Of a stretch of DNA of 64,000 nt, positions 1-64,000 are shown one piece after another; the stretch's first letter is position 1; each line of letters opens with the position of its first letter. The DNA comes from a virus. Both the position numbers and the translations under genes were made by a program. The notes under the pieces were generated by a model, which saw nothing but the letters and a program-made list of their open reading frames with translations, was not told the origin of the DNA and searched no databases. The DNA is taken from the IMG/VR virus record IMGVR_UViG_3300020188_000808, positions 124,001-188,000 of that record; one strand, written 5' to 3'.

Positions 1-1
1 A

Positions 2-556
2 ACTTTACCACTGCCTCCAAGTAGTGATAACTTGTTTAACAGCTATGGTGGAGAAATTAATAAAATCAAGTCAATTAGTGACGAAGTGATTTATCATCCG
101 GTTAAGTACAAAGTACTGTTTGGAACAAAAGCAGAATCAAATATGCAGGCTACATTTAAGATTGTAAAAAACCCAGAACAAGTTGTTAATGACAACGATA
201 TTAAATCAAAAGTTATTACTGCAATCAATCAATTTTTTGCATTAGAAAATTGGGACTTTGGTGATACATTTTACTTTACAGAATTAAGCACATACGTGAT
301 GAATCAAGTGTCTCCAGACTTAGTAAGTTTAATTATTGTTCCTAAACAATCGTCACAGACATTTGGTAGTTTGTTTGAAATACGCGGTGAAGCAAATGAA
401 ATTTTTATTAGTGGAGCAACAGTTGACGATGTACAAGTTATTGACGCAATCACTGCCAGTAGAATACAAGCGACAGGAAATGTTGTAACAGCAACAAATT
501 CTAACACTACTAACGGAATTACAAGTGGCACTACGTATAGTAGTACATCTTATTAA
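2..556 (+). CDS. 6: Baseplate wedge protein, gp6-like (C-terminal part)
   Basis: The reading frame is open from base 2, so this is the C-terminal end of a gene that starts before the window; the TTG at 32 is internal. The section with NWDFGDTFYFTEL and the run VSPDLVSLIIVP resembles, from memory, the C-terminus of T4-like gp6, the wedge protein that joins neighbouring baseplate wedges. The last 40 residues are low-complexity Thr/Ser/Asn. It stops 13 bases before the giant structural gene, as expected for late baseplate genes. The assignment rests on motif memory and position; another baseplate J-like protein is possible. Confidence 0.65.
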   Translation, partial: TLPLPPSSDNLFNSYGGEINKIKSISDEVIYHPVKYKVLFGTKAESNMQATFKIVKNPEQVVNDNDIKSKVITAINQFFALENWDFGDTFYFTELSTYVMNQVSPDLVSLIIVPKQSSQTFGSLFEIRGEANEIFISGATVDDVQVIDAITASRIQATGNVVTATNSNTTNGITSGTTYSSTSY

Positions 557-569
557 GGGGATAAGCTAA

Positions 570-3500
570 ATGGCTTTTAACGACAATCAATCTGATAATG
601 CTCTTCCAGTAGGAGCCAATCAGAATAAGAGAGCTAGTGTTGACCACTTACCTAAGTATTTTAGAACCGAATCAAATAAAAAGTTTCTTAGTGCTACACT
701 TGATCAACTTTTAAATCCAGGAGTTGCTGAAAAGATTTCAGCATACTATGGAAGACGTATTGCAAAAGCTAGAATTGCTTCTGATAATTATGTATCAGAT
801 ACATCAACTGATAGAGAAAATTATCAATTTGAACCTGCAACACTTATTCAAGACGAATTAGGTAATGTTAATTTTTACAAAGATTATAACGATTTTAAAA
901 ATCAAATTAAAGCATTTAACGGCACAGTTGATAATGATAGTGTTTTAAATAAACAAGAATATTATGCTTGGAACCCACACATTAATTGGGACAAGTTTAC
1001 TAACTACAGAGAATACTATTGGTTACCAAACGGACCAATCGGCATTGGCATCGTTGGCCAAGTTAAAGATATTACTAGTACGTTTACTGTTACTAGCCAA
1101 GATAATATTGATAACACAGCATATGTATTTTCGCCAGACGGTAAGACACAAAATCCTTCATTAAAATTATATAGAGGACAAACTTACACGTTCGAAATTA
1201 ATACTCCTGGAATGCCTTTAACATTTAGAACTGCAAGAAGTTTAGATGCTGAAGTATTGTATACTACAGGTATTGATGATAGTACACAAACAACTGACGT
1301 TGGTACTGTTACTTTTGAAGTAGACATAAATGCTCCAGACACGCTGTATTATATTAATGGTAACGATATTAATACTAGTGGATTAATTAAGATTTATGAT
1401 ATTGAAGATAACAGTTCAATAGACGTTGAATCCGAAATACTTGGTAAAAAAGAATATGTAATGTCTAATGGGTATTCGTTATCCAATGGAATGAAAGTAT
1501 ACTTCCAAGGCGAAGTAACACCTGCAAAATATGCACAAGGCGAGTGGTATGTTGAAGGTGTTGGAGACAAAATTAAATTAGTTTCAGAAGCGAATGTACA
1601 AATTCCTGGAACATATGCTACAGATAAACCAGTACCATTTGATTCAGAAAATTTTGATAGAGTTCCTTTTAGTAATGCAAACAGTTATGCAGGAACAAAA
1701 GATTACGTTTGTATGAATAGATCAAGTCGTGATTTAAATCCGTGGGCAAGATACAATAGATGGACACATAAAACTGTAATAGAAACTACAGCAACTATCA
1801 ATGGCATTGTTCCAGAAATTGATCAAACAAATAGAGCCAAACGTCCTATTATTGAATTTAATGAAAATATTAAATTACATGAATTTGGTACAGAAGCAAA
1901 AGAAAATGTAGATTTAATTGATACATTTACAACTGACGTCTTTAGTACTATTGAAGGTTCGTTAGGTTATAACATTGACGGTGTTGAAATTGCAGACGGA
2001 ATGCGTTTGCTATTTACAGCTGATACAGATTCGTTTGTTAAAAATAAAATTTTTAAAGTAAAATTTATTACTCATAATAATGTTAGACAAATTAGTTTAA
2101 TTAGAGTAGATGATACTGACCCATTACTAAACGAAGTAGTGTTAGTTGAAGCTGGTAATGTTAACAAAGGTAAAATGTGGTACTACAACGGAACTAAATG
2201 GTGTATTGGCCAAGAAAAAACAGCCACTAACCAAACTCCAATGTTTGATTTGTATGATAGTGTTGGATATAGTTTTTCTGATACTTTGTATTATCCAAGT
2301 TCAACGTTTGTAGGTAATAAACTTTTTAGCTATAAACAAGGTACAGGTACAAATGATGTTGAATTAGGATTTCCGTTAAGCTATAGAGCTTTAGAAAATA
2401 CTGGCGACATTGAATTTAATTTCAACTTATTAAACACTTTTCATACATACCAAAAAAATAATGCAGTAGTAAATGTAAAATCAGACAGCGGCACATTGCG
2501 TCAATATACTGATAGAGAAACATTTACATATGTAAGTGGCTGGACCAAAGGCAATGCAGAAAGTAAACAGTTAGTTAATAGACAATATATTGTAAGTACT
2601 CAACTTAATGATTTTGCTATTGATGTTTATGATCGTAGTGGAGACTTAAACGATCTTTGGACTAGAGTTTATGTTAATGATAAGCGTAAAACAGAAAATA
2701 CAGATTATACTATTAATAGAATTAACGGTGTAGCATATGTTACATTTGTTAACGACCTTGTTGAAGATGATACACTATTAATTAAAACTGATAGTGCTAC
2801 AAATAAAAATGCTAATGGTAGTTACGAATTTCCAATTAACTATGAACATAATCCTAAAAATGAAAATATTGATTCGTTTACATTAGGTGAAGTAAACGAC
2901 CATGTTGAAAGTATCACTGATTTTAGAGATGACTGGGCTGGATCTTTTCCAGGAACAAGTAATCTAAGAGACTTAGGAAACTTATCAGCATATGGTACTA
3001 GATTTACACAACATAGTGGATTAGCTAATCTTGCAGTATACCATCTAACAGATAAAACTGCAAATATTATTAAAGCACTCAAGTATGCTAGAAGTGAATA
3101 CGGAAAATTTAGAAGAACTTTTTTACAAGTTGCTGAAAACTTAGGGTTTGACGGTCAAACTAGAATACATTTTGATAAAGTAATACAAGAACTTAATCGT
3201 AATAAAACAAATGATATGCCGTTTTATTTTAGCGATATGATCGGACATGGAGTTAGTAATGTAATTACACATACAGTTACTAATGCTTCACAGGATTATT
3301 ATAGTTTATCAGCAGAGTTTAGTTTATCTAAATTATCAAATCAAGCAGTAAGTGTATATCGTAATGATGTATTGTTAGTACAAGGACAAGATTATATCTT
3401 TGAAACAGGATTTGAAGGCTTTGTAAAATTTTTAGCAGATAATACTATAAATGATATTATTACAATATACGAATACGAAAATACAGATGGATCATATATT

Positions 3501-6500
3501 CCTGAAACTCCAACTAAGTTAGGATTATATCCTGCGTACATTCCTGTTAAGTTTGTAGACAACACATATGGTGTTGATCAAAACGTAATTAGAGGACACG
3601 ACGGAAGTATATTTGTAGCTTATGACGACTTTAGAGATGATTTATTACTTGAATTAGAAACAAGAATTTATAATAACTTAAAAGTAAAATACGATCCAAC
3701 ATTATTTGATATACATGACTTTGTTGGAGGATCATTTAGAGATACTTCTATTCCTAAATGGGCTCTTGATAAAGGAATGATTGCAGAATTTATTGATTGG
3801 TTGTCAGTTATAGGTAATGTAGATTACACAGATTATTCTTTTTATGAACCAACTAATACTTTTACATACAACTATAGTGCAACAAATAATGGTGCCGGAA
3901 CAAAGAACTTAGGATACTGGAGAGCAGTTTACAAACAAGCGTTTGACACAGACCGCCCGCATACACATCCTTGGGAAATGTTAGGATATAGTGTAAAACC
4001 AACTTGGTGGGAAACACAATACGGTGCGGCTCCTTATACTAGCGAAAACATATTGTTATGGCAAGACCTTGAAGATGGAATTGCAAGAGAGCCAGGAGCT
4101 CCAGCAAAGTATTTGAAAAAATATAAAAGACCTAATCTTACAAAATGGATACCAGTTGATGATGCAGGACAACTACTAAGCCCGGTTGATTCTAACTATG
4201 CCCAAGAATTTGTATTAGGTAATACTAAGAACCCATTTAAATTTGGTGACGAAGGTCCAACAGAGTCAGCTTGGAGGAAAAGTAGCGAATATCCTTTTGC
4301 ATTATTAATTTCCTTAATCTTAAATCAGCCTAGTAAAGTATTAGGGCTTGGATGGGATAGAAGTAGAATCATTAGAGATAGTTCTGGTACTATTGTTTAT
4401 AGTACAACAGGAAAACGTTTAAGATTAGAAGATTTAGTATTTCCTAATACTACTAATGACGAAACCCGAGTAAACACATGTGGACTAGTAAACTTAATTG
4501 CAAACTATTTGAATAGTAAAGACATCAATGTGTATTCCAATTATCAAGCAAATGTAAAAGCTATTGACAATAAATTAGGAATTAAAATTGGCGGCTTCAC
4601 TGAGAAAAGTAAATTTAAATTAATACTTGATTCAAGAACACCGTACAATGAAGGTAATGTTTTTGTACCAGAAGAAAATTATCAAATTTTCTTAAACACA
4701 AGTTCTGTTACTGAGCTTGTATCGTATAGTGGTGTAATTATTGAAAAGAAACCTGAAGGGTTTGTTCTTAGAGGATACGATAAAGTTAATCCATACTTTA
4801 AATGGTTTACGCCAACTCCAAAAGCAGACGATCCTGTTGTTACAGTAGGTGGAATAAGTGAAGACTTTGTAATATGGTCTGAAAACCAACGATATACTGA
4901 CGGAGCAATAATTCAGTTTAATAATGAATTTTATGTTGCCAAAGGTGATCATATAACAGATACAACATTTGAGCAATCAAATTATCAAAAGCTAGTAACT
5001 CTTCCAGTTAAGGGCGGCCGTAGTGCATTCTTTAGACGTAACTTTAATACTGAATTAATTAGAGAACCAGCTGAACTTGCATACGGTACTATGTATAGAA
5101 CAATCCAAGAAGTAGTTGACTTTTTATTAGGATATGGCAAGTATTTAGAAAGCCGCGGGTTTAGTTTTAATAAGTTTAACGAATCAATTGGAGATGTAGA
5201 AAACTGGAGAGTAAGTGCTAAAGAATTTTTATTCTGGACAACGCAAGGTTGGGCCAATGATAGTGTTATTACTTTAAGTCCTGGCGCAAATGAATTAAAG
5301 TTTTCTAGAGAATATAATGTAGTAGACAATATTTTTGATACATTTTATGATTATAGCTTATTAAAAGCTGATGGTAAAAAATTAATTCCTGAATATGCAA
5401 GAGTTGCTAGAGATAAAGATAACGAGTTTACTTTACAAACTAGAAATACTGCTGATGGAATCTATAATGTTAGTATTCCGCTAGTACAAAAAGAGCATGT
5501 AGTGATACTTGATAATACAACAGTATTTAAAGATGTAATTTATGATCAAGCACCTGGCTATCGACAAGCAAGATTAAAAGTTATGGGATATCGAACTGAT
5601 GCCTGGACAGGCGGATTTAATATTCCAGGATTTATTTATGATAGTGCTAAGACTACAGTTTGGGAACCATGGACAGATTATGCTGTTGCTGATACTGTCA
5701 AGTATAAAGAATTCTATTATGTTGCAAAGGTAAAAATCCCAGGAACTAATGTGTTTAATAATACTGAATGGGAAAAATTAGAAGTACGTCCTGAAGCAGG
5801 ATTAAAAGCAAACTTGGATTATAAAGCAAAACAGTTTGGTGATTTTTATGATCTTGATACAGATAATTTTGATAGTGAACAACAGAAATTAGCACAACAC
5901 TTAATTGGATATCAAAAGCGTAAGTATTTAGAAAATATTATTAATGACGATGTTAGTCAATATAAGTTTTATCAAGGCTTTATTCAAGATAAAGGTACAA
6001 AAAATAGCTTAACTAAATTGTTTGATGCATTGTCTAATACAGATGCAGATAGCTTAGACTTTTATGAAGAATGGGCATTTAGATTAGGCCAGTATGGGTC
6101 GTCAACAGCGTTTGACGAAGTTGAATTTACTTTAGATGAATCACAATTTAGATTAAGTCCTCAACCAGTTGAATTAGTAGATACAATTTCAGGTAACGAA
6201 ACTGATCTAATTTATAGAATTCGACCATTTGAAACTTATTTAAAACCATTAGGCTATAATCATAAACCGTTTCCAACTAACGACATTCAACAAAACTTAT
6301 TACCAACAGCAGGTTATGTTAACCCTGAAGATGTAACATTGTCTATAGCAACCTATGACGATTTATTAACACAGTCAATAACTGCACTTAATGTTGGAGA
6401 TTATGTTTGGATTGGAAAAAGAGGAATTGAATGGGACGTTTTAAAATATATTAGAACTAATGACAGAGTTTTAGCTGTCCAAACATCATCAGTAACTGGA

Positions 6501-9500
6501 GTAGAAGAATTAGTCTTAACACTTAGTAGGCAGTCAAAATACACAGTTGACGAAATTGTCGGTGTAGTTGATGTTGCTGGAGCAGAAAAATTCTATAGAG
6601 TCAAACGTAACGAACTTGATACTTTAATTTGTTATCCAAACGGCGAAACTGAAGATGCTGAACTTGTTAATGGTTTTGTTACTAAGTTTAATTCTAATAG
6701 AACAGCTGGGTTTGATACTGCAAATTTATTACTATCAGACTATAACAATGATTTAAAAGTTGGCGAAACTATTTGGATTGATAAAGATATTGACAATAAC
6801 TGGCTAGTATTAAAAAATGATCCAGTGCATGTACAACAACAAACAATATCAAATGTTAAAACTAGTGATTCAAGTGTAGAGTTTGGAAAAGTAATTGCCG
6901 CTGACAGTAGAAATACAACACTTGCAATAGCAACACCAGGAAATAATGAAGTATACTTATTTGGCAGAACTACAGATACAGTTGACTTCAATCATTTACA
7001 AACTATTGAAGCTCCTGGATCGCTTTATTATGCCGGCAACGGTAACTTTGGTAAGTCAGTCGCTATATCCGAAGATGGTGAATTTTTAATAATTGGAGCA
7101 CCTCAAGCAAGTAATGTTAAAACATTATACAAAGGTCCGTTTTCAAATAGTGAAAATTATACAGCAGGCGACATTGTGTCCTACCAACAAGGAATATGGA
7201 AGGCAAACTACGATATTTCTGCGGCATCAGGCGCATTTAGTTTTAACAGTTATTATGCATCACATGATGTTGCAGTACCAACTTTTAAAGACGGAGCATA
7301 TCCAGAGACTGTATATGCAATCCGCGGCCGCTATAGCTTTGACGGTGCAACAGATCATATTTTAGTTAGAGCACCACTTAATCAATATACAGGATCATTG
7401 GCAGGCGATAAAATTAGTTTACAATGGAATCAATATTCTCAAAATTATCCAACTGGCATTTTACCATTTGGCGTTAACGGACCAGGTGTTGCAAGTTTTG
7501 AAGGACTCAAACCTATTGCATCTAAAATTGACGCAATTCTGTTTGTTGAAAATATATTAAGAATACCAGCAGTAGGAGACATTGTGTCAACTGATACTGC
7601 TATTGGTACAGTACAAGATATTATTATAAGCAATGTTAGTTCAGCAATGCTTTATATGACTGATGTTAATGGTGAGTTTGAGTCATCAGGAACCTTAATA
7701 ACAAATAGTGTTAGTATGGGAACATATGAAGCTGTTGAATTTACTAATCCTAGTTCGGCATTTGGCGGCTGGTGGAGAATTGACGGCATTTCTAGTTTTA
7801 CAACTACAGAAAAAGAAATTACAATTCCAAATATCGTTATTGGTGATATTGTACTAGCATCAGAAAGTCGTTCAGCAGAGATTACAGCAAATACAATGGA
7901 TGATGTTTATGCATTTAACCAAGATTTAGGAAATCCAACTAGAGGCGGAAAAATAGGAATACTAAGCCATTACGATAAACTTGGACTTCCTGTTACAGAG
8001 CCGTATTGGTTTATTAGATCTCCTAAAACTATTACAGATGGACTTAATGTAGCTGACACATTCCAAATGTCCATAAATCAAATTAAAGATAGTTTGAACA
8101 CAATTTATGATCCGTCAGTATTAGGACTATCGGTTAATTATTTAAATCAACCACACGTTGTTTATGATTTATGGGACGGATACATTGATATTACGTTTAC
8201 TAATTTTACACCTCCTCCGGTGCAAGTACCATACGTGCCTGTTGAAGGAGATATAGTAACAGAACCGTTTACTGGTGCTTATGCAGAAGTAGTGTATGTA
8301 CAAGAATCATTACTTGGTGCAAGAGTATTTGTTAAAAATTTAACAGGCACATTTAGTTACGGCAATCTACATGGTGCTACGGGTGATTTATATATTAGTA
8401 ACTGGCAAGGACAAGGGTTCAACAGATTAACAGGAAGAATGGAATCAACTGATTTAACAACCAGTTATTCAGGAAAGTATATTATTGTTAGAAATAACGA
8501 CAGTACATTACTACAAGTACAAAGTCCGTCATTTAAAAATGAAATTGAGTTCCAGTTTTATAAACAACAAACAATACTTGGCGCATCTCGTCCTGCAAAT
8601 ATTCCATCTCCGCTTAACAAAGAATATACACAAATACTTAATATACCAATTGATCCAGCAGACGGAATTGCAAGTTCATACAGCAATGAAGGAGCATACT
8701 TTGTTTATAATAAAACAGGTAGCGGAGAGTATAGCTTACAACGTGGATATACAAATTTACTAAGAGGCGATAATAAAAACTTAGGTACACAACTTGAAGT
8801 AACTAAACACAATAATTTATATACATTATTTGTAAGTGCTCCAGGTGACGGAACAGGTTCAAATCCAGGAAGAATACATTTTATTAAAAACGGATCTGAC
8901 GAACTTGGTGAATATGAATGGCAAGTTACACGTGATCCTTTATATAAAGGAGTATTTAGTGATGCTTCTCCATATTACACTAATGACATTGTACTTTATA
9001 ATAATCAGTTTTATCAAAGCATAACTAATCAAGTTGCATCAGCATTTTCAGCAAGTTGGAAATTACTTCCATTGCACACAGATTTCTTAGGACATGTTCC
9101 AAACACTAGCGGCTATCAACCAGATGGTGACAGTACGTTTGATAATGACGGTGGCACATTGTATAACTTTGCACATCCGTTTACAGTAAGTAAAAATGGT
9201 AGAGTATTAGCAACTGTTGCAGACTTTGAAAATGCAAGTCCTAAAATTGCAATTTATAGATTTGAAAACGGACATTTCGAATACACTCAAGTTATTAACA
9301 CTCCGGTAACATCTACAAAATATGCTTCAGCAATTTCGCTATCCGACGACGGCGAGTTACTAGCAGTTGGTGCACCACTTGATGATAGTGTATCAAATGA
9401 TAACGGAAAGGTTTATCTATATAAAAATAATGAAGGAATCTTTGAAGAATTCCAGTCGTTATTCAGCCCTGATAGTTCAGTAGCAGAACGCTTTGGCCAA

Positions 9501-12500
9501 ACAGTTGACTTTTCAGGTAATGAACTAATGGTATCATCACAAGGTGGTAATTTAGTTGACAATACTTCGTTTGATAGATATGAAGTTCCAATGGAACCGC
9601 AACCACAAACATACTTAGATGATAGTACACTAGTTACAGCACAATATGTTAATAATAAAGAATCGGATCTAGCATCTGAAACTACATTTGATAACAACTT
9701 AACACAGTTTAGTAAAGAAAACTTAGATTCAGGAGAAGTATTTGTTTATCAATATATTGGCGGATACTTATTATATGCAGAAAAATTAACATTTAACAAC
9801 AGTAATGTTGAACGCTTTGGAGAATTTATCCATGCGTCATCTAACCACATTTATGTGTCAATGCCAGAACTAAGTTCATCAAACACAGGTAATAACTTTA
9901 TTGGTACAGTGGTTGATTACAAACGTCAACGTAATGAACTTCCATGGTCGGGATATAGAAATCCAACTAAACAAGTTAATTTAAGTAAATTTAAAGGTGT
10001 GTTTATTTACAACAAAGACGGTAGTGGCACTTCAACTCAACTAGATTATATTGATGCAATCCAAGGAAAAATTGCTGGACCAGCTGAAGAAGAACTAGCA
10101 TTTACAACACCGTTTGATCCTGCAACTTATACTACAAGTGATCAAACAACTGTAAACGTAGATACAGAAAACTATTGGGCCGATGAACACGTAGGAAAAC
10201 TATGGTGGGATATTAGTACAGTACAATGGATAGAGCCATATCAAAGTAATATCATTTATAACACAGCTAACTTTAATAAATTAATGGTAGGTGCTAGTGT
10301 AGATGTTTACGAATGGGTTGAATCTACTTTAACTCCAACACAATGGTTGGCACTTGCAGATACTGAAGAAGGCCTATCAAGAGGTATAAGTGGAACTCCT
10401 AAATACGGAACAAACACTTTTGTAACTAAAAGATTGTTTAATAATGCAAGTTCTAAGTTTTATAATAGATACTACTATTGGGTTAAGAATACTAAAATTA
10501 TTCCAAACTTAGAAAACAGAAAATCAAGTGCATACGATGTAGCACAGTTGATTGAAGATCCAGCGGCACAGGGTTATAAGTTTGTTGCAATTTATGGTAA
10601 TAACAGATTTGGATTGTATAACTGTACTGGGTTAGTCGAAGAAGATAAAAAAGCAATTAACTTTAGATACTGGACAATTAAAAACCAAGATATTAATTCA
10701 CACAATCAATATCAAATTATAAGTGACGGATTACCAACTAGTAAACCTAAAAAAGACTTAGAACAGAAATGGGTTGATAGTTTAGTTGGTGTTGATGTTT
10801 ATAATAGACCAGTTCCGGATCCAGCATTAGCGTTTAAACAAAAATATGGAATTTTAAATAGACCTAGACAGTCTATGTTTAAAAATAATATTGAAGCTCT
10901 AAAACAAGTAATTGAACGCACTAACAGAGTATTAGCTGAACAATTAATTGTTGACGAATATAACTTTGACCAACTACTTTCAAAAGACCCAGCTCCGGAT
11001 CTTATTAGTTCTAAGTACGATGTAGAAATTGACACTTATTCAGAAATTAGTTTTGTTAATATTTCAAAAGTTAAACCAGCAACATTAACTCCAATCTTTG
11101 AAGAAGGAAAATTAATTAGAGTTGATATTACAAATCCAGGATCAGGATATATTACTGTTCCTACTTACGAGTTTGAACAAGTTGGCGATGGCGTAGATGC
11201 ACAAGTTATTTTAACACTTAATAATAGTGGGGGAATTGCTAGTGTAACAGTTAGAAATCCTGGCAAAAACTATTCTACTAATACAAACTTAGCAGTAAGA
11301 TTGTTTAGTGTACTTGTTAAGAGTGACGAGAATGTAGGCAATAAATGGTCAATCTTTGAGTATAATACTGCCAGCGAACAATATCAAAGAACTTCTACTC
11401 AATCATACGATGTAAGTGCTTGGTGGGATTACATTGACTGGTATGCATCAGGATACAGTAAGTTTACAGAAGTTGATTACATAATTGAACAAAGTTACTT
11501 ACTAACTTCATTAGATGACACACTTGGTGATATTGTAAAAATTAAAAACATTGGTGCAGGCGGATGGTTACTACTAGAAAAAATTAGTAATGAAGAAGCA
11601 AGTGACTATACAAGTAACTATAGAACAATTGGTAGAGAAAACGGAACTATTAAGTTTAAAGAGTCGTTATATAACTTTGCAATTAGTTATGTTGGATTTG
11701 ATGGATTAAGTTACGATACTAGTTTTTATGATAACCAACCAACTAGAGAATTACGTATTATCTTAAAAGCACTTAGAGACGATATTTTTGTTGATGCTTT
11801 AGAAGTAGAATACAATCAGTTATTCCTTGCAAGTATTAGATATGCATTTGCAGAACAGCCATTTGTTGACTGGGCATTTAAAACTAGCTTCATTAAAGCA
11901 AAACACAATGCTGGTGAATTACAACAAAAAGTTACATTCCAAAATGATAGCTTACCAAGTTATGAAGATTTTGTTAAAGAAACTAAACCTTTTAAAACAA
12001 AAATTAGAGAATATTTAAGTAACTACACTAAAACAGATTCAACCTCAAGTAGTATTAGTGACTTTGACTTTGCTCCACAGTATAATGAAGATACACAGAA
12101 AATTGAACCAGCTTCTGTTAAAGTTAAAGATAATTTAATTTACGGACAAGATGTATTATTAGATTCTTATCCAAACAAACATTGGGTAGACAATGTTGGC
12201 TTTGAAGTTACTAGTTGTAGTATTAGTGATAAAGGATTAGGTTACACAGAAATTCCTATTATTAAATTTGTTGGCGGCGGCGGCACTGGTGCTAAAGCAC
12301 TTGCTAAACTAGGATCAGGCGGAAGTATTGTAAACATTGAAGTTACAAATCCTGGAAGCGGGTATTTGTCAGCACCTGATATAGAAATTGAAGGTAGTTT
12401 ATCAACTGTTAACGAAAGCAGAATTGCTAAAGCATCAGCACAACTAGGTAATAGTAAAATTAGAGCTATGCACTTGCGTAGCAAGTTTGACCGTGTATCA

Positions 12501-15383
12501 GGAACATTCTTAATTACAACACTAGCAGAAACACAAACATTTACTGGTAATAATAGTTTAACAAGATTTGATGTTAAATGGCCAATGGACGTAAGACGTA
12601 ACCAAGTTACTATTACAGTTGACGGCATTGAAGAATTACAAGGAAACTATTCTGTTACTAATACTGAATACACTGATAAATCTTATACAAGATACAAAGG
12701 TCGTATTATCTTTGATAATCCTCCAGCTAATAATGCAGTTATTGTTGTTACATACAAAAAAGATGTATCAATGCTACAAGCACAAGACAGAATTAACTTG
12801 TTCTACAATCCAACAACAGGACAGCTAGGTAACGATATTTCACAGTTAATGGACGGTATCGATTACGGTGGAGTGCAAGTTAAGAGTTTTGCATTTAATA
12901 CTGGTACAGGTTATGGTAACGAACCATACTATACAACTACTTGGGATTCATACGATGCAACATACGAAGATGAGATCTTCCAATTAGATGGAAGTACACA
13001 AGTATTAACACTATCAGCTCCATTAGCTAACGGTGTAACATATAATGTATATAAAAATGGTATTAGAATTGATGATCCAGAATATGACGGATCAACAGTT
13101 CCAGGCAATCCAAATGCTGTAATGCTTTCACTTGTAGGTGACGGTGTCACAGATACATTTGCTATTGACAACGATAAAATTACAACTAATACTAATGATG
13201 TAATTGTTATTAGAAAATCAACAAGTGATGGTAGTTTCTTACCAGACGCTGATGCATACGACACAATGATTCAAGGCGGCAATATGGCGTATGAAACAGC
13301 AAAAGGTATTAATGCAGAAGAAATTGTTGTAGACGGTGACGGATTTGTAACTCCTTTAACATCAAAAGGACCAGAAGAATTAGTACCAGGACAATTACTT
13401 GATAGTGTAAACATTAAAGTGTATGATAGAATTAATGATGGATCAAGTATTATTAATAACTACAATTATATTTACGAAGCAAGTAATACATTTAAACTTG
13501 ATAGAGTACCAGCAAGTAATAAAGATATATTTGTTAAAGCCAATGGAACAATTTTAGATAGTTCTAAGTTTACAGTAAATTATCAAGAAAAAACATTACA
13601 ACTAGATCCAAGTGTTGCAATAGTAGCAGGCAATCCTGTTAATATTATTACAATGTCAGCAAATGGTGAAAATATTTTAGATGCTGATACGTTTACAGGT
13701 GATGGATCAACATCAGTATTTGTTACTTCAGTTAAATTTAAACAAGGACTAAGTTTGTTTATTACACAAGATGGCGAACCAATTGACGCTGTACTTGCAG
13801 AAACAGATTCAACATATGAAACATCAGGACAAGTACTACTTAGATTACCAGTTGCACCATTACCAGGAAAACTTATTCAGTATGTTATTTACGATAGTTC
13901 AGCTAAGTCGTTCTCACAAATATCTGTAGAAGAATTTACAGGTACAGGTTCAAACCAAATATTTAATCTTACTACTGCTCCGTTTACACAACGTCCATTA
14001 GCAACTAGTGTAGTTGTTAAAGTGGGTAATAAGATACTTACACCAGGATACAATCAACAGTATGTAGTTTCAGCAGTTAGAGAATATAAATTACGTGATT
14101 GGCAAGTTGGACTTGCACAAATTCCAGCAGAAAAAATTAAAGTATTTTTAAACTCTGTAGAACTTGATCAGTCAACAGGATACATTTGGAATAGATTTAA
14201 TTCAAGCGTTGAATTATTTCCTGGTATTGGAGAAAATGGAGACATTTTAGATGTTTACTTACTCGGTGACGGTGAATATGACTTTGGGCAATTTGATAAT
14301 AACGGATTCTGGGTTGAAACACCAAATACACTTTATCTAACAACTGCACCAATGAGTGGAGAAAAAATAACAGTTTATCAGTTTAGTAATCACGATGTTG
14401 CAAAAATTGAAAGAATAAATTTAGATGTTGTTGCAAGATCAACAGTAACAATAGGTACTCCAGAATATTCAGAGTATAATCAGTTAGCAAACGGATTTAT
14501 TAAATTAAGAACGCCGGCAATTGATACTCAGTATGTATGGTTAACTAAAAACGGTACACTATTAAGTCCAAATGTTGAATATGCACTATTAGAAGATAAC
14601 GTAACTGTTAAAGTGTCAATTGATATTGATGCAAACGACGAATTAGAAGTAATACACTTTAGTAATAGCACTATAATTCCTAAATTTGGATTTAGTCAGT
14701 TTAAAGATATGCTTAATAGAACTCACTTCAAGCGTTTAGGTGACGAAGTACGTTACTTCTTAGCTGAAGATTTAAACTATTATGATACAAGTATCAAAGT
14801 TAGCAATGCTGATTTACTACCGTTCCCAAATAAAGAACGTAGTATTCCAGGTATTGTGTTTATTAACGGAGAACGTATTGAATATTACTTAAAAGAAGGC
14901 GGAGTACTTAGACAATTACGTAGAGGTACACTAGGAACTGGTATTGCAACAGTACATGCTAAAGGAACTGAACTAATAGATCAGAGTAACAAGCAAACTG
15001 TTCCATACCAAGATAGAACACTTCAGCAAACATTTACAGCAGATGGCTCAACTAGTAGCATTGTAGTAGACTTTATTCCAAAATCAGTACATGAATTTGA
15101 AATATTTGTTGCTGGTAAGCGCCTTCGTAAAAATGCAATAAATACATATGATCCAACTGTTGATTTAGACAGTCCAGAGGCAGATATTGTTATGCCTGCG
15201 GAGTTTAGTGTCGATGGAGTAACTTCAACTGTTGTATTAGCTGAAACACCACCTATTAATACCAAGATAGTGGTGGTTAGACGCATTGGTAGACCTTGGA
15301 CTGACAGTGGAATTCCTTTACATAGGCAGGAAAATGACATTGCAAGGTTCTTAAGAACAACAGAGGCGGCGTTACCTAAATAA
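570..15383 (+). CDS. Giant virion structural protein (4937 residues)
   Basis: A single uninterrupted 14.8-kb frame, opened by ATG after a good ribosome site (AAGGGG, 554-559). It follows the gp6-like gene where T4 has gp7, but is nearly five times longer than T4 gp7. The N-terminus resembles very large structural proteins of marine T4-like phages. Visible parts: beta-rich, Tyr/Asn/Asp-rich sequence throughout; FG-GAP-like repeats around residues 2100-2175 and 2870-2990 (motifs such as ISEDGEFLIIGAP and LSDDGELLAVGAP); paired NPGSGY repeats near 3520 and 3960; a C-terminal unit near 4780 (RQLRRGTLGTG) as in phage fibres. No signal peptide or membrane segment is seen. It is probably a baseplate or peripheral tail protein with adhesive parts; the exact role is not certain. 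Confidence 0.75.
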   Translation: MAFNDNQSDNALPVGANQNKRASVDHLPKYFRTESNKKFLSATLDQLLNPGVAEKISAYYGRRIAKARIASDNYVSDTSTDRENYQFEPATLIQDELGNVNFYKDYNDFKNQIKAFNGTVDNDSVLNKQEYYAWNPHINWDKFTNYREYYWLPNGPIGIGIVGQVKDITSTFTVTSQDNIDNTAYVFSPDGKTQNPSLKLYRGQTYTFEINTPGMPLTFRTARSLDAEVLYTTGIDDSTQTTDVGTVTFEVDINAPDTLYYINGNDINTSGLIKIYDIEDNSSIDVESEILGKKEYVMSNGYSLSNGMKVYFQGEVTPAKYAQGEWYVEGVGDKIKLVSEANVQIPGTYATDKPVPFDSENFDRVPFSNANSYAGTKDYVCMNRSSRDLNPWARYNRWTHKTVIETTATINGIVPEIDQTNRAKRPIIEFNENIKLHEFGTEAKENVDLIDTFTTDVFSTIEGSLGYNIDGVEIADGMRLLFTADTDSFVKNKIFKVKFITHNNVRQISLIRVDDTDPLLNEVVLVEAGNVNKGKMWYYNGTKWCIGQEKTATNQTPMFDLYDSVGYSFSDTLYYPSSTFVGNKLFSYKQGTGTNDVELGFPLSYRALENTGDIEFNFNLLNTFHTYQKNNAVVNVKSDSGTLRQYTDRETFTYVSGWTKGNAESKQLVNRQYIVSTQLNDFAIDVYDRSGDLNDLWTRVYVNDKRKTENTDYTINRINGVAYVTFVNDLVEDDTLLIKTDSATNKNANGSYEFPINYEHNPKNENIDSFTLGEVNDHVESITDFRDDWAGSFPGTSNLRDLGNLSAYGTRFTQHSGLANLAVYHLTDKTANIIKALKYARSEYGKFRRTFLQVAENLGFDGQTRIHFDKVIQELNRNKTNDMPFYFSDMIGHGVSNVITHTVTNASQDYYSLSAEFSLSKLSNQAVSVYRNDVLLVQGQDYIFETGFEGFVKFLADNTINDIITIYEYENTDGSYIPETPTKLGLYPAYIPVKFVDNTYGVDQNVIRGHDGSIFVAYDDFRDDLLLELETRIYNNLKVKYDPTLFDIHDFVGGSFRDTSIPKWALDKGMIAEFIDWLSVIGNVDYTDYSFYEPTNTFTYNYSATNNGAGTKNLGYWRAVYKQAFDTDRPHTHPWEMLGYSVKPTWWETQYGAAPYTSENILLWQDLEDGIAREPGAPAKYLKKYKRPNLTKWIPVDDAGQLLSPVDSNYAQEFVLGNTKNPFKFGDEGPTESAWRKSSEYPFALLISLILNQPSKVLGLGWDRSRIIRDSSGTIVYSTTGKRLRLEDLVFPNTTNDETRVNTCGLVNLIANYLNSKDINVYSNYQANVKAIDNKLGIKIGGFTEKSKFKLILDSRTPYNEGNVFVPEENYQIFLNTSSVTELVSYSGVIIEKKPEGFVLRGYDKVNPYFKWFTPTPKADDPVVTVGGISEDFVIWSENQRYTDGAIIQFNNEFYVAKGDHITDTTFEQSNYQKLVTLPVKGGRSAFFRRNFNTELIREPAELAYGTMYRTIQEVVDFLLGYGKYLESRGFSFNKFNESIGDVENWRVSAKEFLFWTTQGWANDSVITLSPGANELKFSREYNVVDNIFDTFYDYSLLKADGKKLIPEYARVARDKDNEFTLQTRNTADGIYNVSIPLVQKEHVVILDNTTVFKDVIYDQAPGYRQARLKVMGYRTDAWTGGFNIPGFIYDSAKTTVWEPWTDYAVADTVKYKEFYYVAKVKIPGTNVFNNTEWEKLEVRPEAGLKANLDYKAKQFGDFYDLDTDNFDSEQQKLAQHLIGYQKRKYLENIINDDVSQYKFYQGFIQDKGTKNSLTKLFDALSNTDADSLDFYEEWAFRLGQYGSSTAFDEVEFTLDESQFRLSPQPVELVDTISGNETDLIYRIRPFETYLKPLGYNHKPFPTNDIQQNLLPTAGYVNPEDVTLSIATYDDLLTQSITALNVGDYVWIGKRGIEWDVLKYIRTNDRVLAVQTSSVTGVEELVLTLSRQSKYTVDEIVGVVDVAGAEKFYRVKRNELDTLICYPNGETEDAELVNGFVTKFNSNRTAGFDTANLLLSDYNNDLKVGETIWIDKDIDNNWLVLKNDPVHVQQQTISNVKTSDSSVEFGKVIAADSRNTTLAIATPGNNEVYLFGRTTDTVDFNHLQTIEAPGSLYYAGNGNFGKSVAISEDGEFLIIGAPQASNVKTLYKGPFSNSENYTAGDIVSYQQGIWKANYDISAASGAFSFNSYYASHDVAVPTFKDGAYPETVYAIRGRYSFDGATDHILVRAPLNQYTGSLAGDKISLQWNQYSQNYPTGILPFGVNGPGVASFEGLKPIASKIDAILFVENILRIPAVGDIVSTDTAIGTVQDIIISNVSSAMLYMTDVNGEFESSGTLITNSVSMGTYEAVEFTNPSSAFGGWWRIDGISSFTTTEKEITIPNIVIGDIVLASESRSAEITANTMDDVYAFNQDLGNPTRGGKIGILSHYDKLGLPVTEPYWFIRSPKTITDGLNVADTFQMSINQIKDSLNTIYDPSVLGLSVNYLNQPHVVYDLWDGYIDITFTNFTPPPVQVPYVPVEGDIVTEPFTGAYAEVVYVQESLLGARVFVKNLTGTFSYGNLHGATGDLYISNWQGQGFNRLTGRMESTDLTTSYSGKYIIVRNNDSTLLQVQSPSFKNEIEFQFYKQQTILGASRPANIPSPLNKEYTQILNIPIDPADGIASSYSNEGAYFVYNKTGSGEYSLQRGYTNLLRGDNKNLGTQLEVTKHNNLYTLFVSAPGDGTGSNPGRIHFIKNGSDELGEYEWQVTRDPLYKGVFSDASPYYTNDIVLYNNQFYQSITNQVASAFSASWKLLPLHTDFLGHVPNTSGYQPDGDSTFDNDGGTLYNFAHPFTVSKNGRVLATVADFENASPKIAIYRFENGHFEYTQVINTPVTSTKYASAISLSDDGELLAVGAPLDDSVSNDNGKVYLYKNNEGIFEEFQSLFSPDSSVAERFGQTVDFSGNELMVSSQGGNLVDNTSFDRYEVPMEPQPQTYLDDSTLVTAQYVNNKESDLASETTFDNNLTQFSKENLDSGEVFVYQYIGGYLLYAEKLTFNNSNVERFGEFIHASSNHIYVSMPELSSSNTGNNFIGTVVDYKRQRNELPWSGYRNPTKQVNLSKFKGVFIYNKDGSGTSTQLDYIDAIQGKIAGPAEEELAFTTPFDPATYTTSDQTTVNVDTENYWADEHVGKLWWDISTVQWIEPYQSNIIYNTANFNKLMVGASVDVYEWVESTLTPTQWLALADTEEGLSRGISGTPKYGTNTFVTKRLFNNASSKFYNRYYYWVKNTKIIPNLENRKSSAYDVAQLIEDPAAQGYKFVAIYGNNRFGLYNCTGLVEEDKKAINFRYWTIKNQDINSHNQYQIISDGLPTSKPKKDLEQKWVDSLVGVDVYNRPVPDPALAFKQKYGILNRPRQSMFKNNIEALKQVIERTNRVLAEQLIVDEYNFDQLLSKDPAPDLISSKYDVEIDTYSEISFVNISKVKPATLTPIFEEGKLIRVDITNPGSGYITVPTYEFEQVGDGVDAQVILTLNNSGGIASVTVRNPGKNYSTNTNLAVRLFSVLVKSDENVGNKWSIFEYNTASEQYQRTSTQSYDVSAWWDYIDWYASGYSKFTEVDYIIEQSYLLTSLDDTLGDIVKIKNIGAGGWLLLEKISNEEASDYTSNYRTIGRENGTIKFKESLYNFAISYVGFDGLSYDTSFYDNQPTRELRIILKALRDDIFVDALEVEYNQLFLASIRYAFAEQPFVDWAFKTSFIKAKHNAGELQQKVTFQNDSLPSYEDFVKETKPFKTKIREYLSNYTKTDSTSSSISDFDFAPQYNEDTQKIEPASVKVKDNLIYGQDVLLDSYPNKHWVDNVGFEVTSCSISDKGLGYTEIPIIKFVGGGGTGAKALAKLGSGGSIVNIEVTNPGSGYLSAPDIEIEGSLSTVNESRIAKASAQLGNSKIRAMHLRSKFDRVSGTFLITTLAETQTFTGNNSLTRFDVKWPMDVRRNQVTITVDGIEELQGNYSVTNTEYTDKSYTRYKGRIIFDNPPANNAVIVVTYKKDVSMLQAQDRINLFYNPTTGQLGNDISQLMDGIDYGGVQVKSFAFNTGTGYGNEPYYTTTWDSYDATYEDEIFQLDGSTQVLTLSAPLANGVTYNVYKNGIRIDDPEYDGSTVPGNPNAVMLSLVGDGVTDTFAIDNDKITTNTNDVIVIRKSTSDGSFLPDADAYDTMIQGGNMAYETAKGINAEEIVVDGDGFVTPLTSKGPEELVPGQLLDSVNIKVYDRINDGSSIINNYNYIYEASNTFKLDRVPASNKDIFVKANGTILDSSKFTVNYQEKTLQLDPSVAIVAGNPVNIITMSANGENILDADTFTGDGSTSVFVTSVKFKQGLSLFITQDGEPIDAVLAETDSTYETSGQVLLRLPVAPLPGKLIQYVIYDSSAKSFSQISVEEFTGTGSNQIFNLTTAPFTQRPLATSVVVKVGNKILTPGYNQQYVVSAVREYKLRDWQVGLAQIPAEKIKVFLNSVELDQSTGYIWNRFNSSVELFPGIGENGDILDVYLLGDGEYDFGQFDNNGFWVETPNTLYLTTAPMSGEKITVYQFSNHDVAKIERINLDVVARSTVTIGTPEYSEYNQLANGFIKLRTPAIDTQYVWLTKNGTLLSPNVEYALLEDNVTVKVSIDIDANDELEVIHFSNSTIIPKFGFSQFKDMLNRTHFKRLGDEVRYFLAEDLNYYDTSIKVSNADLLPFPNKERSIPGIVFINGERIEYYLKEGGVLRQLRRGTLGTGIATVHAKGTELIDQSNKQTVPYQDRTLQQTFTADGSTSSIVVDFIPKSVHEFEIFVAGKRLRKNAINTYDPTVDLDSPEADIVMPAEFSVDGVTSTVVLAETPPINTKIVVVRRIGRPWTDSGIPLHRQENDIARFLRTTEAALPK

Positions 15384-15386
15384 ATA
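15379..15386 (+). promoter_or_regulatory. Late promoter-like box AATAAATA
   Basis: An AATAAATAC octamer-plus-C overlaps the stop codon of the giant gene, 19 bases before the next start. It differs by one base from the T4 late consensus TATAAATA. The TAA stop itself supplies part of the match, so chance is possible. Confidence 0.35.
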
Positions 15387-15404
15387 CACTTGTAGGAAAT
15401 AATA

Positions 15405-16019
15405 ATGACAGACAAATTTAATGATAAACAAGGTGTTCTTTTGCAAGGGCACATCAAGATACACAATCCAGAGACTGGTGAAATCTTGGTGGACAAGCGT
15501 AATGCTATTCACTACGAGAACATGAGTATTTCATTAGCGGAAAGTTTATCTAATCAAGGACAGGGAATGGTGTACCAGATGGCATTTGGTAACGGCGGTA
15601 CTAACGTTGATCCAACAGGTATTATTACATACTTGTCACCAAACTCAACAGGAACCAATGCTAGTTTGTACAATCAAACATATGCTAAAGTTATTGATAA
15701 TAATAATGTTAATAACGTTGATCCTACTAGAAACAAATTAGAAACTAGACACGTAAGCGGAACAAACTACACAGATATTGTAGCAACTTGTTTACTTGAC
15801 TATGGTGAGCCAAATGGGCAAGATGCTCTTGATAATGCAACAGCTAACGACAGCTTATATGTATTTGATGAACTAGGACTTGTAAGTTATGCAACTAGCG
15901 GAACAGGCCGATTGCTAACACACGTAATTTTCCACCCTGTACAAAAATCACTAAACAGATTAATTCAAATTGATTATACTGTTAGAGTACAGAGTTTAAC
16001 AGGTTTTAACGAGGTTTAA
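15405..16019 (+). CDS. Virion-associated protein, unknown role (204 residues)
   Basis: Starts with ATG after GTAGGAAAT. No enzyme motif, signal peptide or membrane segment is visible; the sequence is mixed alpha/beta with an Asn-rich middle section. An early segment (HIKIHNPETGEIL...RNAIHYENM) resembles small structural proteins found next to fibre genes in marine T4-like phages, from memory. It lies between the giant tail protein and the collar fibre, so a role as fibre connector or baseplate accessory protein is likely, but no specific function can be read from the sequence. Confidence 0.6.
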   Translation: MTDKFNDKQGVLLQGHIKIHNPETGEILVDKRNAIHYENMSISLAESLSNQGQGMVYQMAFGNGGTNVDPTGIITYLSPNSTGTNASLYNQTYAKVIDNNNVNNVDPTRNKLETRHVSGTNYTDIVATCLLDYGEPNGQDALDNATANDSLYVFDELGLVSYATSGTGRLLTHVIFHPVQKSLNRLIQIDYTVRVQSLTGFNEV

Positions 16020-16022
16020 TAA

Positions 16023-18053
16023 ATGGCATATACTGTACAATACACTGACTTATCCCAAAAGGGTACTATTATTGTTGAAGATAATACTATCAACCAACAA
16101 ACTTCTTTAGACTTACCAGGAAGAAACACAACTGCGTATGGTACAGCTATTGCTGAAAACTTTTTACATTTATTAGAAAATTTTGCATTCAACACAGCAC
16201 CAACAAATCCAGTTGAAGGTCAATTATGGTATGATACAACACCAGGTGTTGATCAATTAAAAATTTATGACGGTACTAACTGGGTTAGTGCAAGTGGTCT
16301 TAAAAAAGCAACAACACAACCAGAAGCAAATCAATCAGTAGTTGGAGACTTATGGGTTGATACTGATAACCAACAATTATATTTGTTTACAGGTTCAGGT
16401 TGGATCTTAGTTGGACCAAGTTTTAGTGATGGATTAGCAACAGGGGTTAAACCTACAACTATTATCGGTACTGACAATGTTACATATACAGTATTAGTAG
16501 TAGAAGTAAAAGCAAAAACATTAGCAATTATTTCGACAAGTGCATTTACACCTAAAACAACATTACAAGGGTTTACTTCAATTAGACCAGGATACAATTT
16601 AAGTACATTTGATATCACTGGTTCAGGTACTGCAAAATATTTAGGTACAGCAGAAAAAGCAGAAGCATTAGTTATTGGACAAGAAAATGTTCCAGCTTCA
16701 AACTTTTTAAGAGCTGACAAAGAAACTAACAGTATAGTTCCATTAAAAATTAAAAACAATTCAGGTATCACAGTAGGTGCAGATAGTGCATTGAATATTG
16801 GTATTGAAGGACAAGCAGGTATTATTGGTCACCAAACAAGTGGATCAAACATTGATATTAGAGTTAACAACGAAGGTACAACTACTACAGTTTTACGTGT
16901 TGATTCAACAAGCAAAATTGGTATTAATAATTTAGCACCAGTTGAGTCATTAGACGTAGTTGGAAATATACAAACAGACAGTAGTGTATTAGTTAACGGA
17001 ACAACTGATTCAGCAACTATTGGTACAGGTAGTTTAATTGTTAGAGGTGGAGTAGGTATTGCTAAAAGATTACAAGTTGGCAGTGATACAAACATTGCAG
17101 GACTTTTAACTACAGGTAATATTGTTCCAAACATTACAACAACAAGAAATATTGGTACTGCTAACGAACAGTTCTTAAATGTATTTTCGCAAAACTTTAT
17201 AGGTAACTTAACAGGTAACGTTACAGGATCAGTTAGTGGAAGATCAGGATCAACTGATAAACTAGCAAGTGCAACTACATTTAGAATGGTTGGAGATGTT
17301 AGTGCTCCTGAATACACATTCGATGGTCAAGACGAAAGCGTTAAAACTTTTACAACAACTATTGATAATACATTTATTGCAAATAAAACAGAACAGTCTT
17401 TAAGTGAACCAACTGATGAATATATGTTTAACAGAGTCACAGGAGACACTGGCGTATTTAAAATTTCAAGAACTAATTTGTTTAAATCAGTTCCACAATT
17501 ACCAATTGGAATGATTACTGCATTTGCGGCTGGTGTAATACCAGCAGATTGGTTAATATGTGACGGTAGAGAAGTTACTATTGCTGAATATCAAAATTTG
17601 TTTAATGTTATTGAATATAACTTTAAAGCACAAGCACTTGTAACAGCAGGTAAATTTGCCCTACCAGACTTGCGTGGTAGATTTATGCTAGGCTTAGATA
17701 ACATGGGCGGTGAAAGTGCTAACCGTGTAACAAGTTCTGCGGCAGATACAATTGGTAACGTTGAAGGTTCTCAAACACAGAGTATTGGACTTACTAATTT
17801 ACCAGAACACGAACATGATTTACGTGGCCCAAGTGGAGACCAGTATTACACTACTAGAGATATTAGCGGAGTACCAAACGATGCACAAGGCATCCAATAT
17901 GATGCTCCAACTGGTGCCCAAGCAGGACAAGCATATCCATCATCAGGAGGTGTACTAACAAATAGCACAATTGGACAACCAATTGATATTATGAACCCAT
18001 ACATGGCAATTAACATGATCATATATGCCGGCGCTAATACAGGAGCAGTATAA
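16023..18053 (+). CDS. Tail fibre protein with tail-collar domain
   Basis: 676 residues. The N-terminal 130 residues form a module (ENFLHLLENF, GQLWYD, LKIYDGTNW) repeated in the next two genes. The middle is beta-helix-like, rich in Gly/Thr/Asn with IGIN and NIGTANEQF motifs typical of trimeric fibres. Residues about 490-565 match the phage tail-collar domain (GMITAFAAGVIPADWLICDG, then LPDLRGRFMLG), followed by LPEHEHDL near 591, a His cluster as seen in T4 gp12-type short fibres. ATG follows GAGG at 16009-16012. Probably a receptor-binding fibre. The stop overlaps the next start by one base. Confidence 0.85.
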   Translation: MAYTVQYTDLSQKGTIIVEDNTINQQTSLDLPGRNTTAYGTAIAENFLHLLENFAFNTAPTNPVEGQLWYDTTPGVDQLKIYDGTNWVSASGLKKATTQPEANQSVVGDLWVDTDNQQLYLFTGSGWILVGPSFSDGLATGVKPTTIIGTDNVTYTVLVVEVKAKTLAIISTSAFTPKTTLQGFTSIRPGYNLSTFDITGSGTAKYLGTAEKAEALVIGQENVPASNFLRADKETNSIVPLKIKNNSGITVGADSALNIGIEGQAGIIGHQTSGSNIDIRVNNEGTTTTVLRVDSTSKIGINNLAPVESLDVVGNIQTDSSVLVNGTTDSATIGTGSLIVRGGVGIAKRLQVGSDTNIAGLLTTGNIVPNITTTRNIGTANEQFLNVFSQNFIGNLTGNVTGSVSGRSGSTDKLASATTFRMVGDVSAPEYTFDGQDESVKTFTTTIDNTFIANKTEQSLSEPTDEYMFNRVTGDTGVFKISRTNLFKSVPQLPIGMITAFAAGVIPADWLICDGREVTIAEYQNLFNVIEYNFKAQALVTAGKFALPDLRGRFMLGLDNMGGESANRVTSSAADTIGNVEGSQTQSIGLTNLPEHEHDLRGPSGDQYYTTRDISGVPNDAQGIQYDAPTGAQAGQAYPSSGGVLTNSTIGQPIDIMNPYMAINMIIYAGANTGAV

Positions 18054-19864
18054 TGAGTTATAAATTAAATAGAACAGATGGCTCGTTGCTAGTTGATTTA
18101 GTTGATGGCAGTTTAGATACTACAACCACTGATATTTCTTTAATAGGTAAAAACTATTCAGGATTTGGTGAAAGTATCAACGAAAACTTTATTAAGATTT
18201 TAGAAAATTTTGCAAATACAACAGCACCAAGTTTACCATTAAAAGGCCAACTATGGTTTGATAGTGCAGAAGCAAGACTTAAAGTATATGACGGAACAAA
18301 CTTTAGAACTAGTGGTGGCCCGATTGTACAAAATTCACAACCAGGTGTTGGCGTAGTTGCAGGCGATCTTTGGATTAACAATGCAACAAAACAATTACAC
18401 TTTTATGACGGTACAGATTTTAATTTAGCAGGTCCAATATATACTAGCGACCAAGGTAAGTCTGGATTTGAAACTGTAACAATATTAGATAATCAAAATA
18501 ATAGTAAAACTGTTGTAAGATTTTCAATAGCAGGAACGTTAATTGGAATATTTTCAAACAACGAATTTACACCAGCGGCATCATATGCTATTGCAGGATT
18601 AACTACTATTAAGAAAGGCTTTAATATTGTTTCAACAGTTACTGATTTTGTATTTAGAGGATCATCAGATAGTGCGGCGGCAATTATTGACAATCTTGGC
18701 GTAGCAAAAAGTGCATCACAGTTTTTATCATCAGATGCAAACTCTGTTACATCTGGAACACTAACAGTTGCTAACAGCGGCGGAATCACAATTGGTACTG
18801 CACAAAATAATATTCAAAAGGTAGTTGGAACTAGTGTTGTTAACGAAAATCAATTATCAAACCATGATTACAAAATTAGAGTTAGAAAATCAACAGGCTT
18901 TGTAGATGCAGTAACAATTGACACATCAGAATCTTTTGTAGGTATCTTTAAATCCAATCCGGCACATACATTACATGTTGGCGGAGATATGAGAGTTGAT
19001 GGTAACTTATTTTTAACATCACCAGCTGTTAATATTGAAACACAAAATTTAAGAGTTCAAGATAAAAATATTGAATTAGGTATTACCAGTGATAGTACAG
19101 CATTAGACAATGCAAACGTAGACCAAGGTGGAATTATTCTTAAATCCAGCGACCTTGATAAAGAATGGCTTTGGAGAAATGCTACAGGTGCTTGGACATC
19201 AAGTGAAAACATTGATGTTGTTGCAACTAAGTGGTACAAAGCTGAAGGTGTTAACGTATTAAACAAAACAGAATTAGGGTCAACAGTAACACAAGCACTT
19301 GGACTTACAGACATTGGTACATTGAATCAGCTTAATGTTGATCAAACTAATATTGAAGGTGCAAAAATTACAACTAGTACTCCATTACAATTAGAAAGTA
19401 ATGGGGCTATAGAAATTACTAATAACCAAAGAATTACAGGACTAGCGGAACCAACAACTAATACAGACGCCGCTACTAAGTTTTATGTTGATGATCAAAT
19501 TAACTTAGAACCGGTTGTAATGAGTTTGGATATTACTGGGTTATCTAATGCAGATATTGGAACAATCATCGAAGACATTTATCCAGCAAGTAATAAGAAA
19601 ACCGGAACATATGCATACATATCTACATCAACTATTGCAGGAGCAACAGTTACAGGTATTGATGTAGATGCGGCTAAAAACATCTCATACGTTGCAGTAG
19701 ATGCTAACGGTGTGTTAAATCAAAGTGTAGTACAAGACGTTGCGTTTGCATCAGCTTCAGGCGGTGTTAATGTTACTATTACACGTGGTTTAAAACGCTT
19801 TAGAGTTGCTTCAGGCGCATGGGTATTTGATAACGATCTTGGTTCGAGCGGCGGCTTGTGGTAA
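18053..19864 (+). CDS. Tail fibre-like structural protein, paralogue 2
   Basis: 603 residues. The N-terminal 130 residues are clearly related to the preceding fibre (NENFIKILENF, KGQLWFD, LKVYDGTNF), but there is no collar domain. The central part has fibre repeats (HTLHVGGDMRVDGNLFL, a common trimeric-fibre head). Near residues 460-480 the text TGLAEPTTNTDAATKFYVDD matches a widespread phage fibre element. The shared N-terminus suggests a common attachment site on the virion, with the divergent C-terminus making different contacts. It ends near GSSGGLW, a glycine-rich tail. Confidence 0.8.
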   Translation: MSYKLNRTDGSLLVDLVDGSLDTTTTDISLIGKNYSGFGESINENFIKILENFANTTAPSLPLKGQLWFDSAEARLKVYDGTNFRTSGGPIVQNSQPGVGVVAGDLWINNATKQLHFYDGTDFNLAGPIYTSDQGKSGFETVTILDNQNNSKTVVRFSIAGTLIGIFSNNEFTPAASYAIAGLTTIKKGFNIVSTVTDFVFRGSSDSAAAIIDNLGVAKSASQFLSSDANSVTSGTLTVANSGGITIGTAQNNIQKVVGTSVVNENQLSNHDYKIRVRKSTGFVDAVTIDTSESFVGIFKSNPAHTLHVGGDMRVDGNLFLTSPAVNIETQNLRVQDKNIELGITSDSTALDNANVDQGGIILKSSDLDKEWLWRNATGAWTSSENIDVVATKWYKAEGVNVLNKTELGSTVTQALGLTDIGTLNQLNVDQTNIEGAKITTSTPLQLESNGAIEITNNQRITGLAEPTTNTDAATKFYVDDQINLEPVVMSLDITGLSNADIGTIIEDIYPASNKKTGTYAYISTSTIAGATVTGIDVDAAKNISYVAVDANGVLNQSVVQDVAFASASGGVNVTITRGLKRFRVASGAWVFDNDLGSSGGLW

Positions 19865-19866
19865 GA

Positions 19867-19874
19867 GATAAATA
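19867..19874 (+). promoter_or_regulatory. Late promoter-like box GATAAATA
   Basis: One mismatch to T4 late consensus TATAAATA, in the 29-base gap before the third fibre gene. An AGAGGAAAAG ribosome site lies between the box and the ATG at 19894, giving a sensible layout of box, start region and ribosome site. Confidence 0.45.
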
Positions 19875-19893
19875 GTAACATAGAGGAAAAGAA

Positions 19894-21384
19894 ATGGCAT
19901 ATACTATTGATAGATATAATGGAACTACTTTAACAGTTGTTGAAGATGGAACCGTAGATCAAACTAGTGATATTAAACTAGTTGGAAAAAATTACGCCGG
20001 TTACGGTGAGATTCAAAACGAAAACTTTTTACACTTATTAGAAAACTTTAGTGGTGCTAACCAACCTCCAAAGGCCATTTCAGGACAGGTTTGGTATGAC
20101 TCAGGTGCTAATAAACTAAAATTTTATGATGGATCTAAGTTTAGAACTACAGGCGGTGCTGAAGTAGCCGCAACTGCACCAGCTGGTTTAGCTACTGGCG
20201 ACTTATGGTGGGATTCAACAAACGAACAATTATATGCATATAGCGGTACAGGTTATGTACTAGTAGGACCACAAGGTGCAGGTACAACTGTTACACAGAT
20301 GGTTTCAGCAAACGTTAGAGATACAACTAACGTAAACAGATTAGTTATTAAGGCTGTTGTTAACGATGAAACAATTTATATTATTTCAGGTGCAACATTT
20401 ACTATTGACAGTACAGATCCACTTAATGCTATTACAGGATTTGATGTTGTTAAAAAGGGTTTAACACTAAGAAATACAACAAACGCAACAGGCGGTGTTA
20501 CAAGTACACAGGATTATTACTGGGGTACAGCAAGTAACTCATTAAAACTAGGTGGCTATAGTGCTACTGACTTTGCATTAGCAGGTTCAGGATCATTTAC
20601 ATCACTTGTTAGTTTTGCAGATGCAGGTATTTCAATTGGTAACTCAAGTGATTTAAAAATCTTTATTGAAAATGACAACGAAGGCGTTATTAAAAATGAC
20701 GTTGGAACAAAAATTAAACTTAAAGTTGATAACACAGGTGGAGTTGAACAGCATGTAGCGACTGTACAAGATACAGGTATTATGCCAGGGTCTACTAACA
20801 CATACTCAATTGGAGCAACAGGTGCTGTGTTTAGCGAAATGCATGCCACTAATTTTTATGGGTTAGCAGAAAATGCACAAAAAATGCAGGTTGGTGCAAA
20901 CTACCGTAGTGCAGATACAGCGGCAACTAACAATACAGTAGCAGTTAGAGATGCAAGTGGTAATTTAGTAGCAAATAAATTTACAGGTACAGCAACATCA
21001 GCAGAATATGCTGACTTGGCTGAGATTTACAAAACAGCAGAAGAACTACCAACAGGGACTATTGTTACTGTTCCAAAATTTGACGAAGAAACAGATGCAG
21101 AAGTAAGAGCTATTGAGCCAACTGAAATTCCAGTAGGTGTAATTAGTGCTAAACCAGCATTCTTAATGAACAGCGAAGCAGAAGGCCAAGCAGTTGCACT
21201 TAAAGGGCGTGTTCCAGTAAGAGTAAAAGGCATCATTAATAAAGGTGAAGCAATTTATGCAGACATGGACGGCGTTGGACATACTATTAGAGCCGAAGGG
21301 CATCAATTAGTAGGTATTGCGTTAGAGACATGGGAACCAGAAGCAGATGAAGAAGGCTTAGTAGAAGCTATTTTAAAGGTATAA
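19894..21384 (+). CDS. Tail fibre-like structural protein, paralogue 3
   Basis: 496 residues with the same N-terminal module as the two upstream genes (NENFLHLLENFSG, GQVWYDSG, LKFYDGSKF). After a beta-rich middle, residues about 370-496 form a separate compact C-terminal domain beginning SAEYADLAEIYKT and continuing with TGTIVTVPKF and RVPVRVKG. This pattern recurs at the ends of phage fibres and virion adhesins, from memory, and may act as an intramolecular chaperone or capping domain. No protease residues could be assigned. Probably a late virion protein with its own promoter box at 19867. Confidence 0.8.
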   Translation: MAYTIDRYNGTTLTVVEDGTVDQTSDIKLVGKNYAGYGEIQNENFLHLLENFSGANQPPKAISGQVWYDSGANKLKFYDGSKFRTTGGAEVAATAPAGLATGDLWWDSTNEQLYAYSGTGYVLVGPQGAGTTVTQMVSANVRDTTNVNRLVIKAVVNDETIYIISGATFTIDSTDPLNAITGFDVVKKGLTLRNTTNATGGVTSTQDYYWGTASNSLKLGGYSATDFALAGSGSFTSLVSFADAGISIGNSSDLKIFIENDNEGVIKNDVGTKIKLKVDNTGGVEQHVATVQDTGIMPGSTNTYSIGATGAVFSEMHATNFYGLAENAQKMQVGANYRSADTAATNNTVAVRDASGNLVANKFTGTATSAEYADLAEIYKTAEELPTGTIVTVPKFDEETDAEVRAIEPTEIPVGVISAKPAFLMNSEAEGQAVALKGRVPVRVKGIINKGEAIYADMDGVGHTIRAEGHQLVGIALETWEPEADEEGLVEAILKV

Positions 21385-21388
21385 GATT

Positions 21389-22282
21389 ATGGCAGTCGGC
21401 GATATTATTACAGCGGCAAGGTACAATAACTTACAATCAAGAGTTGCAACAGTAATGGGCGTAGGGTCAGGAGATGACGGATACGGACAAAACTTAAACA
21501 GTTCTCAAGTAGCAGTAGGAGCCAATGTTCAAGCAATTGATATTAATCAACTTTACCAAGATATGGCGGCTGGGCGTATTCATCAAACAGGTACTACTCC
21601 AACAGAAATTAATCTTGTAACACAGAATGTTGATTTAGTATTAGACAGTGATACAATTAATAAAAAAGGTGTAGTACAATTTGAAAATCTTGCTACAACA
21701 CTTGAAAATGATAAATTTGTAGCACACCCTAGTCAAACTACTGCGGAAGCGGCTATTGCAGGTACTAGAACTACTCAGTGGAACGGAACAATTTCACACA
21801 TTATTGACGTAACATTTATTGATGGAAATCATCAAAGACATTTTTTTAATGCAGGCGGAACAATACGTTTTGCGGCAAACATTACATATGTTGGAGCAAG
21901 TAGTAAAACAATTGACTGGATGACGATGTTAGTTAACATGGGTACAGTTAGCATGAATTATACATCAACAACAGCAACTGGATCAGGAAATGGTAGTGCA
22001 ATTGGTTATCATGATTTAGATGCTAGTTACCAACAAATTTTCCAAAAAGATGGTTCTGGATTATATGCCGCAAACGATTATAAAATTGAAGCAACCAAAG
22101 TAAGTGATACAGTTTTACGTTTTAGAGTTACATTTAACGATGATAACACAGGTAACCCAAACACAGACGAAAACGTTTTGGGTGTTGTAAACAGTACTAT
22201 TACACAATTAAGACCAACTGGTTCAGCAGTTTCATTGGTATCCCCTACATATAGCACAAACGGCAGTTCAAATCTAAATTAA
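21389..22282 (+). CDS. Structural protein, probably fibre-associated
   Basis: 297 residues, ATG 5 bases after the previous stop with AAGG upstream. The N-terminus (MAVGDIITAARYNNLQSRV) is seen in fibre-region proteins of marine T4-like phages, from memory. The rest is beta-rich, with TTQWNGTISHIIDVTF and HQRHFFNAGGTIRF, and no catalytic motif. It is the last gene of the plus-strand virion block; a sigma-70-type promoter starts right after it. A tail fibre or neck accessory role fits, but no specific partner can be named. Confidence 0.6.
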   Translation: MAVGDIITAARYNNLQSRVATVMGVGSGDDGYGQNLNSSQVAVGANVQAIDINQLYQDMAAGRIHQTGTTPTEINLVTQNVDLVLDSDTINKKGVVQFENLATTLENDKFVAHPSQTTAEAAIAGTRTTQWNGTISHIIDVTFIDGNHQRHFFNAGGTIRFAANITYVGASSKTIDWMTMLVNMGTVSMNYTSTTATGSGNGSAIGYHDLDASYQQIFQKDGSGLYAANDYKIEATKVSDTVLRFRVTFNDDNTGNPNTDENVLGVVNSTITQLRPTGSAVSLVSPTYSTNGSSNLN

Positions 22283-22285
22283 TCA

Positions 22286-22314
22286 TTGCTCTTTCTCTTT
22301 AAATAGTGTATAAT
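22286..22314 (+). promoter_or_regulatory. Sigma-70-type promoter opening the accessory island
   Basis: TTGCTC at 22286-22291 and a perfect TATAAT at 22309-22314, with exactly 17 bases between them. An AAGGAG ribosome site (22321-22326) and a GTG start at 22334 follow. The spacer holds TTTAAATA, which also resembles a late box. The 14-base string TTAAATAGTGTATA recurs in the promoter at 60842. Confidence 0.7.
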
Positions 22315-22333
22315 ACACTAAAGGAGAATTACT

Positions 22334-22687
22334 GTGGATGAACGTCTTGAAAAAGCATTAGATTTTGCCAATTATATGACTACTCTTAACAACCAAAAAC
22401 GGGTGTTAAAAGAGAAGTTTTATGAAAGTGCAATACATTACCACAATGGTGGACAATTCTCCGTAAACAAAGACCTAATGAATTTTTGTAGTATGTTAGT
22501 AAACACAGGACAAGAGTCTGTAGTACTAATTGACGACAATGATATTCCTATTAAAGTTGCAGATGTTGAAACATTCTTAGGTGACATTTTAAATATCTAC
22601 TTTACAGCATCAAACGAGTACCTAACAGAATACGAAAAGATACGGAGCCTTCGAAAGGTCTCTGGGCTTGTAGAATATGAAGAATAA
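22334..22687 (+). CDS. Conserved phage protein, unknown function
   Basis: 117 residues; the GTG start is set by a strong AAGGAG ribosome site 7 bases upstream. Mostly helical, acidic at the C-terminus (GLVEYEE), with no membrane segment or catalytic motif. The stretch YHNGGQFSVNKDLMNF followed by ASNEYLTEYEKI resembles a small protein common in marine T4-like phages, from memory. It is the first gene of the plus-strand enzyme operon and overlaps the next gene by 11 bases. No function can be inferred. Confidence 0.6.
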   Translation: MDERLEKALDFANYMTTLNNQKRVLKEKFYESAIHYHNGGQFSVNKDLMNFCSMLVNTGQESVVLIDDNDIPIKVADVETFLGDILNIYFTASNEYLTEYEKIRSLRKVSGLVEYEE

Positions 22688-23525
22688 AGGTGCATTAATA
22701 TTTGCTAGAAATAACGAACAAGTTGATTATCTTAAACAAGCATATTATCTAGCAAAGCGTATAAGCAAATATCTTAATTTACCAACAACTGTTGTAACAG
22801 ATAGTGTTGAATACTTAAAAGATACCTATGTCGATTATGATACAGTATTTGATAATGTAATCGAAGTCCCATATGCTCGCGGCGCCAGCGAAAAACGTTA
22901 CTATGACGGCTCGGGTGTATACAAACAACTATCATTTAAAAATGACTTGCGTACACAAGCCTATAAACTAACACCGTATGACGAAACAATAATGTTAGAC
23001 AGTGATTATATAATTGCAAATGATGTACTCAAACATTGTTTTACACAAGAACACAATTTCTTAATATATAAAGATGCAAAAGACCTAACAGGATTTAGAG
23101 ATACTACCGAGTTTCAAAAAATTAGTGAAACTAGTATTGATTTTTATTGGGCGACAGTTGTATATTTTAAAAAAAGCAAAGAAGTAGAAACATTTTTTAA
23201 TTTAACACAACATATACAAGATAACTGGCAACACTATAACAGTATATTTCAAATTAACAAACCAACGTTTCGTAATGATTGGGTGTTTAGTATTGCAATA
23301 CATATTATGAATGGTTATCAAGCAGGAGATTTTGCAAGTTCATTACCGGGTAAAAAATATTATACAGCAGATAGAGATATTTTGTGGGAATTAAAAGATG
23401 ACAACTTTTTATTTTTAGTAGAAAAAGAAGGACACCTTGGAGAATACACACCTTTGCGTATTAAAGGTAGTAGTGTTCACGTTATGAACAAGTTTAGTTT
23501 GAATAGGATCATAGACAATGACTAA
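22677..23525 (+). CDS. Glycosyltransferase-like protein (GT-A fold, DSD motif)
   Basis: 282 residues. The start resembles nucleotide-diphospho-sugar transferases (GALIFARNNEQVDYLKQA). A DxD motif lies at residues 108-110 in ETIMLDSDYI, where GT-A enzymes bind the metal and sugar nucleotide. It shares this design with the next gene (YDETIMLDSD versus YDETIVMDTD), so the two are diverged tandem copies. It overlaps both neighbours by 8-11 bases, indicating coupled translation. The likely role is transfer of a sugar to a glycan or protein; donor and acceptor are unknown. A GT8-like family is the best guess. Confidence 0.65.
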   Translation: MKNKGALIFARNNEQVDYLKQAYYLAKRISKYLNLPTTVVTDSVEYLKDTYVDYDTVFDNVIEVPYARGASEKRYYDGSGVYKQLSFKNDLRTQAYKLTPYDETIMLDSDYIIANDVLKHCFTQEHNFLIYKDAKDLTGFRDTTEFQKISETSIDFYWATVVYFKKSKEVETFFNLTQHIQDNWQHYNSIFQINKPTFRNDWVFSIAIHIMNGYQAGDFASSLPGKKYYTADRDILWELKDDNFLFLVEKEGHLGEYTPLRIKGSSVHVMNKFSLNRIIDND

Positions 23526-24351
23526 AGGTATAGTCTTAATAGCACAAAACAGCGAATATAACTACGTAGAACAAGCGTGTGCGTTAGCTATGAGTATTAG
23601 AGCTACTAATGACACTAAAGTTTGTTTGTTAACCAACGATACAGTACCATCTAGGTATGTAGATCTGTTTGATGTTATTAAAGAAATACCGTGGGAAGAC
23701 GATTCCGCTAATATGGAATGGAAAGTAGCTAATCGTTGGAAGTTATATCATGCTAGTCCGTATGATGAAACTATTGTAATGGATACTGATATGCTTGTAT
23801 TACAAAATTTAGATTCATGGTGGAACTTTTTAAGCAACTATGAAGTGTTTTATACTAGCAAAGTATACACATATAGAGGTGACGAAGTTAACGACACTTA
23901 CTATCGTAAAACATATATTGCAAATAACTTACCAAACGTTTATGCAGGCTTTCATTATTTCAAAAAATGTGACTTTGCAAAAGAATTTTATACAATGTTA
24001 GAATTAGTAATGAACAACTGGCAATTATTTTATGGAAAATATGCAAGTAAAGAATATCAAAATTGGTTAAGCGTTGACACAAGCACAGCAATCGTTACAA
24101 AGATACTTGATTGTGAAGACAGAATTACAAATAAGAAAGTGTCATTTCCTAGTTTTACACATATGAAGCCTAGAATACAAGGATGGTATAATCCTAGTGA
24201 AACATGGCGTAGTAGAGTGGGTGCATATCTAACTGATGACCTACAATTAAAAATAGGCAATCATCAACAGCAAGGTATTTTTCATTATACTGAAAAAGAA
24301 TTTTTAGATCAGTCTAAAATACAAAAATACGAAAGGTATCTTAACGTATGA
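23518..24351 (+). CDS. Glycosyltransferase-like protein (GT-A fold, DTD motif)
   Basis: 277 residues. The N-terminus (GIVLIAQNSEYNYVEQACALAMSI) and DTD at residues 89-91 in ETIVMDTDML are typical of GT-A enzymes such as family 8. A late His (GIFHYTEKEF) near the C-terminus could be the second metal ligand of that family, which is inference. It overlaps the previous gene by 8 bases and the next by 4. Cytosolic; no membrane segment. With its upstream paralogue it could add two successive sugars. Confidence 0.68.
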   Translation: MTKGIVLIAQNSEYNYVEQACALAMSIRATNDTKVCLLTNDTVPSRYVDLFDVIKEIPWEDDSANMEWKVANRWKLYHASPYDETIVMDTDMLVLQNLDSWWNFLSNYEVFYTSKVYTYRGDEVNDTYYRKTYIANNLPNVYAGFHYFKKCDFAKEFYTMLELVMNNWQLFYGKYASKEYQNWLSVDTSTAIVTKILDCEDRITNKKVSFPSFTHMKPRIQGWYNPSETWRSRVGAYLTDDLQLKIGNHQQQGIFHYTEKEFLDQSKIQKYERYLNV

Positions 24352-24935
24352 TATTAACTGCGGAGTTGCCTAAACAAGAAAGATATGTAGTATTTGATCC
24401 TAATAACGGTGATGTGTTAGCAGTACCTAATTATAAACCAGATGGTAATTATATTCCTGTAGAGGAACACGAAGTTAAAGGATTAATTTCGGGACAAGAA
24501 CCGCTAAGTTATTATTATGTACATTACATCAAACATACTAAACAATATGAACTTAGACAGCGTTCAAATACTAGCATTGATAGTTATCTAGTAAATGATT
24601 TAATATACGAATTACCAATGACATCAGTTAATGAGCCAGACATTCATGTATTACAAAATATCAAAGACACATGTTGGAAGATTACTATTGGCGGAGATCT
24701 AAAAGCAAATATTTTAGCACAAAAAGTTAATTTTAAAAATACTATATCGTTTAGTGTTACTGAAAAAGACGATCCAAATATATTACTAAAAACATTAAGT
24801 TTTAGTTTTGCTGATTTATCAGACGTAAAATATGTAATACTTCCATTTGATAGCGATTTTGAATTTAAAGCAAAACCAGTTAGTGTGTATACAATTAAAA
24901 ACTTTGATAGATACTTATACGAGGTAATCAAATGA
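24348..24935 (+). CDS. Unknown protein between glycosyltransferases
   Basis: 195 residues, no recognised family. Predominantly beta-like, with alternating hydrophobics (ERYVVFDPNNGDVLAVPNY near the start, then TISFSVTEKDDPNILLKTLSFSF), no signal peptide and no conserved Cys/His cluster. The first 25 residues look like a short strand repeat of the kind used by virion proteins. It overlaps both neighbouring glycosyltransferase genes by 4 bases, so it is co-translated with them. It may be a carrier, a scaffold or a substrate; the sequence does not decide. Confidence 0.5.
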   Translation: MILTAELPKQERYVVFDPNNGDVLAVPNYKPDGNYIPVEEHEVKGLISGQEPLSYYYVHYIKHTKQYELRQRSNTSIDSYLVNDLIYELPMTSVNEPDIHVLQNIKDTCWKITIGGDLKANILAQKVNFKNTISFSVTEKDDPNILLKTLSFSFADLSDVKYVILPFDSDFEFKAKPVSVYTIKNFDRYLYEVIK

Positions 24936-25816
24936 AAATAAACATTGCAGAGCAAGATATTATCTTTTTAAGTTATGACGAACCTAACTGTGAAAAGAAT
25001 TTTGTTGATTTAGTTAACAAGGTTCCGTGGGCAAAACGTGTACACGGTGTAGAAGGATCAGATGCCGCACACAAAGCCTGTGCTGAATTGAGCGAAACTA
25101 AACACTTTGTTACAGTAGACGGCGATACAATTATTGACCCAGAGTTTTTAAACGTAGTACTAGACTTAGACGAATTAAAAGTTGACGATGATTATCAATT
25201 TAGTTGGTGCGGACATATTAATGTTAACGGACTAAAATATGGTAATGGCAGTTTAAAAATGTGGACTAAAGACTTTGTAAAAAATATGCAAACGCATGAA
25301 AACACAGACGGTGAAGATGATACTAGTATTGAATTTTGTTACTTTGATAATTACTATCAATTAAATGACAACTATAGTACAAGTCTTATAAATGCAACTC
25401 CACATCAAGCCTGGAGAGCAGGGTTCCGTGAAGGAGTTAAGATGAGTTTGAATAGGGGTGCTAAAGTTAAAGACCTTGCAAACGATACTTGGTGGCAAAA
25501 TTATCAACGTTTGTTGATATGGATGCAGGTTGGTGCTGATGTAGACAATGGAATATGGAGTGTAATGGGAGCAAGACAAGGTTGTTACATGACAATGTGT
25601 ACAGATTGGGACTTTGTGCAAACAAGAGATTTTATATATCTTAATAAACTGTGGGAAGAAACAAAAAATAAAGATCCATTAGTATACAGCAAAGAATTAG
25701 GTCAAAGTCTTAGTAGCGAGTGCGGATTACCTATCTCATCTACACCCTTTGACGATGAACAAAGTCATTTTTTCAAACAAGTATACATTAACACGGACAG
25801 AGTTATTCGTAAATGA
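24932..25816 (+). CDS. GT-A-like glycosyltransferase (DGD motif), paralogue A
   Basis: 294 residues. The start DIIFLSYDEPNCEKNF followed by VDGDT (DGD 63-65) is the GT-A nucleotide-sugar binding pattern. It aligns along most of its length with the 224-residue protein at 32620 (FISYGEANADSNW, VVDGDA, then WRGAFREC versus WRAGFREG), so the island holds two members of this family. A conserved W-R-x-x-F-R-E element near residues 165-172 is shared by both. It overlaps the next (radical SAM) gene by 4 bases. Likely a family 2-like transferase; substrate unknown. Confidence 0.62.
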   Translation: MKINIAEQDIIFLSYDEPNCEKNFVDLVNKVPWAKRVHGVEGSDAAHKACAELSETKHFVTVDGDTIIDPEFLNVVLDLDELKVDDDYQFSWCGHINVNGLKYGNGSLKMWTKDFVKNMQTHENTDGEDDTSIEFCYFDNYYQLNDNYSTSLINATPHQAWRAGFREGVKMSLNRGAKVKDLANDTWWQNYQRLLIWMQVGADVDNGIWSVMGARQGCYMTMCTDWDFVQTRDFIYLNKLWEETKNKDPLVYSKELGQSLSSECGLPISSTPFDDEQSHFFKQVYINTDRVIRK

Positions 25817-27186
25817 GTGAATTAGAAAAAATTAAAACACTAATGCCTAAAATTGAGGATGAAACCTCTCCAACATTCTGTTTAGCAAAATGGCATCACA
25901 CAACTATCTATCTTGCAACAGGAGAAACACATAGTTGTTATCATCCTGCTCCGCATAAAATTCCTTTAGAAGAATTAGAAGGCAATCCTAGTGCGTTACA
26001 TAATACTATTGAGAAAAAAGAACAGCGTAAACAAATGCTATGCGGAGATAAACCAGACGGTTGTAGTTACTGTTGGAAAATTGAAGCAATGGGTAAAGAC
26101 TTTGTAAGTGATAGACATATTAAAACTGCAAGTATATACACACCTGAAAGAGTAGCGGAAATAAAACAAAAAGGGGCGGATTTTAACGTAAATCCTGAGT
26201 ATATTGAAATTAGTTTTAGTAATGAATGCAATTTTAAGTGTGGATACTGTCACCCTAAAGCCTCTAGTAGGTATTGGAACGAAATAAAACAACATGGACC
26301 ATACGATATGTCAAGCACACATAGACAAGACATTGATTGGTTTGAAGTACAAAAAGACGAAGACACGAATCCATACGTAAAAGCGTTTTGGGAATGGTGG
26401 CCTGAACTTAGTAAGACACTAAACATTTTGCGTATTACAGGCGGCGAACCATTGATGCATAAAAGTTTTTGGAAACTGTTAGAAAAGTTAGATAACGATC
26501 CTAAGCCACACATACAAATTGAAGTAAACAGTAACATGGGTGTTAAGCCTAAGCTAGTTGAAAGACTAACTGAAACAGTTAAGCGTTTAAAAGCAGAAGG
26601 CAAGATTAAAAGTTTTAAATTGTACACTAGTATTGATACTTGGGGACCAAGAGCAGAATATGCACGTACCGGGTTAGACATTAAGTTATGGGAACAAAAC
26701 TTAGATTATTATCTAAGCAATACAAACTGGCCTGTAACATTTATGATTACGTTTAATATATTTGGTGTAACTAGTTTTACGCAACTATTAGAAAAAATAC
26801 TAGAGTGGCGTACAAAATACAATAGTGATGACAATGCTACTCAGTGGCAACGTATTAGATTTGATACACCTCATTTAAAAGAACCAAGCATATATGACAT
26901 GAACATTTTACCTAAAGAAGAATTTATGCCGTATATGGAAAAACACTTACAATTTATTAAAGATAACCAAGACGATACTAATCGTACTAAGTTTACAGGG
27001 TTAGAATACGAAAAGTTTAAACGTGTAGTAGAGTATATGCGTACAACACATTATGAACCACGTAAGCTAGAACAAGCACGTAGAGATTTTCATAACTGGT
27101 TCAAAGAATTTGATCGTAGACGTAACTGTAATTTGGTAGAAACTTTTCCAGAACTAGAAGGCTTTTATAATGACTGCGGAAAGTAA
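25813..27186 (+). CDS. Radical SAM protein with N-terminal SPASM-like cysteines (1)
   Basis: 457 residues. The 4Fe-4S/SAM site is CNFKCGYC (C139, C143, C146), with the SAM-binding GGEP at 210-213. The N-terminal third carries extra cysteines (C23, C42, then CSYC near 84-87), the layout of twitch/SPASM-like radical SAM proteins in which the auxiliary-cluster segment precedes the barrel. Such enzymes make a 5'-deoxyadenosyl radical to modify peptides, proteins or small molecules. It overlaps the next radical SAM gene by 17 bases. The substrate is not evident; the neighbouring glycosyltransferases suggest a shared product. Confidence 0.85.
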   Translation: MSELEKIKTLMPKIEDETSPTFCLAKWHHTTIYLATGETHSCYHPAPHKIPLEELEGNPSALHNTIEKKEQRKQMLCGDKPDGCSYCWKIEAMGKDFVSDRHIKTASIYTPERVAEIKQKGADFNVNPEYIEISFSNECNFKCGYCHPKASSRYWNEIKQHGPYDMSSTHRQDIDWFEVQKDEDTNPYVKAFWEWWPELSKTLNILRITGGEPLMHKSFWKLLEKLDNDPKPHIQIEVNSNMGVKPKLVERLTETVKRLKAEGKIKSFKLYTSIDTWGPRAEYARTGLDIKLWEQNLDYYLSNTNWPVTFMITFNIFGVTSFTQLLEKILEWRTKYNSDDNATQWQRIRFDTPHLKEPSIYDMNILPKEEFMPYMEKHLQFIKDNQDDTNRTKFTGLEYEKFKRVVEYMRTTHYEPRKLEQARRDFHNWFKEFDRRRNCNLVETFPELEGFYNDCGK

Positions 27187-28363
27187 TACATTTTGCATAC
27201 TTCCGTGGATTCATTTCTATGCTAATCCAGACGGCAATGTACTTCCTTGTTGTATAGGTGATTGGCGTCAACCTCTTGGCAACACACGTAAAAACACTAT
27301 TAAAGAAATATGGAATAGTGAAGAATATAAAAAATTAAGACTTGCATTATTAAACAATGAAAAGCCTAGTGCTTGTACACAATGTTGGAAACACGAAGAA
27401 GCAGGAATAGAAAGCAATAGAATTGCACAAAATAATAGATTTGCACAGCATATTAGTATAAAAGACGAAACCAATTTTGACGGTTCGTTAGATATAATGA
27501 AGTTACTATACTTTGATGTACGTTGGAGCAACATTTGTAATTTTAAATGCAGAACCTGTAGTAGTACTTACAGTTCTACATGGGCTGTAGAAGATAACAA
27601 GCAAGGTGAAAATAAACCTGTATACATTTTTGCAGGCGGAGATAACAACGATAATTTGTTTGAACAGTTTAAGCCGTACCTTAAAGGTATTCAAGATTAT
27701 TATTTTGCAGGTGGCGAGCCTCTTATTACAGATAAGCATTATGATATTTTAGATTATTTAATTGAAAATAAAAAGACTGATGCTGTACTGCAATACAACA
27801 GTAATTTAAGTAATTTATTTTTTAAGAAGAAAAGTATTACAGAGTATTGGAATAATTTTAAACACGTTGAAGTACGTGCAAGTATTGACGGCTATGGAAA
27901 CAGAGGCGAGTATATTAGAGAAGGTACTGATTGGCCAACTATAGAACAAAACTTAAAAATTATTAAAAAAGAAAGTCCGCATGTAATTATTAGTTTTAAT
28001 TGTGTAGTAAGTGCATTTAATGTATTAACACTTGTAGACTTTTTAGAATATATGTCTAGCAAAGGATTTGATGTAAACAACAGTACGCTTTATAATATTG
28101 TTGAACCTAATTACTACAGTTTTAATGCACTAACAGATGAACAAAGACAAACTGCAATAGATAAGTTACAAGCATACGCAAATACAGTAACACATACAGA
28201 ACATTTAAGATATGTAAATGGTGTTATTGATTACTTGCACAAGTCAACATTTGATCAAAGTGCAAATGATTTGTTTAAATCTAACAATATGTACTTTGAT
28301 AAAATTCGTAATCGTTCTTTTAACGAAACGTTTCCTGAACTTATTGATGTATTAACGGATTAA
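27170..28363 (+). CDS. Radical SAM protein with N-terminal SPASM-like cysteines (2)
   Basis: 397 residues. The N-terminus reads FCILPWIHF, then GNVLPCC and CTQCWKHEEAG: the auxiliary-cluster segment placed before the barrel. The radical SAM site is CNFKCRTC (C123, C127, C130) and AGGEP follows. ATG at 27170 has GAAGG 8 bases upstream. The N-terminal layout matches the proteins at 36134, 41435 and 45303, so these are expanded paralogues. The gene ends against the opposite-strand SGNH gene, the two sharing 23 bases. Confidence 0.87.
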   Translation: MTAESNTFCILPWIHFYANPDGNVLPCCIGDWRQPLGNTRKNTIKEIWNSEEYKKLRLALLNNEKPSACTQCWKHEEAGIESNRIAQNNRFAQHISIKDETNFDGSLDIMKLLYFDVRWSNICNFKCRTCSSTYSSTWAVEDNKQGENKPVYIFAGGDNNDNLFEQFKPYLKGIQDYYFAGGEPLITDKHYDILDYLIENKKTDAVLQYNSNLSNLFFKKKSITEYWNNFKHVEVRASIDGYGNRGEYIREGTDWPTIEQNLKIIKKESPHVIISFNCVVSAFNVLTLVDFLEYMSSKGFDVNNSTLYNIVEPNYYSFNALTDEQRQTAIDKLQAYANTVTHTEHLRYVNGVIDYLHKSTFDQSANDLFKSNNMYFDKIRNRSFNETFPELIDVLTD

Positions 28364-29207
28364 TTTGTGTATTAGGACGCATAATAGTTTCGTACTTTAA
28401 CATATCTAACCAACGCGGTTTCATACTATATAAACTAAATGCACCCTCTTGACTTAGAACAGCACTTTGCATCAACTTAATCCATTTAGTTTGTGCGGCA
28501 CCGACTGCTTTGTCAGTAGATTCCTTCCAGTCGTGTTTAAATGTATGTTTTAGATAATCGTAATGTTCAAGTGGACTAGGATGCCCGTCTTGAAATCCTT
28601 TGTGGACTAGTCCTTTATCTTTCACAGTCTTTGCCTGTAAATCGTTGTTCCATAGTGTGTGATAAAAACTAGGAAGAATTGCATCTAAACATTCGTGATA
28701 TAATCCAGCAAGTGTTTCAAGATTTATATTTTTCTTTGATGTCAACTCCCATTGATTTGGAAATTCAAAATCTAACATCTTAATCATGTGATGTTGTGTG
28801 CGATGCTTTAATAACTGATGAGCACTTTTAATTAGTGCAAAATCTCTAACATATGACCCATACTCACTAAAATAATTTTCTAAAAAATGCTGATCATACT
28901 CTCCTTGAGAAAATATATTACCTGGAACTAACCAACCATCTTTTTCAGGTAAAAATCTATCTTCACGACATACATTAGTCCATTGCACAATAACTAAATC
29001 ATTATGATCAAATGTGTACACATTATCAGCCTGCATAATCATATTATGTATATACTGATTACCTGCACCACTGCGACCAAAATTTCTAAACTCTGCATCA
29101 GGAAATTCTACACCTAAAATGTTAGCCCATGTACCCCATTGATATCCTGTAAAGCTACAACCAAATGTGAATATTCTTTGAGGTGTGTTATGAATTAGTT
29201 TTTTCAT
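28341..29207 (-). CDS. SGNH/GDSL-type hydrolase-like protein
   Basis: 288 residues. FTFGCSFT (Ser18) is the block-I nucleophile region, GAGNQ (48-51) fits the Gly/Asn oxyanion blocks, and DGHPSP (D207, H209) is the C-terminal Asp-His pair. SGNH enzymes remove or transfer acyl groups on sugars and other esters. No signal peptide, so it acts in the cytosol or in assembled particles. It overlaps the upstream gene by 20 bases and shares its late promoter at 30499. With the second SGNH protein at 31702 it could act on acylated glycans. Confidence 0.65.
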   Translation of the reverse strand: MKKLIHNTPQRIFTFGCSFTGYQWGTWANILGVEFPDAEFRNFGRSGAGNQYIHNMIMQADNVYTFDHNDLVIVQWTNVCREDRFLPEKDGWLVPGNIFSQGEYDQHFLENYFSEYGSYVRDFALIKSAHQLLKHRTQHHMIKMLDFEFPNQWELTSKKNINLETLAGLYHECLDAILPSFYHTLWNNDLQAKTVKDKGLVHKGFQDGHPSPLEHYDYLKHTFKHDWKESTDKAVGAAQTKWIKLMQSAVLSQEGAFSLYSMKPRWLDMLKYETIMRPNTQINPLIHQ

Positions 29208-30471
29208 CTTTTTTCTCTTTCATGTATTTAATCAAATTTGTCATAACACTTTTAGTATGTTCTTCTTCAATCATAGTTTTAAGATTATGTGCCGAAATAT
29301 CTGCAACTCTCCATTTCCAATGGAGTTGTTTCTTTATTGGTAGTGCTGATAATACGTTTACCTGTCTAGATAATTCTTTTTTAAGTTTAGTCCAGCGTTT
29401 ATATGTATCACGTTCGTTATCAAAACTATAATCAAATACACCGTCATATAGTTTATAGCCATAGTCTTGTAATTTCTGATTAGCTTGGTGTTGTCCAAAT
29501 ATAATAAATGGTTGTAAGTGATATATACTTCTAAATGTTTTTTCACTCCAAAATAAACTAGTGCCATTCCAATTTTCAGCAAACGTTTCATTTACTACTT
29601 GAAACAAAGTTTGTTGATGCAAGTAACTACTCAGACTCATAGCATGATTAGTTACAAAATCAGGAGTGTCTACAACTAAAGGAAGTGCATGTTTATTCCA
29701 TGCTTTGATTTCAGTTTTAGATATGTTACATCCAACGGGCATTTGATAGCTTTGCCAATGTTTTAATGTTTGTTTTTCAAATTTATTATGACTTACCATA
29801 CCATGATAAATTAAATCACTATTAAAAATTTCAAATGCACTCACAGTACGATGAGGTCTATTAACACGACTTAGACTTAAAAATATTTTTCCTTTGTATC
29901 GTTGTTCAGCTTCATATTTTTCTTCTTTTAGACGAGTTGCTACAAAGTCGTCAACATTTCTATTTTCAATATGTTGAGTTACATTATTGCCAATTCCCTG
30001 AGCTCCTGCAATACCAAATATCATACTTTCAAAATTATTAAACGTAACAACTTTAATTGAATTTGTAATATTATTTTCCATGTTATAACGAATAATATTA
30101 TCTTGGTCGTACATGTTTGAACTAAAGAAAATAATCTTTTCAGGATCAATCCTTGCTTGATTACAACTATAGTATAAAACATCAAAAAACGGTACATCAT
30201 GTATGGTACTAAATCCTTCAGTACTAGCATCAAAGAAAAAGAAACATTTTGGATCTTTACGTAACTGTTTTTGCCAAGTGTGTTTGATAAATTGAAATAT
30301 ATTAGTTTCTTTGTGCCACTTAGGATACTTAATTAACGAGTGTACAATAGACACGTCACTAAAGTCTGTCTCGCTTCGTCCTAGTTGTTCGATTAATTTT
30401 TGAATAGATAGCGTAGTTCTTGGTTGCTGAATAAATTCATTACGAATGATCGAGTCTTTAATTAACTTCAT
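29188..30471 (-). CDS. Possible glycosyltransferase, SEKTFR-type (427 residues)
   Basis: No classical DxD site was found. The C-terminal third holds LFWSEKTFRSIYHLQPFIIFG followed by LQDYGYKLYDGVFDYSFD. This E-K-T-x-R-x-I...QPFI-FG pattern recurs in phage and bacterial proteins resembling fucosyltransferase/exostosin-type enzymes, from memory. The N-terminal half is unassigned (FFFFDASTEGFSTIHDVPFFDVLYYSCN). It is the first gene of a two-gene minus operon whose perfect late box lies 28 bases upstream. A glycan role fits the neighbours; the enzymatic call is tentative. Confidence 0.45.
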   Translation of the reverse strand: MKLIKDSIIRNEFIQQPRTTLSIQKLIEQLGRSETDFSDVSIVHSLIKYPKWHKETNIFQFIKHTWQKQLRKDPKCFFFFDASTEGFSTIHDVPFFDVLYYSCNQARIDPEKIIFFSSNMYDQDNIIRYNMENNITNSIKVVTFNNFESMIFGIAGAQGIGNNVTQHIENRNVDDFVATRLKEEKYEAEQRYKGKIFLSLSRVNRPHRTVSAFEIFNSDLIYHGMVSHNKFEKQTLKHWQSYQMPVGCNISKTEIKAWNKHALPLVVDTPDFVTNHAMSLSSYLHQQTLFQVVNETFAENWNGTSLFWSEKTFRSIYHLQPFIIFGQHQANQKLQDYGYKLYDGVFDYSFDNERDTYKRWTKLKKELSRQVNVLSALPIKKQLHWKWRVADISAHNLKTMIEEEHTKSVMTNLIKYMKEKKDEKTNS

Positions 30472-30484
30472 AAGGGTAACTTTC

Positions 30485-30492
30485 CATAAATA
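30485..30492 (+). promoter_or_regulatory. Late promoter-like box CATAAATA (rightward)
   Basis: One mismatch to TATAAATA, followed by C, upstream of the dehydrogenase gene. It forms the left arm of an 8-base inverted repeat (ATAAATAC, four bases, GTATTTAT) whose right arm is a late box on the other strand. Confidence 0.55.
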
Positions 30493-30498
30493 CTACTG

Positions 30499-30506
30499 TA
30501 TTTATA
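30499..30506 (-). promoter_or_regulatory. Perfect late promoter box TATAAATA (leftward)
   Basis: The minus strand reads TATAAATAC, an exact match to the T4 late consensus, 28 bases before the ATG of the leftward gene at 30471. It interlocks with the rightward box at 30485, so the two start regions cross. Confidence 0.65.
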
Positions 30507-30532
30507 TGCGTATATAATGATTGGAGAACATA

Positions 30533-31705
30533 GTGAAGATTGGATTTATTGGGTTAGGAAAATTAGGATTACCTTGTGCAGAAGTCATTTCAACCAAAGG
30601 GCATGATGTAACAGGTTATGATGTTACTACTGTTAAAAGTGATAGCGTAACTGTTTGTCCTACAATTAAAGATACTGTTCAAAATAGAGACATTGTATTT
30701 GTTGCAGTACCTACTCCCCATCATCCAGACTATGACGGCAAAAAACCCACAGCTCACTTAGAACCCAAAGACTTTGGTTATGATATTGTACTTGATGTAT
30801 TGCGTGAAGCAAATGCACATATGAACAACAATCAATTGCTTGTGTTAATTAGTACAGTATTACCAGGCACAGTACGCCGAGAATTTTATCCGTTAGTAAC
30901 TAATACTAGATTTGTTTATAACCCGTATCTTATTGCAATGGGAACAGTAGCATGGGATATGGTAAATCCTGAAATGGTTATGATTGGTACAGATGACGGA
31001 AGTGAAACTGGAGATGCAAAACAACTTGTAGATTTTTATAAAACTATAATGGAAAATGATCCACGCTATGAAATTGGCACTTGGGACGAATGTGAATGTA
31101 TCAAAGTATTTTATAATACATTTATCAGTGCAAAAATTGGATTGGTTAATATGATACAAGATGTTGCAGAGAAACAAGGACATATTAATGTTGATGTAGT
31201 AACTAATGCACTTGCCAAAAGCGATCAGCGTATAATGGGTCCAAGTTATATGAAAGCAGGAATGGGCGACGGAGGAGCGTGTCATCCAAGAGATAATATA
31301 GCTCTACGCTACATGGCTCAAAACTTGGGGTTGCAATATGACATATTCGATGCTATAATGAATGCAAGAGAAGTGCAGGCTAAAAATATGGCAAACTATT
31401 TGGTAAAAATTGCACAAGAGCGTAATCTACCAATTTTGCTAAATGGCATTGCATATAAACCAGGAGTACCATATACTGATGGCAGTTATTCGTTACTAGT
31501 TGGACACTACTGTAAAGAGTTAGGATATCATTGCATAGAAGTTGATCCGTTAGCAAGTCCGCAACGTGGTCCTTTTAGTGCAGTAGTACTATTAGCACAT
31601 CCTGAACTTTATTGCTTTTTAAATAAAGAAAGTGTTGTAGTTGATCCGTGGAGAGAATATAAGTCAGAAGAGGTAGAAGTATTCCATTATGGAAACACAC
31701 GATGA
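30533..31705 (+). CDS. UDP-glucose/GDP-mannose dehydrogenase family protein
   Basis: 391 residues from the GTG at 30533, chosen because GGAG (30523-30526) sits 6 bases before it and the product then begins MKIGFIGLGKLG, the NAD-binding Rossmann loop; an upstream TTG lacks a ribosome site. The catalytic Cys is C250 in GDGGACHPRDN, equivalent to GGSCFPKD of UDP-glucose dehydrogenase. NGIAYKPGVPYTDGS matches the third, UDP-binding domain. It oxidises the C6 hydroxyl of a nucleotide sugar to a uronate, giving an activated acid sugar for the glycosyltransferases nearby. About 390 residues is typical of the short members. Confidence 0.85.
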   Translation: MKIGFIGLGKLGLPCAEVISTKGHDVTGYDVTTVKSDSVTVCPTIKDTVQNRDIVFVAVPTPHHPDYDGKKPTAHLEPKDFGYDIVLDVLREANAHMNNNQLLVLISTVLPGTVRREFYPLVTNTRFVYNPYLIAMGTVAWDMVNPEMVMIGTDDGSETGDAKQLVDFYKTIMENDPRYEIGTWDECECIKVFYNTFISAKIGLVNMIQDVAEKQGHINVDVVTNALAKSDQRIMGPSYMKAGMGDGGACHPRDNIALRYMAQNLGLQYDIFDAIMNAREVQAKNMANYLVKIAQERNLPILLNGIAYKPGVPYTDGSYSLLVGHYCKELGYHCIEVDPLASPQRGPFSAVVLLAHPELYCFLNKESVVVDPWREYKSEEVEVFHYGNTR

Positions 31706-32619
31706 AAAAAATATTAATTGTAGGGGATAGTAATGCACTAGGCGAGTGGGGTACAATTATTCCAGGACCTGCTTGTGCAAACAACGATCATCCAGAATTA
31801 TTTAGACCCTACAATAAAGAACAATATCTTCACGGAGCTCATCCTAAAGGATTTCAAGTTGTATGGCCAGGCTTTGGTTATAACTTAGGTCAAAAAGGTC
31901 ATGCTTGTGCTGATTATGGAGTCGGCGGTGGTTCTAATTTTGAATCATTGTTTAAAGTTGAAGAAGCACTTGGACTTGCACCTTGTTTTACTAGTCCAGC
32001 ATTTTACAATCCAGATGTTATTGTATGGGTAGTAACAGAACCATGTAGAGATCTTGGAGATTCTAAATGGCCTCCAGAAGCAGGATTGTACGACCTTGAA
32101 AAATATTACAAGCAACGTGATAGTGCAATTAAAGATGCAAAAAGTATTAAAGAATTAAACGACATCTTGCTAAAACTTGCAATGGATGGCGCTCAACGTA
32201 TATATGATGAAACTAATATCCCGTGGATAATAATTGAAGGTTGGAGTAAAGTAGATACTACAAACTATACCTTCGCAAAACATGTAGTAAAAGATTGGAT
32301 GTCAACACTACTAGGACATGATATACCTTTGTTAAGTAGTTGGCCAACTGTAAATCATTTACGCCGACGTCGACCAGATTTAACAGAAGATGCAGGCGAC
32401 AGTCTACGGTTGTTTGCTAGAGAAAAACCAGAATTAGGTATTCCTAAAATACCCGAGGGAGAAAAAACAGAATTTACATCTATTGTAGATGACTACGAAA
32501 AAACAATTAAGACTATGCAACAGCATGATAAGTTTCCTGATAATTGCCATCCGGACAGAACTGTACATGCAGAATTAGCTGAGTACCTTGAACCAATAAT
32601 TAACGGATTACAAAAATAA
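31702..32619 (+). CDS. SGNH/GDSL-type hydrolase-like protein
   Basis: 305 residues. ILIVGDSNALG contains block I with Ser10, GVGGGSN supplies the block II/III Gly and Asn, and DNCHPDR near the end (D280, H283) supplies the Asp-His pair. It begins inside the stop of the dehydrogenase gene (4-base overlap) and abuts a glycosyltransferase, so it is part of the sugar operon and may add or remove acyl groups on the product. No signal peptide. It is not closely similar to the SGNH protein at 28341. Confidence 0.7.
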   Translation: MKKILIVGDSNALGEWGTIIPGPACANNDHPELFRPYNKEQYLHGAHPKGFQVVWPGFGYNLGQKGHACADYGVGGGSNFESLFKVEEALGLAPCFTSPAFYNPDVIVWVVTEPCRDLGDSKWPPEAGLYDLEKYYKQRDSAIKDAKSIKELNDILLKLAMDGAQRIYDETNIPWIIIEGWSKVDTTNYTFAKHVVKDWMSTLLGHDIPLLSSWPTVNHLRRRRPDLTEDAGDSLRLFAREKPELGIPKIPEGEKTEFTSIVDDYEKTIKTMQQHDKFPDNCHPDRTVHAELAEYLEPIINGLQK

Positions 32620-33294
32620 ATGTATGATATTGTTTTTATAAGTTATGGTGAAGCAAACGCTGATAGTAATTGGGATAAACTTAAACAACAATACCCAATG
32701 GCAAAGCGTGTTAAAGATGTTAAAGGAATTCACCAAGCACACGTAGCAGGTGCTAAAAAATGTTTTACAAAAATGTTTTGGGTTGTAGATGGTGATGCTC
32801 AGATAGTAGACGATTTTAAATTTGATCACGAAGTTAGTAGTTACGATTTAGATTGTGTTCATGTGTGGAGAGCAAGAAATCCTGTTAACGGATTAGAGTA
32901 TGGATACGGTGGGGTTAAGTTATTACCACGTATGCTTACACTAAAGATGGATACTACAACAAATGATATGACTACTAGTATTAGTAATAAATTTAAAGCA
33001 ATGCCAACTGTAAGTAATATTACAGCATTTAACACAGATCCATTGAGTACATGGCGCGGCGCATTTAGAGAATGTGCAAAGTTGGCAAGTAAAACAATAC
33101 AAGGACAACTAGAGGAAGAAACAAATGATAGACTTAAAACTTGGACTACTCATGCTGATGGAATACATAGTGGATATGCGTTACGAGGTGCTAATGCTGG
33201 TATGCAGTTTGGCCTTCGTGTCGGCGCTGATTTGGGGTTAATAAATAATTTTGAATGGTTAGGAGAGCAGTTTGCAAAAGATTCCGTTTACTAA
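32620..33294 (+). CDS. GT-A-like glycosyltransferase (DGD motif), paralogue B
   Basis: 224 residues, related to the protein at 24932: DIVFISYGEANADSNW at the start, VVDGDA with DGD at 57-59, and a conserved WRGAFREC element. It is 70 residues shorter, missing much of the C-terminal region, so its acceptor site may be simpler. The gene starts one base after the SGNH stop and overlaps the next radical SAM gene by 23 bases. Sugar donor and acceptor are unknown. Confidence 0.6.
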   Translation: MYDIVFISYGEANADSNWDKLKQQYPMAKRVKDVKGIHQAHVAGAKKCFTKMFWVVDGDAQIVDDFKFDHEVSSYDLDCVHVWRARNPVNGLEYGYGGVKLLPRMLTLKMDTTTNDMTTSISNKFKAMPTVSNITAFNTDPLSTWRGAFRECAKLASKTIQGQLEEETNDRLKTWTTHADGIHSGYALRGANAGMQFGLRVGADLGLINNFEWLGEQFAKDSVY

Positions 33295-34231
33295 AATCGT
33301 ATCTTTAGGACAAAAAACAATGTTAAACAATCCGTTGTTTAATGTTAGCTGGATCCTTGGAAGGTTTTGTAATTATAAATGTAGTTACTGTTGGCCTTAT
33401 GCAAACACAGATAAGCCAGATCATCAAGACTTTGAAGTATACACAAACGCAATTGATGAAATTAAACGTCAAGCAAGAGACAATGGCTTTACACAATTTC
33501 ATTTTAGTTTTAGCGGTGGCGAACCAACAGCATATAAAAAGTTCGGGGAACTTATAGAGTATTATTGCAGTGATGCAACACCCGAATACCAAAGTTTGCA
33601 TATGACTACAAACCTAAGCCCAGGAAGCAAGTGGTGGAACAATTGGTTAGAAGCAACTAATAATTTGCAACGTAGAAGTATTACAGCAAGTTTTCATGCA
33701 GAGTTTGCTAACGAACAAGAGTTTGGAGACAAGTGTCTTCAACTTATGAAAGCAGGAGTACTTGTAACTATTAATCAAGTTATGGTACCAGAACTATGGG
33801 ATGAATATTATGAAAGAAGTTTACGATTTATTAAAAGAGGAATACACGTTACTCTTAAGCCGCAATCAGATCCTACTGCGTCATTTGTGGTCAGTGGTTA
33901 CACGGAAGAACAAACAAAAATCCTCCAAACAGATTCAGAACAAACAATCCCGCAAGTACTCCTCAAAGACTATCAAGGAATAGCTTACGAACTTGATCAA
34001 GCAGAACGATTAAATGCTTTTGGGTTTAACAAATTTAAAGGATGGAGTTGTAACGCAGGATATCAAAGTTGTATTATCCGCGGCGATGAAGTTAAAAGAG
34101 CTTATAGTTGTAGCGATGAACCTCTAGGTACGCTACAGGACGGGTTTACGCTGTTTAAGACACCAACTAGTTGCATAACTGATACATGTGTTAGTAGTGC
34201 TGACAACAAGATACCCAAGGAAAACAAATGA
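33272..34231 (+). CDS. Radical SAM protein, compact type (3)
   Basis: 319 residues using TTG at 33272, supported by AGGAG (33261-33265) 6 bases upstream; the ATG at 33320 is an alternative that still keeps all motifs. The cluster site is CNYKCSYC (C33, C37, C40), then SGGEP. Cysteines in the last 60 residues (GWSCNAGYQSC, CSDEPLG, CITDTC) look like a C-terminal SPASM/twitch cluster. It resembles the protein at 39974 (SWxLxxxCNYKCSYC). It overlaps the preceding glycosyltransferase by 23 bases, suggesting work on the same substrate. Confidence 0.82.
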   Translation: MQKIPFTKIVSLGQKTMLNNPLFNVSWILGRFCNYKCSYCWPYANTDKPDHQDFEVYTNAIDEIKRQARDNGFTQFHFSFSGGEPTAYKKFGELIEYYCSDATPEYQSLHMTTNLSPGSKWWNNWLEATNNLQRRSITASFHAEFANEQEFGDKCLQLMKAGVLVTINQVMVPELWDEYYERSLRFIKRGIHVTLKPQSDPTASFVVSGYTEEQTKILQTDSEQTIPQVLLKDYQGIAYELDQAERLNAFGFNKFKGWSCNAGYQSCIIRGDEVKRAYSCSDEPLGTLQDGFTLFKTPTSCITDTCVSSADNKIPKENK

Positions 34232-34542
34232 AGAAGTTATGGGAACGCTATAAGGCGCATGATAAAAAAGTAACAGAAGCACAAAAAAATTTTAAAGTGT
34301 CTGACATAGAGAACAAATACGTGAGAGCATTCATGTGGATCTTTATGTTAAAATTTGTATGGGACATTACTACAGTATTTGAAAAGTATTTGCCTATGCC
34401 AACAGTATATAAAATACTAGGATTGGGATGGACAAAGTTAGGTTATTATGTGTTTTGGGTATTATGGTTTATATTCATAGTTGTGTTATTATATAACATA
34501 CTAGGCGAAGAAGCGTTTGATCAATTGGTAAATGAATTATGA
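34228..34542 (+). CDS. Small membrane protein, two predicted TM segments
   Basis: 104 residues. A charged N-terminus of about 30 residues (KKLWERYKAHDKKVTEAQ) precedes two hydrophobic segments near 35-53 (AFMWIFMLKFVWDI) and 73-93 (YYVFWVLWFIFIVVLLYNIL). No family recognised. It overlaps the genes on both sides by 4 bases, so it is made with a radical SAM protein and a methyltransferase-like protein. It could anchor island enzymes at the inner membrane, which would point to an envelope substrate; this is inference. Confidence 0.6.
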   Translation: MKKLWERYKAHDKKVTEAQKNFKVSDIENKYVRAFMWIFMLKFVWDITTVFEKYLPMPTVYKILGLGWTKLGYYVFWVLWFIFIVVLLYNILGEEAFDQLVNEL

Positions 34543-35150
34543 AAATAGATATTAAAGATATTAAGTTTTGGATGGATGCAATTCGCAACAGCGATGACCG
34601 TGACCGTACGCTTGAAAGTTTCTGGGGAGGACAGTTAGAATCTAAAACTTGGTTAATAGAATGTTTAAGTAAAAAATCTAAAGCAATTAGTAATGCTAAT
34701 GCTGTAATACATGGCGGCTGGAACGGTGTACTAGCAAATATGTTGTTTAATAGTGACATTGGTATTAAACATATTATAAGTATTGATATTGATCCAGCTT
34801 GTAAACAAATTGCAAGTACAATAAACAAACGTCAAGAGATGGAAGGTATGTTTGAAGCAGTTACAGGAGACATGTGTAGTTATGAATATACAACTAATCC
34901 TTATTTTGTTATCAATACCAGTTGTGAACATATTACACAAGAGCAGTATATGCAATGGTTAGATAATGTTCCATCATCGGCAAAAATAATTTTACAATCT
35001 AACAATTACTTTGAATTAGATGAACATATTAATTGTAGTGAAACATTAGATGAATTTGTAAAGAAATCAAAGTTAAATGTTGAAACAGCAAACGAATTAC
35101 AATTAGCAAAATATAAAAGATTTATGATTATAGGAACACAGCATGTATAA
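34539..35150 (+). CDS. Class I SAM-dependent methyltransferase-like protein
   Basis: 203 residues. The segment AVIHGGWNGVLANMLF (55-70) fits motif I with Gly-rich loop, IISIDIDPACKQIA (79-92) fits motif II with acidic ribose-binding residues, and VTGDMCSY then FVINTSCEHI fit motifs III-IV. It overlaps both neighbours by 4-8 bases. Related sequences occur in marine T4-like phages, from memory. It likely adds a methyl group to an island product; target unknown. Confidence 0.6.
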   Translation: MKIDIKDIKFWMDAIRNSDDRDRTLESFWGGQLESKTWLIECLSKKSKAISNANAVIHGGWNGVLANMLFNSDIGIKHIISIDIDPACKQIASTINKRQEMEGMFEAVTGDMCSYEYTTNPYFVINTSCEHITQEQYMQWLDNVPSSAKIILQSNNYFELDEHINCSETLDEFVKKSKLNVETANELQLAKYKRFMIIGTQHV

Positions 35151-36141
35151 TTACACAGACATAACAGCAATACATTTAGAAGTAACTTCCAAATGTCAAG
35201 CAAGATGCCCTATGTGTCCAAGACGTTTACATGGCGGACCATTACTTGAAGGATTAGATTTAGATGAAATAGATCTAGGAACATTTGTTAATTGGTTTCC
35301 AAGAGACTTTGTGCGTCAATTAAAGTTTCTTAGTATGTGTGGTAATTTGGGTGATCCTATTGTCGCTAAAGATACATTAGAAATTTTTCAATACCTGCGT
35401 GATACAAACTCTGAAATGACACTACAGATGCACACTAACGGAAGTGGAAGAAATATTACATGGTGGAAACAACTTGCACAACTAAAAGTTAAAGTTGTTT
35501 TTGGAATTGACGGTTTAGAAGACACTCATAAGTTATACAGGATCAATACAGACTTTAATAAGATTATGCAAAATGCATCACATTTTATTGACGAAGGCGG
35601 CGATGCACGTTGGGATATGTTAGTATTCAAACACAATGAACATCAAGTAGATACTTGTGAACAATTAAGTAAAGACATGGGATTTAAAGGCTTTAGTATT
35701 AAGCATACAACAAGATTTAAAGATGGTAAGTTTGATGTAATAGATGACAACTACAATGTTACACATACACTATTACCGTCGCAAAAAAGTTTAGAAATGA
35801 TTGCACCAGCAGAAAAAGCTAGGAACGAAACATTACCAACTATTAATTGTAAAGCAGTTCAAGACAAGCAACTGTATATTAGTGCTAATGGAAACGTTAG
35901 TCCGTGCTGTTGGTTAGATTTAGAATGGTTACCACAACACGCCCATTCAAAAATAGATTATATGATAAAAATTAAAGAATTCCCTAATTTGCATAGGAAT
36001 ACTATGCAAGAAGTGTTTTCTTCAAACTTCTTTAACAAGATAGAAAAGACATGGAGCACTTGCGGACTAAAAGAATGTTCAAAACAATGTGGAAGTTTTG
36101 ACAAAATGAATGCACAATTTGAAAGGCATGAACATGCGTAA
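35143..36141 (+). CDS. Radical SAM protein with C-terminal SPASM (4)
   Basis: 332 residues. The cluster site CQARCPMC (C18, C22, C25) is near the N-terminus, the classical layout. The C-terminus has a SPASM-like set: SANGNVSPCC, then CGLKECSKQCG. It is paralogous to the minus-strand protein at 46366 (shared FGIDGLEDTHKLYR/WSIDGLEDTNHLYR and CEQLSKDMGF). SPASM enzymes commonly modify peptides or proteins, but sugar and alcohol substrates also occur. It overlaps the next radical SAM gene by 8 bases. Confidence 0.85.
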   Translation: MYNYTDITAIHLEVTSKCQARCPMCPRRLHGGPLLEGLDLDEIDLGTFVNWFPRDFVRQLKFLSMCGNLGDPIVAKDTLEIFQYLRDTNSEMTLQMHTNGSGRNITWWKQLAQLKVKVVFGIDGLEDTHKLYRINTDFNKIMQNASHFIDEGGDARWDMLVFKHNEHQVDTCEQLSKDMGFKGFSIKHTTRFKDGKFDVIDDNYNVTHTLLPSQKSLEMIAPAEKARNETLPTINCKAVQDKQLYISANGNVSPCCWLDLEWLPQHAHSKIDYMIKIKEFPNLHRNTMQEVFSSNFFNKIEKTWSTCGLKECSKQCGSFDKMNAQFERHEHA

Positions 36142-37435
36142 GACATTTTGTCCGTTACCATGGATACACTTAGCAACACGACCTAATGGTGATGTTAGAG
36201 TTTGCTGTACTGCTAATGCATCAGGTGCTGGACTTGAAGATGACAAAACAGCAGGCCTTGTTAAAAAGGACGGCATTGCTATGAACATGCGTGACCATAC
36301 TATTGAAGAAGTGTGGAATAGTGAGCATATGCGTAACACAAGATTGCAAATGCTAAATGACCAAATACCTGCAAGTTGTCGTAAATGTTTTGCAGAAGAA
36401 GAAAAAGGCATCGTAAGTAAGCGTCAATGGGAAACTAAAGTGTGGGAAAAGCGTTTAGACCTTGATAGTATTGTAGATAAAACAGATGCAGAAGGTAATT
36501 TGCCTGTTAATATTCCTTACTTTGACTTACGACTTGGCAACTTGTGTCAATTAAAGTGTGTAATGTGTAGTCCACATGATTCAAGCAGTTGGATTAAAGA
36601 ATGGAAACTACAAAAACCTAAATATACAAACAAAGATTTAATTGCAGAACAAAGTTGGGATGAAGACTTTGATTATACTTGGTATAAAAAAGGAAGTTTC
36701 TTAGATTCAATGAAAGATCAATCACAGCATATTAAAGAATTGTATTTTGCTGGTGGAGAACCTTTACTAATACCAGAGCATTATGCTATACTAGAGTTTA
36801 TGGTTGACAACGGCTTTAGTAAAAATATTTGTATACGTTATAACAGTAATGGATTAGAACTACCTGATAAACTATTTGCATTGTGGAAACACTTTCAAGA
36901 AGTAACATTTAACTTTAGTGTTGATGCATACGGAGATAAGAATGATTATATACGCTATCCTAGTAAATGGCAAGACGTAAGTGCAAACCTACATAAATTA
37001 GATAACGCAGGACCTAATATTAGAGTTAATATGGCTTGTGCAGTACAGTTATTAAATGTAGCATACATACATGAACTTGCTGAATGGAAAATAGAGCAAA
37101 AGTTTAATAACATTAATGTATTACCGTTCGGCGGCGGCCTTATTGGAACACACCTTGTATATTTTCCAAGTTATTTGAATGTACGAGTGTTACCACAAGA
37201 GTATAAAGAATTTGCTAAAAACAATATTGAAAAATTTATTGACAGTCAAAAATTTAATACTGAGTGGAATCAACACGCAATGGGTAAACAGAGATTCAAA
37301 GGTATAGTAGACTATATGATGAGTGAAGACTGGTCTAACAAATTGCCCCAGTTACAAGATTATTTAAAAGTATTAGACCAACGTCGTGGAACAGACTTTA
37401 GAACAACATTTATAGAATTAGGAAAACATATATAA
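36134..37435 (+). CDS. Radical SAM protein with N-terminal SPASM-like cysteines (5)
   Basis: 433 residues from the ATG at 36134, preferred because AAAGG (36122-36126) sits 7 bases upstream and the product starts MRKTFCPLPWIHL like its paralogues; ATG 36110 and 36128 are less well placed. N-terminal cysteines: FCPLPW, GDVRVCC, CRKCFAEEEKG. Radical SAM site CQLKCVMC (C138, C142, C145) and AGGEP. Closest in layout to the protein at 27170. Its stop overlaps the following ATG (TAATG). Confidence 0.87.
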   Translation: MRKTFCPLPWIHLATRPNGDVRVCCTANASGAGLEDDKTAGLVKKDGIAMNMRDHTIEEVWNSEHMRNTRLQMLNDQIPASCRKCFAEEEKGIVSKRQWETKVWEKRLDLDSIVDKTDAEGNLPVNIPYFDLRLGNLCQLKCVMCSPHDSSSWIKEWKLQKPKYTNKDLIAEQSWDEDFDYTWYKKGSFLDSMKDQSQHIKELYFAGGEPLLIPEHYAILEFMVDNGFSKNICIRYNSNGLELPDKLFALWKHFQEVTFNFSVDAYGDKNDYIRYPSKWQDVSANLHKLDNAGPNIRVNMACAVQLLNVAYIHELAEWKIEQKFNNINVLPFGGGLIGTHLVYFPSYLNVRVLPQEYKEFAKNNIEKFIDSQKFNTEWNQHAMGKQRFKGIVDYMMSEDWSNKLPQLQDYLKVLDQRRGTDFRTTFIELGKHI

Positions 37436-38013
37436 TGGACGTAGGATATAAAATTGTTTGTCATGATGTAGATCCTATAGAACTACACGAACAAACTGTT
37501 ATTGGTACAGAAGAAACAAATGCAAATCTTATTGTGCGTTCTACTGCTAACGAACAGTTGTTATATATTGACGGAGCCACAGGCGGCAATGAACCTATTT
37601 TTCTTGGAATAACTAAATCAAGAGGAACACAGCAGAATAAGTTACCAGTTGAACCTGGAGATAACTTAGGTGGCGTTCAAATTTATGGAAGAACTAAGCC
37701 AGGCAGTAGTTTAGGATATTGTCATGATGAAACACCGTTGAATGGTGCTATACAATTTTTTGTATCTAAAGATTATAATAAACAAGGTCCGGTTGCTAAT
37801 GAAATGGTTATAGCATTGTCTAATAATACAGACACGTCTATTAAATTAAAACTTGATAGTGATGGTAACTTAATTACACAAGGTAATATAACTAGTGGCA
37901 ATTTAAAAATAACAGACACAGTAGTTAACGAAGTAGGACCAATAGAGAAATATGTTCAAATTGAATTAGACGGCAACAAATATGCTATGCCATTGTACAG
38001 GATATCAACATGA
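37435..38013 (+). CDS. Small fibre-like protein inside the enzyme island
   Basis: 192 residues, beta-rich, with no enzyme motif. The segments LLYIDGATGGNEPIFLG, LGGVQIYGRTKPG and SIKLKLDSDGNLITQGNI look like the shaft or head of a phage fibre, and the VQIELDGNKYAMPLYR ending resembles fibre caps. It shares the general style of the virion fibres at 16023-21384 and 56495. It is wedged with overlapping junctions between a radical SAM gene and a methyltransferase-like gene, so it could be a virion protein modified by this island. That idea is inference. Confidence 0.5.
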   Translation: MDVGYKIVCHDVDPIELHEQTVIGTEETNANLIVRSTANEQLLYIDGATGGNEPIFLGITKSRGTQQNKLPVEPGDNLGGVQIYGRTKPGSSLGYCHDETPLNGAIQFFVSKDYNKQGPVANEMVIALSNNTDTSIKLKLDSDGNLITQGNITSGNLKITDTVVNEVGPIEKYVQIELDGNKYAMPLYRIST

Positions 38014-38699
38014 ACAAACTAATTTGGAAACATATTGACTATAATAACGACAGTCTTAATAGTATAGCAAGAAATATTGCAGAGTATCATACTGCTCATG
38101 CACTAAAAGTTAAGTACTCTACAATTAAAGGAGTACCGCTAGGAACTATTTTCTTAGATGACACACATACAGTTGAAAATATCAGTGTGTTAAATAGTAT
38201 TTTAAATTATAATGTATATTTTAAAAAGAATACCGAAGTACCGTTAAAAACAATAATTGATCTTGATTGTGTTGTTGCGTTAGCAAGTGGAGACACTCCA
38301 AGTCAGTTACCAGCCAAACATACATATGTTATTGACATTAGTCCAATGGCACTAGAAAAAACAAAAGAAAAATATAATATAGATGTAGATAAGAGTTACA
38401 AATACGACCAAGTTGATTTATTTGATATACCAGCTGTAAAAAAGTTTTTAACAAAATGCCAAGGTAACGTAGGATTATTTTGTTTAAGTAATGTGTTTTT
38501 ATACTTTCCTAATTGCGTAATGTTTGATGCAAAGGCAAGACTTAAAAAACAAAATGAATTAATTAGTTTATTAGCACAAGATAAAATCAAATGGTATGTT
38601 GATATGGTAACAGTCAACGGAACACATATTCAAACACTAGCAAGTGAATTAGTAGACATGCCGTTAGACGATAAATTTAAGGTATTGCCATGGATCTAG
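38010..38699 (+). CDS. Possible methyltransferase-fold protein
   Basis: 229 residues. The stretch IIDLDCVVALASGDTP (82-97) and TYVIDISPMALEKTK (105-119) sit where class I methyltransferases have motif I and motif II, followed by YDQVDLFDI (motif III-like). The Gly-rich loop is degenerate (ASGDTP), so SAM binding is uncertain. N-terminal 75 residues are unassigned. It overlaps the fibre-like gene by 4 bases and the hydroxylase gene by 10. It may be an inactive or divergent methyltransferase. Confidence 0.4.
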   Translation: MNKLIWKHIDYNNDSLNSIARNIAEYHTAHALKVKYSTIKGVPLGTIFLDDTHTVENISVLNSILNYNVYFKKNTEVPLKTIIDLDCVVALASGDTPSQLPAKHTYVIDISPMALEKTKEKYNIDVDKSYKYDQVDLFDIPAVKKFLTKCQGNVGLFCLSNVFLYFPNCVMFDAKARLKKQNELISLLAQDKIKWYVDMVTVNGTHIQTLASELVDMPLDDKFKVLPWI

Positions 38700-39334
38700 T
38701 AGAAAAATTTAATTGGATTAGACACAACAGTGGCCTTGCTACACTTCTGTTAGATATTCCAAAGCCTACAAATGATATTAGAGATGAAATATTAAAAAGT
38801 GTTGATATTGCTGTTCCTCACAGGGATACTGACGGCAAAGGTTGGCGCAGTTTAACACTTCATGGACATAGTTCTGTAATGACTGATAGTGATGATGCTT
38901 ACAAAGAAAAAGGATTTACATTAGGTACCAAAGAATGGACTGATGTAGCAAAGCACTTTCCGTTAACCAAACAATGGATTATTAAAAATATACCTTTTGA
39001 AAAGTACGGAAGAATTAGAATAATGATAGTTGACCCAGGCGGGTATGTTAGTCCACACAAAGACTTTTTACATGGACAATTACTAGGCGGAATTAATATT
39101 GCTATTACACACCCCAAAGAAGTAGTGTTTGATATTGAGAATTATGGCAATGTAGAATGGCAAGAAGGTGAATCAAGACTGATTGATTTAGGAAGTGTGC
39201 ACCAAATTACAAACAACAGTAGTGAATCTAGGATACATATTATTGTACATAGTGAACCAATTGATAAGTGGAATAAAAAAATTATGCAACTAGTCTGCAA
39301 CAGTTACGACAAGGTATATAATGGAACAAAATAA
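38690..39334 (+). CDS. Aspartyl/asparaginyl hydroxylase-type 2OG oxygenase (1)
   Basis: 214 residues. PGGYVSPHKD gives the iron ligands H123 and D125, and HQITNNSSESRIHIIVH gives distal H171 and the 2-oxoglutarate-binding R181. These match the aspartyl/asparaginyl beta-hydroxylase double-stranded beta-helix. It is closely related in plan to the protein at 47383 (both with HRxxxxGKGWxSLTLHG upstream). The reaction is hydroxylation, or related oxidation, using O2 and 2-oxoglutarate. It overlaps a gene at each end by 10-14 bases. Confidence 0.75.
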   Translation: MDLVEKFNWIRHNSGLATLLLDIPKPTNDIRDEILKSVDIAVPHRDTDGKGWRSLTLHGHSSVMTDSDDAYKEKGFTLGTKEWTDVAKHFPLTKQWIIKNIPFEKYGRIRIMIVDPGGYVSPHKDFLHGQLLGGINIAITHPKEVVFDIENYGNVEWQEGESRLIDLGSVHQITNNSSESRIHIIVHSEPIDKWNKKIMQLVCNSYDKVYNGTK

Positions 39335-39977
39335 TATTGAAAGAGCATTGCTATGGAATAGTCTATGTAATTTAGGCGACATGGTAAAATTAAAGCTAAA
39401 AGTTAACGGGCATGAGCTTGTACAGCAATTAGAGCAGTTTGAAGATAACTGGTGTCCTTACAACCAAAAAAAAGATGCTCACAACAATCGATGGGGATTA
39501 CCTGTAACAAGTCATACAGGTGATGTAATGGACAACTATCATTTGAATAGCTTTGGCCATATGCAACGATATCACGATGTTGAGATGAAAGAAGAAAACT
39601 TTACAACACCAACAGAAGTGTATAACAAAATTCCACAACTTGCTAGTCTTGTAGATGCGTTTGCACCTGACATTGGCCGAGTGCATTTACTTAGAGTAGA
39701 TGAAGGTGGGTTCTTTCCGCCGCACAGAGACTTTCCAGGAGTAGGACCAGAGTACTTTAGATTGTTATGTACATTTGGCAAAGCACAACCAGAAAACTAT
39801 GCACATATACTTGACAAGCAATTAATTTATCCTGATCCAGAGTATGTACATTTTATTAACTTTCAAAAAGAACATAGTGTGTTTAGTTACACTAACGGAT
39901 TATATTCTTTAATACTTACAGTTAAACTAAATCAACGCACACACGATTTAATTATTAAGAATAGCATGAGCGAATGA
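39321..39977 (+). CDS. Divergent 2OG oxygenase-like protein (2)
   Basis: 218 residues. EGGFFPPHRDFPG supplies H135 and D137, the HxD of iron(II)/2OG enzymes. A second His (H185 in KEHSVFSYTNG) is the likely distal ligand, but the usual Arg ten residues later is not visible, so 2-oxoglutarate binding is less certain. N-terminal 110 residues are unassigned. It overlaps the preceding oxygenase by 14 bases and the following radical SAM gene by 4, hinting at a coupled oxidation sequence. Confidence 0.55.
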   Translation: MEQNNIERALLWNSLCNLGDMVKLKLKVNGHELVQQLEQFEDNWCPYNQKKDAHNNRWGLPVTSHTGDVMDNYHLNSFGHMQRYHDVEMKEENFTTPTEVYNKIPQLASLVDAFAPDIGRVHLLRVDEGGFFPPHRDFPGVGPEYFRLLCTFGKAQPENYAHILDKQLIYPDPEYVHFINFQKEHSVFSYTNGLYSLILTVKLNQRTHDLIIKNSMSE

Positions 39978-40909
39978 AGCTAGATTATCAAGATAAAACA
40001 AAAGAAGATTGGTTCTTAGTTAGTTGGACATTAAGTAATAAATGTAATTACAAATGTTCTTACTGCCCGGATATATTACACAACGGAACTACAGGACAGC
40101 CCAAATGGGAAACTGTTAAAAACTTTGTCGAAAATTTTAAAGTACCTTCTAAAGAAATTTGTTACAGACTTAGTGGCGGAGAACCTACTTATTGGAAACA
40201 CTTTATTGATCTTGCAAAACTTGTTAAGGAACAAGGACACACATTTAGTTTTGTTACAAACGGTAGCCAATCAGTTGAATATTTTCAAAAGATAGATCCA
40301 TATACTGATGGTATGCTTATGAGTTATCATCCAGAGTATTCTTCTTCACAACATTTTGTAGATATTGCAAACGCAACATCGTGTGAAATTATTGTTAATT
40401 TAATGTTACCTCCTGGAAAAGAATCATTTGAAGAACAGTATAAAATAGCACAATACTTGTTTGATAGAACAGATAGGATGTCAATATATCCTAAAGTTAT
40501 TTTAGATAAAACAGACGGTGAACATATTACTAATGCAGTAGCACCTTATAGTAGTGAACAAAAAGAAATCATCGGTGCTTGGCCGTTTGCAAGAGAAGTT
40601 AATGATGAGAAGTTACACCGTGGAGATCTTAAACTTGATAACAATCTTATTACAGCAAATGATTTAATTATGTCTGGTATGAATAATTTTGCTGGTTGGA
40701 AATGTTGGGCAGGCGTTGACGGAATAAACATTGACATGTGGGGCAACATGTATAGAGCAGATTGTCAGTTTGGTGGACCAATAGGAAATATGGAAAGATA
40801 TAAACTACCAACTGAGCCTATTACATGCGGAAAAACTGTGTGCGGATGTTTGAGTGATATATACATACGTAAGGACCGCGGAGATAGACAAAGCAGAATT
40901 GAAGCATGA
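39974..40909 (+). CDS. Radical SAM protein, compact type (6)
   Basis: 311 residues. WTLSNKCNYKCSYC gives cluster cysteines C24, C28, C31; LSGGEPTYW is the SAM-binding motif. The final 80 residues carry GWKCWAGVDGI, YRADCQFGG and CGKTVCGC, a SPASM-like auxiliary cluster set. It resembles the protein at 33272 in both N-terminal and C-terminal patterns, so they are paralogues. It overlaps the adjacent oxygenase and SDR genes by 4 bases each. Confidence 0.85.
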   Translation: MKLDYQDKTKEDWFLVSWTLSNKCNYKCSYCPDILHNGTTGQPKWETVKNFVENFKVPSKEICYRLSGGEPTYWKHFIDLAKLVKEQGHTFSFVTNGSQSVEYFQKIDPYTDGMLMSYHPEYSSSQHFVDIANATSCEIIVNLMLPPGKESFEEQYKIAQYLFDRTDRMSIYPKVILDKTDGEHITNAVAPYSSEQKEIIGAWPFAREVNDEKLHRGDLKLDNNLITANDLIMSGMNNFAGWKCWAGVDGINIDMWGNMYRADCQFGGPIGNMERYKLPTEPITCGKTVCGCLSDIYIRKDRGDRQSRIEA

Positions 40910-41454
40910 AAATAATTATAACAGGCAATCCTAATTATGAAGGTCTTTGCAAAGGCCTATATGAAGCGTACAATGGTAACCAATTAGAATTTATTGGTAG
41001 ACACAATGGTTGGGATATGCAAGACTTAGATGCTGTTGCAGATTATATAAAAGACTATGACGTATTTGTAAACAGTTTGTTAATACCAGATAACGGTCAA
41101 GAAAAATTGTTGCATAAAGTTTACAAAACTTTCAAAGGGTCACATATAATTAACATTTCTAGTACAACAAGTTATTGGGGTGACGGTTATAGTCCAAAAG
41201 GATATCTTGAAAGTAAAACTGCACTAGATGAAGCAAGTAAAACATATTCACAATATTGTGCGTTTGGTGATAGCAAAATTCGTGTAAGCAATATTGCGTT
41301 TGGACAACTTGATTCTAAAAAAGTAAATGACAACAGTGATCGTAAGAAGATTAGTTTGCTTGATGCAGGTAAACTTATTAAGTGGTTAATTGATAGCCCA
41401 CGTAATACAAATATTCATTACCTTGCAGTTGATCCTATTCAAACAACTCTTTAA
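40906..41454 (+). CDS. Short-chain dehydrogenase/epimerase-like protein
   Basis: 182 residues. The start MKIIITGNPNYEGLCKGL is a reduced TGxxxGxG nucleotide loop. INISSTTSYWG and YLESK (Y100, K104) give the Ser-Tyr-Lys pattern of SDR enzymes, and RVSNIAFG matches the post-catalytic strand. It is shorter than usual (about 250), lacking most of the substrate-binding end. It is the last gene of the plus operon and its last 20 bases overlap the convergent radical SAM gene. It may reduce or epimerise a sugar intermediate. Confidence 0.65.
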   Translation: MKIIITGNPNYEGLCKGLYEAYNGNQLEFIGRHNGWDMQDLDAVADYIKDYDVFVNSLLIPDNGQEKLLHKVYKTFKGSHIINISSTTSYWGDGYSPKGYLESKTALDEASKTYSQYCAFGDSKIRVSNIAFGQLDSKKVNDNSDRKKISLLDAGKLIKWLIDSPRNTNIHYLAVDPIQTTL

Positions 41455-42556
41455 GCTCTGGACAGTAGTTTAATACGTTTTCATTTCTAAGTTTATCTAA
41501 GTCTTTTGTATACTTAACAAATAACTCTAACTGTTTGCTATCGTCTTTGCTAGTATAATTTATATTAGGAAATCTAAAATCAATTTTGTCTAAAATGTTG
41601 TTAGGTAAAATCTGTGGATTTAAATATGCTGGTTGTGCAACTACATTATTAAAATAAATTGACCAGTTATCTTTTTTGTTTTCTTCAAACCACCAATACA
41701 ATTTATCCAAGTGTGAAATGTTATACGCCATAACTGTAACAGCAATAATTACTCTATCAAAGTTATAGTGTTTTAAATTTTCATTTAGTTGTGCAAATGT
41801 AAAGTTCTTACCACCTCTAATGTATTCGTATAATCCGTCAGTGCCTTCTACGCTCACAGTCCATTTAGTATGACCAAATTGTTTTGCAAGTGCGTGTACT
41901 TCTTCATCTACAATAGTACCATTAGTGGTCCAGTCAAGTGTAATATTTTGTGCAATACCTAAGTCAATAAACTTCTGTAATATTTTTTTATTTGCAGGCT
42001 CCATGTAAGGTTCGCCACCTTTAATACTTAGGTAACGTAAATTCATTAATGGAGTAGGGTCTTCAAACAGTCGCTCTATAATTTGTTCGCTTTTGTTAGT
42101 ATAACCAAATTCTGGATGGTCTACTGGACGTTGATAATCACTGTCCAAATTAGCTAGTTTAATTTCATCTTTAACCCAAGCACTAGAACTAATACCATTA
42201 CACATGCGACATTTCAAATTACAAATATTACTCATATTAAACTCCAAAAAGTAGATATCTGTGAAGTTTTTTGAGTAGTCGTAATTGGTATTTTCTAACA
42301 TTGGATTGAGTATGTCACGAAAGAATAAACGCCTGCTATGACCTACAGAACCTTCTTTTAAAGCACATTGTACACACTCGGGCGGTAACACTCCATTACG
42401 GATACTATCCTTTGTGTATGACGCTGTAATGCTGTTTAAGACGGTGTTTAACGGCGATTTAAGCACGTTACCATAACGCTCTTTGTACACTCCGTCGGGT
42501 ACAATATCACCATTAAAGCGTACCAAAATACTATGCCAAGGAGCGTAACATTTCAT
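41435..42556 (-). CDS. Radical SAM protein with N-terminal segment lacking the CC pair (7)
   Basis: 373 residues. Core: CNLKCRMC (C112, C116, C119) and IKGGEPYM. The N-terminus follows the paralogues (KCYAPWHSI, CVQCALKEG at 61-64), but where they have GxVxPCC it has GDIVPDG (16-22), so two auxiliary-cluster cysteines are missing. It may bind a different cluster or none there. It is last in a minus operon starting at 47343, after two propeller-like genes, and overlaps the upstream gene by 26 bases. Confidence 0.83.
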   Translation of the reverse strand: MKCYAPWHSILVRFNGDIVPDGVYKERYGNVLKSPLNTVLNSITASYTKDSIRNGVLPPECVQCALKEGSVGHSRRLFFRDILNPMLENTNYDYSKNFTDIYFLEFNMSNICNLKCRMCNGISSSAWVKDEIKLANLDSDYQRPVDHPEFGYTNKSEQIIERLFEDPTPLMNLRYLSIKGGEPYMEPANKKILQKFIDLGIAQNITLDWTTNGTIVDEEVHALAKQFGHTKWTVSVEGTDGLYEYIRGGKNFTFAQLNENLKHYNFDRVIIAVTVMAYNISHLDKLYWWFEENKKDNWSIYFNNVVAQPAYLNPQILPNNILDKIDFRFPNINYTSKDDSKQLELFVKYTKDLDKLRNENVLNYCPELKELFE

Positions 42557-43661
42557 AACTTAAATCCTCCTTAACAATATAAATGGCTTCTTCGTTAGTC
42601 TTCATATGATGTCCAATAACATGTATTTGATTTTGGTATACAATAGGTCTACCAAACATTATATTGTTTACATATACGCCTCTAACTATTTCGCCTGTTT
42701 GGTCAATTTTTAAAATAGGACAACTAGGAGTACCACTAGGAAAAAAGTATGCATTACCCATGTACTCTATACCCGATCTAAATCTATACTTACCACCAAA
42801 GTTTAATTTGATATCAAACTGTGTAGTTTCTTTTGTAACTGTATTAAACACTAATCCCCAATTACTATCATTTGTATGTTCATCACCATAGGGCAATGCT
42901 ATAATGTTATTACCTACTAATACACCACAGTTATATTTTTTAGCAAAGTCTACTCCGTGTATGTCGTGATAGGTTACAGTATTTGTTTCTGTATCAAACT
43001 CTACAATAGTATTAAGTCCTTTAGTTTCACCAAATGGTAAACTATAAAGTGTATTGTCTTTAACAATAATATCTGTATATTTTCTAGTAATACTAGCATC
43101 AACATCTAGTTCATAACTTTGATATTGTTTGCCGTCAAAACTTAGTAGAGTATTATACCCAGGTTCATCACCTCTAGGCATACTCCAATACTTTCCGTTA
43201 CAATAAACAGTACCCATGTGTAGTTTTTTACCTTCAGTAGGTAGTTTATGTGCTTCAACTCCGTTGTTAATGTATAACCCGTAGTTTGTATCTTCGTATC
43301 CTAATGGAAAACTAAATGCAGTTTTATTGTCTGTTGCTACACTATAAAATTGTCCCTTACCTTTAAATGGTAGTGTATGATAGTACGGAGTTGTATTACG
43401 TAACTCTACAACAGTATTAAACTCATCGTAAATACCATAAGGAATAAACCAACTACTATTACCAACTTGTGCAATAGCATTTGTTTTACTAGTTGCCGCC
43501 GGCAGACTTAATTCAATGTAATTATTTTTGTAAAATATTTTACTATAATCTCTACATTGCTCAGTAGCAAACGGAGGACTTAACAGTTCGTTGTTATGCT
43601 CGGATAACAACATATGTTTAATAGACTGTTCCTTGTAAAAGTCTTGAAATGCCTTATACAT
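42531..43661 (-). CDS. Beta-propeller-like repeat protein (PxG repeats), A
   Basis: 376 residues. At least six repeats of about 45-50 residues each carry a strand, a Pro-x-Gly turn and a strand ending in a hydrophobic pair, for example WFIPYGIYDEFNTVVEL, YWSMPRGDEPGYNTLLSF, LYSLPFGETKGLNTIVEF. This spacing is that of a beta-propeller. No catalytic residues are seen. It is paralogous to the protein at 43654 and, more weakly, to that at 51893. It overlaps its neighbours by 8-26 bases in a radical SAM operon. It may bind a glycan or act as a substrate-holding scaffold. Confidence 0.6.
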   Translation of the reverse strand: MYKAFQDFYKEQSIKHMLLSEHNNELLSPPFATEQCRDYSKIFYKNNYIELSLPAATSKTNAIAQVGNSSWFIPYGIYDEFNTVVELRNTTPYYHTLPFKGKGQFYSVATDNKTAFSFPLGYEDTNYGLYINNGVEAHKLPTEGKKLHMGTVYCNGKYWSMPRGDEPGYNTLLSFDGKQYQSYELDVDASITRKYTDIIVKDNTLYSLPFGETKGLNTIVEFDTETNTVTYHDIHGVDFAKKYNCGVLVGNNIIALPYGDEHTNDSNWGLVFNTVTKETTQFDIKLNFGGKYRFRSGIEYMGNAYFFPSGTPSCPILKIDQTGEIVRGVYVNNIMFGRPIVYQNQIHVIGHHMKTNEEAIYIVKEDLSYEMLRSLA

Positions 43662-44898
43662 ATTTTAAATCCATAGTGTGTACTACTTTTTCTTTTGTTG
43701 TATCAAATACTAGTACAGTTTGAAATGATTCACTTTCACCGTACGGAAATGCAAAAATTACATCATTGTGTATTATACAGTTGTTATATTTTTCTATTGT
43801 AGTTGAGTCTTTAAAATATTCTCCTACATCTAGAGTATAATACGAATCGTCCTTGGTGTCAATTACTAATATTTCTGCAAGGTCTCCTTGACTTTTCCAA
43901 GTTTCTTCTGGCTCACAAACACATCCTCCTCTTGGTATATAATAAATTAGTCCTTTACTATTTTCAACACCTGTGAAGTATTTTTTACTTTCCTTTCCTA
44001 TATGCAAGTCAAGTGTATACCATGCGTCAACGTTGGTATCAATAACAAGCATATCGCTCCAATCTTCGTCATGCCCTGCAGGTGGAAAATAAATCTTTCC
44101 ATTACGTGCAACAGTATGACTATAATACATTCTACTTGTATCTGTTAATCCAGTGTGTTCACTAAACCAACGTGTTCCGTCAAACCGCAGTAATACATCA
44201 AAGTCTGGATTTTCACTATATGGTGGCGCATATAATTTACGTCCTACTTTTGCTAACGTAGTAAATTTCTTATTAGTAAATTGTTTATTAGCTAGATCCA
44301 ACCAATGGTTACGCATATCAATAAGTTCATAAGTCATAGAATTGCAATCGTAATGTATCCTGTAATGAAACATTGGATCTTCACACGCTTCGCCTCTAGG
44401 AACTCCATAAATAATTCCGTCTATCATTTGTGTAGTATGCCATTTTTTACAATCTTCAGTTGGTACATCTATGTGTACATACGTTAGTGTATGATCATTT
44501 AAGTTTAGATGTAATACCCAACTAAATGGTTCATGTTCTCCGTAAGGTAGTGCTACAATTTCATTACCGTGTATGTGTCCTTGTATATACTTGCCTTTAC
44601 CTTTATGAGACACTTCGATATATGTTATCTCATCAGTTTCGGTATCGACAACTAAAATTTTACTTTCGTTATACGGTAAGAAATAAATTAAGTTACGATA
44701 AACAATACCATTCTGCCACTTTTCTGTAGACTTATCAACATCAAGTTTAATTTTTGTAATAGCATATGTAGTCGGATCCATTTTAAGCATATAGTCAATA
44801 GATTTAGTTAATCCAAATGGTGGAATATAGATCATTCCATTACTACCTAATGTAGCATAACTAAAGGCTTGCGGGGTCAAATTTATCTCCAAATGCAC
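43654..44898 (-). CDS. Beta-propeller-like repeat protein (PxG repeats), B
   Basis: 414 residues with about eight repeats of the form hydrophobic strand, Pro-x-Gly-like turn, hydrophobic strand (IYIPPFGLTK, IVALPYGEHE, IYGVPRGEAC, IYFPPAGHDE, IFAFPYGESE). Eight repeats at about 48 residues would close an eight-bladed ring. A Cys-rich insertion (GGCVCEPEE) lies in the seventh repeat. The last repeat ends 15 residues before the stop. It overlaps the kinase-like gene by 38 bases. No signal peptide, so it is cytosolic or virion-bound. Confidence 0.6.
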   Translation of the reverse strand: MHLEINLTPQAFSYATLGSNGMIYIPPFGLTKSIDYMLKMDPTTYAITKIKLDVDKSTEKWQNGIVYRNLIYFLPYNESKILVVDTETDEITYIEVSHKGKGKYIQGHIHGNEIVALPYGEHEPFSWVLHLNLNDHTLTYVHIDVPTEDCKKWHTTQMIDGIIYGVPRGEACEDPMFHYRIHYDCNSMTYELIDMRNHWLDLANKQFTNKKFTTLAKVGRKLYAPPYSENPDFDVLLRFDGTRWFSEHTGLTDTSRMYYSHTVARNGKIYFPPAGHDEDWSDMLVIDTNVDAWYTLDLHIGKESKKYFTGVENSKGLIYYIPRGGCVCEPEETWKSQGDLAEILVIDTKDDSYYTLDVGEYFKDSTTIEKYNNCIIHNDVIFAFPYGESESFQTVLVFDTTKEKVVHTMDLKYV

Positions 44899-45316
44899 TT
44901 TTTAAGTCTGAATGTAACTTAGTCATAATTTGTTCTTCACTGTATAAGCCAACGTTATCCCAGTCAACCATGTACATGTTATCACCGTCGATCATAATAT
45001 TACTTAGCACCCAATCAAAGTGTGCATATGGACTAGTTTCGTTGATAGTAAAAATACAAAAATCATAAATCTTTTTTATAAACTGCGGAGTATGTGCAAA
45101 TTTACTTGCAGGTGTACCAGGAACTTTGTGATACTCAATAAACATTTTGTCATCTTTGATACCCCAGTCAATTACCCAACCCTCCATAACTTCACCTAGT
45201 ATGATAATATGTTCTTCAAGTCTTTCTTGATCAATTATAGTCCACTCTTTACGAAACCTATCTTCAAGTTCAAAAACTTTTCTGCCTATTTCTTTATTTT
45301 CTTTAATCAATTCCAT
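44861..45316 (-). CDS. Minimal kinase-like (APH/choline-kinase type) protein
   Basis: 151 residues from ATG 45316 (the TTG at 45328 sits directly on the GGAGG, too close to be used). YAHFDWVLSNIMIDG contains the catalytic-loop pattern HxDxxxxN (H99, D101, N106) and MVDWDN gives the metal-binding Asp (D118), as in aminoglycoside phosphotransferase and choline kinase folds. FIEYHKVPG resembles the hinge. Most of the ATP-binding N-lobe (about 100 residues) is absent, so it may need a partner or use another donor. It lies between a radical SAM gene and propeller genes. Confidence 0.55.
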   Translation of the reverse strand: MELIKENKEIGRKVFELEDRFRKEWTIIDQERLEEHIIILGEVMEGWVIDWGIKDDKMFIEYHKVPGTPASKFAHTPQFIKKIYDFCIFTINETSPYAHFDWVLSNIMIDGDNMYMVDWDNVGLYSEEQIMTKLHSDLKSAFGDKFDPASL

Positions 45317-46376
45317 ATGCTTGTGCAACCTCCGGCAAGTAATCTTTAATATATAGTTTACGCCAATTATCTTGTTTTGTTATTTGTCTTATGAAGTGTT
45401 CAATAATTTTTGGATCACTAGGATGATTTGCCCATTGATCAACATCTGGGTGTATTCCTTTGAACTGTTCTTTTAAAACAGTTGGAGCATTTTTAACATG
45501 TAACCATTCTGGTAATATTAATAAATTATCGTACAATTTAAAATTATTTGTTTCTGCATACTCTTTAATTTCGTTATAGTACAATGCATTAAGAATACTA
45601 AGTGTTGGAGTTACGTCAACCTTACAAAAGTCTGCATACTTTTGTGCATTAACTTCTATCTCGCTCCATTTACTTCCACTTCTAATATAATCAATTTTAT
45701 TACTTGCGGCATCTAAACTAAGACTCATGATTACCATATTAAATCTTCTTAATAGTTTTTCAATCTTAGGGTTCCATATAGTTCCGTTAGTATTAAATCT
45801 AACTAACACGCTAGGATCAAGTCTTTCTAAAAACTTGTCTAAGTGTCTAACCATCATAGGTTCACCACCTGTTAGATAAACTTCTCTAATAGGTAAGTCG
45901 TCGAATTTTTTCATTGTTTCTTCCGAAGCCCAATTAAAGTTTGGAACTTCAAGTACTCCGTGCAACGGAACAATGCCAGCTTTTTTCATTTCAATAGCTT
46001 CTTCAGCAATACTACTACTGCTCATTTCCCAACAGCTAACACATTTAAGATTACAGCTATTACCAAATCTAATATCAAGATGACTTATTCCAGGACCAAA
46101 GAAATTCCTAACGTATCTAGTACCGTCTGGTTTTACCCTAGTACGCATACTGTCAATACCTTGTAGTTCTTGTAGTTCGCAACGTGTACAAGCATCAGGC
46201 CATTCACCTTTTAACATTTGCATTCTTGTTTTTTTATGAAAATCGCTGTCATGCCATTCTTGTGGAGTGTGTGTTTTAATATTTTCTTTATTATTTTGTT
46301 CAAGGCTAACACAACACAAACGATATTGCCCATCTGATCGCACACACACTTGATTGTCTAAGTACTTACATTTCAC
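45303..46376 (-). CDS. Radical SAM protein with N-terminal SPASM-like cysteines (8)
   Basis: 357 residues, GTG start with GAGG 9 bases upstream, overlapping the preceding gene by 11 bases. N-terminal cysteines at C3, C11, C21-C22 and CTRC (63-66); core CNLKCVSC (C108, C112, C115); LTGGEPMM. RSGSKWSEIE near residue 230 fits the barrel end seen in its paralogues at 27170 and 36134. It lacks the FCxxPW motif (it has KCKYLDNQVC instead). Substrate unknown. Confidence 0.85.
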   Translation of the reverse strand: MKCKYLDNQVCVRSDGQYRLCCVSLEQNNKENIKTHTPQEWHDSDFHKKTRMQMLKGEWPDACTRCELQELQGIDSMRTRVKPDGTRYVRNFFGPGISHLDIRFGNSCNLKCVSCWEMSSSSIAEEAIEMKKAGIVPLHGVLEVPNFNWASEETMKKFDDLPIREVYLTGGEPMMVRHLDKFLERLDPSVLVRFNTNGTIWNPKIEKLLRRFNMVIMSLSLDAASNKIDYIRSGSKWSEIEVNAQKYADFCKVDVTPTLSILNALYYNEIKEYAETNNFKLYDNLLILPEWLHVKNAPTVLKEQFKGIHPDVDQWANHPSDPKIIEHFIRQITKQDNWRKLYIKDYLPEVAQAYGID

Positions 46377-47343
46377 CGCAGGTTACCTCACATATTTTAA
46401 ATCTGTTTTTACTTGGCATTAATAATTCTTCACCTTCAATTATATCTGTTAGTGACTTATCATTTACGTTAGGCCATACAACATCTTTTTGTTGTTTAGC
46501 ATATGGACTATTAATGTCTTTAGGCCAACGGTCACTTAGTAAGTAACAACACGGTAATACTTCACCTACATGGTTTATTTGTATTTTTCTTTTGTTCTGC
46601 CATTTGCATTTAATAGTAGTGTCACTAAAGTCTTTAATTTTTTCTAATCGTTCAATATGATCAAGATGTTTACTATCATATTTAATTACACGAGCTTTGT
46701 CCTTTTTATTTTCTTTAAATTTTTCAATAGCATTATCAACCATACTATTAAGAGCAGTAAATGCAAATCCACCATTGACATCAAACTTTAAAAAGCCCAT
46801 GTCTTTAGATAGTTGTTCACATTCTTCTAACTGGTGTGCATTATGATCAAATACTAGCATACGCCAACGTGCTTTACCACCAGCTTGTATAAATGCTTTG
46901 GCATTGTTCATAATACGTTCCCATATAACACCTCGTCTATACAAGTGATTAGTATCTTCTAATCCGTCTATACTCCAAGTAATGCCACTAGGTTGTTTAA
47001 ACTTCTTTAATACATTTGCTAGTGCAACGTATTGTTCTGGCACACCTATACCACCGTTAGTATGAATCATAATTTGTATATCTTCTGAAGCGGCATATTC
47101 GAGTGCTTCAACTAGTATAGGATTCATTAACGGATCTCCATAACTACCATTAAATATTATTTCATTAGTAGTAGCATTATCTATGATATTTTTCCATGTT
47201 TTCATAGTCATATGGCTTAATGGCATTAAAGGATTTACCTTAACACCACCTAGATTCCTACTACAATTTCCGCACATAGAATTACAATGACTTGTAAAAT
47301 CTACTACAATCGCATCTAAGGTATTAGCTGTTAGGTATGGCAT
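46366..47343 (-). CDS. Radical SAM protein with C-terminal SPASM (9)
   Basis: 325 residues from the ATG at 47343; an in-frame start at 47448 would run into the oppositely directed gene and add an implausible hydrophobic leader. FTSHCNSMCGNC gives C20, C24, C27. C-terminal cysteines in GEVLPCCYLL and ICEVTCGE form the SPASM set. It shares SIDGLED, RWRMLVFDHN and CEQLSKDMGF with the plus-strand protein at 35143, so these are paralogues on opposite strands. First gene of the five-gene minus operon. Confidence 0.82.
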   Translation of the reverse strand: MPYLTANTLDAIVVDFTSHCNSMCGNCSRNLGGVKVNPLMPLSHMTMKTWKNIIDNATTNEIIFNGSYGDPLMNPILVEALEYAASEDIQIMIHTNGGIGVPEQYVALANVLKKFKQPSGITWSIDGLEDTNHLYRRGVIWERIMNNAKAFIQAGGKARWRMLVFDHNAHQLEECEQLSKDMGFLKFDVNGGFAFTALNSMVDNAIEKFKENKKDKARVIKYDSKHLDHIERLEKIKDFSDTTIKCKWQNKRKIQINHVGEVLPCCYLLSDRWPKDINSPYAKQQKDVVWPNVNDKSLTDIIEGEELLMPSKNRFKICEVTCGEM

Positions 47344-47382
47344 AAGTATATTTAACAGATAGTTTAATGATATAGTAGAGTT
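47344..47382. promoter_or_regulatory. Divergent 39-base intergenic region
   Basis: This gap lies between leftward and rightward island operons and must hold or adjoin both start regions. TATAGT on the plus strand (47371-47376) could be a -10, but no -35 at proper distance is seen; the minus strand has GTTAAATA with two mismatches to the late box. Neither ribosome site is strong. I cannot name a promoter with confidence. Confidence 0.25.
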
Positions 47383-48081
47383 ATGACAGCAGATATAGAA
47401 CATATAAAGCGTAGGAAAGACATTGTTACTGTAAAGTACCCAGAGCAATTTGACCCTAAATGGATTGTAATGGAAAGCGGCTGGCCTTGTTTTAGGCTAA
47501 GTGCTTTGGATAATCAACCTTGGAAAGAAATGTATGCAGAAGCAGAAGCACTTGCAGACAAGTTTTATCCACATAGAGAAACTACATATGGCAAAGGTTG
47601 GAAAAGTTTAACACTACACGGATTAAATGATGACACACAAAGTTTAGGTGGGTATGGTGATAGAGATGAAACTATCAAACAATTAGATTGGACTTGGGTA
47701 GCAGACGAATGTCCTATTACTAAAAAGTTTTTAACAGATGTGTGGCCTGCAGAGTTTTTAAATCGAGTAAGATTTATGTTGCTTGAACCAGGCGGTTACA
47801 TACTTCCACATCAAGATAGGTCAGATGAAGAAAAACGTTTAAGTGTTTGCAATATTAGTTTAAATAATCCAGAAAATTGCAAATTTATTTTTAAAGATCA
47901 CGGCATAGTGCCGTTTGAAGATAGCGGTAGTGCATTCTTAATGGACATATCAAATGTACATGCAGTATATAACGATAGTGATAAACCTCGTATACATATG
48001 ATTATACATTATGAATTAGGTAGACGTATTAGAGATTTCTTTTACGTGCTAAGACAAAGCTATTATACTAATCAAGGGTAA
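47383..48081 (+). CDS. Aspartyl/asparaginyl hydroxylase-type 2OG oxygenase (3)
   Basis: 232 residues. PGGYILPHQD gives H143 and D145; NVHAVYNDSDKPRIHMIIH gives H193 and R203. These are the iron and 2-oxoglutarate ligands of aspartyl/asparaginyl beta-hydroxylases. FYPHRETTYGKGWKSLTLHG (62-80) matches the protein at 38690, so the two are paralogues from separate operons. Ribosome site weak (GAG). It is the first gene of a plus-strand run that ends with the halogenase at 55302. Confidence 0.78.
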   Translation: MTADIEHIKRRKDIVTVKYPEQFDPKWIVMESGWPCFRLSALDNQPWKEMYAEAEALADKFYPHRETTYGKGWKSLTLHGLNDDTQSLGGYGDRDETIKQLDWTWVADECPITKKFLTDVWPAEFLNRVRFMLLEPGGYILPHQDRSDEEKRLSVCNISLNNPENCKFIFKDHGIVPFEDSGSAFLMDISNVHAVYNDSDKPRIHMIIHYELGRRIRDFFYVLRQSYYTNQG

Positions 48082-48082
48082 C

Positions 48083-49552
48083 ATGAAAGACTGGAATAGC
48101 ATCACAGCTGATAGATACTACGAGAATCTCAATCTCGACAATCGTGTTGGTGTAGGAATTCTTAATATTAGTCGTGACATACCAGATGCTACAGTACAAA
48201 AGCGTTCTTTTGATATGACATATTTTTATGTTAACCGTATGTTAAAGATGAACATGTGTAGTTACGTAGGATTTCATAACCGTGTTGAAACAATTCTTGA
48301 AGAAGCACTAGTAAAAGGCAAAGAGTTTGCAATGGTAGCATGTCAAGGACTGTTATTGTTTAGAGGTCCAAACTTAGTGCAACAAAGTGTGGAATATGCA
48401 AAAAATAATCCGCAGTTTTTTGTAGTTGGACATATTATGGACAAGAAGAATCAACATTATCTTACTAAAGGTGCATACCCTGGGTTACATAGACAATACT
48501 TGTTTGTAAATTTAAGTAAATGGGTTGAATTAGGAAAGCCAGCATTTGATGAGATGGGTGTTTTTTGGGACAGAAAACCGGAGTTACAAAATTATTGTCT
48601 AAGTGACGATACTATTCACAGTACTTACACACCTAAATGGATTAAACCCATGCAAGGCACAAGTAAGTATGCTACAACTAGCGATGGTTCTAATTGGATT
48701 GATATTGCTATGCGTAAAAACATACAGATTGATAATTTAGACAACGATATGCGAGCCTGCAAAGTATTTTTGTATCCGTACATTGATTCTGAAAAATTAA
48801 GCAAAGTATGGTATGACAAACAAAGCCCTGTAGTAGACGAATTAACAAATCAAAGTCAAAGAGCGTGGATACGTAAGTTAGGATATCAAGAAGAAATTGA
48901 AAAGAATCGTGTATATGCTTTTAATACTGAAACATTAAGTAGTGAAGGTGTTCGTACAGGAGGCAAACTAATTGATCATCTGTTTAGTGCGGCCGCAGGT
49001 TTTAAACCTCTTGCTATTTTAAATGCTAACGGCTTTCATGCGGGTACAACAGTACATTATTTTGATTGGTGCGAAGCAAGTTTAAACTATAAAAAGCATT
49101 TATTAGAAACATGGGACGGGTATGATTTAGATGCTTGGTTACTTGAACATGATCTTGAATATAATTTTAGTAGTACCTATAGAGGAAACTATAAACAGTT
49201 TTGGGAACAAGAATTAAAAGACTTTGGTGGTAGTTTAGCATTTCAAAGACTCTGGGAAAGATATAAAAATTTAAAACATGAATTTCATGTAGTAGATCTT
49301 GTATATGATAATACTAAATTATTTGATGTTATTAATAGTGTGCATGGTACTAAGGTATTATGGACTACAAACATATGGTCAAGCGAAATGCTTCATTGGA
49401 ATCTAGGTCCAGAAGAGTTAGAACAACAATGGGCAAAGTTTGAAGCTCAAATACCAGACGATCTTGTGTTGTATGGACACGACTATGTTGCAGTTGATAT
49501 GAATTCACGAGTGCGTAACGGTGTTAGACTAACACATCAGAGGTACGCCTAA
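48083..49552 (+). CDS. Unrecognised 489-residue protein
   Basis: No family recognised. Good ribosome site AAGGG before the ATG. Two parts are likely: an N-terminal half with AMVACQGLLLFRGPNLVQQSV (103-123) followed by FFVVGHIMDKK and PGLHRQYLFVNL, which has the feel of a nucleotide-sugar or glycan enzyme, and a C-terminal half with FHAGTTVHYFDWCEASLNYKK and LVYDNTKLFDVIN, which resembles a methyltransferase-like core (motif I/II order not provable). It sits between two oxygenase genes in the same operon. Bifunctional enzyme is a possibility only. Confidence 0.5.
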   Translation: MKDWNSITADRYYENLNLDNRVGVGILNISRDIPDATVQKRSFDMTYFYVNRMLKMNMCSYVGFHNRVETILEEALVKGKEFAMVACQGLLLFRGPNLVQQSVEYAKNNPQFFVVGHIMDKKNQHYLTKGAYPGLHRQYLFVNLSKWVELGKPAFDEMGVFWDRKPELQNYCLSDDTIHSTYTPKWIKPMQGTSKYATTSDGSNWIDIAMRKNIQIDNLDNDMRACKVFLYPYIDSEKLSKVWYDKQSPVVDELTNQSQRAWIRKLGYQEEIEKNRVYAFNTETLSSEGVRTGGKLIDHLFSAAAGFKPLAILNANGFHAGTTVHYFDWCEASLNYKKHLLETWDGYDLDAWLLEHDLEYNFSSTYRGNYKQFWEQELKDFGGSLAFQRLWERYKNLKHEFHVVDLVYDNTKLFDVINSVHGTKVLWTTNIWSSEMLHWNLGPEELEQQWAKFEAQIPDDLVLYGHDYVAVDMNSRVRNGVRLTHQRYA

Positions 49553-50199
49553 TGGAGATGAAGCGTTACATAGAGGAACATGACCAAGCAGACTTAGGCT
49601 GGGCAGTTAAAAAGTTATGCAGAGTTAATCCGGATGAAATACAAAGTTGGTACGCTGACTTAGAAAAAGATTACAGCGATTGGAAATTTGTTATAGGTGA
49701 ACAACAACATGTATGGCAGTTTCCTATTAGTGATCCTGAAGCAAAGACAGGGCATCGTCTAATGGACGATACAGCATACTATACTCTTTGTTGGAATAGT
49801 GATGAACCGGGACCTAAACCATTTGAACAAGGGTGTGCAAAGCCAGAGTATAGAGATAATGATAATGACGAGCTTAATCCAAGGGAATGTTTTAAAGGAT
49901 ATGGATTAGATTTAGTAAACAATTTGCCTATGCGTAGTAAGAAATGGTTAGTAACTATTCATACACCAGGTACTAAATTAATTACACACCAAGACGCTCC
50001 AGATAAAATACGTGTACACATACCTATACATACCAATGCAGACAGTAATTGGATAATAGGCGGAAAAGAATACCATATGGAAGTAGGCTGGGCTTATCTT
50101 GTTAACACAACTATTCCGCATAGTGTAGAAAACAAAGGTACAACGGATAGGATACATTTATACGGAAAGGTTTGGACAGATGATTGCCGTAAGTTATAG
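49552..50199 (+). CDS. Aspartyl/asparaginyl hydroxylase-type 2OG oxygenase (4)
   Basis: 215 residues. HTPGTKLITHQD gives H146 and D148; IPHSVENKGTTDRIHLYG gives H190 and R200. The IGGKEYHMEVGWAYLVN strand between them is typical of this fold and shared with the proteins at 50598, 51146 and 53146. The first 60 residues contain YADLEKDYSDWKF, also seen in those relatives. It overlaps the phosphatase gene by 20 bases and abuts the preceding gene (TAATG). Confidence 0.78.
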   Translation: MEMKRYIEEHDQADLGWAVKKLCRVNPDEIQSWYADLEKDYSDWKFVIGEQQHVWQFPISDPEAKTGHRLMDDTAYYTLCWNSDEPGPKPFEQGCAKPEYRDNDNDELNPRECFKGYGLDLVNNLPMRSKKWLVTIHTPGTKLITHQDAPDKIRVHIPIHTNADSNWIIGGKEYHMEVGWAYLVNTTIPHSVENKGTTDRIHLYGKVWTDDCRKL

Positions 50200-50608
50200 T
50201 AAGAAAGACTTTGTATCTAAAATGCAAAGTGAAAATATCACAGATGTAACAGTTGAAGATACTAATGATTATTATATTTGCATTGATTCAACAGGTGGTC
50301 CAAACAGTGAGCCTTATTTTAAACAATTTCATCCCAATGTATTAAATTTATGTTTTGATGATGTTGCTGAAGATCAAACAAATTGGGGAGAAGATATACA
50401 ATCATATTACAAAGCAGTTGCACCAACCCTAACACAAATTCAACACATTTCAAATTTCCTTAAAGATGCTTGTGGAACAATTCATGTTCATTGTATGAAA
50501 GGCGAATCACGTAGCAAAGCAGTTGCAGATTATGTAAATAATACTAGAATTAAACATAATGGAAAGTATGCATATACAATTATAAGGAATACACTAGATG
50601 AGCTTTGA
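50180..50608 (+). CDS. Cys-based phosphatase-like protein (DSP/PTP type)
   Basis: 142 residues. VHCMKGESRSKA is the P-loop signature HCx5R with C105 and R111, as in dual-specificity phosphatases; the CFDDVAED loop (58-65) sits where the general-acid Asp loop lies. About 140 residues fits a minimal catalytic domain. It overlaps oxygenase genes at both ends (11-20 bases). It could remove phosphate from an island intermediate or from a host protein; the kinase-like protein at 44861 is a possible counterpart. Confidence 0.7.
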   Translation: MIAVSYSKKDFVSKMQSENITDVTVEDTNDYYICIDSTGGPNSEPYFKQFHPNVLNLCFDDVAEDQTNWGEDIQSYYKAVAPTLTQIQHISNFLKDACGTIHVHCMKGESRSKAVADYVNNTRIKHNGKYAYTIIRNTLDEL

Positions 50609-51149
50609 TGTAAAAGAATTACCTATAGGGATCGAATATAGTGACTTTAGAAGTTACTACATAGGATTACAAACAAACTTTGAACATTTAAAATTTACTA
50701 ATGTAGCTGATACTGTTAATAGTGAAAAACATAAAACTGATGGTGTATACGGTTGGGGTATACAAAGTAATTTAGACGACTTAACAATACCTTGTCCACC
50801 TTGGAATGTACACAAGGAAGGTAGCGATGATTATAGAGATACTGAATTAGTATACGGTGTAATTAATAGACTTAAAGTAAAATTTCCTCAAGCAAGACAG
50901 TTTAGTATTAGCGGCCATCCACCCGGAACTGAAATAGCACAGCACACCGACACTGATAGATATCTTAAAATACATATTCCTATACTAAGTAACCCTGATG
51001 CATGTTTTGTATTTGGTGATAAAAAATATTCGTTAGTTATTGGAAAAGCATATCTAATAAATACTAGACGCCCACACGGTACTATTAATAACGGAGAAAC
51101 AGATAGAGTACATTTATTTTTTAAAGTACCTGCTGAACATTACATATGA
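50598..51149 (+). CDS. Aspartyl/asparaginyl hydroxylase-type 2OG oxygenase (5)
   Basis: 183 residues, the shortest of the set. GHPPGTEIAQHTD gives H116 and D118; RRPHGTINNGETDRVHLFF gives H160 and R170. The KIHIPILSNPDACFVFG and IGKAYLINTRRPHG strands match the related protein at 51146. It overlaps the next gene by 4 bases, and the pair likely arose by tandem duplication followed by divergence. Cytosolic. Confidence 0.77.
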   Translation: MSFDVKELPIGIEYSDFRSYYIGLQTNFEHLKFTNVADTVNSEKHKTDGVYGWGIQSNLDDLTIPCPPWNVHKEGSDDYRDTELVYGVINRLKVKFPQARQFSISGHPPGTEIAQHTDTDRYLKIHIPILSNPDACFVFGDKKYSLVIGKAYLINTRRPHGTINNGETDRVHLFFKVPAEHYI

Positions 51150-51874
51150 GATTATTAACTGCTAAAGATATAACAGATGTTGATGCATTATTTAATAGTC
51201 TCGAATGGGATATAATTGAATTAGACTTTAGCATTAATAAAGATGATTTAGAATTCTATTATACACAATTAAAAACACGATTACAAAATTTATGCTTTAG
51301 TTTTAATTCTAAAGAATATCTACGTCCTGAAATATATGATAGATTTCAAAAAGAAAATGCAGTTGGAAATTATCAAGGAAACGTACAAGGTTGGAGTGTT
51401 AGTTGGCCAATAGAGCGAGATATTCCATGTCCAAGTAAATCACAAGCTAACATTGATATGTATCCTGAATTACAAAATTTAGATGAAGAAAAATTCTATT
51501 ATGATTGTGTACCAATGCAAGTTTATAAATTTGGTATCTTAAACAAAATGTTAGAAACACTATCTTTGCAATCATTAAGACAGATGTTAATAGCATTACA
51601 CCCTAGTGGACTTAAAGTTAATACACATACTGACGGAAAAACTAGAAAACTACATGTTCCATTTTATACAAATAAAGATGCTGTTTTTACTTTTGGCGAA
51701 AACAGAGAACGAACATATCACATGGAATTGGGCAAAGGATATATAATTAATACCCTAGTTCCACATGGTACAGAAAATAACGGAAGTACAGAGCGAGTAC
51801 ACTTATTGTCCAGAGTTGATGACGATTTTATGCAATCGCTTTTATTAATAAACTGCAATATAGCAGATAAATAA
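51146..51874 (+). CDS. Aspartyl/asparaginyl hydroxylase-type 2OG oxygenase (6)
   Basis: 242 residues. LHPSGLKVNTHTD gives H161 and D163; VPHGTENNGSTERVHLLSRV gives H207 and R217. It has an extra 50 residues before the fold, including FSFNSKEYLRPEIYDRF and IERDIPCPSKS. The IPCP element is shared with the preceding gene (TIPCPPWN). A late promoter-like box overlaps its stop codon and serves the downstream propeller gene. Confidence 0.77.
   Translation: MRLLTAKDITDVDALFNSLEWDIIELDFSINKDDLEFYYTQLKTRLQNLCFSFNSKEYLRPEIYDRFQKENAVGNYQGNVQGWSVSWPIERDIPCPSKSQANIDMYPELQNLDEEKFYYDCVPMQVYKFGILNKMLETLSLQSLRQMLIALHPSGLKVNTHTDGKTRKLHVPFYTNKDAVFTFGENRERTYHMELGKGYIINTLVPHGTENNGSTERVHLLSRVDDDFMQSLLLINCNIADK
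51866..51873 (+). promoter_or_regulatory. Late promoter-like box GATAAATA
   Basis: One mismatch to TATAAATA, overlapping the stop of the upstream oxygenase. A strong AGGAGA ribosome site (51882-51887) and ATG at 51893 follow, one of the few true spacers in the island, which supports a real transcription start here. Confidence 0.5.
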
Positions 51875-51892
51875 CAGTAACAGGAGATAATA

Positions 51893-53140
51893 ATGAGCAA
51901 CACATATTTTACACAGGTATTAGACGAACCATACCACTTAGGAAATGGTGAATTTTTGTCAGTAATCACTAACGGAAAAGCACGTCACGAAGGCGAAGAA
52001 ACAAGAGATTTTAACAAAGATGCAGGTGCAAGAGCAGGATTGCTTAGAGTAAATGCAGATAGTACTACATTTGTAGACTTTTTTGATAAAAGTGATAACG
52101 GTGACAGATACCGAGGTATTGCAGTTGTAGGTAATACAGCATATGTAATGCGTACACAAAAAGACAAAGTAGACAGCATTATTAGAGTAGCGGCTGTAAA
52201 CTTAGATACTAATGAAGTTACAATGATTGAAGAAAAAGGTGTTACAGTACACGGCTCAGAAACTCCTAAAACATTCTGTGGACACTTTAACTTTGGTCGC
52301 CCAATTACAGTTGGTACTAAAATTGTTTATCCACCAATTATGAGTGGAATGATTATTGTGTTTGATACTGTTGCTAATACATTTACTGTACACGAAACAG
52401 AAGAAAAGTTTGCTTCTATTCATAGTGTGTACGTAGAAGATTTAAATGAAGTTGTATTTTTTCCATATGGTAAAACAACTAACAAGTTGTTAACATTAGA
52501 CATGGAAACAAATACAATTACTGCACATGAAGCTCCAACTAACGGTGCATTTTATCATGTTAATACAAACGGAACTAAAGCAGTTGGTGCTCCATTAATT
52601 ATGGACGGTACTACAGAATTTAACTTCTGGGTATATGACGGTGATACAGTTCAATCAGTTGCTTATGATTCATCTAGCACAGATGACATGGGTGGACAAA
52701 TGGGTTTCAAATACGGAACTATGAACGGTAACACATTATTAACACATACTTGTTGGGAAGGCTGTAAAGAGTTTGTATCATTAAACTTAGATACACTTGC
52801 TATTGATAGCTTTGCAACTAATGAGTCACTAGGTAGTAAACCAGTTATTAATGCTGGAGACGTTTACTTGTTTCCATCAATACAAAATCCAAGCATGGTA
52901 AATCCAACAACTAAAGTTTTTAAAGTTGAAGGAACTGCAATTAACGAAGTTATGGACTTAGGTACTGCAAATATTACTTCAGGATCAATTAATGATACTG
53001 ATAGTGTTACAATGTTGGCACCTTACAAGTTTGATTTTAGTGATGCAGGGTTAGGTAGTGATATGGCTATTGTAGATCTTAATTCTAAAACATCAAAACT
53101 TATTCCAGTTAATTTAAGCCTAGAAACTTATTCTAGTTAA
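51893..53140 (+). CDS. Beta-propeller-like repeat protein, C (late-expressed candidate)
   Basis: 415 residues. Repeats of about 45-50 residues with a strand, a Pro/Gly turn and FDT or LDT-type turns recur (KIVYPPIMSGMIIVFDT, EVVFFPYGKTTNKLLTLDM, TLLTHTCWEGCKEFVSLNL). The pattern is looser than in the minus-strand proteins at 42531 and 43654 but probably the same fold. The sequence is acidic and Thr/Asn-rich in the style of phage virion proteins, and it has its own ribosome site and late box, so it may be an abundant, possibly virion-associated protein. Confidence 0.6.
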   Translation: MSNTYFTQVLDEPYHLGNGEFLSVITNGKARHEGEETRDFNKDAGARAGLLRVNADSTTFVDFFDKSDNGDRYRGIAVVGNTAYVMRTQKDKVDSIIRVAAVNLDTNEVTMIEEKGVTVHGSETPKTFCGHFNFGRPITVGTKIVYPPIMSGMIIVFDTVANTFTVHETEEKFASIHSVYVEDLNEVVFFPYGKTTNKLLTLDMETNTITAHEAPTNGAFYHVNTNGTKAVGAPLIMDGTTEFNFWVYDGDTVQSVAYDSSSTDDMGGQMGFKYGTMNGNTLLTHTCWEGCKEFVSLNLDTLAIDSFATNESLGSKPVINAGDVYLFPSIQNPSMVNPTTKVFKVEGTAINEVMDLGTANITSGSINDTDSVTMLAPYKFDFSDAGLGSDMAIVDLNSKTSKLIPVNLSLETYSS

Positions 53141-53145
53141 TTGTT

Positions 53146-53862
53146 ATGGAGCGTTTTAACGATACGCCCTGCCAAGACGCCACAGGAAAAATGTTCGCTG
53201 ACTATCACGAATATGTAGACTACGATAAAAAGAATAATCCAGATAGATGCCATTTTAAAAACGCTCAAGGCAGAGAAACCTTTGCTCCTAGTTTTAATCG
53301 TGTAAGTGAAATATATCCATACCATGATCTAGGATTTCAAATGCATAAATGGTTTGAGTTTGATCTAGAGAAAGCCCGTGATTGGTATAAACAATTTTTA
53401 GAAAAATATTCAGATACTGAATTTCTCTACCAAGGAGAAACTACAGAACCTAACAGTTGGGGTTGTGTATATGGACAAGGGTGTGGGTTATATAGTATTA
53501 AAGAAGAACAGTTATTTGGTTATTTGTTAGATATACACAATGCACTAATTGATATGGGATTAGATAAAGATGCATTTGAATGGGTAGTAGTAAAACATAC
53601 ACCAGGAACACGCTTAGGTATGCATCAAGATGAGCCACAATGGCTTACAGTACATTTACCTTTATACACTAATGATAAAACCAATTGGACAATAGGCGGA
53701 ACTCCGTTCTTAATGCCAACTGACGGGTGTTATATTATTAATAGTACACAACCTCATGATGTTGTAAATTATGGCGACACAGATAGAATACATATCTATT
53801 TCAGTATAAAAACTTCACAGGTTGAAAAAGTCTGGGAAAAGCCAAATATAAAAGGAAGTTAG
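53146..53862 (+). CDS. Aspartyl/asparaginyl hydroxylase-type 2OG oxygenase (7)
   Basis: 238 residues. KHTPGTRLGMHQD gives H160 and D162; QPHDVVNYGDTDRIHIYFS gives H204 and R214. TIGGTPFLMPTDGCYIIN between them matches the protein at 49552. The N-terminal 60 residues contain a Cys/Asp-rich patch (DTPCQDATGKM) with no match in the others. The ribosome site is weak; it probably relies on readthrough from the propeller gene, whose stop lies 5 bases upstream. Confidence 0.75.
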   Translation: MERFNDTPCQDATGKMFADYHEYVDYDKKNNPDRCHFKNAQGRETFAPSFNRVSEIYPYHDLGFQMHKWFEFDLEKARDWYKQFLEKYSDTEFLYQGETTEPNSWGCVYGQGCGLYSIKEEQLFGYLLDIHNALIDMGLDKDAFEWVVVKHTPGTRLGMHQDEPQWLTVHLPLYTNDKTNWTIGGTPFLMPTDGCYIINSTQPHDVVNYGDTDRIHIYFSIKTSQVEKVWEKPNIKGS

Positions 53863-53870
53863 ACACTAGT

Positions 53871-54194
53871 ATGAAAGAAGTTACAGATACAAACTTTAAC
53901 GAGTACTTAGATACTACACGTGGTCGGTGTGTGATGTTGTTCTATGCTAACTGGAACGGCCCTAGCAGTCAGTTTCAAACTAACTTTGCACAACTAGAAT
54001 CTAGCTATAGTGAAGTTAACTTTGCACAATCAGAAGTAGATCCTAATCCCTCTACATACAACAGATTCACAGTACACGGGGTTCCCTGCGTTAAAGTATT
54101 TGAACACACTGATTCAAGTACAACTGTATTAGGAACATTATATGGTGACAGTTCAAAAGAACAAATCAAACAATTTATTGATAAACATGTCTAA
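53871..54194 (+). CDS. Thioredoxin-fold protein lacking the CxxC pair
   Basis: 107 residues, full thioredoxin length. The N-terminal strand, FYANWNGPSSQF and the cis-Pro loop (VPCVKVF, P72) match thioredoxins, but the active-site WCGPC is WNGPS (residues 28-32), so both catalytic cysteines are replaced. It cannot do dithiol-disulfide exchange. Cys20 and Cys73 remain but lie outside the usual site. A processivity or binding role, like the use of host thioredoxin by T7, or a chaperone role for the next gene (halogenase, 8-base overlap), is conceivable. Confidence 0.75.
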   Translation: MKEVTDTNFNEYLDTTRGRCVMLFYANWNGPSSQFQTNFAQLESSYSEVNFAQSEVDPNPSTYNRFTVHGVPCVKVFEHTDSSTTVLGTLYGDSSKEQIKQFIDKHV

Positions 54195-55302
54195 ACAAAA
54201 AATTGTTATAGTAGGCGGTGGTACATCTGGATGGATGACTGCCGCTTATCTTTCTAAAAAAACCGATTGGGACATTACACTTATTCAAAGTCAAGATATC
54301 CCTATCATTGGAGTAGGCGAAAGCACACTTCCAAGTATATACGATTTTATTCAAGAGTGTGGATTAACTGAACAAGATCTGTTTGATGATTGTGATGCTG
54401 TACGCAAGTATACAATTAAACACAAAAATTGGCACGGTGATAGTTGGTATCATCATTTTTGTTTTAATGAATCAGAACATGACGAACAAATGCGTTGGAT
54501 GATAAATTATGAAATGCCAGATAAAAAATGGCGCCACGCATATCATATTGATGCTAACAAGTTTGGAATAATGCTTAGAGATAAAGTAGCATTACCTAAT
54601 GGCGTTAAACTAATAAACAAAACATTAGACACTATAGATGATATTGACGCAGATTTAATTATTAATTGTGCAGGATTTAATAAACTATTTCCTGAAACTA
54701 ATATGATTAAATCTAGTCTTAAAAATAACTGTGCAGTAGTAGCACCTAGTTATGATACTGAACTAAAGTATTATACAGAAACTACTGCTATGAGTGCAGG
54801 ATGGATGTGGAATATCTATTTACAAAATAGAATAGGTAATGGATATGTATTTAATAAAGACTACCAAACAATAGAAGATGCAAAACAAGAGTTCATAGAT
54901 ACTTGTCCGTATAAACTAGAATTAGATAAGTTAAGAGTAATTGAGTGGACAGGACAATATAGTGATACTCCTTATCAAGGTAATATTCTAAATGTAGGTT
55001 TAAGTGCAGGATTTTTAGAACCATTAGAAGCACAAGCAATATGGTTAATACAATACCAAGTAGAAATGCTAGTAAGACTTTATAACAAGCAAAAAATCTA
55101 TAACGCACAATGGAGAAAGGTTGTAACGCATATTGAAAAGTTTTTAGAACTTCACTATACTGCAACTAGTAAAAATACTCCATATTGGAAAAACGAAGTT
55201 AAAGAAATTAAGATTAAAAAGACACCGTTTGCTATTTTTGATGAGTACAGTTATCGTTGCCTAGCGAAAGGTTACGCTCTTCCATATACTTTAGAACATT
55301 AA
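54187..55302 (+). CDS. Flavin-dependent halogenase-like protein (tryptophan halogenase family)
   Basis: 371 residues from ATG 54187 (an upstream ATG at 54142 would extend into the thioredoxin-like gene). IVIVGGGTSGWMTA is the FAD loop; GVGESTLPS follows; K74 in RKYTIKHKNW aligns with the catalytic Lys; GLSAGFLEPLEAQAI matches the conserved C-terminal motif. The WxWxIP motif is present as WMWNIY (W206, W208, Tyr for Pro at 211). It is shorter than typical (about 500), as are some marine phage halogenases such as VirX1 of a cyanophage. It would halogenate an electron-rich substrate with FADH2 supplied by a reductase not seen here. Confidence 0.8.
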   Translation: MSKQKIVIVGGGTSGWMTAAYLSKKTDWDITLIQSQDIPIIGVGESTLPSIYDFIQECGLTEQDLFDDCDAVRKYTIKHKNWHGDSWYHHFCFNESEHDEQMRWMINYEMPDKKWRHAYHIDANKFGIMLRDKVALPNGVKLINKTLDTIDDIDADLIINCAGFNKLFPETNMIKSSLKNNCAVVAPSYDTELKYYTETTAMSAGWMWNIYLQNRIGNGYVFNKDYQTIEDAKQEFIDTCPYKLELDKLRVIEWTGQYSDTPYQGNILNVGLSAGFLEPLEAQAIWLIQYQVEMLVRLYNKQKIYNAQWRKVVTHIEKFLELHYTATSKNTPYWKNEVKEIKIKKTPFAIFDEYSYRCLAKGYALPYTLEH

Positions 55303-55792
55303 TACGCCACAGACGCTGTGGAACATTAAACAACATCATACTTTGTTCTAACTTCCATATACCACGTCTTGCTAATAATGGCATCATAGTATCATTCATA
55401 CGTTTACTTTTACCACCATCATCATTTATGTTTGTACTAATATAAAGTTCTGCATTGAGACTTTGTTCTAATGCCCAATTGATTTGCAAATTTAATAACT
55501 GACTTAGTTGTATTCCAGTCTTAAAAATATCTCTACCAGTGCCTAATGTATAACCAGGTAATTGGGCACCACGGAATAAACATCTATATGCATCTGGACT
55601 AACTTCGGGTAGTTTATGTATGCCAGCAATACTAACAATTTTATCTTTGTGTGTAGCAACAGTCCAAGCACCTTCTTCTAGTACCCATTCCCATTTCATT
55701 TTTTTAAGAGATGTGTTATTGCTGAAGTTTTGTGATTTGCAAAATTTCTCTACTAACGATTCATCGTCTTTAGTAGCAAACCTAAAATTCAT
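55232..55792 (-). CDS. GNAT-like acetyltransferase
   Basis: 186 residues from ATG 55792 (11-base overlap with the upstream stop, as is common here; ATG 55810 is possible). The start FRFATKDDESLVEKF and the WTVATHKDKIVSIAGIHKLP strand pair fit the N-acetyltransferase fold, and PGYTLGTGRDIFKTGIQLS could be the CoA pyrophosphate loop. The classical Q/RxxGxG/A loop is not exact. A phage-type version of this protein may recur in marine T4-like phages. It overlaps the convergent halogenase end by 71 bases. An acetyl or acyl group transfer is likely. Confidence 0.5.
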   Translation of the reverse strand: MNFRFATKDDESLVEKFCKSQNFSNNTSLKKMKWEWVLEEGAWTVATHKDKIVSIAGIHKLPEVSPDAYRCLFRGAQLPGYTLGTGRDIFKTGIQLSQLLNLQINWALEQSLNAELYISTNINDDGGKSKRMNDTMMPLLARRGIWKLEQSMMLFNVPQRLWRINVLKYMEERNLSLGNDNCTHQK

Positions 55793-56450
55793 TTTTCCAA
55801 GTTTTACCATTAGCTATATTCATCCTGTGTGAAAATGTTTTAGTATTCATGTCAAATATATCGCCTGTACTTTTACCATTAATAATACAATGGGCTAACT
55901 TAGATGTAGCAGTAATTGGATTAAACATCACATGTGTTCTTTTTTCATCTATAGTGTTAAAATCAAAACTAGGTGAATCGTATCCAATCATTACCGGCGG
56001 AGCATACTCTGTCATGCCGTACCAATTAGCAACAGTCTGTACTCCACGCTCTTTGAATGCATCAATAAATGATTGCTCAATTTTACTACTACCAGTAACC
56101 ATATAACGTACACAACTCATGTCTAAGTCTTTAAAGCCTTTTGTCTTTTGTAACAACTCTAAATGGCGTGGAATTAACGCTATATACGTCGGTTTAACGC
56201 TACTAAACAACGTAGGGTAGGTAAGTGCATTAAAGTTAGCACTAACTAGCTGTGCGCCGCTTATATAAGCAGGAAGAGCTGTTATAGTATAGTGTGCTAT
56301 AGTGTTTGCTGGAAAGACATCCAATACAATATCGTCTTTAGTTAGTCCAATTTCTTTTGCTGAAAGTTTTGCAGATTGGTTAATATATTCCCAAGAGTGT
56401 GTTACACGTTTTGGTTCATCTGTACTACCTGATGTGAATAGAGTAAGCAT
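55782..56450 (-). CDS. Minimal AMP-binding (adenylate-forming) protein
   Basis: 222 residues, under half the usual 500-plus. It begins almost at the A3 P-loop (LFTSGSTDEPKR, 4-15). A5 is NWYGMTEYAP (142-151), then STGD (194-197, A7) and SHRMNIANG (207-214, A8 Arg and hinge). The N-terminal third and the C-terminal domain with its catalytic Lys are missing. No adjacent fragment was seen in the 44-base gap, so it may not be a broken gene but a deliberately small adenylating domain. It could activate an acid for the acetyltransferase-like protein beside it. Confidence 0.65.
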   Translation of the reverse strand: MLTLFTSGSTDEPKRVTHSWEYINQSAKLSAKEIGLTKDDIVLDVFPANTIAHYTITALPAYISGAQLVSANFNALTYPTLFSSVKPTYIALIPRHLELLQKTKGFKDLDMSCVRYMVTGSSKIEQSFIDAFKERGVQTVANWYGMTEYAPPVMIGYDSPSFDFNTIDEKRTHVMFNPITATSKLAHCIINGKSTGDIFDMNTKTFSHRMNIANGKTWKNEF

Positions 56451-56494
56451 ATACTTACTTATTTGAAAACTATTTTGGAATTATTGGATGTGAA

Positions 56495-57868
56495 TTAAGC
56501 AATCATTTTGATCCAAGCCGCGCCATCGTAAAATACTGGATAAGCGTTTCCTGAACCAACCCCAACTGGATCCCAAGTAGTTCTGTCAGCGACAGCAATC
56601 ATACCTAGTGTTGGAGTGTTAGGTTCTGCTGACGAAGCCGCCAATTTTGCAAAACCGTTAATGTCTAATGTAGCCAATGGTGTAAATGCAAGAGTGTTGT
56701 TAATAGCAACCCAACCATTTGACATGATTGACATTGTTTTTAACTCTGGACTACTTGCAGAACCATTGTTGTTAATAATTCTAATTGAACCTTTTGCTAT
56801 ATCGTTTGATACTGTAGTGTTAGGATCAATTTGGAATGCAATTACACTTGATGGAACTAATGTATCAGTAGTAGCATCATAACTTCTAGCGTCAATAGCA
56901 CCTAGGTAATCACCAGCAGTACCTTGTACCGGAGTTACTATATCGCCATGACGACCAGTAAATGCCATTTTAGAAATACCACCAAAACTGCTCTGTGCTA
57001 AACTGACCATGTCAATTGGCGGTGAACCGTCTACGTTAGTAATTTCTAAACCAGTACTATATACATCTGTTACGTCACCAATCTTAATTGTTTCTGCGTT
57101 TCTAACTCTTAGTACTTTACCTTGTGCATAAATTGAACCGTTATCAATAACAACTGTGTTGTTAACACCATCAACTAGTACGCCACTATCATCAGCAAAA
57201 ACTGAACCTGTTACGTCACCTGCAAGTGTTCCACTAAAAGTTGGAGCAGTTACAGTAGCTGAAAAGATAGCTGAACTTGCCGCAATTGATTTAAGTGCTG
57301 GATTGTAAAATGTTGTTGCATCGTTGGCTTTGACTGTACCTGTTAATTCGCCTGTTACATTAACTGCACCTGTTGCAACATTAAGTAATACTGTACTGTC
57401 GTTACCAATTACATTTGCATTAATAGAAAGTGCATCAATTTGGTCTGTTACATTAAGAGTGTTAAGGTGTGCTGTTGCAAACTTGTTACTAGATGAACCT
57501 AAACTTCTAGCACCGTCAACATCTGGAATAATATCTGATTCGATTTTAGCTGATAAATTAACTGTATCAGTATTAGAATCACCAATTTGTAAATTACCAC
57601 CTAACGTTAAATTTCCGTCAGCAGTGATATTACCGGTTGCAGTAATGTTTCCTGTTACGTTTACATTACCTGTACCTGTTAAATTGTAGTTATTTAGGTC
57701 TAAGTCTGCACCAAGGAACGTACCAGCTGTGTCAACTGCTAACCCGCCTGCGGTAGTTCCATCTCCTACATACAGCTTTTTAGTGTCTGTAGTATAGATC
57801 AACTCTCCGTCTAACGGAGTAATTAAAGCCCTCTGGGCATCTGTTCCTCTTCGTAATCTTAAAGCCAT
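56495..57868 (-). CDS. Tail fibre-type structural protein with Mtd_N-like start
   Basis: 457 residues. The N-terminus (LRRGTDAQRALITPLDGELIY and TTDTKKLYVGDGTTAGG) matches the first domain of the major tropism determinant family (Mtd_N), used by fibres to join the virion. The middle has fibre repeats (GNVNVTGNITATGNITADG) and the end TPLATLDINGFAKLAAS as a trimeric head. ATG has AGGAG 8 bases upstream, and a late-type box at 57897 lies 29 bases before it. Probable adhesin or fibre. Confidence 0.8.
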   Translation of the reverse strand: MALRLRRGTDAQRALITPLDGELIYTTDTKKLYVGDGTTAGGLAVDTAGTFLGADLDLNNYNLTGTGNVNVTGNITATGNITADGNLTLGGNLQIGDSNTDTVNLSAKIESDIIPDVDGARSLGSSSNKFATAHLNTLNVTDQIDALSINANVIGNDSTVLLNVATGAVNVTGELTGTVKANDATTFYNPALKSIAASSAIFSATVTAPTFSGTLAGDVTGSVFADDSGVLVDGVNNTVVIDNGSIYAQGKVLRVRNAETIKIGDVTDVYSTGLEITNVDGSPPIDMVSLAQSSFGGISKMAFTGRHGDIVTPVQGTAGDYLGAIDARSYDATTDTLVPSSVIAFQIDPNTTVSNDIAKGSIRIINNNGSASSPELKTMSIMSNGWVAINNTLAFTPLATLDINGFAKLAASSAEPNTPTLGMIAVADRTTWDPVGVGSGNAYPVFYDGAAWIKMIA

Positions 57869-57896
57869 TTATAGCACTCCTAGTATCTTATACATG

Positions 57897-57904
57897 TATT
57901 TATG
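57897..57904 (-). promoter_or_regulatory. Late promoter-like box CATAAATA
   Basis: The minus strand reads CATAAATAC, one mismatch to TATAAATA with the same trailing C as the boxes at 30485, 30499 and 62830. It lies 29 bases before the Mtd_N fibre gene. Confidence 0.55.
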
Positions 57905-57918
57905 CCAATACCTAAAAT

Positions 57919-58239
57919 TTACTTCTGCTTTTTTAAGAACTGTTTAGTACGCTTTTGTACATCAGTCTTAACACGTTCCGAATCTACACGGAAATCGACA
58001 TTTTTAATAGCAGTATTGTAGTTAGTAAACATCTCGTTAAGTGCATTTTCGACCTCTTTAAGGGGGTCTAATTTTGACTTATCTTTAATTTCAATCTCCC
58101 ACTTCTTACCGTTGTGGAAAAATACTGTTATACTTTCTACATATTCCAAAGGTATGGCATCGATATCAATGTCCTTAAATACCTCAGGCCATTTAGCTAT
58201 TATATCTTGTGGTAATCGTTTTTTCTTACGATTTGCCAC
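57919..58239 (-). CDS. Conserved small phage protein, basic, unknown
   Basis: 106 residues, highly basic at both ends (MANRKKKRLPQDI; KRTKQFLKKQK). The central PLEYVESITVFFHNGKKWEIEI looks like a small beta domain, followed by a helical region. It resembles a conserved protein of marine T4-like phages, from memory. The basic ends suggest DNA or RNA contact. It overlaps the upstream gene by 14 bases. Function unknown. Confidence 0.55.
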   Translation of the reverse strand: MANRKKKRLPQDIIAKWPEVFKDIDIDAIPLEYVESITVFFHNGKKWEIEIKDKSKLDPLKEVENALNEMFTNYNTAIKNVDFRVDSERVKTDVQKRTKQFLKKQK

Positions 58240-58819
58240 GACCAGCCGCCTTCTTTGCTGGTGCTAGTTCGTCTGCTTGTTTACGTAGGTCTGTAGCTTC
58301 TTTAAACAGTCTATCGGCATCTGCTCTTAGATTTTTAGCTAGGTCAGCGTCCGAAAGTGGAGCATCTCCTGGTGCTACTGTTGGCGCTGTAGGCTCTGCA
58401 ATTTTTGACGCACTAGCAACTTCTGTAACTGAACTTCCACCTACTGCTAGGTCTGAAATACTAACACCTTTTTGCTCTGCAATAATTTTATTTAATTCTG
58501 CTAGATTAATGTTAGTTGAGTTATCAGGAGTCATAGTAATGTCTTTAGTTGCGATTTTTGTCAACTTACCTTTACTATGAAAAGCTGGTAACATAGTGCT
58601 ACCATCTTGTAGTTGTGTTCTTTGCATAGCATCAGCTAATTCTTCAGCTACTTGACCTGTATTACTTTCAATAAGATTCATTAAGACATCGTGGTCTTGA
58701 TCTTTTAAGTTTTCTGTTTGTACTACTAAACAATGTTCTGCATCGTTTGGTAATGTTCTGAATGCAACAGCAACTTTACGTCCTGTCTTTTCAATTCTTC
58801 CAATGTGTTTTAACGCCAT
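58226..58819 (-). CDS. Phage protein, unknown, possibly virion or regulatory
   Basis: 197 residues. N-terminal 80 residues mix strands and helices (GRIEKTGRKVAVAFRTLPNDAEHCLVV). The rest has a Pro/Ala linker (EPTAPTVAPGDAPL, about 145-158) and a helical, charged C-terminus likely to form a coiled coil (DADRLFKEATDLRKQADEL). Strong ribosome site AAGGAG. Likely cytosolic or virion. Similar architecture is seen in conserved proteins near the structural genes of marine T4-like phages, from memory; no specific function. Confidence 0.5.
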   Translation of the reverse strand: MALKHIGRIEKTGRKVAVAFRTLPNDAEHCLVVQTENLKDQDHDVLMNLIESNTGQVAEELADAMQRTQLQDGSTMLPAFHSKGKLTKIATKDITMTPDNSTNINLAELNKIIAEQKGVSISDLAVGGSSVTEVASASKIAEPTAPTVAPGDAPLSDADLAKNLRADADRLFKEATDLRKQADELAPAKKAAGRGKS

Positions 58820-58830
58820 ATTATTTCTCC

Positions 58831-59184
58831 TTAGGCTCCTAATACTGCACTTGCATCAGCTGGTGATACTGGTGTATCTTTTGCTGGTGTTGCAGGCATA
58901 GTAGGTGCATTAGCCGATTCGGCTACTTGTTGATTTTGTACCGTTGTTAGGAATACATCTAATTTATTAAATGTTTTTCCAACTGCTTCTAGTTCGTTAG
59001 CTTTAAATGCTCCACGACTTTGTGCAACTTCGATAATAGTTTTTAAAACGCCTAGGTCCTGTACAGTTAATTCTGCCGCGGCCTGAGCTCCTGTTGGTGC
59101 ACCACCCTGTGGCATAGGTGCTTGGCCTGCGCCATCTTTTCCTACTGTAGGGGTTGATGCAACTTTTGTTGTATCATTTGACAT
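58831..59184 (-). CDS. Small Ala/Pro-rich phage protein, unknown
   Basis: 117 residues. The ends are disordered (TPTVGKDGAGQAPMPQGGAPTG at the start, SANAPTMPATPAKDTPVSP at the end). A central helix pair (LTVQDLGVLKTIIEVAQSRGAFKANELEAVGKTFNKL) could mediate protein contact. Strong ribosome site (AAGGAG). It sits immediately before the 197-residue protein in the same operon. Possible scaffold or linker; nothing more can be said. Confidence 0.5.
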   Translation of the reverse strand: MSNDTTKVASTPTVGKDGAGQAPMPQGGAPTGAQAAAELTVQDLGVLKTIIEVAQSRGAFKANELEAVGKTFNKLDVFLTTVQNQQVAESANAPTMPATPAKDTPVSPADASAVLGA

Positions 59185-59213
59185 TTATATTCTCCTTGTT
59201 TTGATCATAACAA

Positions 59214-59231
59214 GCATATTAATCTATATGC
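59214..59231. repeat. Short inverted repeat in an intergenic gap
   Basis: GCATAT, 6-base loop, ATATGC lies in the 70-base gap upstream of the gene at 59184. It is flanked by outer AACAAG/CTTGTT arms that could extend the structure. No clear U-tract follows, so I do not call a terminator; it may be an operator or mRNA structure. Confidence 0.35.
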
Positions 59232-59254
59232 TATTATTATTTACTTGTTGATAC

Positions 59255-59545
59255 TTAGTTGTACTTTAAATGTGGACAAGCCAACATGAAATAACTTAAC
59301 TCTCGATGTTGTTCAAATCCAATTCTTATACACCGATTATATGCACTATCTGGATTATCAGATAGCACTATAGTTTTTCCAATATAAAATCGGCCTTTTA
59401 GATTGGTCTTAATCCATTTACGGATTGAATCTTCCATATTATATTTTGGTGTTAGATTACAAAACTCAAAATGCTTTGGTGCTGATTTTGTTTCTCGAAC
59501 ATCAAAAAAGTCTAAGGCGTTGGGTGTATTTTTCTTATCCAGCAC
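59255..59545 (-). CDS. Small unknown phage protein (96 residues)
   Basis: 96 residues, ATG overlapping the last base of the upstream stop. Mixed alpha/beta with a Cys/His-poor core (KWIKTNLKGRFYIGKTIVLSDN, then AYNRCIRIGFEQHREL). The HFEFCNLTP and MLACPHLKYN segments hold two cysteines but no zinc pattern. It follows the VWA/HExxH gene and could be a partner of that module or an unrelated phage protein. No family recognised. Confidence 0.5.
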   Translation of the reverse strand: MLDKKNTPNALDFFDVRETKSAPKHFEFCNLTPKYNMEDSIRKWIKTNLKGRFYIGKTIVLSDNPDSAYNRCIRIGFEQHRELSYFMLACPHLKYN

Positions 59546-60813
59546 TATTTTCCTTTTTCGTAATGTGCAGTAACACCAAATGGCGCCTGCATATTCTTAT
59601 CATGATAGCTATGTACAATAAAGATAGTATCACAATAATCTTCATCACCCCAGCTATCCCAAGGATAACCATCAGTGAACATAATGAACTTCTTAGGAAC
59701 AATATCATTTTCTTTCATGTATTCCCAGTTAGCATTAAAGTCAGTACCGCCGCCACCAATAACTTTATATTCACGTAAGTTACTAGGCGAATCTGCACTA
59801 AAGTCTTCTTCACCATATACGGCTGTATCAAAGCACCATAGTTTAATTTTATAGTCTTGATACTCATCCATAATACCTTGTACTTCGCTTAAGAAGTCAG
59901 TTGCTTGATCGTCACCAATTGAACCTGACATGTCAATAGCAATACAAAGATCAACAGTATCTTGGAAGTTCATACCTGGAAGTATTGCACCAGTATGCCA
60001 ACCTTTACGTGAAGGACGAGCAAAAGTAAAATCATTACGGATAGTACTTTCAATCTGTTGTCTAAGTAACTCTCTCCAAGACATTTTAGGCTCAGTAAGA
60101 TCCTTAATCATACGTTCTACTTCTTTAGGAACATTACCAGCACCTGCCGCCTGTGCCGCAGACATCATGTTCTCTTTAATTTCATCACGTATTTTAGCAA
60201 GTTCTTCTTTTGAATAACTAGGCTTATTGCTTTTACTTTTACCTTTACCTGTTTTAGGTTGTCCTGGGGTATTACCTTTCTCCCAATCAACGTGTTCGTC
60301 AAGTAACTTACCTAATTGATCTAATTCTTCTTGATCATACTTTTCAAAGATGTCATCATATACAGCCTCTGAAGACCAACCATCATATTTAAAGTCTTGG
60401 AAAATTGGAATGTCTTTAGGCTTATCTCCAATACGATCACGTACTAGTGTATTGTTTACAATATAGTCTGCCGCAATATTATGTATTTGCGGATCTCTAT
60501 CTTCTCTACGTGTCATGTGATCAAATACACAATGAAGTATTTCATGTGCAATTACAAATTCTATTTCTTTATTAGACATCTTAGCAAAGAACGGAACACT
60601 ATAAAATAGGTGTCTACCATCTGTGGCCGCAGTTGGACACCAATCACTTGCTTCTTTAATAATAAGCCTTGTAGCCATATTACCAAAAAATGGGTGACGT
60701 AGTAACAAGCCAACTCTAGCTACAATAATTCTGTCCAAAACTTCTGCACGAAGTTCGTCAGTTATTTCTATTTCTGGAGTTTCTGTTTCTAGTTCTAATA
60801 CGTCTGTTGCCAT
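59545..60813 (-). CDS. VWA domain protein with N-terminal HExxH metallopeptidase-like part
   Basis: 422 residues. Residues 86-98 contain VIAHEILHCVFDH (H90, E91, H94), the zinc motif of a putative metallopeptidase domain; a charged linker with a Lys/Gly run (GKGKSKSNKPS) follows. The C-terminal third is a VWA domain with MIDAS DMSGS (294-298). This layout (DUF2201-type) pairs with MoxR/CobS-type AAA ATPases; here the AAA gene lies just upstream on the same strand. It is transcribed from its own near-consensus promoter at 60842-60870. Its substrate is unknown; the family is associated with protein remodelling, and the CobT analogy is only structural. Confidence 0.8.
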   Translation of the reverse strand: MATDVLELETETPEIEITDELRAEVLDRIIVARVGLLLRHPFFGNMATRLIIKEASDWCPTAATDGRHLFYSVPFFAKMSNKEIEFVIAHEILHCVFDHMTRREDRDPQIHNIAADYIVNNTLVRDRIGDKPKDIPIFQDFKYDGWSSEAVYDDIFEKYDQEELDQLGKLLDEHVDWEKGNTPGQPKTGKGKSKSNKPSYSKEELAKIRDEIKENMMSAAQAAGAGNVPKEVERMIKDLTEPKMSWRELLRQQIESTIRNDFTFARPSRKGWHTGAILPGMNFQDTVDLCIAIDMSGSIGDDQATDFLSEVQGIMDEYQDYKIKLWCFDTAVYGEEDFSADSPSNLREYKVIGGGGTDFNANWEYMKENDIVPKKFIMFTDGYPWDSWGDEDYCDTIFIVHSYHDKNMQAPFGVTAHYEKGK

Positions 60814-60841
60814 GTGCCTATTCCTTATTGTTTATACTTAC

Positions 60842-60870
60842 AGTATACACTATTTAATTGAGTTTGTCAA
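60842..60870 (-). promoter_or_regulatory. Sigma-70-type promoter of the VWA gene
   Basis: Minus strand: perfect TTGACA (60870-60865), 17 bases, TATACT (60847-60842), 29 bases before the ATG at 60813. It lies just after the terminator of the AAA gene. It shares the string TTAAATAGTGTATA with the promoter at 22286, the only other place seen. Confidence 0.8.
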
Positions 60871-60879
60871 CCAAATAAA

Positions 60880-60911
60880 AAGGGTAGAATACCAAAAGAT
60901 ATCCTACCCTT
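60880..60911 (-). terminator. Rho-independent terminator after the AAA ATPase gene
   Basis: An 8-base perfect stem (AAGGGTAG with CTACCCTT, plus a few more pairs nearer the loop) lies 6 bases after the stop of the AAA gene. The minus strand then runs into TTTTTATTTGG. The palindromic arms could also serve the opposite strand. It separates the AAA transcript from the VWA promoter. Confidence 0.75.
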
Positions 60912-60916
60912 ATCAG

Positions 60917-62002
60917 TTAACTAGCCTGTGCGGCAGTAATGTACTTACCGTACTTTTCATGGAACTCATCAAAACACTCAACTTCATCTGGATCGATTGG
61001 AAGTTGATATTGTGTTAGACCTAATTTGATACCCATAACTACTAGCTCAGTATCAAAATTGTCCATTGAGAACCTTAAGAAATTATTGACCATTTCGTCA
61101 AACTTCTTATTGCCTTTGTCGTTAGCTTCTTTAAGTTCGTAACATAAAGATACAGTCAAGGAATACATGGCACTGATTTCTCGTGTATCTAATGTTTTTA
61201 CTTTACCTGCGAGTACGTCACTCGGGTTAGGTAACTTAGATGAAACTTTACGATGGGCCATGAACTTTACTGCCAGGCCTTCGCCAACTGAACCACTAAC
61301 TAAATCAGTAGTGGTTGTCTCGTCATCATCATCCTCTAGTAGTTCGGATACAAATGACCAAGAACGAGGTGTAGCAAACGAACGACTTGGACTTTTTGGA
61401 TCAAAGTCATACAAGTCCTTCTTGCTAAATGTTAAGTAACCAACAACATCTTGGTGGATATCATTGTTTACTGCCCACTGGAACCAATCGTCAAAATCAA
61501 CTTTAAGTTCTAAGTGAACAAATCTATTTGCTAACGGTGCTGGCATTCTGTATGTAACACCCTTATCAGCATCTCTGTTACCAGCCGCTACAATAAGAAC
61601 GTTATCAGGTAGTACATAAGTACCAACCTTACGGTTAAGAATTAATTGATAAGCCGCCGCCTGTACAGCCGGTGCCGCAGAGTTCATTTCGTCTAAGAAC
61701 AATACAATAAATTTATGTTTCTTAGCAAACTCTTGAGTTGGCAATTCTTGTGGCGGTGCCCATTGCATTGTATTATCGTTTGAACTATAATACGGAATGC
61801 CTTTAATGTCTGTTGGATCCCATAGTGACAAACGAATGTCAATCATGTGTGCATCAATCTCTGACGCAACCTGTCCAACGATGTCCGATTTACCAATACC
61901 TGGTGCTCCCCAGATAAACAAAGGACGTTTCTTTTTAAATGCTCTAACAATGCTCTTCTTTGCATTATTAGGACTTACTGTTCTAATTGCAATGTTTTCC
62001 AT
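60917..62002 (-). CDS. MoxR/CobS-type AAA ATPase
   Basis: 361 residues from the ATG at 62002, which has GAGG 8 bases upstream; in-frame ATGs at 62035 and 62068 have no good ribosome site, and the latter overlaps the promoter. Walker A GAPGIGKS (32-39), Walker B IVLFLDE (D104, E105), and LIVAAGNRDAD sensor 1 fit the MoxR class. Marine T4-like phages often carry a CobS-named gene of this kind. Such ATPases act on a partner VWA protein, here encoded next in the same direction. The neighbouring sigma-70 promoter suggests early or constitutive expression. Confidence 0.85.
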   Translation of the reverse strand: MENIAIRTVSPNNAKKSIVRAFKKKRPLFIWGAPGIGKSDIVGQVASEIDAHMIDIRLSLWDPTDIKGIPYYSSNDNTMQWAPPQELPTQEFAKKHKFIVLFLDEMNSAAPAVQAAAYQLILNRKVGTYVLPDNVLIVAAGNRDADKGVTYRMPAPLANRFVHLELKVDFDDWFQWAVNNDIHQDVVGYLTFSKKDLYDFDPKSPSRSFATPRSWSFVSELLEDDDDETTTTDLVSGSVGEGLAVKFMAHRKVSSKLPNPSDVLAGKVKTLDTREISAMYSLTVSLCYELKEANDKGNKKFDEMVNNFLRFSMDNFDTELVVMGIKLGLTQYQLPIDPDEVECFDEFHEKYGKYITAAQAS

Positions 62003-62058
62003 TTTGTATTCCTCTTTCTGTTTGTTCAGTGCCATACTTAATTTCTTAGTATGTATAT

Positions 62059-62087
62059 ATAATAGCACCTCTTTATCAAAAGGTCAA
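62059..62087 (-). promoter_or_regulatory. Sigma-70-type promoter of the AAA ATPase gene
   Basis: Minus strand: TTGACC (62087-62082), 17 bases, TATTAT (62064-62059), 57 bases before the ATG at 62002. The distance and near-consensus boxes support a real promoter, and set the true start downstream of the ATG at 62068. Confidence 0.72.
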
Positions 62088-62128
62088 CCAGAAAACGCAG
62101 TTTTTTTAAGAAAAAATATGTAGTAATA

Positions 62129-62518
62129 TCAAGGGGTTAGTTCTTCATCTGTCCGTTTTAGGGCTTTAGCTAGTCCATATTTACGGACATCTCCACTAAA
62201 CAGATGTAATTCCATGCTCTTTTTTTCACTTGTAACTGTAATATGCTTGTTAGTTACATAGTATGGACAATCAATAAACTTATCTAAGAACAGTATAATT
62301 TGGGTAGTTATTTTAAATTCGGGAGGAAATGGTATTTCGTAAGTAACTAATTCTAATTGGTCTGTAATAAACATCATGCCTTCGTCAGTTAGACGTAACC
62401 CGCCAACTGCTCTAGTGTTTTGCCACCATAAAGGCATATATTCTTTTAACGTACTATCATTAATACTAATGTTGGCTTGTTTTAAGAACACCTTGGTATA
62501 GGTTTCTTTCCAGTTCAT
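62129..62518 (-). CDS. Conserved phage protein, unknown (129 residues)
   Basis: 129 residues. YMPLWWQNTRAVGGLRLTDEGMMFI (27-51) is a distinctive segment found in small proteins of marine T4-like phages, from memory; the first part may be a helical, DNA-binding-like unit (LRLTDEG), which is only a hint. The C-terminus is basic (RKYGLAKALKRTDEEL). It starts one base beyond the stop of the upstream gene (62520), so the two are co-translated, and ends before the AAA promoter. No function assigned. Confidence 0.55.
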   Translation of the reverse strand: MNWKETYTKVFLKQANISINDSTLKEYMPLWWQNTRAVGGLRLTDEGMMFITDQLELVTYEIPFPPEFKITTQIILFLDKFIDCPYYVTNKHITVTSEKKSMELHLFSGDVRKYGLAKALKRTDEELTP

Positions 62519-62519
62519 T

Positions 62520-62810
62520 CTATTCTTCTTCTACTACTGGTCCGGTAGTTAACTTTACAACAGTAAACTCTTTAGTTGTAAATAATTCGTTTAATTTACT
62601 TGCTAAGTTGTGTGCATGACCAGGATTACTGAAACTAACTTTTTTATATTTAGGCCCAGGATAATTAGTTAATGAATTTAAACTTTTTAAGTTAAAAGGA
62701 TTACCTTGATAGAATACTGCCCAAATAGCCTCAGCGGCTAGAATCTGCTCGCTTCTATAAGACTTTTTGTCTGTATATTCTAATAAAATATTTGGTTTTG
62801 GTCTACTCAT
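62520..62810 (-). CDS. Conserved phage protein, unknown (96 residues)
   Basis: 96 residues. The pattern PNILLEYTDKKSYRSEQILAAEAIWAVFYQGNPFNL recurs in small proteins of marine T4-like phages, from memory. The C-terminal part (GHAHNLASKLNELFTT) could be a short helix for protein contact. A late-type box at 62830 and a GGGAGAAG ribosome site lie upstream, indicating a late transcript. Function unknown. Confidence 0.6.
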   Translation of the reverse strand: MSRPKPNILLEYTDKKSYRSEQILAAEAIWAVFYQGNPFNLKSLNSLTNYPGPKYKKVSFSNPGHAHNLASKLNELFTTKEFTVVKLTTGPVVEEE

Positions 62811-62829
62811 TTATTATCTTCTCCCATAG

Positions 62830-62837
62830 TATTTATC
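62830..62837 (-). promoter_or_regulatory. Late promoter-like box GATAAATA
   Basis: The minus strand reads GATAAATAC, 20 bases before the ATG at 62810 and followed by a strong ribosome site. One mismatch to TATAAATA. It would start late expression of the small genes to the left, while the genes to the right belong to the replication side. Confidence 0.5.
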
Positions 62838-62869
62838 CAAAAAGGAGAGTTAAATGCGTAGTTTATTAG

Positions 62870-63115
62870 TTACTTCCAGCCTTGTCCGCCGCCGTCTACA
62901 GTTACATTAATAACTTCTTCAGCGTTCTTTTCTTGGTGTACTAGAGCTTCTAAATCGCCGTGTAAGCGACTCATTACACTACCGATAGTAAATGCTAAGT
63001 TCTTAGCATCTCTAATGTTTAATGTAATGTCTTTTAGTTGCTGGTTATCAGCAGTCTTAACTCGGTCAATAAACTGCTGTAATGGAATTGTATTTAATGG
63101 ATTAACGGTTGGCAC
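62870..63115 (-). CDS. Small conserved phage protein, unknown (81 residues)
   Basis: 81 residues, mostly helical (LQQFIDRVKTADNQQLKDITLNIRDAKNLAFTIGSVMSRL), ending with the Gly-rich stretch VDGGGQGWK. It lies between a 160-residue unknown and the 96-residue unknown, in the region where T4 has dsbA and gene 33 after rnh. A small DNA-binding or transcription-accessory role would fit that position, but no sequence match to those is seen. It overlaps the next gene's start by 14 bases. Confidence 0.5.
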   Translation of the reverse strand: MPTVNPLNTIPLQQFIDRVKTADNQQLKDITLNIRDAKNLAFTIGSVMSRLHGDLEALVHQEKNAEEVINVTVDGGGQGWK

Positions 63116-63584
63116 GTGATAACTCCTGTCTCATTTCAATCTCTGTTTTGAATGGACCTTTATATTCATAAGTTTCTAACGTTACTAGTTTTGGGCAAAA
63201 ACTTTTGACCCAACCCTTATCAAAGTGAATACAAAAATAACCTGCACAATACAAGCTCTTTGATTTTTTACTTTTTGTAAATAACCCAAACTTACGTTTT
63301 ACATCAAACATACTGTTGTAAGGAATAGTACTAGTTGGCAGATTATAAATTTCTTTTGAAATATTTTTCTTTGCTTCACTAACGTCTGATTTATTCCAAA
63401 GTAGAGAACCTAAATTCTTTTCAACAATACTTTTTGTATCATACATATATGTTCCAGTGTCGCAACTATACATATATTTGTTATCAGCATCACGTGATAG
63501 TGTGCCTTTCTTTTCATTTGAGTCTGTATCTTCAATAATCCAGAACTTGTTTTTTAATATTTCGTTTGCTTTTAGTTTTGTCAT
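63102..63584 (-). CDS. Unknown phage protein next to RNase H (160 residues)
   Basis: 160 residues, Lys-rich (KKSKSLYC, then KGWVKSFCPKLV). Motifs: NEILKNKFWIIEDTDSNEKKGTL at the start, YMYSCDTGTYMYDTKSIVEKNLG in the middle, and KRKFGLFTKSKK. Three cysteines are spread with no zinc pattern. It overlaps the RNase H end by 4 bases and so is co-translated with a replication enzyme. Function unknown. Confidence 0.5.
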   Translation of the reverse strand: MTKLKANEILKNKFWIIEDTDSNEKKGTLSRDADNKYMYSCDTGTYMYDTKSIVEKNLGSLLWNKSDVSEAKKNISKEIYNLPTSTIPYNSMFDVKRKFGLFTKSKKSKSLYCAGYFCIHFDKGWVKSFCPKLVTLETYEYKGPFKTEIEMRQELSRANR

Positions 63585-64000
63585 TTTACCGGATACCTCG
63601 CTTGTAATGGTTTTGAATATGCTTGTGCATTATCAGAAATTCGTTGCATATCATATAATGCACAAAATTTCATAAGACGCAACCCAACCTGTGAAATATT
63701 TTTAGGTTGTGCATTTTCGTTAATAGTATTAGAAATCTTTTCTTTAATGTTTTCAGGCTGTGCAGTTAGGTCGCATAGTACAACATTACGTTGATAGTCA
63801 TCTAGTACACGATGCTCTTCACCGTTATGATCAACCCAACGTTGCAACATTATATTATTCCAGTTGTAACCTTTTGTGTCTTTGTCTGCATATGCTTCTT
63901 GCAATCCAACTTTGTTCTTTGTACCTTTTTTACGTACACCTGGATATGCACTAAACACATTATCACTAGTGTCGCCTCGCATACATTTTTCAAACAGCAT
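63581..64000 (-). CDS. rnh: T4 RNase H-like 5'-3' nuclease, C-terminal part
   Basis: The frame is open to the end of the window, so the N-terminal half lies outside; the ATG at 64000 is internal. FEKCMRGDTSDNVFSAYPGV matches the helix-hairpin-helix with metal site (GDxxDN) of FEN-type nucleases and is very close to T4 RNase H (CMKGDKKDNV). The enzyme removes RNA primers and DNA flaps at lagging-strand ends. About 140 of roughly 300 residues are visible; the active-site Asp cluster of the first half is not in this window. Confidence 0.8.
   Translation of the reverse strand: MLFEKCMRGDTSDNVFSAYPGVRKKGTKNKVGLQEAYADKDTKGYNWNNIMLQRWVDHNGEEHRVLDDYQRNVVLCDLTAQPENIKEKISNTINENAQPKNISQVGLRLMKFCALYDMQRISDNAQAYSKPLQARYPVK

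Follow-up and report, generated by a model that had tools for sequence, protein, structure and literature searches.

Host recognition clusters (HRCs) of pelagimyophages are described as hypervariable, non-syntenic accessory islands located between VrlC and the neck gene gp14 (PMC7029224). Tail fibres and glycosyltransferases are among their contents; the same paper mentions radical SAM cassettes, and it counts an Asp/Asn beta-hydroxylase among the core genes of pelagimyophages (PMC7029224). The island analysed here occupies positions 22334-56450 of a 64-kb window (the whole stretch of DNA analysed) and comprises 41 genes in 34 kb without gaps. It adjoins tail fibres within the tail-structural region, the placement seen in HRCs, and constitutes a variant, shared by a whole phage family, of the HRC reported in pelagimyophages. 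We read it, tentatively, as a single inherited pathway of decoration that occupies the host-recognition slot and whose likeliest substrates are the tail-tip adhesins of the phage itself.

The source phage is a marine jumbo myovirus of the T4 superfamily (record of 267,783 bp, 267.8 kb). Its gp23-type capsid protein, with matches in 2,510 phage records, places it in the superfamily, and its T4-type portal and baseplate genes were recognised by eye. The label T4-like given in the original prediction holds at this level and not as a close relationship to T4, as the best matches of the major capsid protein (66-71% identical) are jumbo phages of the Phosso, PA5oct and GAP32 type. Overlapping junctions had also been taken to mean that the proteins are translated together; this applies inside same-strand runs and not to the whole island, which includes three minus-strand runs (28341-30471, 41435-47343 and 55232-56450) and is not one transcript. 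Two larger gene overlaps are start-codon artefacts because the likely start of radical SAM gene 46366 is 47343, not 47448, and that of the halogenase gene is 54187, not 54142. The ORF noted at 36134 is open already from 36110. The features are listed in Table 1 and are named below by their first coordinate.

Table 1. Genes of the island and its flanks, with the evidence for each assignment.
Feature	Position	Strand	Evidence
Giant structural (baseplate-side) protein, 4937 aa; left anchor	570-15383	+	Orthologues in relatives
Baseplate-type protein; left anchor	15405-16019	+	45-53% to Phosso, Atu_ph07 and 121Q-type phage proteins
Four tail-fibre/virion structural genes (16023, 18053, 19894, 21389); candidate substrates	16023-22282	+	Conserved beside island; 16023 and 19894 in PHROGs tail families
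Conserved small protein, 117 aa; first island gene	22334-22687	+	Conservation: 38% in G025:C3, 42% in G023:C6
Two GT8-like glycosyltransferases	22677-23525, 23518-24351	+	DxD motifs LDSD, MDTD; no Pfam match
Protein of unknown function, 195 aa	24348-24935	+	Fast-evolving; in most relatives
GT-A glycosyltransferase	24932-25816	+	AlphaFold2 pLDDT 84.5
Radical SAM 1 (N_Twi_rSAM)	25813-27186	+	PF04055; NF033640 329 bits
Radical SAM 2 (N_Twi_rSAM, twitch/SPASM)	27170-28363	+	NF033640 387 bits
SGNH-like protein	28341-29207	-	FGCSFT motif only; no Pfam match
Glycosyltransferase-like protein, 427 aa	29188-30471	-	By eye; no Pfam or PHROGs match
UDP-sugar dehydrogenase	30521-31705	+	PF00984 E 5e-18; phrog_9148 UDP-glucose dehydrogenase
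SGNH-like protein	31702-32619	+	VGDSN motif only; no convincing Pfam match
GT-A glycosyltransferase, 24932 paralogue	32620-33294	+	Aligned with 24932 family; VDGD motif
Radical SAM 3	33272-34231	+	PF04055 E 1e-12
Membrane-type protein, 104 aa	34228-34542	+	Sequence; in few relatives
Methyltransferase-like	34539-35150	+	Methyltransf_25 E 0.04 only; fused to two GTs in G013
Radical SAM 4, C-terminal SPASM	35143-36141	+	PF04055 and PF13186
Radical SAM 5 (N_Twi_rSAM)	36110-37435	+	NF033640 418 bits
Tail-fibre-like protein	37435-38013	+	By eye
Protein of unknown function	38010-38699	+	Cassette with 37435
Asp/Asn hydroxylase-type oxygenase 1	38690-39334	+	PF05118 E 2e-11
HxD oxygenase 2	39321-39977	+	HRD at residue 135 and distal His; no Pfam match
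Radical SAM 6	39974-40909	+	PF04055 E 6e-10
Short-chain dehydrogenase-like	40906-41454	+	Weak adh_short_C2 match
Radical SAM 7 (N_Twi_rSAM)	41435-42556	-	NF033640 224 bits
Two beta-propeller-like proteins	42531-43661, 43654-44898	-	Weak Kelch match for first
Small kinase-like protein	44861-45328	-	HxDxxxxN...DWDN by eye; no convincing Pfam match
Radical SAM 8 (N_Twi_rSAM)	45303-46376	-	NF033640 228 bits
Radical SAM 9, C-terminal SPASM	46366-47343	-	PF04055 and PF13186
Asp/Asn hydroxylase-type oxygenase 3	47383-48081	+	PF05118 E 2e-12
Core two-part protein, N-terminal GT-A fold	48083-49552	+	AlphaFold2 pLDDT 71
Asp/Asn hydroxylase-type oxygenase 4	49552-50199	+	PF05118 E 2e-12
Dual-specificity-phosphatase-like	50180-50608	+	HCMKGESRS; PF00782 E 0.003, below cut-off
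Asp/Asn hydroxylase-type oxygenase 5	50598-51149	+	PF05118 E 4e-11
Asp/Asn hydroxylase-type oxygenase 6	51146-51874	+	PF05118 E 1e-6
Beta-propeller-like protein	51893-53140	+	By eye; no Pfam match
Asp/Asn hydroxylase-type oxygenase 7	53146-53862	+	PF05118 E 1e-8
Thioredoxin	53871-54194	+	PF00085 E 1e-13
Flavin-dependent tryptophan-halogenase family protein	54187-55302	+	PF04820 E 3e-72; phrog_2928
Acetyltransferase-like protein	55232-55810	-	By eye; no Pfam match
Short AMP-binding (adenylate-forming) protein	55782-56450	-	PF00501 E 3e-21, partial domain
Right anchor: fibre-like 56495 (by eye), 57919, 58226, 58831, 59255, VWA-like 59545 (by eye), MoxR-type ATPase 60917	56495-62068	-	ATPase by annotation of matches

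A profile search of the whole record located PF04055 in nine places, every one inside the island. Eight of the nine radical SAM proteins foreseen from the sequence exceeded the Pfam cut-off, the ninth (27170) was recognised by the NCBIfam model N_Twi_rSAM (NF033640, 387 bits against a cut-off of 170), and the CxxxCxxC motif was intact in all of them, although alignment indicated the loss of some twitch cysteines in 41435. A tenth radical SAM gene, QueE-like, is located outside the window (G000 189974-190873). The nine paralogues are, as expected of diverged copies, only 14-25% identical, whereas orthologues share roughly 57-92%; on these comparisons they are nine ancient, separate orthologous groups and would therefore have nine distinct roles. 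PF04055 was found at no place in PA5oct, Vibrio 2.275.O and P-SSM2, at one in GAP32 and HTVC008M, at four in Phosso and at six in Vibrio K566. The gene density thus looks unusual, as had been supposed, among the cultured phages checked, but it is normal within the uncultured family, with 7-10 radical SAM genes per contig and at least 15-17 in two very distant contigs.

Seven HxD oxygenases had been proposed and seven were recovered, six by PF05118 matches over the Pfam cut-off with the HxD...H residues and one (39321) from the HxD...H motif only. The latter is conserved at 71-95% in several relatives, and 53146 is not orthologous in most of them. Both the nucleotide-sugar dehydrogenase and the halogenase are certain; by eye, the catalytic Lys of the halogenase is in place, and its motif reads WMWNIY against WxWxIP in the family. 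The remaining assignments of the original prediction stood in part. The SGNH hydrolases (28341 and 31702) have motif support with no convincing Pfam match, the methyltransferase-like 34539 is weak in Pfam, and none of the glycosyltransferases has a Pfam match, two of them (24932 and 48083) having GT-A folds by predicted structure.

Between 16 and 37 of the 41 island genes occur in the same order in 11 other marine phage contigs (Kendall tau 0.99-1.00), and for about a dozen core genes the order stays the same in most of the 16 contigs compared. The fixed core includes 24932, 32620, 33272, 34539, 36110, 47383 and 48083, and edge cassettes vary between phages. The first island gene always lies between 21389 and 22677, the GT8-like genes have orthologues in distant phages, 29188 co-occurs with 28341, and the beta-propeller-like genes 42531 and 43654 are conserved as a pair; the cassette 37435-38699 accompanies oxygenase 38690 only in G001-G004. 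For island genes with clear orthologues dN/dS was mostly 0.04-0.27, which is purifying selection. The idea that the slot is a tolerant hot spot gathering unrelated morons, with no pathway common to the neighbours, draws on the patchy edge genes (halogenase, thioredoxin, 53146 and the 37435-38690 cassette) and on the hypervariability described for HRCs (PMC7029224). It is very improbable, and for the island core it is already contradicted by the fixed order, by purifying selection, by a multi-gene fusion in one relative and by a hydroxylase-glycosyltransferase pairing that recurs in bacteria too. Hypervariability of the HRC type was not found in the 11 contigs, where only edge cassettes vary.

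The slot itself follows the baseplate and fibre genes and precedes the VWA and MoxR genes, and radical SAM clusters are found there in very distant phages; in cultured Atu_ph07 and Phosso it holds 3-4 radical SAM genes. Orthologues of 570 immediately precede the island in G004, G008-G011, G013, G025:C3 and Phosso. Homologues of 15405 are annotated 'baseplate protein' in some records, and the name of this anchor is taken from the annotation of these other relatives. Beyond the island, the right-anchor genes have the same order in relatives, L163 and G025:C3. Strict order in 11 contigs and a slot shared with distant phages mean that the island is not a set of single, scattered insertions, the outcome that would have counted against a pathway.

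The AlphaFold2 model of 24932 gave as best Foldseek matches the SunS/ThuS peptide S-glycosyltransferases (E 5e-5). The model of 48083, of moderate quality (TM about 0.2 to single domains), matched majastridin, COLGALT1, Mimivirus R699 and the PBCV-1 capsid glycosyltransferase (E 3e-3 to 3e-2). A PF05118 gene (47383 in the window) adjoins 48083 at almost every phage locus and also in clusters of Bdellovibrionota, which suggests hydroxylation and then glycosylation. Domains of the 24932, 32620 and 34539 types are fused in G013 (GT-GT-methyltransferase), and genes of these types lie near one another in a Bdellovibrionales contig.

Proteins or peptides are the usual substrates of Asp/Asn hydroxylases and of SPASM enzymes. 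The hydroxylases of the island would put hydroxyls on protein residues, the neighbouring GT-A enzymes 48083, 24932 and 32620 would attach sugars, the radical SAM enzymes would introduce C-H changes (epimerisation, dehydrogenation, crosslinks) on peptide or sugar, and methyl-, halo- and acyl-transfer genes may complete the decoration. The adjoining tail-tip adhesins (16023-22282, 37435 and 56495) would be the likeliest target, giving a new receptor-binding surface made by chemistry as well as sequence. A pathway for a rare decoration remains the best reading, given the conserved order, dN/dS, the shared slot and nine distinct radical SAM roles; a single co-translated operon is not supported. 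The phage's own adhesins are favoured as the putative target by the adjacency of 48083 to PF05118 genes, its COLGALT1/R699/PBCV-1-like fold, the SunS/ThuS likeness of 24932 and the G013 fusion. They are also favoured by the corresponding slot of Atu_ph07, where a parallel cassette includes gp170; published virion proteomics lists a cluster of virion proteins that begins at CDS 170 (PMC6102473). Against this, no substrate motif was found, the structural proteins next to the island sharing no conserved short tail, and adjacency to adhesin genes may reflect only a tolerant insertion site.

Decoration of the adhesins, as putative substrates, is favoured over a second, somewhat less probable reading, in which the island remodels the surface glycan of the infected host (lipopolysaccharide or capsule) with rare sugars and masks receptors against superinfection or progeny re-adsorption. 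A host-surface target fits better with the LPS-type sugar genes elsewhere in the genome (KdsA-like, KdsB-like and HldE/RfaE-like, for Kdo and heptose synthesis, and two carbamoyltransferases) and with cultured Vibrio phage K566, in which N_Twi-like radical SAM genes lie among glycosyltransferase-like genes next to PagP. The UDP-sugar dehydrogenase, glycosyltransferases and SGNH-like genes of the island, the proximity of radical SAM genes to a heptosyltransferase in QD01, and bacterial N_Twi_rSAM genes adjoining deoxysugar genes (by eye) point the same way, and a glycan role was proposed for the glycosyltransferases of similar islands in pelagimyophages (PMC7029224). However, the island contains no recognisable flippase, polymerase or ligase, with GT-A folds present and several genes unassigned; the usual protein or peptide targets of the hydroxylases and SPASM enzymes do not favour it, and a glycan role does not require the constant position next to adhesins in all relatives.

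In agreement with the prediction, no precursor peptide gene was found in the gap-free island, which has no room for an overlooked small gene; nor do neighbouring structural proteins share a conserved short C-terminal tail, and a leader/core precursor beside maturases, as in RiPP clusters, is thus absent here. This bears on the unlikely proposal that the island is a phage-borne biosynthetic gene cluster for a diffusible natural product or signal acting on host or competitors. Genes for a halogenase, an adenylate-forming protein, a thioredoxin and oxygenases do occur together with radical SAM genes; aminotransferase-, AdoMet-decarboxylase- and amidinotransferase-like genes are present in addition in some relatives (by eye), and acyl-carrier and deoxysugar genes neighbour an N_Twi_rSAM gene in Sphingomonas and Poseidonocella (by eye). 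But the island also has no NRPS/PKS scaffold enzyme or transporter, the adenylating protein is a partial domain, and the linkage to adhesin genes is strict.

A widespread phage cassette consists of radical SAM and cupin genes around virion-type proteins ending CHxSCHxSCHxSRxRR. Atu_ph07 and Phosso carry cassettes around a CHxS-tailed protein in a related slot, and the tail is absent from the window island. As a candidate case of a virion protein modified by radical SAM enzymes, this cassette is short, specific and testable.

Accessory genes that neighbour phage adhesins tend to be regarded as hypervariable cargo. In the present case a family of marine phages inherits an extensive enzymatic pathway as a whole, implying that host recognition, or control of the host surface, involves chemical modification as much as adhesin sequence. 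It is conceivable, though rather doubtful, that jumbo phages mature their receptor-binding proteins by radical chemistry, with an inherited line of at least nine radical SAM enzymes, Asp/Asn hydroxylases and hydroxyl-directed glycosyltransferases performing multi-step modification of tail adhesins and the CHxS-tail cassette as a second version. The island provides a single pathway with nine uncharacterised radical SAM reactions, together with a hydroxylase-glycosyltransferase pair common to phages and Bdellovibrionota, and related questions can be tested in the cultured relatives Phosso, Atu_ph07 and K566.

Among known systems, the N_Twi_rSAM subfamily takes in five of the nine radical SAM proteins at its cut-off, the other four scoring below it. 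Clustered SPASM/twitch enzymes recall RiPP radical SAM systems (SPASM maturases, the His-Xaa-Ser system), but the window island has neither a precursor-like gene nor a CHxS tail. Six proteins belong to the aspartyl/asparaginyl beta-hydroxylase family, but these copies are short, single-domain, clustered, paired with glycosyltransferases and located in a phage. A hydroxylase adjoining a GT-A protein resembles collagen hydroxylysine glycosylation (PLOD/COLGALT; Mimivirus R699), although the hydroxylase family is Asp/Asn and not Lys, and the likeness is one of fold only, at a low TM-score. Like the pelagimyophage HRC, the island analysed here is an accessory region set among tail-structural genes, with glycosyltransferases and tail fibres; in contrast to that non-syntenic cluster, its large core is kept in strict order across a jumbo phage family rich in radical SAM genes.

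Within the 267,783 bp record (window, bases 124001-188000), 41 genes were located at window positions 22334-56450, almost without intergenic space. All nine Pfam radical SAM places of the entire record were in this island, and CxxxCxxC was retained in all nine proteins. Five of them exceeded the NCBIfam cut-off of 170 bits for N_Twi_rSAM (224-418 bits), and two others contained a C-terminal SPASM domain. Six island genes scored above the cut-off for the Asp/Asn hydroxylase-type family PF05118, and the product of gene 39321, for which Pfam gave no match, showed HxD together with a distal His. Four further genes were assigned with certainty; they encode a tryptophan-halogenase family protein, a UDP-sugar dehydrogenase, a thioredoxin and a short AMP-binding protein. 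Pfam, PHROGs and NCBIfam gave no names for the island glycosyltransferases, SGNH proteins and beta-propellers. These matches and retained motifs confirm the gene list of the original prediction, except that start codons at 46366 and 54142 need correction and the strand changes several times. Its nine radical SAM genes were all in the island, and a tenth, QueE-like gene with a weak Pfam match and possibly a deazaguanine role was found outside the window. DNA hypermodification, suggested by this gene and the glycosyltransferases, was set aside, as no base-modification enzyme was recognised in the island.

Two IMG/VR searches gave 71 loci, and 22 contigs were counted. Most contained 7-10 PF04055 places (3, 4 and 6 in three contigs), and 21 of the 22 contained 1-6 PF05118 places, the exception (G016) being a fragment. 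At a threshold of at least 45% identity, 16-37 of the 41 island genes had orthologues in each of 11 contigs, a near-identical copy being left out. The original prediction had proposed a comparison of gene order with other phages; in these 11 contigs the order matched that of the window (absolute Kendall tau 0.99-1.00). For genes with clear orthologues, dN/dS was mostly 0.04-0.27. Because the radical SAM paralogues were 14-25% identical to the first of the nine, whereas orthologues in other phages were roughly 57-92% identical, the nine are old lineages maintained side by side, with no recent burst of copying. Island variants with alternative-oxidase-, amidinotransferase-, aminotransferase- and AdoMet-decarboxylase-like genes were noted by eye in G011 and G009.

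The capsid protein was 66-71% identical to those of Sinorhizobium phage Phosso, Vibrio phage 2.275.O, Pseudomonas phage PA5oct and Cronobacter phage GAP32, and the nearest relatives of the MoxR-type ATPase 60917 were in PA5oct and its kin. Thus the phage, previously described as T4-like, belongs among the jumbo phages of the T4 superfamily and is no close relative of T4. Among the cultured phages of INPHARED, no match was found for hydroxylase 47383, radical SAM protein 25813, glycosyltransferase 24932 or the two-part protein 48083, and radical SAM protein 36110 had only weak matches, to Vibrio jumbo phages.

The slot of the island, between baseplate/fibre genes and VWA/MoxR genes, predates the island itself, judging by the gene content of distant phages. 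A scan of bacterial genome contigs picked up contigs reading as phage DNA binned into MAGs (L187-L193, from G025:C3 and G023:C6, and L159, L161 and L163). Within 41 kb, G025:C3 contained at least 17 radical SAM places; homologues of the right-hand genes 62520, 60917, 59545, 58226 and 57919 bordered them on one side, and homologues of 22334, 21389, 15405 and 570 with baseplate-type genes on the other. In G023:C6 at least 15 radical SAM ORFs adjoined fibre genes, and L159, L161 and L163 carried a short version of the slot. TctA-/TctC-like genes, resembling a tricarboxylate transporter by eye, also lie within the G023:C6 island contig and could reflect chimeric assembly. Two cultured phages, Agrobacterium phage Atu_ph07 and Phosso, each had three radical SAM genes in the slot, following the orthologue of the baseplate-type gene 15405 and a fibre gene, and Phosso had a fourth past the 58226/58831 homologues. 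No radical SAM genes were found in Vibrio 2.275.O, nor any radical SAM places in the PA5oct genome.

Four phages (Atu_ph07, Phosso, Burkholderia phage SURPRISE13 and Pseudomonas phage DT01) encode proteins ending in CHxSCHxSCHx(S/A)R(S/G)RR, in each case beside a SPASM radical SAM gene and a cupin/JmjC-like gene; the remainder of these proteins is dissimilar. Scanning IMG/VR with a DNA pattern for this tail gave 50 stretches. The motif was directly at the stop codon in 40 proteins (in L201-L249), the Atu_ph07 record itself counted, and for 38 of the 40 the fetched stretch also contained genes homologous to radical SAM or helper genes of Atu_ph07. Their N-terminal parts formed seven BLAST clusters, one with 33 members. 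The tail is part of phrog_35144 (function unknown), and matches of the cassette radical SAM proteins to RiPP maturases, including the His-Xaa-Ser system, were far below cut-offs. Papers on phages of this kind list the genes without interpretation (PMC8066314, PMC11898562). The cassette is RiPP-like and may modify a virion protein. The motif is absent from the window phage and its close relatives, and we do not claim the cassette as part of the island. The cassette does show that the same slot can house a radical SAM system with a likely virion substrate.

Coordinates of CHxS-tailed proteins and of other features in the phage and its relatives
Feature	Location	Remark
CHxS-tailed Atu_ph07 gp170	L196:13119-14009	
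CHxS-tailed Phosso protein	L195:14415-15335	C-terminal peptide CHTSCHASCHSSRSRR
CHxS-tailed SURPRISE13_072	L198:6060-6620	
CHxS-tailed DT01 protein	L199:6025-6561	
Kdo/heptose/carbamoyltransferase sites	G000 266177-267614 (L128), 52585-53841 (L120), 66747-68558 (L121), 13075-14085 (L118)	outside island
QueE-like radical SAM protein	G000 189974-190873 (L125)	
Gly-rich, Cys-rich proteins	G000 71827-72633, 72646-73416, 74151-74891 (L121)	tail-gene region
Island variants	G011 16969-19613 (L104); G009 (L098-L099)	
TctA-/TctC-like genes	G023:C6 40982-43455 (L193)	

Sequence searches of 48083 and of the 24932 family against solved structures gave no matches, so structures were predicted for both. Protein 24932 showed a GT-A fold (pLDDT 84.5), with SunS/ThuS peptide S-glycosyltransferases as best fold matches (E 5e-5). 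It is fused in G013 with domains of the 32620 (GT-A glycosyltransferase) and 34539 (methyltransferase-like) types, and genes of all three types are grouped with radical SAM genes on a Bdellovibrionales contig. The N-terminal part of 48083 was GT-A-like (pLDDT 71); its best fold matches, of modest significance (E 3e-3 to 3e-2), included majastridin, the human collagen galactosyltransferase COLGALT1, the capsid glycosyltransferase of PBCV-1 and Mimivirus R699, and full-length matches were unnamed proteins of uncultured phages. Almost every phage locus has a PF05118 gene adjoining 48083, and so do Bdellovibrionota clusters. The phage loci include G010 and G019, where the gene caller overlooked the neighbour and separate PF05118 places show one; a remote copy from G023:C6 and the second copies of L143 and L172 lack this neighbour. 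We infer a pair that hydroxylates and then glycosylates. Bdellovibrionota contigs L143, L145, L151 and L172 contain several N_Twi_rSAM genes with PF05118-type hydroxylases and 48083-like proteins, and these clusters are a likely cellular counterpart of the island.

Enzymes, order, selection and place of the island are established, and its product would be a modified protein or glycoconjugate. With a confidence just short of even, we take the target to be the phage's own virion, because the place beside adhesins is fixed across very distant phages, because the enzyme classes are protein- and peptide-directed, and because of the parallel in Atu_ph07, whose radical SAM cassette encloses gp170. 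A virion-protein cluster in the published Atu_ph07 proteome begins at CDS 170 (PMC6102473); to judge by that boundary, gp170 itself was presumably detected. Modification of the host surface is possible rather than probable; this reading has been published for similar islands (PMC7029224), and in Vibrio phage K566 N_Twi-like radical SAM genes alternate with glycosyltransferase-like ones close to PagP. It is also favoured by genes elsewhere in the phage genome: KdsB-, KdsA- (DAHP synthetase I family) and HldE/RfaE-like genes, which would provide a CMP-Kdo and heptose-type sugar supply, and two carbamoyltransferase genes. Against the virion as target stands the lack of a conserved C-terminal tail in the structural proteins that the window phage encodes next to the island. 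A precursor peptide within the island was ruled out by the absence of intergenic space and of any short gene, in agreement with the original prediction. Three neighbouring Gly-rich proteins of the tail-gene region have 25-27 cysteines each (10%); related domains occur in a few cyanophages, and no link to the radical SAM enzymes as substrates can be claimed.

The chemistry and substrate of the island are testable. For pelagimyophages, radical SAM cassettes have been noted within the host recognition cluster (PMC7029224). A search of open papers found no account of an ordered island combining multiple radical SAM and hydroxylase genes, which is weak evidence of novelty. The island is real and conserved, and it is a novel version of a known type of region.
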